From: Zygnema cylindricum | Taxonomy: Eukaryota > Streptophyta > Zygnematophyceae > Zygnematales > Zygnemataceae | Assembly: GCA_037447655.1 (NCBI GenBank) | Contig: JBBHKE010001377.1 | Coordinates: 374,241 to 438,240, forward strand | Direction of reading: 5' to 3' | Length of the DNA: 64,000 nt | Shown: positions 1 through 64,000 of the stretch, one piece after another | Position numbering within the stretch: position 1 is the first letter of the stretch | Layout of the letters: every line of letters begins with the position of its first letter | The notes under the pieces: generated by a model | The model's input: the letters and a program-made list of their open reading frames with translations, nothing else | What the model was told of the DNA's origin: nothing | The model's database searches: none | Position numbers and translations under genes: made by a program

Positions 1-376
1 AGCCGGCATACCTTACTCTCCTCTCCTTCCTCCACAAATCCTTTGGGTTGTCGCATGAAGATCTCCTCTTCCAATTCTCAATGCAAAATGGTTGTCTTGA
101 TGTCCATCTGGTGCACCTCCATGTCTTCCGGTGGTGCTAGATTGAGAAGTATGTGGACGGAGGGAAATTTGACGACCGGGGCAAAGGTTTCCTCGTAGTG
201 GATTCCTTCTTTCTATGTAAATCATTTTGCCACTAATCGGGCTTTGTAATGCTCAATGGTGTTATAGGGGTTCAGTTTCTATTTGAAAACCCACTTACAA
301 CCGATTAGTTTTCGGTTAGGTGGATAGTCCACCAGCTCCCAAGTATCGGCTGCCATAATTGAGGCCATCTCCTCAT
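1..376 (-). pseudogene. Copia reverse transcriptase N-terminal part (F1-A)
   Basis: Read on the minus strand, this stretch gives the start of a copia RT: a WELVD-PPNRK-IG-KWVFK-like segment, then ARLVAK, ETFAPVV, a decayed MDIKT region, and EEEIFMRQP near the window edge. The frame is broken by several in-frame stops, for example in the KWVFK segment and before ELEEEI. The catalytic YVDD box lies outside the window. It follows the integrase/linker ORF at 377-1231. It is a pol remnant with no sign of function. Confidence 0.85.
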
Positions 377-1231
377 TTATGGTTGTCTTCCACCGTTTCC
401 TTTCTGATAAGTCATCGCCTCTCCATAAGTTTGAGGTTCATCTTTATGAGATAGTTTTGTTACCTTGTTATTAACCTGCTTTTTTTGTAATCTTTTACTA
501 CTTCTCCTCCTCCCCTCAAAATCTGTGGCCGGAATAGATAGTTCTCGTGGGTTCTTTCGAACAATCTCGGCTTCTCCCCTATCTTTTGATTCCGAATCAA
601 TTTCCATCACGTCTTCCGCTTCAAGTAGAGTTGTCACTCGAGTTTGCGCAGCCGAGTCCTTTTCGGTCTGATTTGTACCTGCAACAATGTCATCTTCTCT
701 AAAACCTAGATAGTTAGGAAGTTCAACGTCATCGGAATTTTGTGAATCAAATCTAATTTTTACTGACTTTGTATACTTGAAGGGATCCACGGACTTTCCT
801 TCATCCATAACTACTAGATGCTTTACTAAGATTATATCTTCCCTTTTTAGATCATAAACTCTATATCCTTTAACATCCTTATCATATCCTAATAAGTATC
901 TCGTTTTTCCTTTAGGATCTAGCTTCCAATTAGCATGATTTGTATCTAGACTAAATACTTGACTGCCAAAAACCTTTAAGTGAGATATGTCTGGTTTCCG
1001 GCCTGTCCATCTCTCATAAGGTGTTTGATCTTTTATAGCTGAAGGAAGAACTCTATTTTTGAGGTAATTAGCACAGTTCATTGCTTCGGCCGAAAACCTT
1101 TTTCCTATCTCCTTCTCCGACAACATACTTATAGCACTATCACTTATTGTCCTATTTAATCTTTCAGCTACCCCATTCTGTTCTGGGTTTTCAGGAACTG
1201 TCTTTTGGTGTTGGTCTCCATCTTCCCTCAA
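377..1231 (-). CDS. Copia pol fragment: integrase C-terminal half and linker
   Basis: An open frame of about 284 residues. It begins in the integrase core at the third catalytic position (PEQNGVAERLN, where the Glu of the D,D-35-E triad sits). It continues through the conserved YERWTGRKPDISHLKVFG segment, YLLGYD and YRVYDL. After about residue 150 it becomes an acidic, low-complexity linker, with SDFEGRRRS-like basic residues and KRLQKKQVNNK before RT. The upstream integrase half (1299-1919) is in another frame, so at least one frameshift separates them. The start Met is simply the first one in the frame. It is a piece of a polyprotein, not an independent gene. Confidence 0.85.
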   Translation of the reverse strand: MREDGDQHQKTVPENPEQNGVAERLNRTISDSAISMLSEKEIGKRFSAEAMNCANYLKNRVLPSAIKDQTPYERWTGRKPDISHLKVFGSQVFSLDTNHANWKLDPKGKTRYLLGYDKDVKGYRVYDLKREDIILVKHLVVMDEGKSVDPFKYTKSVKIRFDSQNSDDVELPNYLGFREDDIVAGTNQTEKDSAAQTRVTTLLEAEDVMEIDSESKDRGEAEIVRKNPRELSIPATDFEGRRRSSKRLQKKQVNNKVTKLSHKDEPQTYGEAMTYQKGNGGRQP

Positions 1232-1298
1232 AAAATCCTCAAACTGGTTAGAAGTATACTCTCCACCATTGTCACTCCTTACTCTATTGATTGGAGTT

Positions 1299-1919
1299 TC
1301 ATGGAGTTTTTCCGCTCCATGCTTTATATTGTCTAAAACAATCTTGAGCTTCTGACTTGTTTTTCAAAAAATACACCTTGGAATACTGAGACCAATCATC
1401 AGTGATAGTCATCATAAATCTCTTCCCCCCCGGTGAGGGCACTTTGGTCGGTCCCCAAATATCTGTGTGTACTAAATCTAGATTTTTTTCTCCCCTATAG
1501 GTGGCTATTTTGGGAAAGGGCAATTTGTGTGCTTTACCATGAGCACATCCACTACAATCACTTAGATTCTCACTCTCACTGAACTGAATTCCTTCCACCA
1601 CTCCCATCTTTTTCATCTCTCTTAGCTTATCTAGATTCACATGCCCAAGCCTTTTATGCCACATCATTATATCATGAACACCAGCATAATAAAGTTTATT
1701 CTTTTCATTGCTTAAAATCAGTCTAAACATCCCTTTTCTACCTTTTTCAACAATGAAATAGATTTCATCCTCAAAACTAGCAGTAAAGACTCCTTTCCTA
1801 GTGCTATTATCAAAACCCTTATCATCTAATACAGACGTAGTGATGAGGTATTTGTTGAGCTCCTGAATAAACAATACATTGTAGAATGTAACTATGGATG
1901 TCTTTCCTTCTACCAACAC
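1299..1919 (-). CDS. Copia pol fragment: pre-integrase zinc finger and integrase core
   Basis: This 206-residue frame carries the GAG-pre-integrase HHCC finger: H88, H93 (HKRLGH), then C122 and C125 (CSGC). The integrase core follows, with the first catalytic Asp at D153 (HTDIWGP) and the TITDDWS strand. The frame is lost before the second catalytic Asp (SDNGGEY), which lies in the adjacent reading frame. Integrase normally joins retrotransposon cDNA to host DNA in the nucleus. Here the split frame makes that impossible. Confidence 0.88.
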   Translation of the reverse strand: MLVEGKTSIVTFYNVLFIQELNKYLITTSVLDDKGFDNSTRKGVFTASFEDEIYFIVEKGRKGMFRLILSNEKNKLYYAGVHDIMMWHKRLGHVNLDKLREMKKMGVVEGIQFSESENLSDCSGCAHGKAHKLPFPKIATYRGEKNLDLVHTDIWGPTKVPSPGGKRFMMTITDDWSQYSKVYFLKNKSEAQDCFRQYKAWSGKTP

Positions 1920-1981
1920 TTTCAGATCTACCGATCGTACAAGAGTAGTAGTGACTATCCTCCCATCCCCGTACTCTATTT

Positions 1982-2530
1982 CTACGTGGGAATCTTTCTT
2001 ATCTTAGTAAACAGGTGCTTATCCTTACACATGTGCATGGAGTCACCTGAATCTATAATCCAACCTACTTCACCTTTCAATCCACCGAATGCAAATTTAT
2101 GCTTTCGTGGAATTTCTACCTCGTTTGTCGCTTCCAACTCCTCATCCAATAGGAGCTCATCGTCCTCGTCTTCGGATTCCACCTCATGTACGTGTGTCAC
2201 AATATCATTTTTCTTTCCTCTCGGGGTTCCACCGGTCTGCCCCTCTTTTAACCGAAGCTTGTTTTGTTTAGTGCACTCCGCCATATAGTGCCTTGGTTTC
2301 TTACAGAAATGACATAAACCTTTGGGAGCCCTTGGTCCGAACTCGTCGGTCTGATTTTTCTGTTCCCCCCCTCCGTAATTTATGACCCCTCTCCTTGAAT
2401 CCTTGTTCCTCCAATCGGTCGAAGGTTCCAAGGCTTGGCCACTCTTTCCTCCCCTTCGGATCTCAATCGTATTCTCCCAAACGAGAATCATCCTTACCAC
2501 TGAGTTCCCTATCCACATTGAGTCCACCAA
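1982..2530 (-). pseudogene. Copia gag nucleocapsid and protease start (F1-A)
   Basis: The frame contains a retroviral-type zinc knuckle, CHFCKKPRHYMAEC (CX2CX4HX4C), which binds RNA in Gag. An acidic stretch (ESEDEDDELLLDEELEA) and the aspartic protease active-site region WIIDSGDSMHMCKDK follow. The active site reads DSGDS where related copies have DSGAS, so the Ala is replaced. The next segment (LVGSIDLKVLVEGK in siblings) continues in the same orientation toward the integrase block. Confidence 0.85.
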
Positions 2531-3208
2531 GTCATGTATACAGTTGACTATGTTCTCGAACTCATTGGGTTACTTCATCAGTAAACAATTAACCTTTTTT
2601 TTTCACTAAAATCTTTTCCAGCACACTCTAGCTCCATGAAAAGTGTAGCAAGCTCATTGCGAAAATCCAACATCTTCCCCCGTTTAAACACATACTCTTT
2701 AACTTTCTGATCAACTAACTATTGTTCGTGAATCTTACCACTTCGGTACATCTCTATGAGAGCCATCCAAAGATTAGATGCCCTTTCTTCCTGCAAATGA
2801 GGACATGCAAGTCCTTGAGTAAGGTGGCCGAGGATGAAATGCTTTGCCGCCATATTGTTGAAGTCTAGGAATTAGTATCATTCTCCTCGTTCCTCGGAAT
2901 AGGTGACATGAATGCCAAACCAGTTGCTATTGGTGTGGTGTCTCCTTCTCCTTTCCTTTGTCCACCACCTCTCCTTCTTTTGTCTCCTCTGTTGAAGATG
3001 GATCTCCATCTATAGTGAATCTACCTCCTGTAAACCTTGGAGGTTTCCCAAGACTGGATGGGCGCCTCACCCGTCTACTCATTATTCCCCAAAACCTTTT
3101 CTCACATAGAGCTCCTGTCATCATACTTACCTTGTATATGAAGCCACCTCCATTGAATATGAGCACCCTAGATGGTGGGACCATAACTTGGAACTCTGAG
3201 ACCTCCAT
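2531..3208 (-). pseudogene. Copia gag N-terminal region (F1-A)
   Basis: Gag opens with MEVSEFQVMVPPSRV. The initiator ATG (3206-3208, minus) lies inside the 5' LTR, and the codons QVMVP overlie the primer binding site. After about 90 residues the frame is lost. Similarity to the longer gag of the copy at 20865-21422 continues in other frames: AAKHF-like, ALIEMYRSG and the SRWIWNSVVGMILV region. Gag would form the virus-like particle in the cytoplasm. Confidence 0.8.
3177..3188 (-). promoter_or_regulatory. Primer binding site, mutated (F1-A)
   Basis: Immediately inside the 5' LTR the minus strand reads AGTTATGGTCCC, two changes from the consensus GGTTATGGGCCC seen at 7658 and 28903. The consensus is complementary to the anticodon arm of eukaryotic initiator tRNA-Met (GGGCCCAUAACC). 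It is not complementary to a tRNA 3' CCA end. Confidence 0.75.
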
Positions 3209-4247
3209 AGGACCTCAGAGTAACTAACTCACAAGAAGCCTCTAGGATAACACTGACCCCTTTGTCTTTCCGCACGAATAACCACCACCCTGGCAAACAA
3301 AAGCTCTGACCACCTTCACACTTGTGAAGGGAAGACTCCCCTGAGTTGATAGCAAAAAGAATCTCTGAATTTGCTCCTCGAGCAGTAAGTTATGGAGGGT
3401 CAAAGTTGACCTTTTATACCGAAGCTCTTTGGGAGAGAGGGTCATATCTACCAATTTTTCTAAGTCCTATCTCTCTCTAAAACTCTATCTTCTGGTGTAC
3501 GGCACCAATCATATTACACTGCCGTATATAATTTTACAGCTGCCGGTGTACTTTATGTACGGATATTGTACGACATGGCCTAAATGTCGACATATGTCAT
3601 ATCGGAATTCGGTCCCGTAATTCGCGGAGATGTCGCGATCCAACGTAATCGTGCCACGTGTAATCCGATATAGCGATGACCTTAACCGCCGAGAATCTCT
3701 TCCGCGATCTCGGCTTTCTTTTCGGTTGTCCGATTGAATGCAAATTTCGATCGTAGCCGTCATAAATGCTTGTGCGGTATTTGTTTCGTAATAGAAACAT
3801 AATGCGCGAGACTTGTTTCTTGTCCATACCGAAATCCGTACGTTTACATAATGGGATCTATGTAACCGTAAACATCCGCCCTTAAATGAATTTTTCTACG
3901 TGTTAACATTTAAATAAATATCAAACCTATAGTATGTATCGTAACTAGACTTAACAGCTAAGGCTACCGGCTACCGACGTTCTGACGGTCAGCAAGTACC
4001 ACGATCAAATCCTGTTACCGACATACTCCTTTTAGTAAATAAACCTACCTATCTGTAAATTAACTAATCTGTTTCCCGTAAACCTCTAGATAGCGTAGGT
4101 AGCCATGGCTCTAGCTTCCTCTCCAACTTCTCAGTGACTGCAACAAGTGTGGGAGTTGGAGAGAGAAGTTAATGGCAGACCGCCTCGGCTCCTTCCTATA
4201 TTCCAATTTAGACATAGAAAATAATAAAATAACCATCGATTTCTACA
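3189..4247 (-). repeat. 5' LTR of F1-A (family 1)
   Basis: A 1,059-bp LTR on the minus strand, starting TGTAGAAATCGATGG at 4247 and ending at 3189 next to the primer binding site. The end resembles TTTCA/TTGCA of sibling LTRs but reads TTCCA. It contains the conserved-loop stem-loop at 4119-4163, a tRNA-like module near 3946-4025, the palindrome GGTCAAAGTTGACC near 3397, and the serial hairpins before gag. Confidence 0.9.
4119..4163 (-). promoter_or_regulatory. LTR stem-loop with conserved loop
   Basis: A perfect 10-bp inverted repeat, CTCTCCAACT / AGTTGGAGAG, flanks a loop whose sense-strand core is CACACTTGTYGCAGTCACTG-like in all family 1 LTRs. It lies about 85-130 nt from the LTR 5' end. 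Compensatory changes in other copies suggest selection on RNA or DNA structure. The role is unknown. Confidence 0.6.
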
Positions 4248-4319
4248 TCCCTTAGAGCCAGCTGCACCATTCTTGGAGGACACACATCGTGCTCCACGAC
4301 AGACAAAGAACGGTAGACA

Positions 4320-5962
4320 TCCATCAATCTCCGCCTCAGAATTTATTAGGGGAAGGTGATCTAGCAGCCGTCTGCAATTTGGAATTCACTTTGCATCCTG
4401 TACTTCCTCGGAAGAACCTCTGACCATTCGGGAGGCTTTCTTATCACCGGAAAGAACTCAATGGATCGATGCAGCAAATGACGAGATGAAATCCATTATG
4501 TAAGCTCAAACGTGGGAGTTGGTCGAGCTTCCTCCAAACAGTAAAGCCATCGGGAGTAAGTGGATGTTCAAGGTAAAATTAAACGCGGATGGCACATTTG
4601 AAAGGTAAAAGGCCAGACTTGTGGCCAAAGGTTAGAATCAGAAAGAGGGAATTGATTTTAAGGTGACTTTATCTCCGGTTGTAAGATTTCCAACTGTTAG
4701 AATTCTGCTAAGTCTAGTTGTAATTGAGAATATGGAAATCCATCAAATGGACGTCAAAACCACATTTTTGCATGGAGAGTTAGAAGAAACTATATATATG
4801 CAGCAACCAAAAATGTGTGAAGAAAAAGGAAAGGAGAAATTAGTGTGTAAACTGTTAAAATCCTTGTATGGGCTGAAACGGGCCCTTAGGATGTGGAACC
4901 TAAAGCTAGATGAGTTTTTGACTTGACTAGGATTTAAATGGAAAAGTTCTGATCACTCTGCGTATATATTGCGAGGGGAGGATGGAGTAATTTATATTGT
5001 TGTATATGTAGATGATCTACTACTTATTAGCAAGTCTATGAGTGAAATAAATAGCATTAAGGAAGCCTTAAAATCAAGATTTGAGATGAAATACCTTGGA
5101 GAAGCCAAGTATATAGATAGGAACAAGAAAGTAATCATGTTGACTCCAAAGAAGGTTATAAGAAATATGTTTGAAAAATTCGAAATGAAGGAAGTAAAAG
5201 GGTGTGCAACTCCTACGGAGTATAGACTGAAATTAGAGGGAGATGTCTCAGATTCTAGTATTCTAGTCAGTGAGAGTTAAAGTCAGGGGAGGAGGAGTTT
5301 ATAGCCTCTAAACCATACACGCAGGTGGTAGGCAGTCTCATCTATTTTATGAACTGCACAAGGCCGGATATCGCAGCAGCTGTTGGTGTTCTAAGAAGGA
5401 GCTTGCAGAATCTAAAGAAATCAGACTGGGAAGCCGCAAAGAGGGTTCTGAGATAAGGACTCGGAACCTCAAACTTGTTCTCGGAGGTGGAGAAGTGAAA
5501 CTGCAGACTTGGAGCGATGCTAGCTATGACAACATGCCTAGCAGAAAGTGAATGACTGGTTTTGTCTTGCAGATTGGAAATGGAACCTGTTGTTGGAGCA
5601 ACATGCTTCAGAAAGTCACGGCACAGCCAACAATGGAGTCGGAGTATATGGCTGCAAGCTCGGCACTTAAAAAGCTCCTATGGGTGAAAGCACTTCTACA
5701 AGAACTTGGGTGCATGCAGACTGGACCTTAAGTCATTTGGTGCAATAACCAGGCTGCCATTGCTTTTGCCTCTAACTCCAACCCTCACTTATAAAGTAAG
5801 CATATGGATATCAGATTACACTTTGTCTAGGAAAAGGTGCTTGCCAAAGTCATCAAATTGTGTTATTTGGCTGATGAAAAAATGGTTGCCCACATGCTAA
5901 CCAAGGCTCTCCCTACACCAAAGATACAACTTTGCAGAGATGCTATTGGACTAAGTGACTAG
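4320..5962 (+). pseudogene. Copia RT and RNase H (F2-a)
   Basis: The RT starts after a linker with a SEF-RG-RSSSRLQ-like motif. It shows TWELVELPPNSKAIGSKWMFK, MDVKTTFLHGELEE, KSLYGLK and an intact YVDDLLLISKS active site near 5005-5030. RNase H follows with LIYFMNCTRPDIAAAVG, WSDASYD, a MESEYMA-type box and the C-terminal ADML/TKALPTPK region, ending LSD* at 5962. There are premature stops (for example 4501 and 4924) and several frameshifts. The YVDD survives but the reading frame does not. Confidence 0.9.
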
Positions 5963-5970
5963 GTGAGACT

Positions 5971-5985
5971 AAAGCTTTAGGGGAG
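5971..5985 (+). promoter_or_regulatory. Polypurine tract of F2-a
   Basis: AAAGCTTTAGGGGAG directly precedes the 3' LTR. This is the position from which plus-strand DNA synthesis starts in LTR elements. A near-identical tract (AAAGCTTTGGGGGAA) sits at 33757-33771 in F2-b. Confidence 0.75.
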
Positions 5986-6976
5986 TGTTGAAATTACAAC
6001 TTTGATCTCAGCAGATAAGAGTGTGAGGAGGATTTTAGGACTTATAATAATTTTGTCTAAGTCAGATTATAATACTTACCTTTATAAGTGGTACAATAGC
6101 GGAGTATTCTGTATGTCTACAGGGACACGCGTCGGTATCTAAGACCTGTGCAAATATTCCGGAAGAGCGCTGACAACAACATACACATGTTGACTATCGA
6201 ACGAGCGAAATCACAAGATCCGACGGACAGAATTAAAAGTGCGCATTTGTGAACAATTGACTTTTCGGAATAACGAGTAGCGTTGGTAACGAATCGAGTC
6301 TACGGACGAGATTCGTGCGGGGACCACAGGTGACCAAGCATAACTGTTTGCGCCCACGTGGACCGTAGTTCATGACAACAATCGGATGGATTGCGCGACT
6401 GACGATAATTAAGCAAAACCAACATAAGCTGTACGGCGTTGAAATTGAAAATATTTGAAACACATTGTTTTGTATTTTAGCGCATTAAAAATAAGTGTTT
6501 CGTCACTCTGATTACGGCTAGTGGAAATTAGGGTTTTAAAATACCGTGAGTATAATGACGTACAATTTCGGAACCTTGTCATTTTGTAGTGCAGTGCGAT
6601 AGCGCCAAGTGTTAGTTGTCGATAAGTTAGTTAGATCAGACATACTTCTAGTGTATAAATTTTAGGACTTAGAAAAAATGTAATCATCCCGTTTTGAGAA
6701 TATGGAAACTTTGAGGCTGTTTTTGGGAAACTTCCAGCTTTCATTTCTTATAGTTTACCAGACTGTTTATGGTGAAATTTTGGGAATTGACAATGTGCAT
6801 CGTGATCTAATTGTAAGTTGATTTTGGGTCTAATTGGAGTTGTGAGTCTGATTCTGTAGTGTTCAGAAAACTACTGTTTGGAAGGATTCTTGTTAGCTTT
6901 TGTTGAAAAACATATCTACTTCTACAACTACAACTACAACTACAACTTTACATGTACCACTAGTCATAGAACAACA
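5986..6976 (+). repeat. 3' LTR of F2-a (family 2)
   Basis: A 991-bp LTR with TGTTG...CAACA termini. Its last ~75 bp contain the gag N-terminal codons (a STSTT...PLVIEQ-type reading, with ATA in place of ATG at about 6911). Similarity to other family 2 copies stops exactly at AACAACA, which shows the LTR really extends over the gag start. Confidence 0.88.
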
Positions 6977-7099
6977 GTATATGGTCCGATATATATATGA
7001 AGTATTACCCAACGGCGATTTCATTTAACGAAACCAAATCGACGAAACGACACATGTATTCTATGGCGCGCGCGGACGCCAATCGGATTGCATAAAATA

Positions 7100-7657
7100 A
7101 TCCATCAGACGCCCATTAATCGCAAGCGCCAGTCAGGTATGAACTTTTGGCGGCTTTTGGGCATTAGTGGGCGCACTGCTACGTGGCGCCACATCATTGG
7201 ATGCTTGAAAAGATGGGTGGAGGAACCATGGCTCCCAGGCTGACAAACGTCAACTAGAAGGCCATGTCGTACAATAGTCATACAAGAAGTACACTAGCCA
7301 CTGTACCTTCTTGTACTGTATAGTCCTTTGTTGTGATTCGTCTAGGGTTTAGTAGAAGTTAGCTGTGGGGAGGGGTTTAGGGAATTATAAGTTTTTGAAG
7401 CGCCTCTTTCCAAGTGACCTTTTGTATTTATAGACCACCTTCGGTCAGCCATAATTTACTGCTTAGGGGAGCAAACTCACTAATTCCTTTTTCGGTTCCG
7501 CTTAGGGGAGTTGGGTCCTCACATGGGTGAGGCTGGTGAAAATACTTGCATGCTAGGGTGGCACTTATTTATTGGGAAAGTCTAAGGTGCACACATTATC
7601 CTAGAGGCTTTATATATGCTGCTCATTTTGTGGGTGAATGGAGACCACTGAATTGCA
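7100..7657 (+). repeat. Family 3 LTR (left end uncertain)
   Basis: Shared family 3 landmarks: GGAGGAACCATGG, CATGTCGTACAAT, and the twin hairpins GCTTAGGGGAGC / GCTTAGGGGAGTT. The end GACCACTGAATTGCA precedes the primer binding site. The tRNA-like module of other family 3 LTRs is not evident here. Confidence 0.7.
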
Positions 7658-8278
7658 GGTTATGGGCCCACCCTCTAGGGTGCCCATATTTGATGGATCC
7701 GATTTTTTTTATTGGGAAATGATGATGGAGGGGGAACTTTTTGAGAAGCACCTATGGGGCTTAGTGTCTGGACAAATTCGTTGCCCACCTCTACTTGGGT
7801 TTGGAGGAACACGCTTCTCTAGCATCTCCACCTTTTTAGCAGCCCGAACAACTCCCACCGTCACCAATAACGATGACAAGGAAGGGGAGGAGATTGTCAT
7901 GGAAGGAGAAAAGTGAGGATTTGCACCTCAAGTGGCACCTTTGCCAATGATGATACCGGCAGCAGCACCACAAGCAACGGTGACACTAGGTTCAGACTGA
8001 GCGGTCAAAATATGAAGAGTGGAACTATAAAGACAAGGTTGCTAAAATCTTAATTGTCATAAGTGTAGTGAAGGGTGTTGCTATTCCCCTTATGCATGTC
8101 AGATCTTCATCTCAGATTAGGATATCACTAGTTAACAAATGTAAGAGTGGAGCTTTGCAGCAGCAATAGTTGGCAAAAAATAAAATTGCAACCTATACTT
8201 GTAAGGGAGGAAGCGTGCACAATTATTGCAATGATCTAGGAGCATTATTTGGAGAGCTACAAAGTGCAAGTAACTCGT
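7638..8278 (+). pseudogene. Copia gag, family 3 (F3-a)
   Basis: Gag starts METTELQVMGPPSRVPIFDG. The first 20 nt lie in the LTR, and the primer binding site is read as QVMGP. The frame is open for 92 residues (FYWEMMMEGELFEKHLWG, RCPPLLGFGGTRF), then a TGA follows. The homologous sequence continues with further stops through ALFGELQSASNS near 8270, where it ends. The full-length sibling is at 28293-28946 (minus). Confidence 0.85.
7658..7669 (+). promoter_or_regulatory. Primer binding site, perfect (F3-a)
   Basis: GGTTATGGGCCC follows the LTR end and is a perfect complement of 12 nt in the anticodon arm of initiator tRNA-Met as known from plants and animals. It lies within gag codons QVMGP. 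Confidence 0.85.
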
Positions 8279-8843
8279 GGTCTAACGTACTTATTCGGGA
8301 GAGAAAAACATAACGTGAAATTACCCTTAACAAAACCATATGATAAGGATGACTGTATGCTTTTAAACACTAAAAAAATGAATATGAAAAGGATTTCATT
8401 GTTATTTTTGTTTTTTGCGAGTAGACAATTTAATTTTACTGTTTCAAAAATGTAAGCTGGAAAACCGTTGACAGCAACGCTGCTCGTACCACAACGATAA
8501 ATGTTACATTTTTACATGAGACGAAAGAATTATCATGGATGTACGGCTACCTCTGTCGATATAAAATTGATTATGCTGACTTGAAAAAGACTATGAACAT
8601 ATGTCGTACAACCCTTGAATGTGGTCTAAGTAGTACCAAACAGTAAACGTGAAGGCGTTTTTCAACGCATGTGAGATTTCTTTTTCGAAAGTCTTCCTAT
8701 ACTAACGTTCAAGAATCTACAGGTCAGGTTGTTCGCACACAAAACTAGGTTTCTATTGAATGCGGAGTGGAAAAAGACAAAATATCTTTACTCGATGATT
8801 GAGGATCACATCGTGTGACATCATTGAACCCTTTGGGTCATAA
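8279..8843 (+). other. Unassigned sequence
   Basis: AT-rich sequence between the truncated gag and the TIR element. The only ORF crossing it is a chance extension of the gag remnant. I see no motif, repeat or RNA gene. Confidence 0.6.
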
Positions 8844-9398
8844 TTCAAAAGTAGGGGTTTGAATGGTAGGCGTTTGGTAGGCACACAAAACTTGGCACAA
8901 GGCTCGCGTTGATGAGGCATACTGTAGGTGTGTGCGTTGTGCACACCCTTGTACGAACGTACGAATATGACGTATCATCATAGTAAAGCGCACGCCGCCG
9001 GACGAAATATTATAGCGAACTGACACGCCGTAGGATGACATTCCGCGGGAAAAAAATCCCGGAGAAAAAAAAACTCGGACGTAAGCCCTATCTTAAGTTG
9101 TGTTATGGGCTTTTCATGTGATCTTTTTAGATCGCTACTTTGATCAGCGACCGCTCGATTGTCCAAATCTGACGGTTTAAACTAGAAATACCTCAAAACT
9201 CATGGAAAAATATTTTTTTGTCCGAATGTTTTTCAAAATTTAAACCTGACGTTTAATTCTCTATTGATCGATGTGCAACACAACCCTGTTCCTATTCTAT
9301 TTCATTTTTCGGCCAGTACAATAGGGGTCTTAAGGGCATATTGTATGTTTTGCGTACAATAGGCATATTGTATGGGCGCATGGTCACCTACTTTTGAA
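8844..9398. mobile_element. MITE-like element, copy 1
   Basis: A 555-bp unit bounded by inverted termini TTCAAAAGTAGG ... CCTACTTTTGAA. Its core (about 9091-9170, including GATCGCTACTTTGATCAGCG) and right end (GCGTACAATAGGCATATTGT) recur at 11643-11936 in the same orientation. No transposase is encoded, so it is non-autonomous. I could not find a convincing TSD: the flanks are CATAA and GTATG. Confidence 0.72.
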
Positions 9399-10578
9399 GT
9401 ATGTTTTGGGTCAAGCATTTTTAGCGGTGCTCTGTAAGCATTTGTCAACGAGCTAAAACCGGTTTTATAATCCTAGGCTGGTACACGTTTGTACAAAAAG
9501 AAGCTAAAAGCATAAAGGTACACTACAGTACAATAGTGTTGTATATCGGTAGCCATTTGTCAATAGCCGATATGTACCTTATTTGACATACCGAGAATCG
9601 ATGGTTATCGTTCTATGTTTCACATATATGGTTTCGCAATTTTAACTGTAACAACAGTACTGTACTTTGATGCACCGTTACCCTGACTTAGATATTTCAA
9701 TTTGCACAAACCGTACATTTGCTCCGAGGCGATTTTCCAAAAAGACTCGTCGTCACCTGGAAAACTGGAAAAGTACAGATTTATTCAAGCTCATCGCCAG
9801 AGAAAAATTTGACAACGAATCAACCTTGAATTGTGTGCTTCCAAATGGTCCACGAGGGCGTCAAATTTATTCGATTGCACATAATAAGTCAGCGGTCAAA
9901 GTAACGGCTTCGAAATTTGCCGGCAAACAGGACGTTTCATCCCAACGACTGACTCGTACGGTCACTAGAACAATCGCTACAGCCGTCACATCACATTAAA
10001 TGCACTGCCTCATTGCCACATTGCAATAGGTCACTGCCACGTTGTAGTAGGTTTTGTTTTTTACAGATGACACTGCACACCGCGAATAGTTATTGGTGTC
10101 AAAGTCACTAATTTGGGTTCTTAAAATTTAGATTTTTTTCCTCAAATAGGATACATGATTTTATTTTTTCCTTGACTTTAATTAAGGTACCGTACAAAAT
10201 AGTGTAAAGAACGAGAGTACAATAAGATCTTAATAGTATGGTGTACGGTTGATGTCAGACCGTACATAAATGTACCTTTTCAAGTGAATATTTTACAAAA
10301 AATGAATTAAATTAGACGCACACGCATAGGAACGTGCACTCAAAAAAACGTGATTAGTTTGACATGTAAATTAGTATTGCATGTACGGATATTATAAATT
10401 CGTGACGGTGTACAATTTCAAATATGTTGTACGGATACATATGTTAATGTATATATCCGTACGGCGAAAAATCCATTTTTACTGTTCCCAAATTAGCATT
10501 AACGACGAAATTAGAATACACCATTTTTTTGAAAAATATCAAATTCTTAATTAACATCAAGCACGGTAAATTTTCTTT
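9399..10578 (+). other. Mostly unassigned intergenic sequence
   Basis: AT-rich with many GTAC-containing words (GTACGG, GTACAA). It contains one possible ORF (9670-9999), described separately. No repeat family seen elsewhere in the window is present. Confidence 0.5.
9670..9999 (+). CDS. Hypothetical 109-residue ORF
   Basis: An ATG-started ORF encoding a basic peptide (FAPRRFSKKTRRHLENWK near the start, QRLTRTVTRTIATAVTSH at the end). I recognise no domain, signal peptide or membrane segment. It lies in otherwise non-repetitive sequence upstream of the candidate host gene on the same strand, so it could be an exon, an isolated gene or chance. The length is not remarkable for chance in this base composition. 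Confidence 0.2.
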   Translation: MHRYPDLDISICTNRTFAPRRFSKKTRRHLENWKSTDLFKLIAREKFDNESTLNCVLPNGPRGRQIYSIAHNKSAVKVTASKFAGKQDVSSQRLTRTVTRTIATAVTSH

Positions 10579-10583
10579 AACAC

Positions 10584-10590
10584 TATATAA
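10584..10590 (+). promoter_or_regulatory. TATA-like box, distal
   Basis: TATATAA in CACTATATAAACTTTG, about 155 bp upstream of the ATG at 10740. It is a possible core promoter, less well placed than the one at 10681. Confidence 0.3.
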
Positions 10591-10680
10591 ACTTTGACAC
10601 TAATAACGATTCGCGGTGAAGCTTTGTGCGCCGTAAACCCAATATCCGTCGAACCGACAAGGCCGTACAGAGGGCCCGAC

Positions 10681-10688
10681 CTATAAAT
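10681..10688 (+). promoter_or_regulatory. TATA-like box, proximal
   Basis: CTATAAAT lies 52 bp upstream of ATG 10740, leaving room for a short 5' UTR if transcription starts about 30 bp downstream. Base composition turns GC-rich here, as expected at a gene start in this AT-rich region. Confidence 0.4.
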
Positions 10689-10739
10689 CCTGCGAGCGAA
10701 AGCGATTCGAAAACATCGAAATCCAAGGCAGCGCAAGAA

Positions 10740-11190
10740 ATGGCGTCTTTCAAAAGCTCTGCCGCCGCCATGCGTCGTGTTCTGGTAGCCGCCGTGGCCA
10801 TTGCAGCTCTGGTGACGTGGCAAGCCGAAGGAGCTCATGTGGCGCCTCGCCTGTTGCTGCAAGCTACCAGCTCAGCATGTCCGTCGGATCCTTCGGCTCT
10901 TTGCGAGTTTGGGTTCCGAGGGTACGCCGCCAGCGTGCCAGTCATCAGGTACTCGACAAAACCTTCCGTCTCAATGATTAATTTAGTGCGAACTGTTTTT
11001 CCGCGTCGGTCGAAAACAAAGCGGTTGTCGAGCACACTCCCCAGCCATGCCTCGGCTGCGATATTTTCACATATTTTGGTGGAAGCATGATGCTGACTCG
11101 GATGCCTTGCTTCCGTACAGTTTGGACGGCCCGGTGGACGCTCCTGTTGACCCGCCCATCGTCGACGCCGCCAACGGCACTATGGTGCAG
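10740..11190 (+). CDS. Candidate host gene: secreted protein, 5' exons
   Basis: This is the best candidate for a non-transposon gene. Proposed exon 1 is 10740-10948. A second ATG at 10770 has the strong context GCCGCCGCCATGC. It encodes a signal peptide (MRRVLVAAVAIAALVTWQAEG, hydrophobic core VLVAAVAIAALVTW) and then a short segment with two cysteines (ACPSDPSALC). A GT donor at 10949 and an AG acceptor at 11119-11120 define a 172-bp intron with a CTGAC branch-like site about 30 bp before the acceptor. Joining keeps frame through an AGT codon into LDGPVDAPVDPPIV. A second donor (CAG|GTGACG) may end exon 2 at 11190. No later exon is recognisable, so the gene is cut or continues in sequence I cannot parse. 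I do not recognise the family. Confidence 0.45.
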
Positions 11191-11642
11191 GTGACGAACA
11201 CGGGATTTCCCTCAAAATTTCCAAACTTCCATTCGCACTCTCTCTCAAGCTCCTCTACCACAGTCAGACACAAGTCTCCACACTTTTTAAATCAACATTC
11301 TGTTAGAGTCAAAATTGTAATAAGTCGACGTGGCCTGTCGCGCGACCGAATAGTTTGTCTTTTGTTGTCAAGCGTGTGGTCTTGTTTTTGTCTTAGTATG
11401 TTTCGTAGTTTGTTTCGTAGATTCCCGGTCACGCGTAGATTCAGGTTTGCGACGAACAGGTACAGATGTTGTTTGGTGTGTAAGGTTTGTCGTTAGTTGG
11501 TTTTTGTGTGTATGTATAGTAGTACTACGCAGTTTTGTGTTGATTCGTTTTGGTATGGTAGGCGCTTCGTGCGCACTTTACATTTGGTCTTGATTTATAG
11601 TTTGAAGTAGTGATGTGACGTCTGGAGTACTATATACCATAG
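11191..11642 (+). other. Unassigned; possibly intron or 3' part of the host gene
   Basis: An open frame runs on from exon 2 without splicing but becomes Ser/Arg-rich low-complexity sequence. GT-rich after 11,340. Nothing recognisable. Confidence 0.35.
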
Positions 11643-11936
11643 TTCAAAAGTAGGCGTTTTTATGGTAGGCCTTTGGTTGGCGCCTTTATCGTAAGTTGTG
11701 TTATGTGTTTTTCATGTGATCTTCTTAGATCGCTACTTTGATCAGCGACCGTCCGATCGTCCGAATCTAAAGGTGTAAATAATTTTTTTTGGTCTGAATG
11801 TTTTAATTGGTCCAATTTTTTGTCGGAATGTTTTAATTGGTCCGAATAGGTCCGAATACAATATGGGTCGTAAGGTCATATTTTATGTTTTGCGTACAAT
11901 AGGCATATTGTATGGGCCTATTTTCACCTACTTTTG
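11643..11936. mobile_element. MITE-like element, copy 2 (runs into assembly gap)
   Basis: Starts TTCAAAAGTAGG and reaches CCTACTTTTG just before the gap, so both termini are present apart from the last 2 bp. It is about 260 bp shorter than copy 1, with the loss mainly between the left end and the shared core. It has the same orientation as copy 1. Confidence 0.72.
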
Positions 11937-11946
11937 NNNNNNNNNN
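11937..11946. other. Assembly gap (10 N)
   Basis: A run of ten N, true size unknown. Sequence either side is unrelated: a MITE on the left and a family 3 copia remnant on the right. Adjacency here should not be trusted. Confidence 0.98.
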
Positions 11947-12990
11947 GGACTCCTACCCACCTAGTAACTGAGTACTCGTAGGTATGTATACACATCTCTA
12001 TCTTTTATCAAATATTTGACTCTTTCTAAGATTGGCATCTCTATCTCATGCCCCTACCCTCCTAACAGTGGTGATCGAATCACCCTAGCCATTTGGAATT
12101 CCAGAATCACCTACCTTTCCATAGGTATAACTGGAACAGTCTACAAAACATATAAGGAATCAATTTGTTTTTAGACTATAGATGCAGCCACAATCTACTG
12201 TTCCACATTCCTTGGCCTCCATGTTTAGCTATGAAATGAACCTCATTTTCCAAGCTAGCTATAAACACACCTTTTCTAGTTTTTGTCTCAAATTCCTTGT
12301 CATCTAACACCGACGTAGATATCAGATTTTTGTTTAACTAAGGAATATACAAAACATCTGACAAGGTCAATATGGATACCTTTCCATCCACTAAGACCTT
12401 AAGGTTTACCGATCCCACTAAGCTAGTGGTGACAATCCTCCCATCCCCGTACTCTATCTCTACGGTTAGAATCTTTCTCAGTTTATAAACTATTTTCTAT
12501 CTCTACACATATGTATGGATGCTCATGAGTCAATGATCCACCCATCCTCAGGTGTTTCTTTCATAACTTTGAATGCTCACTTTTGCCTTCTTGGTATTTC
12601 TGTCTACATGTCATTTTTTTCTTACTTTTCATCAAGGGTATGCTCCTTGTCGTATGTCTCCTCCTCGTCTCCACCTACTTGTGTTGCCACAAGTGCCTTC
12701 TTTTTCCCTCTTTGACTAGAATTCGCATGTCCATCTTTCATTTGTAGCTTCGCCAATTTGGTGCAATCTGCCATGTTATGCCTGGGTTTCTTGCAAAAAT
12801 GACATACTCCATTTGGGAGACTCTTTCCTAGTCCCTCCGATCGTCTTTCTCTTTCCCCTCCATCGAAAGGCTTGTAAGGTTTCCTTCCATTTCGGTTTTT
12901 CCAATCTGTCCTTGCTGTAAGTGCTTGAATACTAGGATTTCCTCGACGGATGTCGTGCATGAGAGGCAAGCAAGCAAATATGCATGACAA
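11947..12990 (-). pseudogene. Copia gag/protease remnant, family 3 type (F3-b)
   Basis: A minus-strand fragment. From right to left it has a gag C-terminus (open 12622-12990) with zinc knuckle CHFCKKPRHNMADC (CX2CX4HX4C), an acidic stretch, decayed protease (GGSL-THEH-MCRD in place of WIIDSGASMHMCKD), VVTTSLVGSVNLKVLVDGK-like sequence and part of the pre-integrase region. There are many stops. The left side is cut by the gap, and the right limit near 12955-12990 is a breakpoint into unrelated AT-rich sequence. Confidence 0.82.
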
Positions 12991-13255
12991 CCACCAAAGT
13001 CATGCTCCCAAACATATATACCAACAAAAATAAATATAAAAAGACAAAAAATATATTCACCATGAGAAGGAATAAAGGTTGAAATGACCCAAAGAAAAAA
13101 GGGGAAGAATACTCCCCTAGAGTGAAGTGGACCCAACCGCACGAAATATTACAAAATTGCGATATCATACGAAATACTCCCAAACTGTGATAGATGCGCA
13201 CGAAACGAAACGTCTCGCACTAAATTAGTACATTTCAATGAAACGGGAAAATAAA

Positions 13256-14064
13256 TCAATCGACGTGAAATCGGACGTGCAAACGAAACAACATGAAATC
13301 GTGGTCAAATATAGCTTTGTAGTCCCTATCCACCATAGGGGTTTTCAAATCGAAAAACAAATATATGGTCGCTAGAGGAGCTGCCCGATCGACTCTCTCC
13401 TTTCCAGAATGTATCTCTTCTCCCAAGGCCTGAATGATGATTTCTTCTGTCAGATTGTGGGAGGATGTAAGAGTCTTGATGTGTGAAAGGGCATAAGGCA
13501 TGAGGTGCCTGACCAGCATTACAACAGGTTTGGAGGACGGAAGTGGAGCTCTCGTTGACGATGTCAGCGAATCTGGTTCCTGCTGATTCTGCTCCTTCCC
13601 TTCTTGGTCGTCACTCTCAGAGCCAGAATCAGGGACTGGTGGAGTCTTGGGTGTGTCATCGTCCGGGCGTTCTGCCAAATATTGCTCAAACCATTCCTAA
13701 TTGCTCTGTTTTTCTTTTTCCAGTGACTCCTTTTTCCGTTGTTGTTTCTTGCTCTAGTAGTTTTTGAAACCGAGAGGCAGCTTAGGTTTGGTAGGAAGGG
13801 ACGGAGGGCGTGTGGGTTTGATCCCGAGGCCGATGTTGCAGTTTAGTGTGACTCCACGGGGAGTGAATGATATAGGCCCGGTGGCTTTTCGGTTCTGATC
13901 TTTTTGGCCCATCTTCTGCTTGTCTCTTCTTTGATTCGAGGTAGAAGAGCGGAGTTGTCGGCGACCATCTCCCACGCCCACATTCCACGCTCCAGGAAGG
14001 AAGCTGCGCGCATAGTGGGCATTTGGGGGTTCCAAATCCCAGCCCATCAAGTCATCATCGTTAG
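13256..14064 (-). pseudogene. Gag-like giant ORF, block 4 of 4 (C-terminal)
   Basis: Two open stretches (13754-14050 and 13256-13678) are in the same frame, split by two stops near 13690-13760. The first has MGWDLEPPNAHYARSFLPG and a basic region. The second is acidic (DSGSESDDQEGKEQNQQE), then has a helical part (VRHLMPYALSHIKTL), and ends FRLHVRFHVD*. I recognise no named domain. The right end is exactly the left TSD copy (GTTAG) of F2-b. The sequence continues in frame at 34749, so this is the C-terminal part of a long gag-like protein interrupted by retroelements. Confidence 0.6.
14060..14064. repeat. Target site duplication GTTAG (left, F2-b)
   Basis: GTTAG precedes TGTTG of the 5' LTR. 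The identical pentamer follows the 3' LTR at 34744-34748, 20.7 kb away. Confidence 0.85.
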
Positions 14065-15034
14065 TGTTGTTTTTGGAAAGTTTTAAGTCTCAATAAATTA
14101 GTGTTACGGCAAAAAGATTGAATATGAAGCATAAAAGGACACGCGTCGCCATATAGGGACAAAACATGTATATTTGAATTGCACCAACACTCACATACAC
14201 GTGTGAAACATCGAACGAAATAAAGCAGCTGCGGTGCAGTTTGGATAAAGCAACTGCCACGCAGATGGAACGAGCGCAGCTGCAGTTAATTTTGATATGG
14301 TCCGTACAGACGAACGCAGCATGCGACGCAACGGGACAAACGCAACTGAGGATATTTTGGTAGAGGACAACGTAGTTGCTACACAACAAGACAAATGTTG
14401 CTGCGGCTATTTTTGGTATGGGACAAGGCAGCTGCTACGAAGCTGCGGATATTTGAATGTAATTAAGAATTAGACTACGTTGCTACGGTTGATATGAATC
14501 AAGTCAACGGACGAGATTCACTAAGCCAAGCGACAAGTATTTGATGAAATCATCTGTATAGGATTCTTCTCAGTAATACTGATTGATTGGTGATAAATTA
14601 GTTTAGCGTGATTAGGAGCACGTAGACCTTAGTGGCAGTTTATTTCTTTGGATGTATCTTTTCGAACACTTCTATCGGCGACACAGCACTATGTCGTAAG
14701 AAAACTCAGTGAAGAGTATAAGACTTAGGAAGTAGAACACTTTATGTATCCAGACTTCCAGACTGTGTAATCTGCAGACTGTTTTTGGGAAACTTCTGAG
14801 TTACTGATCTTAGTGTATGTTGGATCAATTGCACTGAAACTTTGGGAGTTGTTATTCTTAGTGGTATTTTATACTATGGTATAGTTTGAAGCAGGTTGAA
14901 CCTTTTTATCAGATTCGGTAAGCTGTAAGAAGCAGTTGTTTGATAGGATTCTTGATAAGCTTCTATGAGTGAATCATATCTACTTCTACTACTACTGTTG
15001 CTGCTCCACCTGCACCCGTGGTCGTAGAACAACA
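14065..15034 (+). repeat. 5' LTR of F2-b
   Basis: A 970-bp LTR, TGTTGTTTTTGG ... GAACAACA, closely matching 33772-34743. It includes the short motif GTTTTTGGGAAAC found in every family 2 LTR here, and the gag N-terminal codons from 14976. Confidence 0.92.
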
Positions 15035-16005
15035 CGTTATGGGCTTTTCATCAAGAATTCTTCTCTTTTCCGGGGGGAAATTTGTTTATTGGGCAGATAT
15101 GGTGGAGACTCACTTTGACAATGTTAACCTTTTGGATATTTTGGATGGTTCGCTGGCGGATACAGATCTATCTTGGTCAAAGAAAAATTTGCAAGCTCGC
15201 TCTATTCTGAAGTTTTGTATTTGAGAAGACCTGGCTATGTTTTGGATAAAAATGAAAAAGGCCATCGATATTTGGAAATCTCTAAAGGATGATAATGAAG
15301 AGGCCAATGTCCAAGAAGAACTATTTTTGGCCGGCCAAATTTGAAACTATAAATACACAAGCGACACAATGGCTGAATATTGAAACAAGTTTCGAATTCT
15401 AATAGACTCTCATGCTTGTGCAGGTTGTTCATTTCCTCAGTTTTAACAAACAACATTACTAATCAGAGGTCTTCCTAGTGGTACGAAAGCTGCGTTTGAT
15501 AGGCTGAAACAGAAATACAAATCTAGTTGGACTTTACAGCTAGCTATTAATTTGATATTAGAAGAGGAAGATGATTTTAAAATTCTTAGTACAGCCAAGC
15601 AGAAAGAGGCTTTCAATTTAGATATTGATAGAAAAGGGCAGTTTAATCAAGAGAAAAATCAATTTAATCAACATAATTAGTTCAGACAGTTTAATCACGG
15701 TGGAAACAGACAATCAAACAATACATGTTTCTATTGTAGTGAAATAGGTCATTGTTATAAGTTCTGTCCTAAGCTTAAAAAGGCTAAATATACAGGTTTA
15801 TATAGGTCGGGATGGCAACAAAGTCAGTTTTACAAAAACTTTACGAGGCCACAACCTCGTTGAAATGCACTATTTTCGGCTTCTTTGTCATTCCCCAACG
15901 AGACTATGACACTTTTCGTAGAAGATGAAACGGATCTATTTGCAATGGCGGCGGCAATCGAAGGCCCAAAGGACCCAAGATGGATAATGGATACAGGAGC
16001 ATTAG
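14976..16005 (+). pseudogene. Copia gag and protease start (F2-b)
   Basis: A single frame runs through gag with about six stops. ATA at 14976 replaces the initiator ATG (ISTSTTTVAAPPAPVVVEQ). It continues with the QHVMG primer-site codons, FVYWADMVETHF, WSKKNLQARS, IWKSL, EELFLAGQI and RGLPSGTKAAFDRLKQKY. A zinc knuckle CFYCSEIGHCYKFC (CX2CX4HX4C, about 15725-15766) follows. The protease active site WIMDTGAL ends at 16005, where a family 1 LTR begins. The frame has survived without indels, so decay here is mostly point mutation. Confidence 0.88.
15035..15046 (+). promoter_or_regulatory. Primer binding site (F2-b)
   Basis: CGTTATGGGCTT after the LTR; consensus GGTTATGGGCCT/C. It is complementary to the initiator tRNA-Met anticodon arm and read as HVMG in gag. 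Confidence 0.75.
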
Positions 16006-17053
16006 TGAAACTCGGAGACCTCCATAGGTTCTCAAAATGGACAGCTTGCAAGAAGCCTCTAGTATATCCCGGACCACTTTGTGTTTAAGCAATAATAACT
16101 GCCACCCTGGCAGAAAAACTCGTAACACCATCATCCGTGTGAAGGGAAGACTCCCTTGAGTCGATAGCAAAAAGAATCTTTGAATTTGCTCCCCTGAGCA
16201 GTAAGTTATGGAGGGTCAAAGTTGACCTTTTGTACAGAAGCTCTCTGGGAGAGAGGGTCATATCTATCAAATTTTTCTAAGTCCTATCTCTCTCTCAAAC
16301 TCTATCTACTGACGTACGTCACCAATCGTACTAGTGTACCATACAAAAAAGTACATTTGCCTGTGTACTTTATGTACAAACATTATACAACATGACCAGA
16401 TTGTCGACACGTGTTCTTTTTGGATTTGTTTCCATAATCCTTGGCGATGTCGAAATCCAATGTCGAGGTACCACATGTCATCCGATGTGGCGGCGTCCAT
16501 AAACCGCCGAAATCTTCTTCCGCGATCTCGGCATTCTTTCCAGCCGTCCGATTGAATGCCGCTTTCAATCGTAGCCTTCATAAATATTTGCTATGTATTT
16601 GTTTCGTTATCGGAACAAATGCGCGGTACTTGTTTATTCTCTGTACTCGTAATCCGTACCTTTCATAACTGAATCTATGTATGCTGTATATAGTTGTCGC
16701 TAAATTACTAACCTAAATAAAATCGTTTATATAATTATTAAACCCTATATAGTCTACCACTAATTCTAGACTAAATAGATGAGGCTTCAGGCTACTGGCG
16801 ACATTTCCTATACGCAGGTACCAGGATCAAATCGTGTAAGCAACAATCTATCTTTTAGTAAATCAACTACTATACTACCCAGTAAATCTCTCGATAGAAT
16901 AGGCAGCCATGAAACTACCTTCTTCTCCAACTTCTCAGTGACTGCAACAAGTGTGGGAGTTGGAGAGAGAGGTTAGAGACAGACTGCATCGGCTTCATTT
17001 TATGCACTATATTTTAGACCTAGAAAATACTAAAAGAACTATCAATTTTTACA
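16006..17053 (-). repeat. 3' LTR of F1-B
   Basis: 1,048 bp, minus strand, starting TGTAAAAATTGATAG at 17053. It holds clear copies of the leader hairpins: 16099-16113 (CTGCC/GGCAG), 16149-16162 (GACTC/GAGTC) and 16188-16199 (GCTC/GAGC). It also has the stem-loop near 16924-16966 and a tRNA-like segment near 16766-16845. Confidence 0.9.
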
Positions 17054-17066
17054 CTCCTCATATTTT
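17054..17066 (-). promoter_or_regulatory. Polypurine tract of F1-B
   Basis: The minus strand reads GAAAATATGAGGAG immediately before the 3' LTR and immediately after the pol stop codon (KLKSD*). The equivalent in F1-C is GAAAATAACGGGAG. Confidence 0.7.
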
Positions 17067-17903
17067 CTAGTCACTCTTTAATTTCAGACCACACTTCTCT
17101 ATGCAGAAAATTAGCTTAGGGGAAGGCACAGGTTTGGTCATCATATCTGCTACCATCTCGCTATCTGGTAGGTACTCTAAACTGATTATTTTGTTTTCTA
17201 CTTTCTCTCTAACAAAGCTGAGTCGAATGTCCATGTGTTTGGCTTTAAAATGATGTTTAGGATTGGCAAAAATAGCAATCGCTGCCTCATTATCACAAAA
17301 ATATTTCTGCACACCACTCTTAAGGTGACCAAGCTCACCAAGCAAAGACTTGACCAACATCAATTCTTTTAAAGCAAAGCAAGAGGCCATATACTCAGCC
17401 TCCATAGTGGACTGAGCAATAATTTTTTCTTGTTTGCTACTCCAACAGCAAGCCCCATCACCCACATATAATACATATCTAGAAGTACATCTCCTTATCG
17501 GAGCATCACCATAACTAGCATCACTCCAAGTAGTGATTTCAGTATTCTCCACACCCAAATGAAACCATAGATCCCTAGTTCCTATCAAATATCTAAGGAC
17601 TCTCTTAGCTGCCTCCCAATCCTTCTTAGTGGGAGCATTTAAACTTATACTCAGCACTCCTACAAGTGCAGCTAAATCCGGCTGGGTACAATTCATAAAA
17701 TAGATTAGGCTTCCCACTACTTGCCTGTAAGGAATAGTCTGCAAGAACTTCTGTTCTTCAAGACTTAATTCCTCGTCTAACACTATGACTCCTACCTCAC
17801 TCCCCTCATTTCCCTTCTTTAACTCCATAGGACTTGTACAACTATAAGCTTTATCCATCTGAAATTTTTCCAGCATGTTCCCTATTACCTCTTTTTGAGT
17901 CAA
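17067..17903 (-). CDS. Copia RNase H and RT thumb (F1-B)
   Basis: An open frame of 278 residues ending at the natural pol terminus KLKSD*. It starts in the RT thumb (MTQKEVIGNMLEKFQMDKA), then RNase H: PYRQVVGSLIYFMN, WSDASYGD (first Asp), STMEAEYMAS (Glu), FCDNEAAI (third Asp), MDIRLSFVREK (fourth Asp) and ADMMTKPVPSPK. All four catalytic acidic positions of copia RNase H are visible, so this domain looks intact. A stop at 17937 separates it from the RT palm. Confidence 0.9.
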   Translation of the reverse strand: MTQKEVIGNMLEKFQMDKAYSCTSPMELKKGNEGSEVGVIVLDEELSLEEQKFLQTIPYRQVVGSLIYFMNCTQPDLAALVGVLSISLNAPTKKDWEAAKRVLRYLIGTRDLWFHLGVENTEITTWSDASYGDAPIRRCTSRYVLYVGDGACCWSSKQEKIIAQSTMEAEYMASCFALKELMLVKSLLGELGHLKSGVQKYFCDNEAAIAIFANPKHHFKAKHMDIRLSFVREKVENKIISLEYLPDSEMVADMMTKPVPSPKLIFCIEKCGLKLKSD

Positions 17904-17936
17904 TCTTATAATCTTTCTTTCTCGGTCTCTTTCTAC

Positions 17937-18296
17937 TTAAATTCCCAAAATATATTTTGCTTCCCCCATATCCTTTATTTCAAATCTCCCCTTAAGATCG
18001 GTTTTCAGTTTATTAATTTTTTCCATTGATTTACTTAAAATAAGCAAATCATCAACATAAATTGCAATAAATATAACACCTTTCTCATCTTCAAAAACAT
18101 TGATTGAGATATCTGAGCTGATCCCGATATATCGCAGACCGGTAAGAAACTCATCAAGCTTCTTATACCACTGTTGAGGCGCCTGTTTCAAACCATAAAG
18201 AGATTTAATCAGCCAACATACCTTACTCTCCTCCCCTTCCTCCATGAATCCTTCGGGTTGTCGCATGAAGATCTCCTCTTCCAATTCTCCATGCAA
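17937..18296 (-). pseudogene. Copia RT palm with YVDD (F1-B)
   Basis: 119 residues from HGELEEEIFMRQPEGF through SLYGLKQAPQQWYKKLDEFLT to an intact IAIYVDDLLILSKS active site and KYILGI. A TAA then separates it from the RNase H frame. The preceding RT fingers are in another frame (18209-19291), so there is a frameshift near 18300 at TAFLHGEL. Confidence 0.88.
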
Positions 18297-19291
18297 AAAG
18301 CTGTTTTGATGTCTTTCTTGTGCACCTCCATGTCTTCCGCTACTGCCTGACTGAGAAGTATGCGGACGGAGGGAAATCTGACGACCAGGGCAAAGGTTTC
18401 CTTGTAATCGATTCCTTCTTTTTGTGTAAATCCTTTTGCCACTAATCGAGCTTTGTAACGCTCTATGGTGTTATCTAGGTTCAGTTTTAATTTGAAAACC
18501 CACTTACAACCGATTGGTTTTCGGTTAGGTGGACAGTCCACTAGCTCCGAAGTATCGACTGCTATAATTAAGGCCATCTCCTTATTGATGGCTATCTTCC
18601 ACCGGTTCCTTTCTACACAAGTCATCGCCTCTCCATAAGTTTGAGGTTCATCTTGATGAGATAGTTTTGTTACCTTGTTATTAACCTGTTTTTTTTGCAA
18701 TCTTTTGTTACTACTTTTTCCTCCCTCAAAATTTGTGTCTGGAATAGATGGTTCTTGTGGTTTCTTTCGAACAATCTCGGCTTCTCCCCTATCCCTTGAT
18801 TCTGAATCAATTTCATCCACGTCTTCTGCTTCGGGTAGAGTTGTCACTAGAGTTTCCGCAGCCGAGTCCTTTTTGGTCTTATTTGTACCTGCAAGAATGT
18901 CATCTTCTCTAAAACTTGGATAGTTAGGAAGCTCAAAGTCATCGAATTTTTTTGACTCAAATCTGATTTTTATTGACTTTATATACTTGAAGGGATCCAC
19001 AAACTTTCCTTCATCCATAACTACTAGATGCTTTACTAAGATTATATCTTCCCTTTTTAGATCATAAACGATATATCCTTTAACATCCTCATCATATCCT
19101 AAAAAGTATTCCGAATTTCCTTTAAGATCTAGCTTCCAATTAGACCGATCTGTATCTAGACTGAATACTTGATTGCCAAAAACCTTTAAGTGAGATATGT
19201 CCACTTTTTGGCCGGTCCATCTCTCATAAGGTGTTTGATCTTTTATAGCTGGGGTAAGAACTCTATTTTTGAGGTAATTAGCACAGTTCAT
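18209..19291 (-). CDS. Copia integrase C-terminal part, linker and RT fingers (F1-B)
   Basis: A 360-residue open frame. Integrase C-terminal region comes first (YERWTGQKVDISHLKVFGNQVF, YFLGYDEDVKGY), then the acidic linker with KRLQKKQVNNKVTKLSHQDEP. RT fingers follow (IAVDTSELVDCPPNRKPIGCKWVFKLKLNLDNTIERYKARLVAKGFTQKEG). The frame shifts after DIKTAF into a nonsense tail (SSCDNPKDSWRKGRR). The tail carries the +1 reading of the true continuation, HGELEEEIFMRQPEGF. Confidence 0.88.
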   Translation of the reverse strand: MNCANYLKNRVLTPAIKDQTPYERWTGQKVDISHLKVFGNQVFSLDTDRSNWKLDLKGNSEYFLGYDEDVKGYIVYDLKREDIILVKHLVVMDEGKFVDPFKYIKSIKIRFESKKFDDFELPNYPSFREDDILAGTNKTKKDSAAETLVTTLPEAEDVDEIDSESRDRGEAEIVRKKPQEPSIPDTNFEGGKSSNKRLQKKQVNNKVTKLSHQDEPQTYGEAMTCVERNRWKIAINKEMALIIAVDTSELVDCPPNRKPIGCKWVFKLKLNLDNTIERYKARLVAKGFTQKEGIDYKETFALVVRFPSVRILLSQAVAEDMEVHKKDIKTAFCMENWKRRSSCDNPKDSWRKGRRVRYVG

Positions 19292-19323
19292 TGCTTCTGC
19301 CCAAAAACCTTTTTCCTATCTTC

Positions 19324-19941
19324 TTATCCGAAAAACAAACTTCTACCACTATCACTTAGTGTCCTACTTAATCGTTCAGCTACCCCAATCTGTTCTGGGT
19401 TTTCTGGAACTGTCTTATGGTGTTGAAGTCCATCTTCCCTTAGAAAATCCTCATATTGGTTAGAAGTATACTCTCCACCATTGTCACTCGTTATTCTTTT
19501 GATAGGTATTTCATGGAGTTTTACGCTCCATGCTTTATATTGTCTAAAACACTCATGAGCTTCTGACTTGTTTTTCAAAAAAGACACCCTGGATTACAGA
19601 GACCAATCATCAGTTATAGTCATCATAAATCTCTTGCCCCCCGGTGAGGGCACTTTAGCCGGTCCCCAAATATCTGTGTGTACTAGATCTAGAATTTTTT
19701 CTCCCTTATAGGTGGCTGTTTTAGGAAAGGGTAATCTGTGTGCTTTACCTTGAGCACATCCACTAAAATCACTTATATTATCACTCTCACTGAACTGAAT
19801 CCCTTCCACCACTCCCATCTTTTTCATCTCTCTTAACTTATCAAGATTCACATGCCCAAGCCTCTTATGCCACATCATAATATCATGAACACCAGCATAA
19901 TAAAATTTCTTTGTTTCATTACTTAAAATCAGCCTAAACAT
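19324..19941 (-). pseudogene. Copia pre-integrase finger and integrase core (F1-B)
   Basis: Two frames. 19594-19941 has HKRLGH and a C-X2-C that reads FSGCAQ, so its first Cys has become Phe, followed by HTDIWGPAKVPSPGGKRFMMTITDDWS. 19324-19587 has SDNGGEYTSNQYEDFLREDG and PEQIGVAERLSRT (catalytic Glu). The break between them is near YSRVSFLKN. The zinc finger Cys loss and the frameshift both argue against activity. Confidence 0.87.
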
Positions 19942-19944
19942 CCC

Positions 19945-20562
19945 TTAGCTACCTTTCTCAACAACGAAACAGACCTCCTCCTCAAAACTAGCAGTAAAGA
20001 TTCCTTCACTATTGCTAGTAAAAAAACCCTTATCATCTAATACAGATGTAGAGATGAGGTTTTTGTTCAGCCCCAGAATAAACAATACATCGGAGAATGT
20101 TACTATAGATGTCTTTCCTTCTACTACCACTTTCATATCTATCGATCTTACAAGTGTAGTAGTGACTATCCTCACATCGCCGTACTCTATCTCTACGGTG
20201 GGAATCATTTTTATGTTAGTGAACAGGTTCTTATCCTTACCCATGTGCATGGAGGCACCTGATTCTACAATCCAGCCTGCTTCACCTTTCAATCCAACGT
20301 AAGCACATTTTTGCCCTCGTGGAATTTCGACCTTGTTTTTCGCCTACAACTACTCATCCAAAAGGAGCTCATCATCCTCGTCCTCGGATTCCGCCTCATG
20401 CACCTGTGTCACAAGGGCTTTTTTCTTTCCTCTCGAGGTTCCACTGGTCTGCCCCTTCTTTAACCGAAGCTCGGATAGCTTAGTGCACTCCGCCATATAG
20501 TTCCCCGGTTTCTTACAAAAATGACATAAACCTTTGGGAAACCTAGGTCTGAACCTCGACAT
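19945..20562 (-). pseudogene. Copia nucleocapsid and protease (F1-B)
   Basis: Zinc knuckle CHFCKKPGNYMAEC, where the His of CX2CX4HX4C is replaced by Asn, in 20350-20562. Then the protease, 19945-20292: WIVESGASMHMGKDKNLF. The catalytic Asp of DSGAS is Glu, so protease chemistry is expected to be lost. The VRSIDMKVVVEGKTSIVTFSDVLFI region follows and leads into the integrase frames. Confidence 0.87.
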
Positions 20563-20699
20563 AAACGTTGGTCCAAACTCGTCGGTCTGATTTTTCTGCT
20601 CCCTCCCCCCATAGTTTCAGACGGGTTTTCGGGAATCCTTATTCTTCCAATCGGTCGCTGCTGTGAAGGCTTGCCCACTCTTTCCTCCCCTTCAGATCT

Positions 20700-21446
20700 C
20701 AATCGTATTCTCTCGAACGAGAATCATCCCTACCACTGAGTTCTATATCCACCTAGAGTCCGACAATTCCTTCACACGGTTAACTATGTTCTCGAACTCG
20801 TTGGGTAACTTCATTAGTAAGTAGTTAACCTTTTCTTTTTCACTAAAATCTTTTCCCAAACTCTCTAGCTCCATGAAAAGTGTAGCAAGCTCATTGCAAA
20901 AATCCAACATTTTCCATCGTTGTATACATACTCATTAACATTTTGATCAGCCAACTGTTGTTGCTGAATCGTACCACTTCGGTACATCTCTATGAGAGCC
21001 ATCCAAAGATTGGATGCCCTTTCTACCTGCAAATAAGGACATGCAAGCCCTTCAGTAAAATGGCGGAGGATGAAGTGCTTTGCCGCCATATTGTTAAAGT
21101 CCCAGGTATCAGTATCATTTTCCTTGTTCCTCGAAATCTGTGACATGAATGCTGAACCAGTTGCTATTGATGTGGTCGTCTTCTTCTCTGTTCTTTTGTC
21201 CACCACCTCTCCTTCCTTTGTCTCCTTCGTTGAAGATGGATCTGCTTTCGTTGTGAATCTGCTTCCTCCAAACCTAGGAGGGATTCCAAGACTTGATGGA
21301 CGCCCCACTCGTCCACTCACTATCCCCCATAACCTTTTCTCGCATAAAGCTTCTGTCATCATACTTTCCCAGTATATGAAGCTATTTCCATTAAATATGG
21401 GTACCCTAGAGGGTGGGCCCATAACATGAAACTATGAGACCTCCAT
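20700..21446 (-). pseudogene. Copia gag N-terminal region (F1-B)
   Basis: A 185-residue open stretch (20865-21422) starting at MGPPSRVPIFNG, the codons of the primer site region. In the 5' LTR the true start ATGGAGGTC is followed by TCATAG, a stop, so translation from the LTR start is cut. Features are FIYWESMMTEALCEKRLWGIVSGR, LGIPPRFGGSRF, NNMAAKHFILRHFTEGLACPYLQVERASNLWMALIEMYRSG. It is the longest family 1 gag stretch in the window and useful as a reference for the other copies. Confidence 0.87.
21415..21426 (-). promoter_or_regulatory. Primer binding site (F1-B)
   Basis: The minus strand reads TGTTATGGGCCC, one change from the consensus, directly after the LTR end AGTTTCA. Confidence 0.8.
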
Positions 21447-22477
21447 AGGTCCTCAGATTGGACAGCTTGCAAGAAGCCTCTAAGATATCTTGAACCCCTT
21501 TGTTTTCCAGCAAAAATAATTGCCACCTTGGCAGACAAAACCTCTAACCACCTTCACCTTTGTGAAGAGAAGATTTTCGTGAGTCGATAGCAAAAAGAAT
21601 CTCTGAATTTGTTCACCTGAGCGGTAAGTTATGGAGGGTCAAAGTTGACCTTTTGTATAGAAGCTCTCTAGGAGAGAGGGTCCGATCTATCAAATTTTTC
21701 TAAGTGCTATCTCTCTCTAAAACTCTATCTATTGACGTACGGCACCAATCATATTACTGTAGTGTACATAAAAGTACAGTTGCCAGTGTACTTTATGTAC
21801 GAACATTGTACAACATGACCATATTGTCGACACGTGTCTTTTTTGGATTTGTTTCCATAATCCCTAGCGATGTCGAAATCCAATGTTGTGGTACCACGTG
21901 TCATCCGATGTGGTGGCGACCATAAACCGCCAAAATCTTCTTCCGCGATCTCGGCATCCTTTCCACCCGTCCGATTGAATGCCGATTTCAATCGTAGCCT
22001 TCATAAATATTTGCGATGTATTTGTTTCGCTATCGGATCAAATGCGCGGTACTTATTTATTCTTTGTACTCGTAACCCATACCTTTTATAACTGAATCTA
22101 TGTATGCCGTATATAGTGGACGTTAAATGATTTAACCTAAATGTAATCGTTTATATAATTATTAAACCCTTTATCGTCTACCACTAATTCTATACTAAAT
22201 TGATCAGGCTTCAGGCTACCGGCGACATTTCCTATCTGCATGTACCAAGATCATATCATGTAAGTGACAATCTATCTTTTAGTAAATCAACTACTATACT
22301 ACCCCGTAAATCTCTGGATAGCATAGGCAACCATGACACTAGCTTCTTCTCTAACTTCTCAGTGACTGCAAAAAGTGTGGGAGTTGTAGAGAGAGGTTAG
22401 AGTCAGACTGCCTCGACTTCTTTTTTTGCACTTTATTTTAGACCTAGAAAATACTAAAAGAACCATCAATTTCTACA
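21427..22477 (-). repeat. 5' LTR of F1-B
   Basis: 1,051 bp, starting TGTAGAAATTGATGG at 22477. It is visibly diverged from the 3' LTR at 16006-17053 by substitutions and small indels, so this insertion is not recent. Confidence 0.9.
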
Positions 22478-22887
22478 GGATGTTTTTTCGCGAAGCATTG
22501 GCTTCAAAAGTTTATGTAAATGGTGATGTACCTCGAGGAGGTACATTCGAGGTACATCACCATTTACAGGAAAAATTGAGTCGTGACATGTTGGATAATG
22601 AATATACGTGTCACGACGGTAAACCAACGGAGATCGAAATTTTTTGCACATGATATATGCGTTCAAAAATTCAACGGAAATCATGAAAGTGATCTCGTAA
22701 TGAGCTTTCGTCACGCTATTTTTTTCACGGACCATTCGTCACGCTATTTGTTGAAGCGCTCATTCGTCACGCAAAAAAGCAGAAACGCAAAAAAAAATGA
22801 GCTGGCATCTGACAAGCGTTGCAATTAATGAGATGGCATCTGACAAGCGTTTGCAAAGAGTACAAAATATGTGTGGTATGATACCGT
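22478..22887. other. Spacer with perfect palindrome and short repeats
   Basis: 410 bp between two LTRs. It holds a perfect 21-bp inverted repeat (22516-22536 and 22547-22567), three copies of CGTCACGC spaced about 28-30 bp apart (22709, 22737, 22767), and a 31-bp-spaced duplication of TGGCATCTGACAAGCGTT (22803, 22834). No coding signal. It resembles no other sequence in the window. Confidence 0.75.
22516..22567. repeat. Perfect inverted repeat, 21-bp arms
   Basis: Arms GTAAATGGTGATGTACCTCGA and its exact complement are separated by a 10-nt loop that repeats part of the arm (GGTACAT). A perfect arm among decayed elements suggests recent origin or a constraint. Confidence 0.9.
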
Positions 22888-23101
22888 TGTTGAAATCACT
22901 AGATTTATGAAGTATTTTCTAGGTATGGATAACTTAATAAAAAAAGAAAAGAAAAGCGCAAGCAGTCTGTCTCCACCTCTTTCCTCTATCCCCCATACTT
23001 GTTGTAGTCATTGAAAGAGAGAGGGAGTGGTGGAACTATGGCCGCCTCAGCTCCATAGGCAAGACTAAAGAGTGACATAAGTCACTTTCAACAAAAAGGT
23101 T

Positions 23102-23180
23102 GAGTCCGGCAAGACTCGAACCTTCGACACGCAAAGCGCAACGTAGCCGTCATCTCTAACCAGTCTGTCGTAGGAGTTCG
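23102..23180 (-). other. tRNA-like module in LTR-C (antisense)
   Basis: The minus strand reads CTGGTTAGAGATGACGGCT (A-box/D-arm like), then about 20 nt on GGTTCGAGTCTTGCCGGACTC (B-box GGTTCGAGTC, T-loop TTCGAGT). It looks like a decayed tRNA gene but sits at the same relative place as similar modules in other LTRs. Confidence 0.5.
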
Positions 23181-23597
23181 TTAATGTACATATGGTGTCG
23201 TAATTACTTAAACTATATTATGATCTTTCATCCGATTAACGGACAAATGAATGAAGGGACATATAACTAGTTAATATTTAGTGCGAACGTGACCCCGCAT
23301 GAAACAAATGAATCGGCCATTTGTTTCGACGGTTAACATTTAATGTCGGTTTTTATCCAACGACACATATCGCTGCCGAGATCGCGGAATGGTCACTTTG
23401 ACGTTTTTGGACGTGGCATGACCTGGCGCCACGTAGAGAGAATATCTTTGGTCGCGAGAATTCCGCTTAATATACGGATGAGTACCATGTGGAAACGCGT
23501 CCACTCAATTGCCTTGTTGTACAAAAGCCGTAAGAAAAAAATATCGGCCGTAGTACCTTTCTGTACTTTACAGTTATTTGATTGGATCGTACTCTAG

Positions 23598-23602
23598 TAG
23601 AT
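23598..23602. repeat. Target site duplication GTAGA (left, F3-c)
   Basis: GTAGA precedes the F3-c LTR and recurs at 29798-29802 after it. The empty site reads CAGTAGATAGG-like in sibling LTRs. Confidence 0.85.
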
Positions 23603-24488
23603 AAAATTCTGTGGTCTCCATTGACCCACAGAATGAGCAGCCTATGTAAAGCCTCTAGGATAATATCTGCCCCTTCCACTTTCTCACTGAATAAGCGCCA
23701 CCCAGGCACAAAAGTATTCAAACCACCCTCACCTCGTGAGGACAAGACTCCCTTGAGTCAAACGCAAAAAAAATCACTAAATTTGCTCCCTTGAGCAGTA
23801 AGTTATGGCTGGTCAAAGATGACATTTATAGTTACAAGCTCTCTTAGAGAGAGGGCCCTAAATATCACTAAGTCTTGGTCTGCCTACTCACGACTACCTA
23901 CTACTAAACCCTAGTCCAATAGGAACACTATATAGTAGAAGAAGGTACAATGGGCGATGTACTTATTGTACGACCATTGTACGACAAGGTCTAAAAGGTG
24001 ACACCTGTCAAATCGGAAGTCATGGTTCCTCCTCCCATCTTCTTTATTATCAAATAATAAGGCGCCACGTGGCACCTCGTGATGCTATCTCCGTATGCCG
24101 CCAAAAGCTCACTTCGCGTGGCGGCTCTTATGTCGGCCGTCCAATCAAAACATATTTTACACGGTTCAGATTCGCGTACATGCATGAATTATTCCTCTTC
24201 GTTAGTCTGGTGTTAATTAGCTGTTGCGTTAATATTGATATATCTTTGAAACCCGTCACGTGTATCGTTTCGATAACGCCATAGTGGTTAAGGCGTACGA
24301 CTACATAGAAGTTTGCAGACCTAGGTTTAAATTTGGACATAGGCACCATTTTGGTAAAATATCCTCTAGTTCTAACTCTACCACTTTCTAAATATCGCGG
24401 CAGCCATGGCGTGCCTTTGATCCTCACTCTCTCTCTTTAAAGTGGATATAAATTAGAGAAGTGAACTATTAATTACCTCTTTTCAACA
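23603..24488 (-). repeat. 3' LTR of F3-c
   Basis: 886 bp, starting TGTTGAAAAGAGG at 24488. Hairpins GCTC/GAGC and GACTC/GAGTC here have AAGG loops. The left terminus reads TA instead of TG. Confidence 0.9.
24262..24345 (+). other. tRNA-like module in family 3 LTR (antisense to the element)
   Basis: The plus strand reads GCCATAGTGGTTAAGGCG, matching the D-arm/A-box of eukaryotic tRNAs (AGTGGTTAAGGC is typical of Ser/Leu types). After about 28 nt comes GGTTTAAATTT, a degraded B-box, with AGGCACCA close to the 3' end. The same module occurs at 29578-29660 in the other LTR. Confidence 0.55.
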
Positions 24489-24502
24489 CTCCTCTTAATT
24501 CC
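24489..24502 (-). promoter_or_regulatory. Polypurine tract of F3-c
   Basis: The minus strand reads GGAATTAAGAGGAG immediately before the 3' LTR, overlapping the pol stop region. Confidence 0.6.
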
Positions 24503-26787
24503 TAGTCACTTTTTAATTTTAGTCCACAATTTTCTCTGCAAAAAATCAACTTAGGGGAAGGCACTGGTTTTGTCATCATGTCTGCAATCATTTCTTTATC
24601 AGTTTTATGAACCAGTTTAATTATTTTACTTTCTACCTTCTCTTTGACAAAGCTTAGTCTAATATCCATATGTTTAGCTTTGAAATGATGTTTCAAATTA
24701 GCTGCAATAGAGATAGCAACTTCATTATCACAAAAAACATTTTGAGTTCCAGACTTCATGAACCCAAGTTCTTCATGGAGAGATTTAACCCACATTAATT
24801 CTTTGGTTGGAGCACAGGAAGCCATGTATTCAGCCTCCATAGTGGACTGAGCAACTACTTTTTGTTGCTTGCTACTCCAACAACATGCACCGGATCCAAT
24901 TTGCAACACATATCCAGTCTTACACCGCCTTAAAGGCACATCTCCATAACAGGCATCACTCCACGTGGTGATGTCACTGTGCTCCCCTCCCAAATGCAAC
25001 CACAATTCCCTTGTCCCCACCAGATACCTCATCACCCTTTTGGCAGCCTTTCTGTCTCTCTTTCTTAGTTCATTTAGACTTCTACTAATGACATTTACAG
25101 CTGCGGCTATATCCGGACGGGTAGAGTTCATAAAATAGATTAAACTGCCTACAATCTGCCGATAAGGGATATTTTCCATAAATTTTCTTTCTATCTCATC
25201 CATCTCATCATTAAAAGTCAAAATTCCTCTCTCTTCACTCCCCTCAAACACTTTCTTCAAATCCATGGGAGTAGTACACCCATTTGTTTTTTCCATCTGA
25301 AATTTTTCTAGCATATTACCAATTGTTTTTTTGTGTGGGAGTCTTATAATCCTATTCCCTCTATCTCTCTCCATTTGAATTCCCAAAATGTACTTCGCTT
25401 CAACGAGATCTTCCATATCAAAACGGCTTCTAAGATCCCGTTTTACTTTGTTAATCTTATCTAAGGACTTGCTTAAGACCAACAAATCAAACACATAAAT
25501 AGCAATAAATATCACTCCATTCTCATCCTCAAATAAATATATAGAGTGATTTGAACTAGTTTTGATATACCCCAAACTGGTAAGAAATTCGTCCAGTTTT
25601 ATATTCCATTGTCGCGAGGCTTGCTTAAGCCCATAGAGTGATTTTATCAATTTGCAAACCTTTTTTTCTTCCCCACTTTCCACGAATCCTTCCGGTTGCC
25701 TCATGTAAATTTCTTCTTCCAACTCTCCATGCAAAAAGGCCATTTTAATATCCATTTGGTGTATTTCCATATCCTTTACTGCGGCTAAACTTAAAAGGAT
25801 TCTAACAGAAAGAAATCTTACTACAGGTGCAAAGGTTTCTTCGTAGTCTATCCCCTCTTTCTGGGTATACCCATTTGCAACTAACCTAGCTTTGCACCTT
25901 TCAATGGTATTATCCGGGTTTAATCTAAGTTTAAAAAACCACTTACATCCGATCGGTTTTCGGTCCGGTGGACAATCTACCAACTCCCATGTATTGGCTT
26001 CCATGATGGAGGCCATTTCTTCATTAATAGTAGTGATCCACCAGCTACTTTCTGGGGTGTTTATGGCCTCTAAATATATATGAGGTTCAACTGGGTGAGA
26101 CATCTTTGTGAGTTGGTTATTTACTTGTTTTTTTTGAAGTCGTTTACTTCTTTTTCTCCCCCCTTCAAAATCGGACGCAGGTATGGAAGGCATCCTAGGG
26201 TTTCGTTTAGGAAGATTTTCAGCTTTCCTATCTTCCAATTTCGGTGTCTTATCAAGTTCCTCATCGGTTTCCACTTCGTATTGTGGCGTTGCCTCGGATG
26301 TTATCCTTTCCTCCTTCTCCTTTGGTAGATCTGCAGATTTTTCTTTTCCTCCATCTTCCTTCTCTTCAAAGTCAAAGTCAGAAAATTGATCCGTTTCAAA
26401 TCTGATTTTGTCTTCTTTATTATATTTGAATGGATCAATGGACTTCTCTTCATTCATCACCACTATGTGTTTTACCAAAATTATATCTCTCTTTTTCAAG
26501 TCGTACACCCGGTATCCTTTTGTGCTCTCATCATATCCTACAAGATATCTTGGTTTTCCTCTTCCCTCTATCTTCCATTTAGTCTTACCGGAATCCAAAC
26601 TGTAGACTTGACTTCGAAACACTCTTAAACTAGACAAATCAGGCTTTCTTCCTGTCCACCTCTCATACGAAGTTTCCTCCTTATTTGCTGCGGTAAGGTT
26701 TCTATTTTTGATGAAATTAACATAGTTCATAGACTCATCCCAAAATTGCAACCCTATCCTCTTATCAGTTAACATACTTCTGGACAT
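24502..26787 (-). CDS. Copia pol, 761 residues: integrase tail, linker, RT, RNase H
   Basis: The longest ORF in the window. Residues 1-110 are the integrase C-terminal region (YERWTGRKPDLSSLRVFRSQVY, YLVGYDESTKGYRVYDL). Residues 111-230 are a charged linker ending KRLQKKQVNNQLTKMSH. Residues 265-540 are RT, with EETFAPVVRF, MDIKMAFLHGELEEEIYM, SLYGLKQ and the active site at 431-434. RNase H is 541-761, with D611, E651, D687 and D708. The active site reads YVFD, not YVDD: one catalytic Asp is Phe, so RT should be dead although the frame is clean. A stop just upstream of residue 1 separates it from the rest of integrase. The start Met is arbitrary within the polyprotein. Confidence 0.92.
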   Translation of the reverse strand: MSRSMLTDKRIGLQFWDESMNYVNFIKNRNLTAANKEETSYERWTGRKPDLSSLRVFRSQVYSLDSGKTKWKIEGRGKPRYLVGYDESTKGYRVYDLKKRDIILVKHIVVMNEEKSIDPFKYNKEDKIRFETDQFSDFDFEEKEDGGKEKSADLPKEKEERITSEATPQYEVETDEELDKTPKLEDRKAENLPKRNPRMPSIPASDFEGGRKRSKRLQKKQVNNQLTKMSHPVEPHIYLEAINTPESSWWITTINEEMASIMEANTWELVDCPPDRKPIGCKWFFKLRLNPDNTIERCKARLVANGYTQKEGIDYEETFAPVVRFLSVRILLSLAAVKDMEIHQMDIKMAFLHGELEEEIYMRQPEGFVESGEEKKVCKLIKSLYGLKQASRQWNIKLDEFLTSLGYIKTSSNHSIYLFEDENGVIFIAIYVFDLLVLSKSLDKINKVKRDLRSRFDMEDLVEAKYILGIQMERDRGNRIIRLPHKKTIGNMLEKFQMEKTNGCTTPMDLKKVFEGSEERGILTFNDEMDEIERKFMENIPYRQIVGSLIYFMNSTRPDIAAAVNVISRSLNELRKRDRKAAKRVMRYLVGTRELWLHLGGEHSDITTWSDACYGDVPLRRCKTGYVLQIGSGACCWSSKQQKVVAQSTMEAEYMASCAPTKELMWVKSLHEELGFMKSGTQNVFCDNEVAISIAANLKHHFKAKHMDIRLSFVKEKVESKIIKLVHKTDKEMIADMMTKPVPSPKLIFCRENCGLKLKSD

Positions 26788-27400
26788 ATCTCCTTAAGTT
26801 TTATTCACTCTTTTTGCTACGCCATTTTGTACCGGATTATAGGGAACAGTTTTCTCATGATGAATTCTTTCTTCTTTAAGATATTCTTCAAATTCCCTTG
26901 AGGTGTATTCTTTCCCATTATCACTCCTTATCTCTTTTATTGAGGTTTCATGTATTTTTTCACTCCATACTTAAAACTCTTTGAAACATCTTAATACCTC
27001 TAACTTATGTCTGAGAAAGTATACCTTCGTGTATCTTGTCCAATCATCTGTGATGGTTAACATCCATCTCTTCCCCCCATTTGAAGCATACCTAGTTGGT
27101 CCCCAAACATTAGTGTGAATTAGATCCAATGCTTTCTCTCTCCTAAATGTGGTTGCCTTTGGAAATGGAAGTCTATGAATCTTCCCTTGGGCACATCCAC
27201 TACAATCATCAAAGAACACATCATCCTCAAAAATAATACCCTCCACTATTCCATTTTTCTTCATTTTCTTTAATCTATCTAGATGCATATGCTCCAACCT
27301 TTTGTGCCAAAGCATCATCTCACTTGCACACGAGTAGAGAACACTCTTTTCATTGCAAAGAATAATTTTGAACATCCCTTAACTGCCCTTCTCAGCTATG
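26788..27400 (-). pseudogene. Copia pre-integrase finger and integrase core (F3-c)
   Basis: A 134-residue open part (26971-27375) has HKRLEHMHLDRLK (the second His is kept), CSGCAQGKIHRLPFPK, then HTNVWGPTRYA: the first catalytic Asp is Asn. TITDDWTRY follows. The remainder in other frames holds SDNGKEYTS (second catalytic Asp, with Lys for the usual Gly) and a NPVQNGVAKRVNKT region where the catalytic Glu is changed to Lys. Two of three catalytic residues are therefore lost. Confidence 0.82.
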
Positions 27401-28292
27401 AAATAAACCTCATTATCAAAGCTTGCAGTGAAGATTCCATTCCTATTTCTTGTTTCAAACTCCTTTTCATCTAGGACAGTTCTTGAGACTAGGTTCTTGC
27501 TAAGCTGTGGAATGGAAAGAACGTCTGAGAGTGTGTTACAATTGAGGCTTTTCCATCAACTAAAACCTTCAAGTCAACTGTTCCAACAAGACTTGTGGTT
27601 TCCACTCTACCATCTCCATACTATATTTCAACTGTTGGGATCTTTCTCAGTTTAGTGAACCACCTCTTATCTTTGCACATATGCATTAAGGCCCATGAGT
27701 CTATGATCCACCCATCCTCAGGTGGATCCCTCTTACCTCCGAAAGCTCACTTTTGTCACCGTGGAATGTCGACATGATTTTTAGTGGTTTTTGGATTAAG
27801 AAGAAGCTCCTCAAGCTCCGCTTCCTGTTCGGTTTCTTCGTCCTCTTCCTCATCATGAACTTGAGTCAAGAAAGCCTTTTTCTTTCCTCCATCCTTTGAG
27901 GTTCCTTGTCCATCTTTCAGTTGAAGATATGCAAGTTTGACACAATCTGCTATATAGTGTCCCGGTTTCTTGCAGAAGTGACATAATCCTTTTCAAGAAG
28001 TTCCTCTCCCCTGTCTATCAAATCAGCCACCTCCTTCTCCTCTTTCACCAAAGTTTCGATAGGGATCTTTCCCTCTTTCCTCATCACGCTTCCGCCAATC
28101 AGCTCATGGAGACAATGCTTGAACACTTGGACTCCCTCTCCTAAGCTCTATGGTGCTTTCTTTAACTAAAATCATTCCCACTGTGTCATCCCAATTCCAA
28201 TTGCTATCTCCTATGTCCTGTAATTGGTTAATGATATTCTCATACTCTTCAGGTAGTTTTATCATTAATGTATTCACTCTTTGTCTCTCAGA
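27401..28292 (-). pseudogene. Copia gag C-terminus, nucleocapsid and protease (F3-c)
   Basis: Right to left: gag C-terminal region (INQLQDIGDSNWNWDD, VGMILVKEST), a zinc knuckle CHFCKKPGHYIADC (intact CX2CX4HX4C, about 27945-27990), an acidic Glu-rich stretch (EEEDEETEQEAELEELLL), then protease: WIIDSWALMHICKDK. DSGAS reads DSWAL, so the active-site Gly is lost. Several stops and small indels split the frame. Confidence 0.82.
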
Positions 28293-28946
28293 CTATGAGT
28301 TACCTGTACTCTCTAGCTCTCCAAACAATGCTCCTAAATCATTGCAATAATTATTCATGCTTCCTCTTTTATTAGTATAAGCTGCGATCTTATTTTCTAC
28401 CAGCTGTTGCTGCTGCAATGATCCACTTTTATATTTGTTAACTAGAGATATCAAAATCTGAGATGGAGATTTGACATGCATAAGGGGAATGGCAATGCCT
28501 TTTGCTACACTTTTAACAATTAAGAGCTTAGCAACCTTGTCTTTGTAGTTCCACTTTTCATACTCTGATTTGTCGGTTTGAACCCTTGTCAACGTTGCAG
28601 GTGGTGCTTTTTCCGGTATCGTCTTCGACAATGGTGTCACTTGAGTTGCAACTCCTCCCTTTTCTCCTTCCACGACAATCTCCTCTTCTTCCTCATCTTC
28701 ATCCTCGGTGATGGTGGCAGCTGTTCTGACTACTCTAATGACGGAGGTGCCAGAAAAACGTGTCCCTCCAAACCAAAGTGGAGGTGGGCATCGAATTTGT
28801 CCAGACACTATGCCCCATAGATGCTTCTCAAATAGTTTTCCCTCCATCATCATTTCCCAATACAAAAAGTCTGATCCATCAAATATGGGAACCCTAAAGG
28901 GTGGGCCCATAACCTGAAATTTTGTGGTCTCTATTGACCAACAAAT
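28293..28946 (-). pseudogene. Copia gag N-terminal half (F3-c)
   Basis: An open frame of 205 residues from MGPPFRVPIFDGSDFLYWEMMMEGKLF to FGELESTGNS. It contains LWGIVSGQIRCPP, the acidic EDEDEEEEEIVVEGE, KVAKLLIVKSVAKGIAIPLMHVKSPSQI and SLQQQQLVENKIA. In the LTR the expected METTKFQ start reads ATA instead of ATG, so the original initiation codon is lost. The first usable Met is in the primer-site codons. Confidence 0.88.
28903..28914 (-). promoter_or_regulatory. Primer binding site, perfect (F3-c)
   Basis: The minus strand reads GGTTATGGGCCC directly after the LTR end AAATTTCA. It is an exact 12-nt complement of the initiator tRNA-Met anticodon arm. Confidence 0.87.
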
Positions 28947-29797
28947 TGAGCAGCCTATGTAAAGCCTCTAGGATAATATTTGCCCCTTCTACTTTCCCAC
29001 TGAATAAGCGCCGCCCAGGCACAAAATTATTCAGGCCACCCTCACCCTTATGAGGACAAGACTCCCCTGAGTCAAACACAAAAAGAATCACTGAATTCGC
29101 TCCCATAAGCAGTAAGTTATGGTCGGTCAAAGATGACCTTTATGATTACAAGCTCTCTAAGAGAGAGGTCCCTAAATATCACTAAGTCTTGGTCTGCCTA
29201 CTCACGAATACCAACTACTAAATCCTAGTCCAATAGGAACACTATATAGCAGAAGAAGGTACAATGGGCGATGTACTTATTGTACGACCATTGTAGGACA
29301 AGGTCTACAAGGTGACACCTGTCAAATCGGAAGCCATGGTTCCTCCTCCCATCTTCTTCGGTATCAAATAATGTGGTGCCACGTGGCACCTCGTGACGCT
29401 ATCTCCGTATGCCGCCAAAAGCTCACTTCGCGTGGCGGCTCTTATGCTGGTTCTCCGATCAAAACATATTTTACACCGTTCAGGTTCGCGTACATGCATA
29501 AATTGTTCCTTTTCGTTAGTCTGGTGTTAATTAGCTGTTGCGTTAATATATATCTTTGAACCCGTCACGTGTATCGTTTCGATAACCCTATAGTGGTTAA
29601 GGCGTAGGACTACAAAGAAGTTTGCTGACCTATGTTTAAATCTGGACCTAGGCACCATTTTGGTAAAATATCCTATACTTCTAACTCTGCCACTTTCTAA
29701 ATATCGCGGCAGCCATGGCATGCCTTTGATCCTCACTCTCTCTCTTTAAAGTGGAAATAACTTAGAGAAGTGAACTATTAATTACCTATTTTCAACA
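28915..29797 (-). repeat. 5' LTR of F3-c
   Basis: 883 bp, TGTTGAAAATAGG (from 29797) to AAATTTCA (28915). The GTAGA TSD follows at 29798-29802. Confidence 0.92.
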
Positions 29798-29802
29798 GTA
29801 GA

Positions 29803-29923
29803 TAGGGGTTTTGATAGGGAAGTAAGACTTAGCATTTTTTTTAGATAGTCGCCCCTCTCTTTGAGAGTTTGTATAAATTGACATCTTTTCCACCTCATAA
29901 CTTATCGGCTGGTTGGCCGTTTT
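29803..29923 (+). repeat. LTR-C, right part
   Basis: Continuation of 22888-23602 after F3-c: TAAGACTTAGC, CTCTCTTTGAGAG, CTCATAACTTATCGGCTGGTTGGCCG. It stops where a family 1-type LTR begins, so the end of LTR-C is missing. Confidence 0.75.
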
Positions 29924-30725
29924 TGAAACTCTGAGACCTCCATAAGTCCTCAGAGTGGGCAACTTCCAAGAAGCCTCTAGGATAATCCTGACCCCTTTGT
30001 GTTTAAGCAAAAATAACTGCCACCGTGGCAGATAAAAACTCTGACCACCTTCACCCTTGTGAAGACAAGACTCCCCTGAGTCGATAACAAAAAGAATCTC
30101 TGAATTTGCTCCCCTAAGCAGTAAGTTATGGAGGGTCAAAGTTGACCTTTTGTACAGAAGCTCTCTAGGAGAGAGGGTCCTATCTTCTAATTTTTCTAAG
30201 TCCTATCTCTCTCACTGACTCTATCTACTGATAAACAGATCAAATCAGATTAGAGTTCCGTACGCAAAAGTACAGCTGCCGGTGTACTTTATGTACGGAC
30301 ACTGTACGACATGCCTTAAATGTCGACACGTGGTATGTCCGGATTCGCTCCTTTAATCCTCGGAGATGCCGCGCTCCAATGTAACTTCGCCACGTGTCAT
30401 CCGATGTGGCGATGCCCACAAACCGCCGAATTCTCCTTCCGCGATCTCGGCGCTAATTCCGGCCGTCCGATTAAACTCGCATTTGATCGTAGCCGTAATA
30501 AATACATGCGCGGTATTTGTTTCGCTTACGAAATCAATGCGCGGTATTGATTTCTTATCCGTACCGTTATTCGTACTTTTACACTACCATATCTATGTAT
30601 CTCGTTAACAGTTATAGTTAAATGATTTATCCTACGTGTACATGTTTAAATAATTATCGTACTATATACTATGTATCACTATTTCTAGACTTAACGGTTA
30701 AGGCTACCGGCTATCTATTCTCTGA

Positions 30726-30735
30726 NNNNNNNNNN
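30726..30735. other. Assembly gap (10 N)
   Basis: Lies inside the tRNA-like module of an LTR. Both flanks fit the LTR, so little is probably missing. Confidence 0.98.
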
Positions 30736-30766
30736 ACGAATCTGAGTTATCCTTTACCGTATCTAG

Positions 30767-30820
30767 CTCCCTATCCAGCCTTCAGTGACTACAACAAGTG
30801 TGGGGGCTTGGATAGGGGAG
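30767..30820 (-). promoter_or_regulatory. LTR stem-loop, variant arms with conserved loop
   Basis: Arms CTCCCTATCCA / TGGATAGGGGAG differ from those at 4119 and 35028, yet still pair. The loop keeps CAGTGACTACAACAAGTGTG (plus-strand reading). Confidence 0.6.
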
Positions 30821-30888
30821 TTAGAGGCAGACCGCCTCAGCTCTTTTTCTATCCTAATACAGACCTAGAAAATACCCAAATATCAACA

Positions 30889-31715
30889 GAGGGTGTATCA
30901 ATCACAGATCAGCAGGATAGAACATGTGATGGCTGCGCTTTGGGAAAAATCCACAGAATGCCATTTCCTATTGAGTCTAAGCATCGATCAACCAGACTAT
31001 TACAACAAATTCATTCGGATGTTTTTGGTCCTGTAAAGGTACCATCTGTAGGGGGGATGAAATATATGATCATCTTCACAGATGATTTTTCGAGGTTTAC
31101 GAAAATATACTTCATGAAGGATAAAAGCGAAGTGTTTGGTCACTTCAAACACTATAAAGCTTGGGTGGAAAAACTCTATAATTTACCAATTTTGGAGTTG
31201 AAATCGAACAATGGAGGCGAATATACGTCAAAGGAATTTGTAATTTTTTTACTTGATGAAAGTATAAGTCATCTTAAAACTGTTTCATATTCACCAGAAC
31301 AAAATGGGGTCTTGGAGAGGCAAAATAAAACTCTCACGGAGAGCTCCAAGTCAATGCTTGCAGATAAAAATGTGGATCTGAAATTTTGGGCTGAGGCTTT
31401 AAATTGTGCAGTTTATATTAAAAATAGGATAAGATCAAGATCGGTAGACACTACTTCTTACGAAATCTGGACAGGTAGGAAGCCGGATGTCACTCATTTC
31501 AAGGTCTTTAGAAGTAAATGCTTCATCTTAGATACATCTAGTGATAAACGGAAAATGGAACCAAAGGGATTACAGGGTATTTTATTTGGATATGATGATC
31601 ACTCAAAAGGTTATCGAGTCTCTGTGTTTGAAAGGCAAAAGATAGATGTAGTAAGAAATATAATTGTGAAAGATGAGCAGGAATCAAAAGATCTATTTGA
31701 TATGACAGAGCAGTA
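30889..31715 (+). pseudogene. Copia integrase (F2-b, resumed)
   Basis: An uninterrupted stretch of about 275 residues from EGVSITDQQDRTCDGCALGK (finger cysteines) through HSDVFGPVKVPSVGGMKYMIIFTDDFSRF, then SNNGGEYTSKEF, PEQNGVLERQNKT (catalytic Glu), YEIWTGRKPDVTHFKVFRSK and GYRVSVFERQ. Asp in SDNGG has become Asn, so the second catalytic residue is lost. The stop is at 31714. The left end is a junction with a minus-strand LTR. Confidence 0.9.
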
Positions 31716-33575
31716 AAAGCAACAAAAGGTACACGAATATGTTATTTTAGATTGCGTTCATGAAATTGTACCGCAGGTTCAAAATTCTCCTATAATACAC
31801 CAAGAATCTGAAGATCCACGAGTTCCTCAACAAGTTCAGTTCCAAACAGACCAACAGCGGACAATACAGAAAAATCGCAACAAGCGCAATCGACGAAATG
31901 CGCAGGATCTAACAATCTCAACCTCAGAATTTCCGAGGGGAAGACGATCCAGCAGCTGCCTGCAAGCAAGCTCTCACTTTGCCTACTCGGCAACCTCAGG
32001 TAAGCCTCTATCCATCCGAGAGGCCTTCTCATCACAAGAGCAAATTCACTGGATCGAGGCAGTAAACGACGAAATAAAGTCGATCATGGAGGCTCGGACA
32101 TAGGAGCTTGTGGACCAACCTCCGGACAGGAAAACGATGGGCAGCAAATGGGTGTTCAAGGTGAAGTTAAATCTCGATAACACCATTGAACGATATAAGG
32201 CCAGACTTGTTGCAATGGGGTATAATAAAAAGGAAGGAATTTATTTTGAAGAAATTTTTTCTCCGGTTGTAAGATTTTCGACAGTTAGGATTTTGCTTTC
32301 CCTAACTGCTATAAGAAATATGGAAATACATCAAATGGATGTAAAGACAAAGTATGGAGAACAATAGGAGACCATTTACATGTAGCAACCAGAAACGTAT
32401 GCAGAGCCGCGAAAAGAGCACTTAGTATGCAAATTGTTAAAATCTCTGTACGGTCTAAAACATGCCCCTAGACAATGGAATCTTAACCTTGATGAATTCT
32501 TAACTAGCCTAGGATTTTAAAGGGTAAGTTATAATCACTCTGTCTACGTTCTAAAAAGTGAGGATGGGATAGTGTAAATAACAGTGGATGTAGATTATTT
32601 ACTGCTAATTAGCAAATCAATGGCTGAAATTAACAAAATCAAACCTGCATTAAATTCACGATTCGAAATAAAATACCCTGGTGAGGCAAAATATAATTTG
32701 GGTATACACGTAGAGAGGGCCAAAAATAAGAGATTAATAAAATTGACTCAAAAAGAGGCTATAAACATGTAAGATGAGTATGGAATGCGGGGGGGAAAAG
32801 GATGTGTAACTCTAATCGAGTTTCGGCATAAGTTAGAGGGAGAAGAAACAGAAACATGTTTCATTATTAATGAGTATTCATGGTCAAGGGAGGATGATTC
32901 TATGACACTAATACCTTATAGAAAGATAGTGGGAAGCTTGATATATTACATGAACTCTACCCTTCCAGATATTGCCGCAGCAGTTGGGGTAATGAGTAAG
33001 TTTAGCGAATCCGGGAAAGTTTGACCGTGATGCAGTAAGGAGAGTCTTAAAATATTTGGCAGGAACCAAAGATCTCAAACTCACACTTGGCGGAGGAGAA
33101 GTTAAGCTGCAAACATGGAGTGATGCAAGCTATGGCGACATGCCAAGCCGAAAATCCACCACGTGATTTGTTCTACAAAGTGGGAACGAGACTTGGTGCT
33201 GGAGCAACAAACTTGAAAAGGTTACGGCACAATCAACGATGGAGTCAGAATATATGGCAGCGAGTTCGACTCTCAAGGAACTCTTATGGGTAAAATCCAT
33301 GCTGCAAGAATTGGGATACATGCAGGTTGGTCCATCGGTGATCTAGTGTGATAACCAGGCTGCCATTGCCATTGCCTCTAACCCGAGTCATCATTTCAAG
33401 AGTAAGCAGATGGATGTGAGATTACACTTTGTAAGGGAAAAGTGTTCTCTAGGGTGATTAAATTATGCTATTTGCCAGATGCAAAAATGATTGCTGATAT
33501 GTTTACTAAAGCCCTTCCTACTCCTAAGCTAAAGTATTGTAGGGATGCCGTGGGATTGAGTGAACAGTTGAGTTG
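31716..33575 (+). pseudogene. Copia linker, RT and RNase H (F2-b)
   Basis: The linker ends with EFPRGRRSSSCLQ. RT fingers read ELVDQPPDRKTMGSKWVFKVKLNLDNTIERYKARLV. The palm is badly hit: MDVKT is followed by a decayed segment with stops, and YVDD reads DVDY (TVDVDYLLLISKS). Tyr and the second Asp are therefore swapped for Asp and Tyr, and RT is dead. RNase H is split over frames: LIYYMNSTLPDIAAAVG, WSDASYGDM, STMESEYMAAS and MDVRLHFVRE, ending ADMFTKALPTPKLKYCRDAVGLS near 33565. Confidence 0.87.
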
Positions 33576-33756
33576 CTGCACTGCGATACTGCCATGCTGC
33601 GCTAGTCGAAAATCAGGGTGTAGTGAGACTAGTTGACTACGTTATTTGCTGCGTTGCTATGCTGCTATACTCCGTTACTTTGCTGTCATGCTACGCTAAG
33701 TATGACATCGCAGCTGCGCGGCTCTAACATCGCAGCGACGTTGATACATTAAGTCT
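33576..33756 (+). other. 3' untranslated region of F2-b, GCTGC-rich
   Basis: Between the pol end and the polypurine tract. It has many TGCTGC/TGCTATGCTGC words, with no ORF or recognised element. The corresponding interval in F2-a is only about 10 bp, so this is an expansion specific to F2-b. Confidence 0.5.
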
Positions 33757-33771
33757 AAAGCTTTGGGGGAA
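33757..33771 (+). promoter_or_regulatory. Polypurine tract of F2-b
   Basis: AAAGCTTTGGGGGAA immediately before TGTTG of the 3' LTR. Confidence 0.8.
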
Positions 33772-34743
33772 TGTTGTTTTTGGAAAGCTTTAAGTCTCAG
33801 TAAATTAGTGTTACGGCAAAAAGATTGAATTTGAAGCGTAAAAGGACACGCGTCGCCATTTAGGGACATATCATGTACATTTGAATTGCACCAACACTCA
33901 CATACATGTGTGAAACATCTAATGAAATAAAGCAGCTGCGGCGCAGATTGGATAAAGCAACTGCAACGCAGATGGAACGAGCTTAGCTGCGGTTATTTTT
34001 GATATGGTCCGTACGGATGAACGCAACCTGCGACACAACAAGACAAACGCAATCGTGGATATTTTGGTAAAGGACAACGCAGCTGCTATGCAACAAGACA
34101 AACGCAGTTGTCGCTATTTTTGGTATGGGACAACGCAGCTGCTACGAAGCTTCAGATATTTGAATGTGATCAGGAATTAGACTGCGATGCTATGGTTGAT
34201 ATGAATCAAGTCAACCAACGAGATTCACTAAGCCAAGCGACAAGTATTTGATCAAATCATCTGTATAAGATTCTCAGTAATATTGATTGAACGGTGATAG
34301 ATTAGTTTTAGCTTTATTAGGAGCACGTAGACCTTAGTGGTAGTTTATTTCTTTTGGACGTATCTTTTAGAACACTTGTATCGGCAAGACAAGTTTATGT
34401 AGTAGGACAACTGAGTGAAGATTATAAGACTTAGGACGTAGAACACTTTATGTATCCAGACTTCCAGACCGTGTAATCTGCACACTGTTTTTGGGTAACT
34501 TCTGAGTTACCAATCTTGGTGTATGATGGATCAATTGCACTTAAACTTTAGGAGTTGTCAGTCTTTGTGGAATTCTATACCGTGGCATAGTTTGAAGCAG
34601 GTTGAACCTTTGAATCAGATTTGGTAAGCTGTAAAAAGCAACTGTTTGAAAGGATTCTTGATAAGCTTATATGAGTGAATCATATCTACTTTTACTACTA
34701 CTGCTGCTGCTGCTCCACCTGCACCGGTGGTCGTAGAACAACA
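33772..34743 (+). repeat. 3' LTR of F2-b
   Basis: 972 bp, TGTTGTTTTTGG ... AACAACA, followed by TSD GTTAG at 34744-34748. It is similar to 14065-15034 along its whole length, including the gag start codons. Confidence 0.93.
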
Positions 34744-34748
34744 GTTAG

Positions 34749-34936
34749 TACCCGCTGTGCTTTGAAGTTCAAGCTCCGCTAGCTTATGTAATAACTCATG
34801 ATTTTGTCTTTGGAGCCTTTGTGCAGGAGTTAGAGGAGCAGGCCGGGAAGATGATCCCAAGCGGAGGGCAGCCAATTCTGCAGCCATTGCGGCCATTTGC
34901 TGACTCTGCTGCTAAATGATGATCTCCGGTGTAAGT
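34749..34936 (-). pseudogene. Gag-like giant ORF, block 3 of 4
   Basis: A 188-bp island between two retroelements. The minus strand encodes QQSQQMAAMAAELAALRLG, SSSRPAPLTPAQRLQRQNHE and LLHKLAELELQSTAG, an Ala/Gln/Leu-rich probable coiled coil. One stop (TAG) lies in the poly-Gln part. It continues in frame into block 4 (14064) on removal of F2-b and one GTTAG, and into block 2 (41123) on removal of F1-C and one TAAGT. Confidence 0.65.
34932..34936. repeat. Target site duplication TAAGT (left, F1-C)
   Basis: TAAGT precedes the 5' LTR and is repeated at 41118-41122 after the 3' LTR. Confidence 0.87.
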
Positions 34937-35027
34937 TGTAGAAATTGATGGTTCCTTTTTTAAGTATTTTCTAGGTCTAAATTAAAATAGAGAAAGAAGC
35001 CGAGGCAGTCTGCCTCTTACTTCTCTC

Positions 35028-35068
35028 TCCAACTCCCACACTTGTCGCAGTCACTGGGAAGTTGGAGT
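35028..35068 (+). promoter_or_regulatory. LTR stem-loop with conserved loop (F1-C)
   Basis: Outer arms CTCCAACT (35028-35035) and AGTTGGAG (35061-35068). The inner CCC/GGG pair is changed to CTC/GAG in the solo LTR at 41885-41929. Loop core CACACTTGTCGCAGTCACTG. Confidence 0.65.
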
Positions 35069-35164
35069 GGAAGCTAAAGCCATGGCTGCCTAGGCTATCC
35101 AGAGATTTATGGGAAATAGATTAGATTATTTACCGAGAAGTTATTTACTAAAATGGTGATGTCT

Positions 35165-35252
35165 GAACCACGATTTGAACGTGGTACCTACGAAATAATA
35201 GATAGCTGGTAGCCGGTAGTCATAACCGTTAAGTCTAAGACTAATGATACAT
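35165..35252 (-). other. tRNA-like module in family 1 LTR (antisense)
   Basis: The minus strand contains AGACTTAACGGTTATGACTAC (D-arm/A-box like). About 45 nt later comes a complete T-arm: stem CCACG, 7-nt loop TTCAAAT, stem CGTGG (35168-35184). The B-box is GGTTCAAATC-like in siblings. No intact acceptor stem is visible, so a functional tRNA is unlikely. Confidence 0.55.
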
Positions 35253-35973
35253 GATATAGGGTTTGATTTTAATTTAAATATAATTACGTAGGATAATTCA
35301 TTTAACTGCAACTGTTTACGAGATACATAGATCCAATTTTGTAAAAGTACTGATTAAGGTACGGAAAAGGAACAAATACCGCGCATTTGTTTCGATAGCG
35401 AAGCGAATACCGCGCAGATATTTGTTACGGCTACGATTAAATATTCATTTAATCGGACGGCCGGAATTAATGCCGAGATCGCGGAAGAGGATTTCGGCGG
35501 TTTTTGGTCATCGCCACATTGGATGACACGTGGCGGAAAGACATTGGATCATGACAACTCCGGGGATTAAGAGGGCGAATCCGGATATACCACGTGTCGA
35601 CATTTAGGCCATGTCGTACACTATTCGTACAGAAAGTACACCGCCAGCTGTACTTTTGTGTACGATAGTGTAATATGATTGGTCCGTACATCAGTAGATA
35701 GAGTTTGTAAGAGAGATAGGACTTAGAAAAATTAGGAGATAGGACCCTCTCTCCCAGAGAGCTTCTGTACAAAAGGTCAACTTTGATCCTCCATAACTTA
35801 CTGCTCAGGGGAGCAAATTCAAAGATTCTTTTTGCTATCAACTCAGGGGAGTCTTCTCTTCACAAAGGTGAATGTGGTCAGAGTTTTTGTTTGCCAGGGT
35901 GGAAGTTATTTTTGCTGGAACACAAAGGGGTTCAAGATATCTTAGAGGCTTCTTGCAAAATGTCCATTCTGAG

Positions 35974-35987
35974 GACCTATGGAGGTC
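35974..35987 (+). promoter_or_regulatory. Hairpin presenting the gag start codon
   Basis: GACCT-ATGG-AGGTC: the ATG of gag (35979-35981) lies in the loop of a 5-bp stem at the LTR end. The same arrangement is seen in F1-A and F1-D. Confidence 0.5.
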
Positions 35988-36790
35988 TCAGAGTTTCATG
36001 TTATCGGCCCACCCTCTAGGGTACCCATATTTAATAGAACAAGCTTCATATACTGGGAAAATATGATGACAGAAGCTCTATGCAAAAAAAGGTTTTGGGG
36101 GATAGTGAGATGACGAGTGGGGCGTCCATCAAGTCTTGGAATTCCTCCAAGGTTTGGAGGAAGCAGATTCACAAAGAAAGCAGATCCATCTTCAACGGAG
36201 GAGACAAAGGAAAGAGAGGTGGTGGACAAAGGAGTGGAGAAGGAGACGACGACACCAATAGCAACTGGTTCAGCATTCATGTCACATATTCCTAGGAACG
36301 AGGAGAATGATAGTAAAACCTGGGTCTTCAACAATATGGCGGCAAAGCACTTAATCCTCTGCCATTTTACTCAAGGGCTTGCATGTCCTCATTTGCAGGT
36401 AGAAAAGGCATCCGATCTTTAGAAGGCTCTCATAGAGATGTACCGAAGTGGTAAGATTCAACAACAACAGTTGGCTGATCAAAAAGTTAAGGATTATGTA
36501 TACAAAGGGGGGAAGATGTTGGATTTTTGCAATGAGCTTGCTACACTCTTTTCGTGGAGCTAGAGAGTGTGGGAAAAGATTTTAGTGAAAAAGAAAAGGT
36601 TAACAGTTTACTGATGAAGTTACCCGATGAGTACATAGTCAACCGTGTGCAAGACTTGCCGGACTCAAGGTGGATATGGAACTCAGTGGTAGGGATGATT
36701 CTCGTTCGGGAGAATACGATTGAGATCCAAAGGGGAGGAAAGAGTGGGCAAGCCTTAGCAACTGTGACCGATTGGAGAAATAGGGATTCC
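35979..36790 (+). pseudogene. Copia gag (F1-C)
   Basis: Starts MEVSEFHVIGPPSRVPIFN in the LTR end. A frameshift near 36100 moves the reading to SLGIPPRFGGSRFTKKADPSS and NNMAAKHLILCHFTQGLACPHLQVEKASDL (36117-36422). A second shift leads to MELESVGKDFSEKEKVNSLLMKLPDEY and SRWIWNSVVGMILVRENTIE (36554-36793). These pieces together cover the same gag as 20700-21446. Confidence 0.87.
35999..36010 (+). promoter_or_regulatory. Primer binding site (F1-C), mutated
   Basis: TGTTATCGGCCC, two changes from GGTTATGGGCCC. Confidence 0.72.
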
Positions 36791-37383
36791 TGAAAACCAG
36801 TCGGAAACTATGGAGGGAGGGAGCAGAAAAATCAGACCGACGAGTTCAGACCAAGGGCTCCCAAAGGTTTATGGCATTTTTGTAAGAAACCAGAGCACTA
36901 TATGGCAGAGTGCACTAAGCTAACTGAGCTTTGGTTAGAGGAGGGGCAGACCAGTGGAACCCGGAGAGGAAAGAAAAAGGCTCTTGTGACATAGGTACAT
37001 GAGGCGGAATCGAAAGACGAGGATGAAGAGCTCCTTTTGGATAAGGAGTTAGAGGCGAAAAACGAGGTCAAAATTCCACGAAGGTAGAAATTTGCTTACG
37101 GTGGATTGAAAGGTGAAGCGGGCTGGATTTTAGATTCAGGTGCCTTCATGCATATGTGCAACGATAGGCACCTGTTAACTAAGATAAGAAAGATTCCCAC
37201 CGTAAAGATAGAGTACGGGGATGGGAGGATAGTCACCACTACTCTTGTAGGATCGATAGATCTGAAAGTGTTAATAGAAGAAAAGACATCCATAGTAACA
37301 TTCTCCGATGTATTGTTTATTCTGGAGGTGAAGAAAACCTCATCTCTACATTTGTATTAGATGATAAGGGTTTTTTTACTAGC
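36791..37383 (+). pseudogene. Copia nucleocapsid and protease (F1-C)
   Basis: The zinc knuckle reads WHFCKKPEHYMAEC, so the first Cys is Trp and zinc binding is compromised. An acidic stretch with a stop follows, then a protease open from 37106 to 37360: WILDSGAFMHMCNDRHLLTK. The active site is DSGAF. It continues VGSIDLKVLIEEKTSIVTFSDVLFI and is then frameshifted. Confidence 0.86.
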
Positions 37384-38180
37384 ACTAGGAAAGGAGTCTT
37401 TACTGCTTGGTTTGAGGAGGATGTCTATTTCATTGCTGAGAAAGGTAGCCATGGGATGTTTAGGCTGATTTTAAGTAATGAAAGAAAGAAACTTTATTAT
37501 GCTGGTGTTCATGATATTATGATGTGGCATAAAAGGCTTGGGCATGTGAATCTAGATAAGTTAAGAGAGATGAAAAAAATGAGAGTAGTGGAAGGGATTC
37601 AGTTCAGTGAGAGTGATAACATAAGTGATTGTAGTGGATGTGCTCAAGGTAAAGTACACAGATTATCCTTTCCTAAAACAGCCACCTATAAGGGAGAAAA
37701 AATTCTAGATCTAGTACACACAGATATTTGGGGACCGGCTAAAGTGCCCTCACCGGGGGGGAAGAGATTTATGATGACTATCACTGATGATTGGTCTCGG
37801 TATTCCAAGGTGTGTTTTTTTAAAAACAAGTCAGAATCTCAGGATTGTTTTAGAAAATATAAAGCATGGAGCGAAAAACTCCATGAAACTCCAATCAAGA
37901 GAGTAAGGAGTGACAATGGTGGAGAGTATACCTCTAGCCAATTTGAGGATTTTATGAGGGAAGATGGAGTCCAACACCAAAGACAGTTTCAAAAAACTCG
38001 GAAAAAAATGGAGTAGCTGAAAGGTTAAATAAAACAGTAAGTGATAGTGCTAGAAGTATGTTGTCAAATAAGAAGATAGGAAAAAGGTTTTGGGCAGAAG
38101 CAATGAACTGTGCTAATTACCTCAAGAATAGAGTTCTCACTTCAGCTATAAAAGACCAAACACCTTATGAGAGATGGACA
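37384..38180 (+). pseudogene. Copia integrase (F1-C)
   Basis: An open part 37456-38016 (186 residues): MMWHKRLGHVNLDKLREMKKM, SDCSGCAQGK (complete HHCC finger), HTDIWGPAKV, TITDDWSRYS, RSDNGGEYTSSQFEDF. First and second catalytic Asp are present. A frameshift at PKTRKKME then precedes GVAERLNKT (Glu) in the next frame, followed by NCANYLKNRVL and a stop after YERWTF near 38186. Confidence 0.9.
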
Positions 38181-38817
38181 TTCTAGAAATCATACATATC
38201 TCACTTAAAGGTTTTTGGTTGTTAAGTATTCAGTCTAGATACAGATCAGTCTAATTGGAAGCTAGATCCTAAAGGAAAACCGGGATACTTTTTAGGATAT
38301 GATGAGGATGTTAAAGGATATATCGATTATGATCTAAAAAGGGAAGATATAATCTTAGTAAAGCATCTTATAGTTATAGATGAAGGAAAGTTTGTGGATC
38401 CCTTCAAGTATATAAAGTCAGTAATAATCAGATTTGAGTCAGAAAATTCCGATGACTTTGAGATTCCTAACTATCTAGGTTTTTAGAAAAGATGACCTTC
38501 TTACACGTACAAATCACACCGAAAACGACTCGGATGCGGAAGCTCCAGTGACAACTCTACTCGAAGCGGAAGACGTGGTGGAAATTGATTCGGAATCAAG
38601 GGATAGGGGAGAAGCCGAGATTATTCGAAAGAATCCACGAGAACCATCTATTTCGGCCACAGATTTCGAGGGGGGAAGGAGAAGTAGCAAAAGATTGCAA
38701 GAAAATTATGTTAATAACAAGGTAACAAAACTATCTCATCAAGATGAACCTCAGACTTATGGAGAGGCGATGACTTGTCTAGAAAGGAACCGGTAGAAGA
38801 CAGCCATTAATGAGGAG
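38181..38817 (+). pseudogene. Copia integrase tail and linker (F1-C)
   Basis: SHLKVFGC-VFSLDTDQSNWKLDPKGKPGYFLGYDEDVKGYIDYDLK, LVKHLIVIDEGKFVDPFKYIKS, then the acidic linker (38548-38796 open) with SRDRGEAEIIRKNPREPSI, FEGGRRSSKRLQENYVNNKVTKL and a stop at NRWKTA (TAG, 38797). The linker is a good landmark because it differs between families 1, 2 and 3. Confidence 0.84.
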
Positions 38818-39594
38818 ATGGCCTCAATTATGGCAGCGAATACTTGGGAGCTAGTGGATTGTCCACCTAACCGAAAACCAATCGGTTATAAGTGGGTTTT
38901 CAAATTAAAACTGAACCTAGATAACACAATTGAGCGCTACAAGGCTCGATTAGTGGCAAAGGGATTTACACAAAAGGAGGGAATTGTCTACGAGGAAACC
39001 TTTGCCCCGGTCGTCAGAGTTCCTTCCGTCCGCATACTTCTCAGTCTGGCAGCAGCAAAAGACAAGGAGGTGCACCAGATGGACATCAAGACAGCCTTTT
39101 TGCATGGAGAATAGGAAGAGGAGATCTTTATGCGACAACACAAATGATTTGTGGAGGAAAGAGAGGAGAGTAAGGTATGCCGGCTGATTAAATCTCTTTA
39201 TGGTTTGAAACAGGCCCCTCGACAGTGGAATAAGAAGCTTGATGATTTTCTTACCGGTCTGGGATATATCCGGATTAGCTTAGATCACTCAATCTATGTT
39301 TTTGAAGATGAGAAAGGTGTTATATTTATTGCAATTTATGTTGATGATTTGCTTGTTTTAAGTAAATCAATGGAAAAAATTAATAACATGAAAACCGATC
39401 TTAAGGGGAGATTTGAAATGAAGGATATGGGGGAAGCAAAGTATATTTTGGGAATTCAAGTAGAAAGAGACCGAAAAAGAATGATTATAAGATTGACTCA
39501 AAAAGAAGCAATAGGGAACATGCTTGAAAAATTTCAGATGGATAAAGCTAATAGTTGTACAACTCCAATGGAGTTAAGGAAGGGAAGTGAGTGA
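38818..39594 (+). pseudogene. Copia reverse transcriptase (F1-C), YVDD intact
   Basis: Two open pieces. 38818-39114: MASIMAANTWELVDCPPNRKPIGYKWVFK, EETFAPVVRVPSVRILLSLAAAKDKEVHQMDIKTAFLHGE. 39151-39594: SLYGLKQAPRQWNKKLDDFLTGLGY and IAIYVDDLLVLSKS with YVDD at residues 63-66 (39337-39348), then KYILGIQVERDRKRMIIRLTQKEAIGNMLEKFQMDKA. A TAG after HGE (39112) separates them. This is the best preserved RT catalytic site in the window. Confidence 0.9.
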
Positions 39595-40040
39595 AGTGAG
39601 GAAGAAGGAGTAATAGTGTTAAACGAGGATTTATCTCATGAAGAATAGAAGTTCATGCAGACTATTCGTTACAGGCAAGTAGTGGGAAGTCTAATTTATT
39701 TTATGGAGGCTGAGTATATGGCCTCTTGCTCTGTTGGAAAAGAATTGATGTTGGTCAAGTCTTTGCTTGCTGAGCTTGGTCACCTCAAGAGTGGTTTACA
39801 TAATTTTTTTTGTAATAATCCGGCAACAATCGTAATTTCTGCCAATCCTAAACATAATTTTAAAGCCAAACACAAGGACATTTGACTCAGCTTTGTTCGA
39901 GAGAAAGTAGAAAACAAATTAATCAGTTTTGAGTACCGACCAGATAGTGAGATGGTAGCAGATATGATGACCAAACTTGTGCCTTCCCCTAAGCTAATTT
40001 TCTGCAGGGAGAAGTGTGGTCTAAAATTAATGATTGACTA
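39595..40040 (+). pseudogene. Copia RNase H with internal deletion (F1-C)
   Basis: VGSLIYFM runs directly into EAEYMASC. The roughly 97 residues between them in F1-B (CTQPDLAAL through STM, including the first catalytic Asp) are missing. The joint shares ATG on both sides, which suggests microhomology-mediated loss. It ends AKHKDI-LSFVREKVENK ... MTKLVPSPKLIFCREKCGLKL. Confidence 0.88.
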
Positions 40041-40054
40041 GAAAATAACGGGAG
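40041..40054 (+). promoter_or_regulatory. Polypurine tract of F1-C
   Basis: GAAAATAACGGGAG directly before the 3' LTR. Confidence 0.72.
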
Positions 40055-41117
40055 TGTAGAAATTGATGGTTCATTTTTTAAGTATTTTCTAGGTCAAAAT
40101 TAAAATAGAGAAAGAAGCCGAGGCAGTCTGCCTCTTACTTCTCTCTCCAACTCCCACACTTGTCGCAGTCACTGGGAAGTTGGAGTGGAAGCTAGAGCCA
40201 TGGCTGCCTAGGCTATCCAGAGATTTACGGGAAATAAATTAGATTATTTACCGATAAGTTATTTACTAAAAGGGTGATGTCTGAACCAGGATTTGAACCA
40301 GGTACCTACGGAATAATAGATAGCTGGTAGCCGGTAGTCATAACCGTTAAGTCTAAGACTAATGATACATGATATAGGGTTTGATTTTTATTTAAATATA
40401 ATTACGTAGGATAATTCATTTAACTGCAACTGTTTACGAGATACATAGATCCAATTTTGTAAAAGTACTGATTAAGGTACGGAAAAGGAACAAATACCGC
40501 GCATTTGTTTCGATAGCGAAATGAATACCGTGCAGGTATTTGTTACGGCTACGATTAAATATTCATTTAATCGGACGGCGGAAATTAATGCCGAGATCGC
40601 GGAAGAGGATTTCGGCGGTTTTTGGTCATCGCCACATCGGATGACACATGGCGGAAAGACATTGGATCACGGCATCTCCGGGGATTAAAAGGGCGAATCC
40701 GGATATACCAAGTGTCGACATTTAGGCCATGTCGTACACTATTCGTACAGAAAGTACACAGGTAGCTAAACTTTTGTGTACGATAGTGTAATATGATTGG
40801 TCTGTACATCAGTAGATAGAGTTTTTGAGAGAGATAAGACTTAGAAAAAATTGGTAGATAGGACCCTCTCTCCCAGAGAGCTTCTGTACAAAAGGTCAAC
40901 TTTGACCCTCCATAACTTACTACTCAGGGGAGCAAATTCAAAGATTCTTTTTGTTATTGACTCCTTGGAGACTTCCCTTCACAAGGGTGAAGGTGGCCAG
41001 AGTTTTTGTCTGCCAAGGTGGTAGTTGTTCTTAGTGAAACACAAAGGGGTCAAGGTTATCATAGAGGCATCTTGGAAGCTGTCCATTCTGAGGACTTATG
41101 GAGGTCATAGAGTTTCA
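40055..41117 (+). repeat. 3' LTR of F1-C
   Basis: 1,063 bp, TGTAGAAATTGATGG ... AGAGTTTCA. It carries the same antisense tRNA-like module (40275-40356, T-loop TTCAAAT) and hairpins as the 5' LTR. Confidence 0.93.
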
Positions 41118-41122
41118 TAAGT

Positions 41123-41805
41123 CTAGCCGGAGCAACTGGTGCTTCTTTCGCTGACTTTGGCGTGTGCAAAACTTGGCGTCCCTAAAAGTAAAGAAGTTGA
41201 AGGGGAAGATGGTTAACGACAGTTTCTTCTCCTCTCGTAAAATGAAAATATTGCATCATTTCCTTAGGAACTCTGTTCTTCCGGAAACATTGTCCTTCCT
41301 TGTGTCCCATAAAACAGAAAGCTTCGCACTTTGCGCCTTCGGTGGTATATTTACTCCGAAAGTCGTTGGAGATTTGAGCATGGTCAAACTTTTGAAGTTT
41401 TATTTGCCGTAGTTGGGATTGAGACATGTTAGAGGGTTCGCTCCGGGATATTGGATAGTAATTGTCCTTGGTTACGGGTGGTCTTTCCCGCCCCCCAGCT
41501 CCTTTGAGCCGTTCCTGGTGGTGTCTTTGATTCCTTTCTGCACGCTCTTTTTCCCATTCCTTCTGCTTGAGTGCCAGCTCTGGTTTGAGTTTCCTGGTTT
41601 AGCGCTTCCACCCATGTCCTGGTTGTTGACATTTCAGAGAATTGTAAAGAATTACATGGTCCTCTGCCCCCATTGCAGGTTCTCGCCCACTCTCAACTAC
41701 TTGCTTCCCTTTAAGCTTTCGCAAAGCTTAAAGGTCAGCTTGTTTTTCCTCACTCAAGGAGATTTCCCCTGCAAATCCTGCAAAATTTGCTCTGGCCTTG
41801 CTGGT
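41123..41805 (-). pseudogene. Gag-like giant ORF, block 2 of 4, with zinc-knuckle-like motif
   Basis: Read on the minus strand: a piece with CQQPGHGWKR, then a strongly charged coiled-coil-like stretch (ELALKQKEWEKERAERNQR, HHQERLKGAGGRERPP), then YYPISRSEPSNMSQSQL, KLQKFDHAQISNDFRSKYTT and CEAFCFMGHKEGQC. The last has the 14-residue span of a CCHC knuckle but Cys spacing CX3CX3HX4C. It continues QCFRKNRVPKEMMQYFHF to the right LTR junction. Three stops occur in one continuous frame. The zinc-knuckle-like motif is the reason for calling the whole ORF gag-like. Confidence 0.6.
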
Positions 41806-42853
41806 TGTAGAAACTAATGGTTTTAAATTATTTTATAGGTCGGAATAGAAATAAAGAAGCCGAGGCAGTCTACCTCTAACTTCTCTCTCCAACTCTCAAA
41901 CTTGTCGCAGTCACTGAGAGATTGGAGAGGAAGCTAGAGCCATGGCTACCTAGGCTATCCAGAGGTTTACGGGAAATTTATACTAGTTAAGGGATTATTT
42001 ACTAAAAGGTATATGCCAGCCACAGGATTTGATCCTTATACCTGCTGGCCGACAACCGGAAATAGCCGGTAGCCTTAGCCGTTAAGTCTAGCAGTAGTGT
42101 TACGTAATATATAGTACGATATTTAGTTAAACATTAATACATAGGTTTAATTATTTAACTATAACTATGTACGGTATACATAGATCCGGTAATGTATAAG
42201 TACGGAATACGGTACATGCACGAAATCAATACCGCGCATTTTATTTCGTAAGTGAAACAAATACCGCGCATGTATTTATTACGGCTACGATTAAATTAGA
42301 TTCTAATCGAACGGCCGGAATTAGCGCTGAGATCGCGGAAGAAGATTTTGGCGGTTTGTGGCCATCGCCACATCGGATGATGCGTGGCGAAATTACATTG
42401 GATCGTGGAATCTCCGAAGATTATGGCACCGAATCCGGATATGACATGTGTTGACATTTGGGCCATGTCGTACAATGTTCGTACATAAAGTAAACCGGCA
42501 GCTGTACTTTTGCGTACGGAACAGTATTCTGATTGGTTTCGTACATCAGTAGATAGAGTCTGTGAGAGAGATAGGACTTAGAAAAATTAGGAGATAGGTC
42601 CCTCTCTCCCAGAGAGCTTTTGTACAAAAGGTCAACTTTGACCCTCCATAACTTACTGCTCAGGGGAGCAAATTTAGAGATTCTTTTTGCTATCGACTCA
42701 GGGGAGTATTGCTTTCATAGGGGTGCAGGTGGTGAGTGTTTTTGTCTGCCAGGGTGGCAGTTATTTTTGCTGAAACACAAAGGGGTCAGGATTATCTTAG
42801 AGGCTTCTTGAAAGCTGTCCACTCTGAGGACTTATGGAGGTCTCAGAGTTTCA
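41806..42853 (+). repeat. Family 1 solo LTR
   Basis: 1,048 bp, TGTAGAAACTAATGG ... AGAGTTTCA, flanked by CTGGT (41801-41805) and CCGGT (42854-42858), a TSD with one substitution. It contains the stem-loop 41885-41929, a tRNA-like module (42010-42095), GCTCAGGGGAGC (42658-42669) and CTGCC-AGGGT-GGCAG (42746-42760). Solo LTRs arise by recombination between the two LTRs of one element. Confidence 0.92.
41885..41929 (+). promoter_or_regulatory. LTR stem-loop with compensatory inner pairs
   Basis: CTCTCCAACTCTC pairs with GAGAG-A-TTGGAGAG (13 bp, one bulge). Relative to 35028, the inner CCC/GGG has become CTC/GAG, a paired change. Loop AAACTTGTCGCAGTCACT. Confidence 0.65.
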
Positions 42854-42858
42854 CCGGT

Positions 42859-44186
42859 CACGGCCTTCTCCCTTGCCTCATTGTGGACGAAGTGGTCGTA
42901 CAACTTCATGGCCACTAGCGAGATGTCCTTTGCAAAGAGGTTTATGTCCTGAATTTCTTGCCTGACGATCCAGTTATCCAAGATATTTTGCCCCATAGGC
43001 CCGAAAGAATTGCGGATAGCTATAATATACTTTGTGGCCATTTTCGGAAAATTAATGGTCGACAGCTTGTATTTGTGGCAAAGGCTGGATAGACGATTGA
43101 AGAGAGTCTTGGGAGTCTTGTTCTTCAAACATCAGAATTCCGTAAATTCCTTGATTCCCGATTCATTCCTCTCAGTGTAAAAGAGTCTTTAGATATTAAG
43201 AAAGGTAGTACAAGGGTTGGGATCGGCCACCATGCGAGTTGTTGCCCGTGCTGACTGAATGGCTTGAAGTTGGTTAACATAGGCCATTCTTTCGGCCTGC
43301 AGCTTCATGTCATCATTGAAGGTGGCTGTCACAGGTTTTACCGCCGATGCAGCTAAGTAAGCCTTTGCTTGTTAAACTGTCGCATGTAGAGCGGGATCAG
43401 AGATCTTGATGCTAAGAGCCATCAAGAGAGGTTGACGCTCCTTGTAAACTGCCAATGCCCCTCCCGAAAGGTAGTTGACCATCATGGGGAAAAGAGTTGT
43501 TTTGAAATCATCCGGAATGGCTCCTCCCCTGTATTGATTGATTTCGGATAATGTGAACGATTTCCATAACAACTCAAAATATGAGAAAACGATCCCCGAG
43601 CTATCTCCTGTAAAGATCCAAATGTCCCCCATTTCCTTTTCTTCTTCTGCAGAATGGGTGAACTGAGAATAGGAAGGCCAGGTGGGACTGAAAAACAGGG
43701 CCGGCGAAGTGACTCCTATGTCCTTTTCCTCGAGACCGGAACCGTCTACTCCTCTGGTAGGGGGTGCGGATCTGAGAGGTGTGGATCCCCCGCACACAGA
43801 GGAAATACTACCGCATGAAATATGGTGGGAGGAATAATATTCCCCACCGATAGGACTCATATTCCCCTTGGTGCGGAGGGTATCCGCGTTTGATGACCTG
43901 CCTGGCCGGGTGGAGAAGAAGTTAGATTGTCCACTCCTCTATATCCACGAGAGTATCGTTCATCCTTGAGAACTGTCTCCTCTGATGGGATGTGGATCCA
44001 AGGTCGGTTCAAAGGGGGATTTCGGGGAATGGATGGTGAAGAAGACGTGGACGGCTAGAGGCTTTGAGGAGAAGGTGTCTGTCTCTTCAAAGGTGTCTGT
44101 CTCCGGGAACTTCTTCGAGAGGGTTCAGGATGAGGAGTTATTGAACTGGAGGATGGGGAACGATGGTGAGGAGGTGAGTAAACGTC
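42859..44186 (-). pseudogene. Gag-like giant ORF, block 1b of 4 (capsid-like region)
   Basis: Open stretches 43372-43860 and 42832-43128 share a frame, with a few stops between them. The sequence is helical: FSYFELLWKSFTLSEINQYR, FKTTLFPMMVNYLSGGALAVY, AERMAYVNQLQAIQS, TERNESGIKEFTEF, LFNRLSSLCHKYKLSTINFP, SFGPMGQNILDNWIVRQEI and MKLYDHFVHNEARE. The pattern of amphipathic helices, with an ESGIKEF..LFNRL segment before a downstream zinc knuckle, resembles retrotransposon capsid. That is inference only. A frameshift relative to block 1a lies between 43860 and 44187. Confidence 0.5.
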
Positions 44187-45950
44187 TTATTTGTATGGTA
44201 GGACAGACGAACCTGGTGACCCACGGATTGTCGCAGTGGGGGAAAAGGATGATGAAGGAGAGGAGGTGGGAGCGCCCCGAGGCTTTGGGTTAGAGTTTGG
44301 AGATTGAGAGGAAGGAGGAGGAAATAGAGGAGAAGTAGGAAGATCAAGGGGCGCTCTGGGTGGTGGCGAAGGAGGTGTTGACGGTGTCAAGGGAATGTGA
44401 ATTCTCTTGTCTGGTTGTAACTCCACCAAGGTTGCCACGGCTGAAGAAAACTCCACCGAAACAAAAGTGGGCTCTTCTCGAGGAGCCGCCGCGAGTTTTG
44501 AAGGTGAATCTGCACCTAAACCATCAACATTAGGTCTTGTGTCTTCCCCCTCTTCCCGCTGAAGAGGAGGTTCTTGACTAGTCTCCGAGGGAAGAACGTC
44601 CGGTGGTGGCCGTACAATAAAAGGTTGTCCTTTGTTTGGTGTTTGTGACTGCGGTTCAGTTAATGGTGTAGGAGGAATCCACCCGCTGAGAATCCCACTC
44701 GATCTACGCCAAGCTTCCGTTATAAGTTTCAAGTCTTATTCACACAACTTTCTCCTTTTTTCCTCCAAGGCCTCCCAATCTACCGTGGCACGTCCAATCC
44801 CCGCCGTAGCGCTGCCCTAGGATTTTAGAACTTCCACTAGTTACTGAGCCCTTTTGACTACCCCAGTCGGATCCGCTATCCCCATTTCCGGAATCTCTGG
44901 ATCGTTAGGCCTAGTTCGCCACAATCCTTCTCATGTATCTGCTGGTCCCACATCCGAAACCTCTGGGTCAGTAGGTTCGGATCGCCAGAGCCCCTCGGTA
45001 GTGCGGACAAAAGGTGCCGTCGGAGAAGGTCCCTTGGTGGAGACTGACATTGGAATTCGGGAAGTCTCTTCCTTGGGAAGAGGTGGAAATCTGCCCTTAC
45101 TGTCCCTATGGTCAAAACTTTTCCCCCTCAATGGTTCTCGAGCTTCCCTCTCGCCACCCCCTGCTCCCCTACGAGAATAGGAAGTGAGGCACCCCCGGGA
45201 GGGTCGGCTGGCCGCAGTGTCTTGGGAGGAAGATGGAGGAGGAAGAGAATAAGGATCCCTCCTAGACCAGTCCTTACCCGACTGTGAAGAACTACTCTCC
45301 AAAGAACAGCATAAGATCTCCACCACCCCTCCCATTGGTCTAACCACCCGGGCTCGATTTGTCCGAGCCACTCTCCGAACCAACTCTTGCTTCACCTCCA
45401 ATTCATGGAGGTCGAAACGAGCAAGGAGTTACTTACGAACAGGGCGGTTGGGATCCGCCAAAACCGCAGGGTCAATCTGAATCTCAGCCCTGGGAATCTT
45501 CGATCGGGTATGAAGCTCGACCTCTGCAAGAGGACCCAAATGGGGCTCCCGTTGAGCTTGCCTATCTGGTTAGGCCCTGGGTGACACTCGGTTCCTTTCT
45601 TGAGCTTGTGCCTTGGACTCCCTTCTTTCCTCGGCAAAGGCACTGGCGGCCTCAGCCAAAGAAAGGAAATGTTCAGGCGTAATCCTAGGAGGAGATGGAG
45701 AAGAAGTCGTCTCAAGTGGCTCCTGGGCGAGAGAGTCAAAGACAGTTTCCTTGGGTACCGACTCGTTCGACATCTGCGACTTTTCCACCTGTACGGGCTT
45801 CTCCTGCCTGCCCTGTCCTTCAAATCCATTAGCCGGAACCTCTCCTTCCCCCTTGATGACTGAGGTAACAAGCGAAGAGGTAATAAATGTAACCAGAGCT
45901 CAGTTCCCAAAAGAGAGCTTCTTCAGTCAAAACTCTTATCCCCTCTAACA
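44187..45950 (-). pseudogene. Gag-like giant ORF, block 1a of 4 (N-terminal, Pro-rich)
   Basis: Three open stretches in one frame (45570-45788, 44931-45401, 44187-44732), with about seven stops in total between and around them. An N-terminal helical and Glu-rich part (ITPEHFLSLAEAASAFAEER) is followed by basic/coiled sequence, an internal repeat of about 60 residues period (EGLWRSEPTDPEVSDVG then EGLWRTRPNDPEIPEMG), and a strongly Pro/Ser-rich region. The start is not clear: nothing distinguishes an initiator near 45950. It is GC-richer than the flanking copia elements. Confidence 0.5.
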
Positions 45951-47195
45951 CGAGCATACAGAGTGCTTTTCAATAGTGTACTTTGCCCACTGGGAGTTTA
46001 TAACATTTTTCCCCTCAAAACCCATTGTTTTATACAAGGAGGTTGCAGTGTACTCAAGGAAGTTAACGCCAAAGCAAAAGAAACTACATACGAATACACA
46101 AATGCACTACCACGCAGAAATATAGAATAAATAGGATTGGCTGTTTGAAATTTAATAGTATCACCTTGCCCACAAAAATACAATATGATGTAAAAGATGT
46201 AAAATGCGGCGAAGCAAGCTTAAAAAACCCCGGCAGTTTACGATGACAATGAGAAAAAGGTGACCCCTCTACCGATGGTATCAGAAAATAGGTATGGTAC
46301 TCCTTCAACCTTTGGTGCCCGCAGCTCGGAAGCGACTAAACTCTCTTTGATTTCAAATAGCGAAAAGTCAAAAAATCACCCAGAGGGACGATAGTGCCAA
46401 CTACCACCTTGGACTATGATTCCCACAAAAGACAGATCCAAAACTAAGATGGCAATAGAGTCAAACAAAACAAAGATTCTCCAAAAGAAGGTTTGTTGGA
46501 ATTTTTGAGGGGTTTTACAAGAGACAGTAATGAAAAGCAACCTGTCTCCTTCGACCCCAAGTGCCTTATACATCAAAGTTTGTCAAATTCAGGTCCAAAA
46601 GTCAAAGCTACGCTAACAACCAATGAGCGGCAAGCAAGTGTAATTGAACAGACATAAGACAACACAATCCGTACTACACTCGGGGCAAAAATATCTTCTT
46701 CAGACTACGGCTAGATGCGCTGCCGGAAGTAATTATTTGTTCCATTATGATAAGACAAAGTCGTGATAATGCCACGAAAGCAACAGACTTTGACCTAAGG
46801 TAATTAATGGACCAAAAGTCAGCTGAGCCTCAACTAAAATCCTATTGACGGCTAACAGCATAATCTAGATGCAAATCCGGAAAGCTACGTGGCAATCCAC
46901 AATGTACCCCCCACTGAGGCTGGTGGAAACTTGTCCCATGTAACGGAATTGCTATCTTTGAGACGGTATAACATTGTCGTCCGGCCTCCGTTAGGCGCGA
47001 AATAAAGTGCGTTCCGCTCAGTTTAGGAAATACAAGGATCTTGTCCGGCTTGGCGCACTCACTCCTCCGAACTCGGAAGACCATACAGGGTAAAAAAGGC
47101 CCGGAATTCCATGGTAAAATAAAGGTATGCCGTAAAAGCACACGAGCTTGACAATTGTCATTTGTTAGTCGTTATTGCAACGCTCCAAAAAATAA
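45951..47195 (+). other. Unassigned sequence upstream of the gag-like ORF
   Basis: 1.2 kb with no ORF I can support and no match to LTRs elsewhere in the window. If the gag-like ORF belonged to a retroelement its 5' LTR would be here, but no second copy exists for comparison. Confidence 0.5.
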
Positions 47196-47775
47196 TCATT
47201 AAGAGGCAATGAAACGGATATTCCGCTACTTCGTTGGTAGGATCGAGTACGGAATGGTGTACAAATCTAATAGGGACTCTTTGCACTATATCGCTATCTG
47301 CGACGTCGATTAGGGAGGAGATTTCGACAATGGAAATTCCACGTCAAAGTACGCATTAATTTTGGGCGGAGCGACTCTATCGTGAAGCTCACGGATATAG
47401 CCAACGGTTGCTCTGAGTTCCACGAAGGCTGAAAATATGTTGGCGTGTCATACGTTAAAAGCATCAGTGTGGATCAAGGAGATGCTCGTTGAGTTGGGGA
47501 TAATGATTGGTTGTCTAAAGATTTTTGCTGACAGCATTTGTTTGGCGGCCCTTTTGAAAAATCTAGTATTTCACAAGCAAACAAAACATATCCACATCTA
47601 ATGGCACTTTGTACGAGATGTGGTTGCAGCGAAGGAGATCGAGATTTTTACGTGTTGACTTTGGAGGAGGCCGCATATACGTTAACAAAAGCGATAGTCT
47701 ACGATTGCTTTGCGGTAGAAGGAATTTATAACTCATTTTGAGGCGTTGGATACACTTGTCTTTAGCTCGAGTGTA
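47196..47775 (+). pseudogene. Divergent copia RNase H fragment
   Basis: The plus strand reads EAMKRIFRYFVGRIEYGMVY, LHYIAICDVD-GGDFDNGNSTSKYALILGGA, VALSSTKAENMLACHTLKASVWIKEMLVEL, IFADSICLAAL and KHIHI-WHFVRD. This is recognisable as Ty1/copia RNase H (CDAD, S-T-EAE, ADS, KHI-I--H-VRD boxes). It differs at most positions from families 1-3, so it is a separate lineage. There are stops and one frameshift (near 47530). It ends at the F2-c LTR (47796). Confidence 0.82.
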
Positions 47776-47795
47776 GAGGATATGATACTAGCATC

Positions 47796-48810
47796 TGTTG
47801 GATTTAGAAAGCTTTATCCTCAATAGATGGGGTTATGAAGGGAGCTTTAGGACTTATAATATTTTTGTCTAAGTTGGATGTTATACTTACTTTTGATAGT
47901 GTTACAATAGTAGAAGGACAATAAAGTGTATATTACTTCTATTGGGACACGCCTCGTGACTTGAGGACAGTGTAGGAATTTCGGAATGGCGCCGACGCCC
48001 ACGTACACGTGTCACACAGTGAACAAGTGGAGTCGCAAAATTCAACGGATGAAGTCTAAACTAAATATCGAAGAAATGTTTTCTACGCGATCAAGTATGA
48101 ATCGTTGATGCGAATTGTGTTGACAAACCCATTTCAAGCAAAGACCACAAGCGACAAAATACGGCGTACGCACTGAAGAGTTTATCACTACATGACCACA
48201 ATCAGCTGGACTTTTGTGACCAACGTTGACTAAGAGACGACAACATTAATTGTACTGTTTAAATCTCTAAATATTTGGAGAACAATTGTTTATTTTTTAG
48301 CACATTATTAAATAATGTTTCACTGTTTATTTAGTGACAAGTAGCAATTAGGGTTTTAGAAGGACTATCAGTACAATGACGTACAGTTTAAGTACTTTGT
48401 TGTATCACAATATAATACTACTATTTTAGGTGTAGGCACATGATTTGATAGTGAGTAGTAGACACTCACTCAGCGCATAAAAGTTTAGGACTTCAAGAAA
48501 TTTATGCATCCTGTTTTGGGACTATGATAATCTAAGGGCAGTTTTGGGAAACTTCCAGATGATATGTCTTATGGTTTATTGGGTTAATCAGACTTTAATT
48601 TTGGAAATTGACACAGTGTATGGTGTACTGTATGTGTTGAAATTGGTGTGAATTAGACCTCTGGGTTGCACTCTGTGGTGTATTGAAAACAACACAGTGG
48701 TGTATTGAAAACAACTGTCTAATAGCATACTTATTACCTTCTATGTTAATCATGTCAAATTATACATCTAGAGCTGCAGCTCTAGCTGCACCAGTTGTCA
48801 TAAAACAATA
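47796..48810 (+). repeat. 5' LTR of F2-c
   Basis: 1,015 bp, TGTTGGATTTAGAAAGC ... AAAACAATA (CAACA mutated to CAATA). Gag codons start at 48752. Confidence 0.88.
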
Positions 48811-49640
48811 GGTTATGGGCCTTATCTTAAGGATTTCTATGCTCAATGTACAAAGGTATGCATATTGGGCGGATATGGTGGAATGTTTCTTTGAAACTTC
48901 AAATTGATTAAATATATTGGAAAGATCATTTGATGAAGCGGATAGAATATGGGCAAAGAATAACTCCCAATCTCAAAACACTTTGAAACTGTGCCTCTGA
49001 AAGAATTTGGTTATGTCACGACTCAAGATGAAAAAGGCAATTAATATTTGGAAATCTTTCAAAGTGTCTTATAAAAAGGCGAATGTTAAAAAGGAACTTC
49101 TGTTTGTAGGGAAAATTTGGGATTTTAAATACTCGGGGGGAACTATGGCAAAGTATACCTATTATTTTTGGACTATTATAGATGTACATGCATGTGTTGG
49201 TGGTATTTTTTATGAATTTAAACAAGCTGCATTGGTCATTAGAGGTCTCCTTAGCAATATGAAAGATGCATCTATAACGTTGAAACAATATGATAAATCT
49301 AGCTGGACACTACAGGTAGCCATCAATAATATATAAGAGGAGGAAGTTACATCTAAATTCCTTAATGGAGAAACCAAATATAAGCTTTTAGCATAGAATT
49401 TGACAAAAAAAATCAATTTAAACAGTAAAATAATTAGTTTAACCATCAAAAGAATTTGTTTAATCATAATCAGGGTCAATTTAAATAGTTTAATCAAAGC
49501 CAAAATGAAATGATCATCTATTATTTTTATTGTTACGAGCGAGGACATGGATCTGTCTTGTCTTAAACTTAAAAAGAAAATGAAACTGGATTGCATACGT
49601 ACTTAACAAAAAAAAAATGAAACCTGATTATACAGGCCCG
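48752..49640 (+). pseudogene. Copia gag (F2-c)
   Basis: ATG at 48752 in the LTR: MSNYTSRAAALAAPVVIKQ, then TAG (48809-48811) where siblings have CAG, a C-to-T change exactly at the LTR/primer-site boundary. Homology continues YAYWADMVECFFETSN, MKKAINIWKSF, ELLFVGKIWDFKYS, FKQAALVIRGLLSNMKDASITLKQYDKS. The zinc knuckle is decayed (FYCYERGHGSV, last Cys lost). Confidence 0.86.
48811..48822 (+). promoter_or_regulatory. Primer binding site (F2-c)
   Basis: GGTTATGGGCCT: 11 of 12 nt complementary to the initiator tRNA-Met anticodon arm, plus a G-U pair at the last position. Confidence 0.82.
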
Positions 49641-50101
49641 CTTCATGCAGTCTTTGTCCTAGATTTCAAAAAGAAATCAATCATATAACAATGCATTGTT
49701 TTCAGTTTAGCAAGCCACAAGATGAAGTCTGAGTTTCAGCGAAGCAGAAGAATGAGAATTTTGACTATGGCGGCGTAAATGGAGGATCTAACAATGTTTG
49801 ATGGATCACGGACAACAGAGTATCGACCCACATGTGTTGGAACAAGGTGATTTTCACAAATATGAAATCAACACTTGCAAGGAATATCTACTTTGCCTGT
49901 GGCATGTGTGTCTTGACAAATGCTCAGGGCAATGTTTACTTGCTATATGATGTGGGGGGTAAGTCAGTTGGAAAGACTCTTCACAATGTTTTGTATGTCT
50001 TAGACTTTAAGAAAAATCTATTTTCCACATCTCAAGTTAAAAGCAAAGGTTTCGAGGTCACCCTTAAAAGGGATAGGTAGGTTTTTAGCAAATTAGAAAA
50101 A
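49641..50101 (+). pseudogene. Copia protease region (F2-c)
   Basis: WITDNRVSTHMCWNKVIFTNMKS: DTGAS has become DNRVS. Then NIYFACGMCVLTNAQGNVYLLYDVGGKSVGKTLHNVLYVLDFKKNLFSTSQVKSKGFEVTL, the stretch between protease and pre-integrase finger, open from 49832 to 50080. Confidence 0.84.
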
Positions 50102-51140
50102 GTGGCGATTTCACAAACTAGAGATGCAAGCAAATTGTTTTGCATGGATATGGCTGAATGTAAAGAAAATGATGTTCTCTACTCGGGTGTTATGTATGAA
50201 AATGAGTTATGGCATAAGAGATTAGGATATGTGAACTATTATAGTTTGAAGAATATGGTAAAAGTTGGCAAAGTAGAAGGTGTTTTCCTCACAGATCAGC
50301 TAGTTAAAACTTTTTATGGTTGCTCTGTGGGAAAAATACACAAGCAACTATTTACACAGGAGTCGGAACACCGGTCAAAAAAATTGTTGCATCTAATCCA
50401 TTCTGATGTTCTTCGACTTGCTCAGGTGCCATCTTCTAGAGGGATACGCTTTATGGTTACGTTTACTGATGATTTCTCTAGATTCATTAAAATATATTTC
50501 ACGAAATAAAAGAATGAAGTGTTCGGACACTTCAAACACTACAAAGCTTGGGCAGAAAAACTAGATGGGGTCCCGATGTTGGAGATTAGATCGGACAATG
50601 GAGGAGAATAAACGACAAAAGAATTTGAACAATTCCTTCTCCTAGAAGGTATTAGTCATCAGCTGATAGTTCCATATACACCTCAGCAAAATGGTGTCTC
50701 AGAAAGGCTAAATAGAATAGTGACAGCAAGGTCCATGTTTGTAGATAAAAATTTAGATCTGAAATTATGGGCTGAGGCTCTAAATTGTGCAGTTTTCATT
50801 AAAAATTGGATTAGGTCGTGGTCAGTTAGCAAAAAACTATATGAGTTATGGAAAGGCAAGAAACCTCAAGTCGATCATTGCAAAAAATTTGGAAGTAAAT
50901 GTTTCATCTTGAATACAACTCAGAATACTTGGAAAATGGAGCCCAAAAGACTACCGGGTATTCTCATGGGATATGATGATATCTCGAAAGGGTATAGAGT
51001 TTTTGTTCTAGAAAAATAGAAAATAGTTGTGTCAAGGAACATAGTTATTAAATATGAAGACGAATCGGTTTATCTATTCAAGGTGACAAACTAATCGGAA
51101 GAAGACAAAGTTCAAGAATATGTGACTTTCGACAACAGAA
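50102..51140 (+). pseudogene. Copia integrase (F2-c)
   Basis: Open 50102-50509 and 50720-51019. The finger reads HKRLGYVNYYS ... FYGCSVGK, so one His and one Cys are lost. The core has HSDVLRLAQVPSSRGIRFMVTFTDDFSRFIKIYF, then RSDNGGE followed by a stop (TAA for TAC/T). The tail has ALNCAVFIKNWIRSWSV, YELWKGKKPQVDHCKKFGSKCF and GILMGYDDISKGYRVFVLEK. Confidence 0.88.
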
Positions 51141-52176
51141 AGACGACTTATTTTTTGGTACAACAACCTTTGCTTATAGAGACAGTTTATTCAGATCTTC
51201 CATTTCTCCAACAGTTTAATTAGAGCTTGCTAAACAGCTGTTAGAGCCTGGACAAATCATTACCAAGAAGACAGGTAACGCCTCGATTCCATCCGTTTCA
51301 GCCTCACAATTTATGGGGGGAAGGAGATCCAGAAGTCGTCTGCAATCAAGTTTGCACTTTGCCTACTCTACCGCTTGAAAGGAACCTCTAACCATCTAGG
51401 AAGCCTTCTCATCACCTGAAAGAACCCTGGCGGCAAATGACGAGATCAAGTCGATCATGGACGCTCAACATTGGAGTTGGTGGATCTTCCTCCAAACAGA
51501 AAAGTTATTGGCAGCAAATGGCTGTTCACGGTGAAGTTTTCCCAGACAACACCATTAAAAGGTTCAAAGCCATACTTGTACCCAAGGGGTAAAATCTGAA
51601 AGAAGGGATTGATTTTGAGGAGACTTTCTCTTCTGTTGTAAGGTTTCCAACTATCACGATTATAATAAGTTAAGCTGCAATTGAAAATATAAAAATACAT
51701 CATTTGGACATCAAGAATTTTTTTTTGCACGAGGAGCTTGAGTAAAACATCTATATGTAGCAACCAAATATGTATGAAGAGAAAGGAAAGGAGAAATTAG
51801 TGTGTAAATTAGTGAAATCTTTGTATGGGCCGAAACAAACCCTTAGACAGTGGAACCTGCAATTAGTTGAGTTTTTGATTGGACTCGGATTTAAAGGGAT
51901 TAGTTCAAATGAGTATGTATATGTTTTGCAGAATGAAGATGGAGTACTTTACATTGTTCTGTATGTAGATGATTTATTATTTATCTGCAAATCCATGAGT
52001 GAAATAAACCGCATAAAGGCAGCCTTAAGATCAAGATTTCAAATGAAGGACTTTGGTGTGCCCAACTTTATCTTAGGGGTACAGGTAGTGAGAGATAGAA
52101 TAAAGAAGCTGATCATGCTAACTCAAAAAAAGGCTATAGGAAATATGCACAAAAATATTGCAATGAAGGAGGTAAA
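51141..52176 (+). pseudogene. Copia linker and RT (F2-c)
   Basis: The linker has a SQFMGGRRSRSRLQSSLHFAYS-type motif. The RT fingers are scattered over frames, with a small deletion in PERT..WIEAANDE. The palm is open from 51770: SLYGPKQTLRQWNLQLVEFLIGLGF and an intact LYVDDLLFICKS, then FILGVQVVRDRIKKLIMLTQKKAIGNMHK. The last codons before F1-D are AMKEV. Confidence 0.87.
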
Positions 52177-53235
52177 TGTAGAAATTAAACGTTCTTTTTA
52201 GAATTTTCTAGGTTAAAATTTGTAAAAGATAAAATACAAAAAAGAAACGAGGGTAGTCTGTCTCTAACTCCTTTCTTCAACTCCCACACTTGTTGCAATC
52301 AATGAAGGTTGAAGAGGGAGCTAGAGCCATGGCTGCTTGTGCTCTCTAGAGAGAGCCAGGCGGTTGTTTTAGTAGGTTTACTAAAATGATACTTGACGGA
52401 CCCAGGATTTGATCCTGGTACCTGCCGTCCGTCAAGTTAGCCGGTAGTGGTTAGCTTTAACCTGTTAGTCTAAGTTCAGTGCTAGAGTATATAGAGTTTG
52501 ACATACATCTAAATAGTTTTAGGTAAACTAATTCATTTAATGGAAACTATACATGTAATGCATAGATACAGTTTTGTAAAGTACGGAGTATGGTATGCTT
52601 ACGAAACAAATACCGCACATATGTTTTGACAGCATAACAAATATCGGGCATCTATTTTCGACGGCTATAATTGAAAGTCGGTTGTGATCGGACGGCCAGG
52701 AAAGATGCCAAGATTGCAAAATAGGATTTTGGCGGTTCGCGGTCACTGCCACATCAAATGACATGTGGCACAACCACATTGGATTGCGGCATCTCCGAGG
52801 ATTACTGGAACGAATCCAAAAATGACATGTGTCAACTTTTTGGCCATGTCCTACAATGGCAATACACAAAGTACATCGTCACCTGTACCTTTTTGTACAA
52901 CATATTATTGTGATTGGTGCCGTACGTCAGTAGAATGAGTTTTAGAGAGAGATAGGACTTAGAAAAATTAAGTAGGTAGCCGCCTCTCTTCGAGAGAGCT
53001 TCAATAAAAAAGGTCAACTTTGACCCACCATAACTTACCACTCAGGGGAGCAAATTCAGAGATTCTTTTTGCTATCGACTCAGGGGAGTCTTCCCTTTAC
53101 AATGGTGAAGGTGGTGAGAGATTTGGTCTGCAAGTGTGGCAATTACTTTTCCTGAAACACAATTGGTTCAGGGTTATCCTAGGAGCTTCGTGTGAGCTAC
53201 CCATTCAGAGGACCTATGGAGGTCTCAAAATTGCA
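52177..53235 (+). repeat. 5' LTR of F1-D
   Basis: 1,059 bp, TGTAGAAATTAAACG ... AAAATTGCA. The stem-loop arms CTTCAAC (52275-52281) and GTTGAAG (52308-52314) show a paired C-G to T-A change relative to CTCCAAC/GTTGGAG of other copies. Confidence 0.9.
52388..52478 (-). other. tRNA-like module with extended stem (F1-D LTR)
   Basis: A perfect T-arm, CCAGG-ATCAAAT-CCTGG on the minus strand (52402-52418), is enclosed by an 11-bp perfect inverted repeat ACTTGACGGAC / GTCCGTCAAGT (52391-52401, 52427-52437). The D-arm-like CTAACAGGTTAAAGCTAAC lies on the 5' side. The 11-bp stem is not a normal acceptor geometry, since it encloses only the T-arm. Confidence 0.6.
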
Positions 53236-53978
53236 GGTTATGGGCCTACCCTCTTGGGTGCCAATCTTTAATGGAATTGGCTTAATATACTAGGAAAGTA
53301 TGATGAGAGGAGCTTTATGAGAGAAAAGGTTTTGGGGAATAGTGAGTGGAAAGGTGAGGCGTCGATCTGGTCTTGGCATCCCCCTAGGGTTTGGAGGAAG
53401 TAGATTCACTAGAGATGCAGATTCATCTCTAACGGAGGTGACAAAGAAAGGGGAGGTGATGGACAAAGGAAAAGAGAAGGAGATGATCACTCCGATAGCA
53501 ACTGGTTCATGTCACCTATTCTGAGGAATGAGGAGAATGATATAAATACTTGGGACTACAACAATATGGCGGTAAAGCACTTTATCCTCGGCCATCTTAC
53601 TCAAGGGCTTGCATCTCCTCATCCGTAGGTAGAGAGGGCATCCAATCTTTGGGTGGCTCTCATAGAGATGTACCGAGGTGGTACGATTCAGCAACATCAG
53701 TTGGCTGATTAGAAAATTAATGCGTATATATACAAGTGGGGGAAGATGTTGGATTTTTGCAATGAGATTGCTACACTTTTCATGGAGCTAGAGAGTGCTG
53801 CAAAAGTAGAAAGTGAAAAGGAAAAGGTTAACTTCTTGCTCATGAAGTTATCGGATGAGTTTGAGAATATAGTCAACCGTGTGCAGGACTTCCCGGACTC
53901 AAGGTGGATATGGAATTTAGTGGTAGGGATGAATCTTTTTTGAGAGAATACGATTGAGAGCAGAAGGGGAGGAAAGAG
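53218..53978 (+). pseudogene. Copia gag, part before the solo LTR (F1-D)
   Basis: MEVSKLQVMG-type start in the LTR end, then PSWVPIFNGIG, LGIPLGFGGSRFTRDADSSLTEVTKKGE, NNMAVKHFILGHLTQGLASPHP, VALIEMYRGGTIQ, MLDFCNEIATLFMELESAAK, EKVNFLLMKLSDEFENIVNRVQDFPDSRWIWN. The reading is split over three frames. It stops at GRKS where the solo LTR is inserted. Confidence 0.87.
53236..53247 (+). promoter_or_regulatory. Primer binding site (F1-D)
   Basis: GGTTATGGGCCT directly after the LTR end. It is read as QVMGL in gag. Confidence 0.83.
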
Positions 53979-54989
53979 TGTTGGTTTTTGGAAACCTTTA
54001 GTCCTCTCTATATCACATTACTATGCTGCCAAGCTGCTTTGGTCACATCGCATCCATAGCAGCTTGCGTACTAAGTACTAAGACTATTGGAAAGTACGGA
54101 ATTGGACTTCAAGTGACATGAAGAAACATAGACGAAAGTGCGAAATGTATTGGAGAAATGTACGGCGGATCCCGAAGCGATCCGATGATTAATGTTCGAA
54201 ATATTGTAAAATGTACGTTGGCCGTACGAACCATAATGCGGCGATCGACATTTAGTGAGTTGGATGCCACCGGAGCTACGGACAGCGGCGGTATCAGTTT
54301 GGACATTTTGGTGAGGGACGCGAAATTGCGTCCATCACATGATACTTAATTTGGACGGTCTAGATTCATTTGACAAAATTCGTAAGGCTTATAAATATGT
54401 AACAATGTTGTCCTGTGTTTTCAATATTAGTGTAGACTGTTGGTACACTCACATTAATAGAGGTAGTTGATTGATTACGTACGGCTGGTATGCCTCCGTA
54501 CTGTGAGTAACAAGCTGTAGTGTATATTTGTAGGACTTAGTCATTTTGAGACTTAGGAACCTTTATGGACAGAAACTATTTTTTGCTCCTTTTTGGGATT
54601 TTCATCTGAGAATTGCTCTCAGTTTTTATCGGAAGAATTATCTGAAATTTTGCATGTGTGTTCCTCCTTGTGTTGGAAATATTGCGGCAAATATGCAGAC
54701 CTATAGTGTGTCTTATTTGCTTGGGGCTTCATTGTGAAGTTGGTCATATTTATCAAAGTTCCAGCAGGCTGTTTTCTGCAACTTTGACTGAGTGTTCTGA
54801 TTATTCGGTTTGGTATTGTTATATGAAAATTGGTGGGAACACTTAGTGGCCTAGGAAATCTTTGATTGAGTAGTTTCAGCTTGGTTTGGTTATTCTGTAG
54901 AATTCTGAGTGGAATCAAATGAGGATGTTTTGTGGTAGTATGTGGTGCTTCCAAGGGGAAATCCATGGCTGAAAATGCTATGGACAACA
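53979..54989 (+). repeat. Solo LTR, family 2-related, with perfect TSD AAGAG
   Basis: 1,011 bp, TGTTGGTTTTTGG ... GACAACA, flanked by AAGAG at 53974-53978 and 54990-54994. Gag of F1-D resumes exactly after it (GQAMEAATDWWNKDS). The LTR end encodes MAENAMDN in frame to its edge, a gag start unlike MSTST, so this is a distinct subfamily. Confidence 0.92.
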
Positions 54990-55475
54990 AAGAGTGGGCA
55001 AGCCATGGAAGCCGCAACTGATTGGTGGAACAAGGATTCCACAAAACCAATCGGAAACTATGGAGGGGGAGGGGCAAGAAAAATCAAACCGATGAGTTCC
55101 GACCAAGGGTTCCCAATGGTTTGTGTCATTTTTGAAAGAAACTAGGGCACTATATGGCGGAGTGCACCAAGTTAACCGAACTTCAGTTAAAGGATGGGCA
55201 GATTGGTGGATTTCCAAGAGGAAAGAATAAGGCTCTTGTGACACAGGTACATAAGGAGGAATCCGAGGAAGAGGACGATGAGCTCTTGTTGGATGAGGAT
55301 TTGGAGGCGAAAACGGAGGTCAAAATTCCTCAAAAGCATAAATGTGCTTTCGGAGGATTAAAAGGTGAAGGAGGTTGGATTGTGGATTCGGGTGCCTCCA
55401 TGCGCATGTGTAAAGACAAACACCTATTCACTAAGATGAGAAAAAAAAATTATTGTAGAGATAGAGTATAGGGAT
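54990..55475 (+). pseudogene. Copia gag end, nucleocapsid and protease (F1-D)
   Basis: The knuckle reads CHF-stop-KKLGHYMAEC: the second Cys codon is TGA. Then ESEEEDDELLLDEDLEAKTEVKIPQKHKCAFGGLKGEGGWIVDSGASMRMCKDKHLFTKMR (55154-55471 open), with an intact DSGAS active site. Confidence 0.87.
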
Positions 55476-55790
55476 GTGAGGGTAGTCACTACTACTATGG
55501 TAGGATCGGTAGATCTGAAAGTCTTAGTGGAAGGGAAGACATGTATAGTGACATTCTTTGATGTGTTGTTTATTCCAGAGTTTAAAAAAAACCTTATCTC
55601 AACGTCTGTGTTGAATGATAAGGGTTTTCAGACTAGCACTAGGAAGGGAACCTTTACTGCTAGCTTTGAGGAGGAAGTTTATTTCACTGATGAAAAAGGT
55701 AGCCAAGGGATGTTTATGCTGATATTAAGCAATAAAAAGAAGAAACTTTACTATGCTCGTTACATGATATTATGTTGTGGTATAAGAGGC
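55476..55790 (+). pseudogene. Copia post-protease and pre-integrase start (F1-D)
   Basis: VVTTTMVGSVDLKVLVEGKTCIVTFFDVLFIPEFKKNLISTSVLNDKGFQTSTRKGTFTASFEEEVYFTDEKGSQGMFMLILSNKKKKLYYA. It becomes unrelated at about 55790, within the HKRLGH finger. The ORF read-through to 55877 is not copia. Confidence 0.86.
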
Positions 55791-56540
55791 TTCTGGCAGC
55801 TCGTAGTGGACTCTCACCCACCTTGGGAAAGGCACGTGGCTTATACGAACTGTAGGCATTTGATCGTGCATTCATAGTTTATTTTTTTGCTTTATTCCAC
55901 GTGGCTCAATTCTATACGTTTAATCGGTGAAAATTGTCCTTACGAGATCACGTGCTACAAACAAAAAGGTTCGAAAGATGGCTAACCTTATTCTGTAGAG
56001 CATAACATCCAACGGTCAAGGTCTACACCAATAACCCTAAAGAATGAAATCAATCTCTTAATAAAAATGTTTTTTAGAAAAAAAAAATAGTTGGTGCGTT
56101 ACTGTGCAAAACAATACGACTTTCGGTAAACAACTCCATTTTGTCGATAATTCAACCTCACCCTAATGCTGAAATAACTCTCGCCAGAGGAAAACAATAT
56201 CGTCCAAAATGAGAGTTGGTCCGAAAGATGAAATTTTAATCGTACAAATTTGCGGGAAAATACAGACTCATTTACTTTCGTGGTCGTATTGCATTGTAAT
56301 TCAAAAGAACAACATGAGATTATTCTATTTTACAGGAGACGACTCACTTTGCTTTTGGTTAAGAACTTTTTGCCCACTGATTTGCTTGCCTTAGGTAGGT
56401 CGATGCTTACGCCCAAAGAAAAAACGTGACTTTCGATGACAACCCTTCTTGATTATTTTGGTCAATCGTCATTGTACGTGGTATGGTTAAGTGACCAAAC
56501 ACCATGGGAGCATATAGGTTTTAATCGTACTAAGGGCATG
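55791..56540. other. Unassigned sequence
   Basis: 750 bp with no match to other parts of the window, no coding signal and no tRNA. It contains an A-rich stretch near 56079. It could be the original host DNA exposed between two truncated elements. Confidence 0.5.
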
Positions 56541-57385
56541 TTGTTCTATGACAACTGGAGCAGCACCAACTAAAGCTAAATCACAAGCTATCACATAACA
56601 AAAAGAGGAAGCACTCAAGATACCAACTTTGACCCACTACAAAAGGTATTCAATATTACCAAATGGCCCTAAACCACACTAGCGTGCAATTTACCACTTG
56701 TGCTGACAACCCACAAATTTTGAAGCAAAAGGCTCAATTAATCTAAGAGATATAGCCGTATAATATCTCTTAAAATGCACAAAAGTGCCCTTTGGATTCT
56801 TATACAAGGAATACATGAGAATCACTTAGTCCTAGAATTTATACTACTAAATTCTACTACTACCTACCTAGCCAATCAGAACAGTGAAAAGAGTTTTCTA
56901 ACCGTACTCTTAAGTAATCTGTCTATCTACCTATTGTATGTCAAATTAGTCAATGGTGCTTCTACTGTTCCGTCCAAATTGACAAATCTCAATTGTCTAC
57001 GTAAAACTTTTACTAATTGTTCACACTAATAAACAAATACACATGAAGACAAACTCTCGTTTCCACAAAGTTTTCACCGACATTGAAATTTTATAAGTGA
57101 CAAGATCCGTCGCGTCATAGTGGTCCACTTTCAGATTTTGGTAAATCTTTGTCTGTCCGATCTTGTCTATCGGACGGTATGTCATAATAAGGTCGTGCGC
57201 GCCATTTTGTAATCTTCCTTTTACTTAGCACTCGTCCGATATGATCTCTTTAATTTTGTACCGTCTAGATTGTAAAGGTACACTAATTCTGAAACATAGT
57301 ATCAATCACAACGCTGAAAATATTTCTAAGTCTTGAGACTTCATCTCACAAAATATAGAGAGGTCTTAAGCTTTCAAAAACAACA
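56541..57385 (-). repeat. 3' LTR of F2-d
   Basis: 845 bp on the minus strand, TGTTGTTTTTGAAAGC (from 57385) to GTCATAGAACAACA (56541). The last codons (GCTCCAGTTGTCATAGAACAA) are the family 2 gag start, APVVIEQ. It is shorter than other family 2 LTRs by over 100 bp. Confidence 0.85.
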
Positions 57386-57400
57386 CCCCCTTAAGCTTTA
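57386..57400 (-). promoter_or_regulatory. Polypurine tract of F2-d
   Basis: The minus strand reads AAAGCTTAAGGGGG before the LTR, the same type as the family 2 tracts at 5971 and 33757. Confidence 0.72.
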
Positions 57401-57471
57401 GACTCTCTAAGCCACTTAATCCACAAATATCCCTACAACTAGACTAGAACCGCCTAACTACCTTAAGACTT

Positions 57472-58098
57472 TTATTGCCGATTTCTAGTGTGTCTTTTCG
57501 GTTTTTGTTGACTTATGCTCAAACTTCCTTTTATTGATGTAATAGCATGCCTCTTGCGATTTATATAATGGATTAGATTCCAAAAAATGTGTCTATAGGT
57601 AATTTTTGTTGTAAATTCTAACTCCCCTAACTCTAGATTGTCTCTATCAATGTTCTCAAAATCCGTCTCTCTACCTTCTAATATTTGTTTGAATTTTGGA
57701 AAAGTAGCAATTCTCATTTCATCCATCATATCAAAATTTTCTAACGTATTTCGTGTTGCCATTTTTCCTGTCAATCTGTTAATCATTTTATTCATAACTT
57801 TTACTGCTTGCATTGCAAGGATATTCTTAGTTTTTTGTAAATTTTGCATTCTAAACTTGTATTTTAACACTGTCTTAATTTTGGTTTTTCTTTCAATGGA
57901 TATTTCTATAATTTTTAGGTCATTTCCTATTGATTTCTGATCCGGTGAAAGTTCCAATATTTCCCAAGTTTGGGCGTCCAAAATAGGTGCCGCAATATCA
58001 TTTGTTGCATTTACATTATGCTCTACTTCGGGTTTTGAAATTGTCTCCTGGTTCTGAAATTGTCTCTTGAAGGGTGAGAGGCTCCCCTTGATTTTCAA
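57472..58098 (-). CDS. Deleted copia RT/RNase H ORF (F2-d)
   Basis: 208 residues. DAQTWEILELSPDQKSIG (RT fingers) is joined directly to NDLKIIEISIERKTKIKTVLKYKFRMQNL (after YVDD). About 160 residues including the catalytic palm are therefore missing, and the frame is kept. It continues ILAMQAVKVMNKMINRLTGKMATRNTLENFDMMDEMR, then ITYRHIFWNLIHYINRKRHAI (RNase H start, cf. PYRQVVGSLIYFMN) and stops at RNRQ*. It cannot encode an active RT. Confidence 0.8.
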   Translation of the reverse strand: MKIKGSLSPFKRQFQNQETISKPEVEHNVNATNDIAAPILDAQTWEILELSPDQKSIGNDLKIIEISIERKTKIKTVLKYKFRMQNLQKTKNILAMQAVKVMNKMINRLTGKMATRNTLENFDMMDEMRIATFPKFKQILEGRETDFENIDRDNLELGELEFTTKITYRHIFWNLIHYINRKRHAITSIKGSLSISQQKPKRHTRNRQ

Positions 58099-58732
58099 TT
58101 AGTGCATAGCGCTTTCCAATAGTATATCCCCAATTAATTCCCCATCTCCCCCTCTGAAATTCTGAGGCTGGAGGCGAGGGTTTGGTCTGATTTTCAGTTT
58201 TTGGCCTTTCCCCTAGCAACGGTCCATCGGTGCTTGAAATTCTAGGTCTAGGGATGAGGGGGTCTTGTCGTTTGTCGAACGATATGCCACAATCTTCGTA
58301 ACTAATGGTACACCCTCTTCTGGACGTTTTCAAAATTTCAGCGACGACATCATCTCGTCCTTGGTTTATCGATGACGTTTTTTCGTTGCTGTTTTGTCTT
58401 TTTCCTCCGGAGACCGTCATTGATGATTTAGCGACGAGATCATCTTGTCGCTGGTCCAGCGATGAGACATAATCGTCGCTACTTGTGCTCGCTGCCTTGT
58501 CGAGTCCCTGTAGCGTTAAATCTTGATTCATCCTAGGTTGAAAAATGGCATATTTGGTAATTGTTTCTACCTTTTTGTCAACTGACTGAAAAATGTCAGC
58601 TGGTTGCTCCTCATCTTTGATAGTGAAATTTCTTGTTATTACTATCCTATCTTTTTCAGGTACATATACTTTATAATCTTCTGTAAAATCCTCGTAAACT
58701 TTTAGGAGTCCAGATATACCATTCGCCTCCAT
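58016..58732 (-). CDS. Copia integrase-RT linker ORF with repeats (F2-d)
   Basis: 238 residues: MEANGISGLLKVYEDFTEDYKVYVPEKDRIVITRNFTIKDEE is the integrase C-terminal end (cf. MEPKGLQGILFGYDDHSKGYRVSVFER in F2-b). A repetitive linker follows, with SLDQRQDDLVAKS, SINQGRDDVVAEI and SFDKRQDPLI spaced about 30 residues apart, then SPPASEFQRGRWG and GKRYALIENQGEPLTLQE. It overlaps the downstream ORF in another frame. Confidence 0.82.
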   Translation of the reverse strand: MEANGISGLLKVYEDFTEDYKVYVPEKDRIVITRNFTIKDEEQPADIFQSVDKKVETITKYAIFQPRMNQDLTLQGLDKAASTSSDDYVSSLDQRQDDLVAKSSMTVSGGKRQNSNEKTSSINQGRDDVVAEILKTSRRGCTISYEDCGISFDKRQDPLIPRPRISSTDGPLLGERPKTENQTKPSPPASEFQRGRWGINWGYTIGKRYALIENQGEPLTLQETISEPGDNFKTRSRA

Positions 58733-58879
58733 TTTTCACCTAATCTGAGTATTATCTAAAATGATAACCTTGCTACCAAATAATCTTTTTCTTCTATAGC
58801 TACTCTCGTAAGGTAAGGTAAATCTATGTATCATTCTGAGAGCATATTTATTACATGATTTTTCATCCTCTTTGCTAAT

Positions 58880-59239
58880 TTATATGCCTTTTATTTTACC
58901 ATCTTTGTCAAAATCTATTATATTTTCTTTGACTATTATATCAAGACTCTTATTGTGCGCATGACTGAGTCTTTTAAAGCTCATTTCACTTACTACCACA
59001 ATTTTTGAATACAAAGCATCTTTTTGATTCATAACAGCAAGATTGACCCTATTCATTTGGTCTGGACCTCTTGTACTTGTAACAGCTGCTCGACCTTTTT
59101 TGATAACTATTTGTTTTCCATTTTTCATAAGTACTTCAAATCCTTTCCTCTTTGCAAGAGAAATAAAAAAAAACGTTTTTCCAAAATTCTGGAAAATAGA
59201 GGACGTCATAAAGTGTCTTTTTAGTTGAGGTGACGTCAA
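58880..59239 (-). CDS. Copia post-protease/pre-integrase ORF (F2-d)
   Basis: 119 residues. LAKRKGFEVLMKNGKQIVIKKGRAAVTSTRGPDQMNRVNLAV, KDALYSKIVVVSEMSFKRLSHAHNKSLDIIVKENIIDFDKDGKIKGI. Compare GFEVTLKRDRQVFSKLEKVAISQTRDASKLFCMDMAE and LWHKRLGYVNYYSLKNMV of F2-c. The H-X4-H finger is RLSHAH, so the first His is lost. Integrase core sequence does not follow. Confidence 0.75.
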   Translation of the reverse strand: MTSPQLKRHFMTSSIFQNFGKTFFFISLAKRKGFEVLMKNGKQIVIKKGRAAVTSTRGPDQMNRVNLAVMNQKDALYSKIVVVSEMSFKRLSHAHNKSLDIIVKENIIDFDKDGKIKGI

Positions 59240-59387
59240 TATCCACCATAAGTGTTACTTCGCCTTATGCGTTGCATGTACTATATTGTCCGTCCGCATA
59301 ATAGATGTTTGTTCGAGAAATGGTTTGTAATTTATCAAAATATTCTCCATTCTAACGCATATGTTGAGTGTTGTCCATAGCCTATTT

Positions 59388-60343
59388 CGTTGGCTTCAAA
59401 GCTTTATCCTCAGTAGATAAGGTTGTGAGGGGAGGTTTATAACTTAGAATATTTTTGGGTCTTCTAAGTTGTAATACTTACCTTGTATAGTGTGAAAGTG
59501 GATTAGTAACTCTGGAGTGTATCGTACGGTCTCATAGACACGCGTCAGTATGAGGGACGATACAAAAAAGGCGGAATGGCTGTGGACACATGTAACACAT
59601 CACTCGAAGTAAAACCAGCGCATCGGACAGTTGAAAAGGAAAACCTGACATCTGGGAAATCAAGTGTGAAGAACAAATATAGGACGTCAATTTGAACTGA
59701 ACTAACGGTTACGATTTAAGTGTGGACCACAGGTGACGAAGTACTCCGTAAGCACTCCAAATATTCGTACAAGATTAACCACAGCCGGTTGGACTTATTT
59801 GAATACTGCTGACTAAGCAGCAACATTGGGTGTACGGCATCAAATGAAGAAAACCTGAACAAACGTTTTTTGGAGTTTAGCGAATTTAAATTTAGTGTGA
59901 CATTGCTTGATTTAGGTTAGTGGAAAAAGAGATTTTTGGAAGTACATTAGGTACTCTGTCGTACTATAGTACAGCACGACTATTCAATCTGATTGGTCAA
60001 AAGGATTAGTAGATAGACACTCAGTGTATAAAAGTTTAGGACTTAGAAACATTTGATCAACCAGTTTTGAGATAATGCAAATCTGAATGCAGTTTTTGTG
60101 AAACTTGAAGATGTCATATCTTATGGTTTACTTTTTCAATTGTGTTCTAATTTTGAGAATTGAGAGTGTGTATACTGGTGATATTGTATGCTGAATTTGG
60201 TGTAATTTGTAATTGTGGATCAAGTTTTATAGTGAGTGAAACATCAGTGTTTGATTGGGTTCTTGGTAAGCTTCTGTGTAAGTTATGTCTAATTTTACCA
60301 CTACTGCTGCAGCTCCACCTGTACCGGTATTCATAAAACAACA
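59388..60343 (+). repeat. Family 2 solo LTR
   Basis: 956 bp, CGTTGGCTTCAAAGC ... AAAACAACA. Near-TSD TATTT (59383-59387) / TATTG (60344-60348). The gag start codons are present at its end (MSNFTTTAAAPPVPVFIKQ from about 60286). There is no internal region: a 202-bp repeat array follows immediately. Confidence 0.8.
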
Positions 60344-61006
60344 TATTGTTGTTATCAAAAACACAAAGTTGAGTTACAAACATGGTTCGGAATTTGTTTT
60401 ACAACTTTTTGTGACCGCGAACAATAAACGTTATTGTTTATCGCCTCAAAAAGAGGGAAAATAAACTCAAAACCATGTTTGTAACTCAAGTTTGTGTTTT
60501 CGCTAACAACAATAGTGGTAAGAAACTCTTTACATTGTTAACGCTCACAAAAATAGTTAAAAAAAACCCTAAACCATGTTTCTAACACAAATTTGAGTTT
60601 GTGCTAACAAATATATTTGTAATAAACATCGTTTATTGTTCGCGGTCACAAAATGATGTAAAACAAACTCCGAACCATGTTTGTAACTCAAGTTTGTGTT
60701 TTCGCTAACAACAATAGTGGTAAGAAACTCTTTACATTGTTAACGCTCACAAAAATAGTTAAAAAAAACCCTAAACCATGTTTCTAACACAAATTTGAGT
60801 TTGTGCTAACAAATATATTTGTAATAAACATCGTTTATTGTTCGCGGTCACAAAAAGATGTAAAACAAACTCCGAACCATGTTTGTAACTCAAGTTTGTG
60901 TTTTCGCTAACAACAATAGTGGTAAGAAACTCTTTACATTGTTAACGCTCACAAAAATAGTTAAAAAAAACCCTAAACCATGTGTCTAACACAAATTTGA
61001 GTTTTG
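60344..61006. repeat. Inverted plus tandem 202-bp repeat array (foldback-like)
   Basis: From 60474 a unit of 201-202 bp repeats (CCATGTTTGTAACTCAAG at 60474, 60675, 60877) until the gap. Each unit is itself two diverged halves of about 101 bp. 60350-60430 is the reverse complement of the unit's end plus start (CGAACAATAAACG, CTTTTTGTGACCGCG), so the array begins with an inverted copy. Confidence 0.88.
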
Positions 61007-61016
61007 NNNNNNNNNN
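61007..61016. other. Assembly gap (10 N)
   Basis: Falls inside the 202-bp array. The array is probably longer in the genome and collapsed or cut here. Confidence 0.98.
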
Positions 61017-61189
61017 TTAAAAAATTCAGGACTAAGAGAGATTATTGAGGATAGATGACTTCATGCCTGGTTAGTCTAATGACATAGCATGTGTTTTCAT
61101 GATGACGGCTACATGGAAAACATGCCGGATACATGCTGTTCCGATAATACACCTGCGCACAGGGGAAAAGTGAGCAGGCATGCAAGGAG

Positions 61190-61653
61190 CGTAGTACTTT
61201 TGTGTACGATACAGTAATCTGATTGGTCCGTACTTCAGTAGATAGGAGTTATTAGAGAGAATCAGGACTTAAAAAATTTGGTAGGTAGTCACCTCTCCCT
61301 TTGAGAGTTTGTACAAATAGGTATTTTTACTGCCTCATAACTTATCGGTTGGTTGGCCGTTTTCAGTGATTCTTTTTGCTACGGACTCGAGGAGTCCATG
61401 CTGCACAGGGGTCAAATTGTTAGTTTGCCTTCTAGGGCAGAAGTGGTAGTGGCTTAAAGTGGGTTAGTTAAATACTATCTAAAGGTTTCCTGTATTCTGT
61501 AGTCCAACTCAGGGGAGTCTAAGCTGCACAGGGGTGCAGTCAAATTGTTAGTTTGCCTTCTAGGGCAGAAGTGGTAGTGGCTTCAAGTGGGTTAGTTAAA
61601 TACTATCTAGAGGCTTCCTGTATTCTGTAGTCCAATGGAGGACACATAATTGC
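61190..61653 (+). repeat. LTR-C 3' part with internal tandem duplication
   Basis: Homologous to 29803-29923 (CTCATAACTTATCGGTTGGTTGGCCG). It ends CACATAATTGCA. Within it a block of about 122-128 bp (GTCAAATTGTTAGTTTGCC at 61411 and 61539) is duplicated. The left limit is uncertain. Confidence 0.75.
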
Positions 61654-62155
61654 AATTGAGAATACCCGAACAAACGATTTTTGGAGTGTAGCTCATTTAA
61701 GTTTAGTGTGTTACTGTTTTACTTAGATTAGTTGCAAACGGGATTTGTTGGAAGTACATTAGGTACTATGTCGTACTAGAGTACAGTACGACAATTCAGA
61801 TACTGCAATCTGATTGGTCAAGAGATCAATAGATTGACGCTCAGTGTGTAAAAATTTAGGACTTAGAAATAGTTTGATAACCAGTTTTGAGATAATGCAA
61901 ATCTGAATGCAGTTTTTGGGAAACTTGCAGATGTCATATCTTATGGTTTATTGGTTCAATTTTGTTGTTATTTGAGAGTGTGTATGCTGGTGATATTGTA
62001 TGCTGAATTTGGTGTGATTTGTACTTGTGAATCAGGTTTTATAGTGAGTAAAACATCAGTGTTTGATTGGTTTCTTGGTTAGCTTCTGTTTAGGTTATGT
62101 CTACTTCTACTAGTATTGCTGGAGCTCCACGTGTACCACTAGTCATAGAACAACA
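61654..62155 (+). repeat. 5' LTR of F2-e, 5' truncated
   Basis: Matches the second half of family 2 LTRs (ACCCGAACAAACGATTTTTGGAG, GTTTTTGGGAAAC) and ends GAACAACA. The missing left half is either beyond LTR-C or lost. Confidence 0.85.
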
Positions 62156-62945
62156 GGTTATGGGCCTCTCTCCAAGAATACCTTAATAGGCATAAATATG
62201 CTTACTGGGCGGATATGGTTGAGTCATATTTTGAATCTGCAGGCTGGAGGTGATGGATGGATCACTTGATGAGACTGATCCATCATGGGCGAAGAAAAAT
62301 TCATTTGCTCGGAACGCTTTAAAGCTTTGTCTATTGGAGAACATGATTATGCCTCAAATCAAAATGAGAAAGGGAATTGATGTTTGGACTTCCCTCAAAT
62401 CGTCTTATGAAAAGGCGAATGTTCAGGAAGAATTTTTGTTGGCAGGAAAAATCAGGGATTACAAATACTCGTGGGAAACGATGGCGAAATATACTGTTAA
62501 CTTTATAACTCTTTAGAACTTATTGATTCTCATGCGTGTGCTGGTGGCTCTTTCCCGGAGTTTCAGCAGGCTGCTTTAATCATTAGAGGTCTTCTTAGCA
62601 GTATGAAAGATGCATCTGCTGAAATGAAAAAGCATGATAAAGTTAACTGGACACTTTAGTTAGCTATCAATATTATTTTGGAAAAATAATCTACTTCAAA
62701 GATGCTTAATAAAGAGAAGCAAGTAGAAGCTTTTAGCACAAATTTTGTCAGAAAAGGTCAGTTTAGTCAGTTAAAGAATCAGTTTAATCAGCTCAAAAAT
62801 CACGGTCTTAGGATTTCAAGATAGTTTAATCAATTCAATCAAGGGCATAATTGGAAGTCTTTTACTACATGCTTTTAGTGTTCTGAGAAAGGTCATGGAT
62901 ATAGGTACTGTCATAAGCTCAAAAAGGCAAATGAAACTGGTTTAT
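62097..62945 (+). pseudogene. Copia gag and zinc knuckle (F2-e)
   Basis: The only family 2 copy with the original gag ATG intact before an unbroken primer site: MSTSTSIAGAPRVPLVIEQQVMGLSPRIP, then TAA. It continues KYAYWADMVESYFES, then in another frame MMDGSLDETDPSWAKKNSFARNALKLCL, IDVWTSLKSSYEKANVQEEFLLAGKIRDYKY (62250-62516), RGLLSSMKDASAEMKKHDK, and knuckle CF-stop-CSEKGHGYRYC (CX2CX4HX4C with one X a stop). Confidence 0.88.
62156..62167 (+). promoter_or_regulatory. Primer binding site (F2-e)
   Basis: GGTTATGGGCCT after CAACA, read as QVMGL in gag. Confidence 0.84.
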
Positions 62946-63510
62946 ATAGGCCAGGGTGGCAACAAAGTCAGTTTAATCAAGGCATTTCTAGTAATCGTTT
63001 ACAAAACAACTCCTTGTTTTCTTCGTCTGTAACTCAGGATGATGAGTCCTCTGGTTTCGATGAGCAGAATACACCGGAGTTATTTGCAATGACAACAACA
63101 ATGGAAGGGTCAAAAGACACCGAGTGGATCATGGACACGGGAGCCTCGGCTCACATGTGTTGGAACAAGAGCCTTTTTACTACTCTACAGACTACACCTG
63201 CAAAGAATATATAATATACTTGAGGCATGAGTGTGCAGACTTCTGCTCAGGGTGATGTTTCATTGCTGGTAGACATAGGAGTCAAGTCGGTTGAAAGAAC
63301 TTTACATAATGTATTCTATGATCGAGACTTCAAAAAGAATTTGTAATCTACATCTCTAGTTGAAAGAAAATGCTTTGAAGTGACCCTTAAAGGGGGTGGA
63401 CAAGTTTTCAGCAAGCTAGAAAAAGTAGCAGTCACACGAACTAGAGATAAAAGCAAAATGTATCGCATGGATATGGCAGATTCTAAGGAAAATGATGTTC
63501 TCAACTCGAG
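62946..63510 (+). pseudogene. Copia protease and post-protease region (F2-e)
   Basis: PGWQQSQFNQG ... ELFAMTTTMEGSKDTEWIMDTGASAHMCWNKSLFTT: an intact DTGAS aspartic protease site (63014-63214 open). Then stops, and SVQTSAQGDVSLLVDIGVKSVERTLHNVFYDRDFKKNL. It matches F2-b up to GSKDPRWIMDTGA, which fixes where F1-B inserted there. Confidence 0.88.
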
Positions 63511-64000
63511 TGTGATAACTAAAAATGAATTCTGGCATAAAAGGCTAGGTCATTTTAATTATGACAGCTTGAACAAAATGGTGAAATCTGGCAAAATAGA
63601 TGGTGTCTCCTTAACCGATCAGCCAGTTAAAGCATGTGATGGCTGCTCTTTGGGAAAGATTCACAAGCTACCTTTTCCACAAGAATTGGAGCACAGGTCA
63701 ACGAAGGTCTTGCAGCTCATTCATTCTGATGTGTCGGGACCGACACAAGTACCATCTGCTGGGGGGGTTCTCTTAATGGTGACTTTTACTGATGATTTTT
63801 CCAGATTTACTAAGGTGTATTTCATGAAAGAGAAATGTGAGGTTTTTTCCCTTTTCAAACACTACAAAGCTTGGGCGGAAAAGCTACATGGTGTTCCAAT
63901 TCTGGAACTCAGATCGGATAATGGAGGCGAATATATGTCTAATGAGTTTAAGCAGTTCCTTCTAGATAAAGGCATCGATCATCAGCTGACTATTCCATAC
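63511..64000 (+). pseudogene. Copia integrase (F2-e), cut by window end
   Basis: FWHKRLGHFNYDSLNKMVKSGK ... ACDGCSLGKIHKLPFPQ (full HHCC finger), LIHSDVSGPTQVPSAGGVLLMVTFTDDFSRFTKVYFMKEK, LELRSDNGGEYMSNEFKQFLLDKGIDHQLTIPY at the last base. First and second catalytic Asp are present. The Glu lies beyond the window. The frame is open from the stop near 63344 to the window end, the least damaged integrase here. Confidence 0.9.

What the first reader, a model, noticed from the sequence alone, without database searches (positions are those of the whole stretch)
13256..45950. One ancient minus-strand gag-like ORF, cut into four blocks by three datable insertions
Seen: blocks 45950-42859, 41805-41123, 34936-34749 and 14064-13256 lie in the same orientation. 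Each gap between them is an LTR element or solo LTR with a 5-bp TSD (CTGGT/CCGGT, TAAGT/TAAGT, GTTAG/GTTAG). The inserted lengths plus one TSD (1,053; 6,186; 20,684 bp) exactly predict the frame change of the ORF on each side (0, 0 and 2 mod 3). That is independent support for all three junctions. The protein would be about 1,600 residues: Pro-rich N-terminus, helical capsid-like part, charged coiled coil, CCHC-like motif, acidic C-terminus. I recognise no family. It may be the gag of an unclassified LTR element or a domesticated gag-like host gene.
Basis: partly seen in the sequence, partly recalled or inferred. Interest (0 to 1): 0.88.

Follow-up and report, generated by a model that had tools for sequence, protein, structure and literature searches.

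The report
Relic of a methyltransferase-carrying jumping gene
The broken coding stretch is the front half of an old copy of a virus-like jumping gene, one of many copies in this genome, whose fuller copies carry their own DNA-methylating enzyme and sit in the chromosome in an unusually rearranged order.

Summary
The junctions are real: in 10 fetched copies blocks 1|2 and 2|3 lie side by side in 10 of 10, and 3|4 in 9 of 10, the tenth having a deletion there. The "one ORF" is broken: 17 stops and a frame change against an open relative. It is no domesticated gene: 515 candidate copies, 40 scored. It is the gag half of a Ty3-type retrotransposon, cut off at 13316. Fuller copies continue, past an in-frame UAG kept in 10 of 11 copies, into a Dnmt3-like methyltransferase, RT, RNase H, DDE integrase and a PHD-like finger. 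Nearest published relative: KnitGypsy-Dnmt3 (PMC5890265), with the same split repeats A-coding-B-A-B. Added here: exact 4-bp target-site duplications in 5 of 7 insertions of a sister family (0 of 3 in the window's own, older family), a self-complementary primer site, and a G-tract placed so that reverse transcription should give B-A-coding-B-A. Genomic copies thus look permuted before integration. Free opening of a circle does not fit: 13 of 14 readable 5' sides are of one form. Relatives occur in Marchantia and Haematococcus. Host not identified.

The parts
45977..47153 (-). 5' repeat A of the element (TGTCAAGC...AAAGTACA)
   Evidence: 78.6% identical to repeat A of copy C1628 over its whole length
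45606..45976 (-). leader; its first ~26 nt (45976-45951) are the decayed primer-binding site, 18 of 26 complementary to this copy's own A near A position 602
   Evidence: this copy's pairing does not exceed shuffles
42859..45605 (-). relic of ORF1 (gag), part 1: Pro-rich N-part and capsid-like part (43647-42859)
   Evidence: tblastn to C1527 ORF1 residues 1-910; 12 stops and one frame change
41806..42853 (+). insertion 1: solo LTR; TSD CTGGT 41801-41805 / CCGGT 42854-42858
   Evidence: empty site in 10 of 10 copies
41123..41805 (-). relic of ORF1, part 2, with two damaged zinc knuckles
34937..41118 (+). insertion 2: LTR element (copia-type by its ORF, read by eye), LTRs 93.4% identical; TSD TAAGT
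   Evidence: empty site in 10 of 10 copies
34749..34936 (-). relic of ORF1, part 3
14065..34743 (.). insertion 3: LTR element (LTRs 14065-15039 and 33772-34743, 88.7% identical) holding nested elements with LTR pairs 16006-17053/21427-22477 (88.9%) and 23604-24488/28917-29797 (91.6%); TSD GTTAG
   Evidence: empty site in 9 of 10 copies, deletion in the tenth
13316..14064 (-). relic of ORF1, part 4 (acidic part); homology to the element ends here, before protease, methyltransferase and pol

Best explanation
SHOWN: the blocks are the 5' half (repeat A, leader, gag) of a decayed Ty3-type LTR retrotransposon, split by three later insertions and ending at 13316. Fuller copies of the family encode gag (two zinc knuckles) and an aspartic protease, then, after an in-frame UAG, a Dnmt3-like C5-cytosine methyltransferase, RT, RNase H, integrase and a PHD-like end, with repeats laid out A-coding-B-A-B and ends TGTC...GACA. 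A sister family in the same genome (C1344) has the same order in one 2,395-residue frame, the same repeat layout, and 4-bp target-site duplications at those ends. INFERRED: (1) the UAG is read through to make Gag-Pro-DNMT-Pol. (2) Minus-strand synthesis is self-primed: the nucleotides just after A pair with a site inside A. (3) Plus strand starts at the G-tract just before B, so the linear cDNA is B-A-coding-B-A. (4) Its ends are joined (A|B), and the DDE integrase opens the DNA at the B|A palindrome (GACA-GC-TGTC) and inserts A-coding-B-A-B. (5) The methyltransferase marks the element's own DNA, and the PHD finger steers integration to particular chromatin.
For: Empty sites. Pfam in C1527: DNA_methylase 1.7e-8 in frame after the ORF1 stop, then RT, RNase H, integrase, weak PHD; DNA_methylase also in C1254 (1.7e-9) and C1628 (9.3e-7); the full order with PHD 1.5e-9 in C1344. 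Best PDB match DNMT3A 2.8e-13, against about 2e-5 for HhaI and 0.0019 for DRM2. DNMT dN 0.19-0.26 with dS saturated or above 2.4; two close copies dN/dS 0.28. UAG in 10 of 11 copies, although two of them are only 73-74% identical to C1527 around it. In C1344 the A copies are identical over 931 bp and the B copies 99.6%, TSD TTGG; exact TSDs in 5 of 7 C1344-family insertions. Primer site complementary to the copy's own A for 17 nt in C1344 and 28 nt in C1527, against at most 10 and 11 in 60 shuffles each. The A|B2 joint differs in C1848, C1913 and C704 from that of C1344, C215 and C1643, while the GC spacer between B1 and A is kept in 4 of 4. DNMT and RT trees share the deep 5-versus-27 split.
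Against: No TSD at all in the three copies of the window's own family with both ends read (C1628, C1254, C1527), so the insertion route is carried over from the sister family; also none in C1643, and 3 of 4 bases in C2578. A circle with two B|A sites should also give A-B-A-coding-B: 13 of 14 readable 5' sides are plain flank-A-leader, and the other, C1864 (A-B-A), ends in B-A-B. C2022 ends coding-B-flank without a second A, a form the model would allow, but its 5' side is lost. Self-pairing does not exceed shuffles in C1254, C1864 and the window. In 35 of 42 methyltransferases compared the motif-IV Pro is Glu, so activity is not certain. CpG is only mildly low in the relic, 0.60-0.65. The single-sequence fold of the capsid part has low confidence.
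Confidence: 0.82

Rival explanations
1. A domesticated, gag-derived host gene that has been interrupted by transposons.
For: The gag part (residues 560-1120 of the C1527 ORF1) has no relative at E <= 1e-3 among the 8,000 candidates scored.
Against: 515 candidate copies, all 40 scored matching; repeat A in front and pol behind in other copies; stops in this copy.
Confidence: 0.02
2. A DIRS-like route: the A-coding-B-A-B layout is made by a tyrosine recombinase acting on circular DNA, and the DDE integrase is not what inserts the element.
For: The same repeat layout is described for DIRS elements and for KnitGypsy-Dnmt3. In the window's own family no TSD was seen in 3 of 3 copies, as recalled for tyrosine-recombinase insertion.
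Against: No tyrosine recombinase among the Pfam hits of the whole C1344 frame; exact 4-bp TSDs in 5 of 7 C1344-family insertions; integrase catalytic residues in place in C544 and C1344 and integrase dN/dS 0.03-0.09.
Confidence: 0.12
3. The layout arises after ordinary insertion, by recombination among tandem or solo repeats rather than from a circular or end-joined intermediate.
For: Solo A-B copies (C215, C1643), the compound A-B-A-coding-B-A-B of C1864 and shortened second A repeats in C1527 and C1254 show that repeats recombine or stack here; no TSD in 3 of 3 window-family copies.
Against: TSDs flank A-start and B-end directly in C1344, C704, C1653 and C1110, and nine copies show B-A-B at the 3' side.
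Confidence: 0.18

Closest known systems
KnitGypsy-Dnmt3 of the charophyte Klebsormidium nitens (de Mendoza et al. 2018, PMC5890265; section 9 and passages read)
   Same: Ty3/gypsy element with a Dnmt3-type methyltransferase in the Pol frame and repeats laid out as in DIRS elements; DNMT under purifying selection.
   Different: In its main text 'PHD', 'target site' and 'circular' occur 0 times and 'TSD' once, on Symbiodinium LINEs; primer site and stop-codon terms were not searched there, and figures and supplements were not seen. No K. nitens name appeared in the lists, so the two were not compared by sequence.
Tf1/Sushi and Tcn1 Ty3 elements with self-priming (PMC6317226, passages read)
   Same: Primer site complementary to the element itself instead of a tRNA.
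   Different: Those are chromoviruses; here a PHD-like finger ends the integrase, and the insertion ends are not the ends set by primer site and G-tract.
DIRS-type tyrosine-recombinase retrotransposons (layout from the PMC5890265 legend; the rest recalled)
   Same: Split direct repeats A-coding-B-A-B and an implied circle.
   Different: DDE integrase and, in the C1344 family, 4-bp TSDs.
Methyltransferase proteins annotated in Marchantia polymorpha (P0043 Mp_4g09160 and five MARPO entries) and Haematococcus lacustris (P0011, P0038)
   Same: DNMT 39-44% identical to C544 (Marchantia) and 36-39% to C1344 (Haematococcus); P0043 has CCHC and protease-like motifs before the DNMT (by eye), P0011 has RT, RNase H, integrase and PHD.
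   Different: Other families; named hypothetical or CCHC-type proteins in the sources.

Membership tests
Ty3/gypsy LTR retrotransposon | order protease-RT-RNase H-integrase | tested here: met
Ty3/gypsy LTR retrotransposon | insertion with short TSD | tested here: inconclusive
   exact 4 bp in 5 of 7 C1344-family insertions, 0 of 3 in the window's own family
Ty3/gypsy LTR retrotransposon | two full LTRs bounded by primer site and polypurine tract in the integrated copy | tested here: not met
   copies are A-coding-B-A-B
KnitGypsy-Dnmt3 type | Dnmt3-like methyltransferase in the Pol frame | tested here: met
KnitGypsy-Dnmt3 type | DIRS-like repeats with Gypsy domains | tested here: met
KnitGypsy-Dnmt3 type | common descent with the K. 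nitens element | not tested
   no K. nitens sequence reached
DIRS-like (YR) retrotransposon | tyrosine recombinase | tested here: not met
   rve and Integrase_H2C2, no phage-integrase domain, among Pfam hits of the whole C1344 frame
Chromovirus | chromodomain at the integrase C-terminus | tested here: not met
   PHD 1.5e-9 and no chromodomain in C1344
Self-primed (Tf1-like) element | primer site complementary to the RNA 5' end | tested here: inconclusive
   self-complementarity shown; RNA start not known
C5 cytosine methyltransferase | motifs I, IV, VI, VIII, X with catalytic Cys | tested here: met
   Cys kept in 42 of 42; motif IV Pro-Cys-Gln in 5, Glu-Cys-Gln in 35, other in 2; C633 and P0039 lack part of the later motifs in the alignment

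The most novel reading that the evidence does not exclude
A Ty3-type retrotransposon lineage of green plants and algae that inserts from an end-joined or circular cDNA opened at an internal palindrome by a DDE integrase, so that its genomic copies are circular permutations of what reverse transcription makes, while carrying its own self-primer, read-through switch, cytosine methyltransferase and chromatin-reading PHD finger.
Probability: 0.35. Interest if true: 0.85.

Novelty: new variant of a known kind. Interest (0 to 1): 0.67.

Why it matters
A mobile element that carries an enzyme of its host's silencing system is a puzzle: does it hide, restrain or protect itself? Such elements are in print for one charophyte and for dinoflagellates. 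Here they occur in many copies in another genome, with relatives in a liverwort and a chlorophyte, and methyltransferase and RT share their deepest split, so the capture looks old in this set. Permuted repeats together with integrase-type TSDs bear on whether LTR elements can insert from circular DNA, a route recalled as abandoned for retroviruses, and young copies with identical repeats make it testable.

Tried and rejected
Pfam on the pieces of the window relic: nothing over cut-off. Gag protein search: no relatives. Prediction that C1864 is the other circle product A-B-A-coding-B: failed, C1864 ends in B-A-B. Complementarity sought first in the opening 80 nt of A gave only 8-nt hits; the better site lies at A 457 or about A 600. 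CpG depletion as a trace of self-methylation: weak. Capsid fold from one sequence: mean pLDDT 43, all-helical, not searched further. A covariation test of primer site against internal site in 20 more C1344-family copies, and a look upstream of C2022, could not be run: the fetches did not complete.
Full report
What was checked. The window is G000:C1030:374241-438240 of a 352.8-Mb assembly in 2,689 contigs. The four blocks lie on the minus strand in the stated order. Self-comparison shows what fills the gaps: a solo LTR at 41806-42853; an LTR element at 34937-41118 with 93.4% identical LTRs; and an LTR element at 14065-34743 with 88.7% identical LTRs, which holds nested elements whose LTR pairs are 88.9% and 91.6% identical.

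The empty sites exist. A 567-bp piece of block 1 has 515 candidate places in the genome; 40 were scored and all 40 match, the 39 other than the window itself at 78-84%. I took the 10 best other copies as 20-kb stretches. Blocks 1 and 2 have the spacing of an empty site in 10 of 10, and so do blocks 2 and 3 (within 10 bp). Blocks 3 and 4 do in 9 of 10; in C142 they are adjacent with a deletion. The three junctions are therefore insertions into a repeat family.

The ORF is not intact. Copy C1527 has an open frame of 1,625 codons. Against it the window relic shows 17 stops and one frame change inside block 1.

What follows gag. In C1527 the ORF1 stop is followed in the same frame by a stretch that hits DNA_methylase (1.7e-8); further on come RT, RNase H, integrase and a weak PHD finger (0.004, under the cut-off). 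DNA_methylase is also found at this place in C1254 and C1628. ORF1 itself holds two CCHC knuckles and an aspartic-protease motif. Copy C544 has the part after the stop open for 1,525 codons, down to a PHD-like end (by eye). A sister family, C1344, has everything in one 2,395-codon frame: knuckle (0.009, weak), protease (0.012, weak), methyltransferase (2e-11), RT, RNase H, integrase, PHD (1.5e-9). The genome has 782 candidate places for DNA_methylase; 123 were scored and all 123 pass the cut-off; I did not sort host genes from elements among them. The window copy ends at about 13316, before any of this.

The methyltransferase. Its best solved relatives are DNMT3A chains (2.8e-13), ahead of HhaI (about 2e-5) and DRM2 (0.0019). 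Between C544 and nine copies of the window's family dN is 0.19-0.26, while dS is saturated or above 2.4; two close copies, C544 and C633, give dN/dS 0.28. RT and integrase are tighter, 0.02-0.09 where finite. The domain has thus been kept by selection. In 35 of 42 sequences compared the motif-IV proline is glutamate, in 5 it is proline, in 2 the motif differs otherwise.

The stop between Gag-Pro and DNMT-Pol. TAG is present in 10 of 11 copies and TAGCAATTC in 9 of 11, although C544 and C633 are only 73-74% identical to C1527 around it. The context resembles, from recall, the leaky UAG-CAA type of plant viruses. That it is read through is inferred. The C1344 frame has no such stop.

Split repeats. 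The layout A-coding-B-A-B is seen whole in C1344 and C1628, and in C1527 and C1254 with a shortened second A. B-A-B is seen at the 3' side of C2337, C1848, C1913 and C704, and in C1864, which has an extra A-B in front. That makes nine copies with B-A-B. Two differ: C1014 has a deletion reaching into A, and C2022 ends coding-B and then unrelated DNA. Ends are TGTC...GACA. In C1344 the two A copies are identical over 931 bp and the two B copies 99.6%, so that insertion is very young.

Target-site duplications. In the C1344 family, 4 bp flank A-start and B-end in C1344 (TTGG), C704 (ACTC), the solo A-B C215 (GTCA), C1653 (AACA) and C1110 (CCTC); C2578 has 3 of 4 bases, the solo A-B C1643 none. 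That is 5 of 7. In C1653, C1110 and C2578 the two ends lie 13.8-15.9 kb apart instead of 9.5, and I take them as one element with inserts. In the window's own family the three copies with both ends read, C1628, C1254 and C1527, show none. They are older (the two A repeats of C1628 are 91.5% identical), and two have a shortened second A, so they may be recombinants; but this is a gap in the argument.

Primer site and G-tract. In C1344 the 17 nt right after A are the exact complement of A 457-473; in C1527 28 nt complement A 599-626. The best of 60 shuffles of A scored 10 and 11. C142 (13 against 11) and C1628 (10 against 9) also exceed their shuffles at the same place; C1864, C1254 and the window do not, though the internal site is recognisable in all eight window-family copies compared (21-26 of 26). 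In one search the A ends of C1062 and C1014 were set a few bases off, so their pairing scores are too low. A G-rich tract lies directly before B in both families. Together these predict a linear cDNA B-A-coding-B-A, yet the genome holds A-coding-B-A-B. Joining the cDNA ends (A|B) and opening at B|A explains this. The A|B2 joint is the same in C1344, C215 and C1643 but differs in C1848 (extra T), C704 (shortened B) and C1913, while the GC spacer between B1 and A is kept in C1344, C1848, C1913 and C704; in the other family the B|A joint varies a little.

What speaks against a free circle. A circle with two repeats offers two B|A sites. Of 14 copies whose 5' side I could read, 13 begin with A straight from flanking DNA (window, C1344, C2390, C704, C1170, C1022, C2578, C1628, C1254, C1527, C1653, C1110, C1062, the last with an insert in A); C142 was left out because it shares the C1628 flank. 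C1864 begins A-B-A but also ends B-A-B. C2022 could be the other product, as its 3' side is a lone B with an intact end, but its 5' side is lost. So the opening must be directed, or the route is another.

Relatives. A search with the C1344 methyltransferase found 39 proteins, 29 with a precomputed PHD domain, two of them from Haematococcus lacustris. A search with the C544 one found 31, including six Marchantia polymorpha entries at 39-44%; P0043 is a protein with CCHC motifs, a protease-like motif and the methyltransferase. In trees of the 32 proteins with both domains, methyltransferase and RT share the same deepest split, 5 against 27 rows (100/99 and 100/100), which fits one old capture; finer branches differ. 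In a quick tree of 67 rows the two families of this host are not each other's nearest neighbours.

Literature. PMC5890265 (section 9 and passages read) describes KnitGypsy-Dnmt3 with DIRS-like repeats and gypsy domains. PMC12344493 (passages read) repeats that DNMT3s sit in retrotransposons of streptophytes and dinoflagellates. PMC6317226 (passages read) covers self-priming. PMC5784723 (12 of 17 passages read) counts five Marchantia methyltransferases and does not mention these elements there. In the titles and abstract openings listed by searches I saw no paper on a PHD-bearing integrase of this kind, on TSDs of split-repeat Ty3 elements, or on such elements in Marchantia or Haematococcus; the library is open-access only and some lists were cut.

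Verdict. A good observation of an ordinary fossil, which leads to an unusual family: a new variant of the methyltransferase-bearing Ty3 elements, with a surprising and testable insertion route that is not yet proven for the window's own family.

Noticed in passing
C1344, C544 and 40 other DNMT sequences: The motif-IV Pro-Cys-Gln of C5 methyltransferases reads Glu-Cys-Gln in 35 of 42 retroelement enzymes compared, with the Cys kept.
   Followed up: partly
60431-61036: Tandem array of 101-bp units, about 6 copies, alternate units more alike.
   Followed up: no
10620-11087: Plus-strand open frame with a signal-peptide-like start (by eye), possibly a first exon of a host gene.
   Followed up: no
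11937-11946, 30726-30735, 61007-61016: Three runs of exactly 10 N, apparently assembly joins; one lies inside insertion 3.
   Followed up: no
C1628 and C142 (L017, L015): The two copies share flanking DNA as well as the element (93.5% over 6.9 kb), so probably a segmental duplication rather than two insertions.
   Followed up: partly
C1864 (L009, L010, L054): Compound copy A-B-A-coding-B-A-B with three A repeats.
   Followed up: partly
C2022 (L014), oriented position 17816: Copy ending coding-B with an intact GCTCGACA end and unrelated DNA after it, no second A.
   Followed up: partly
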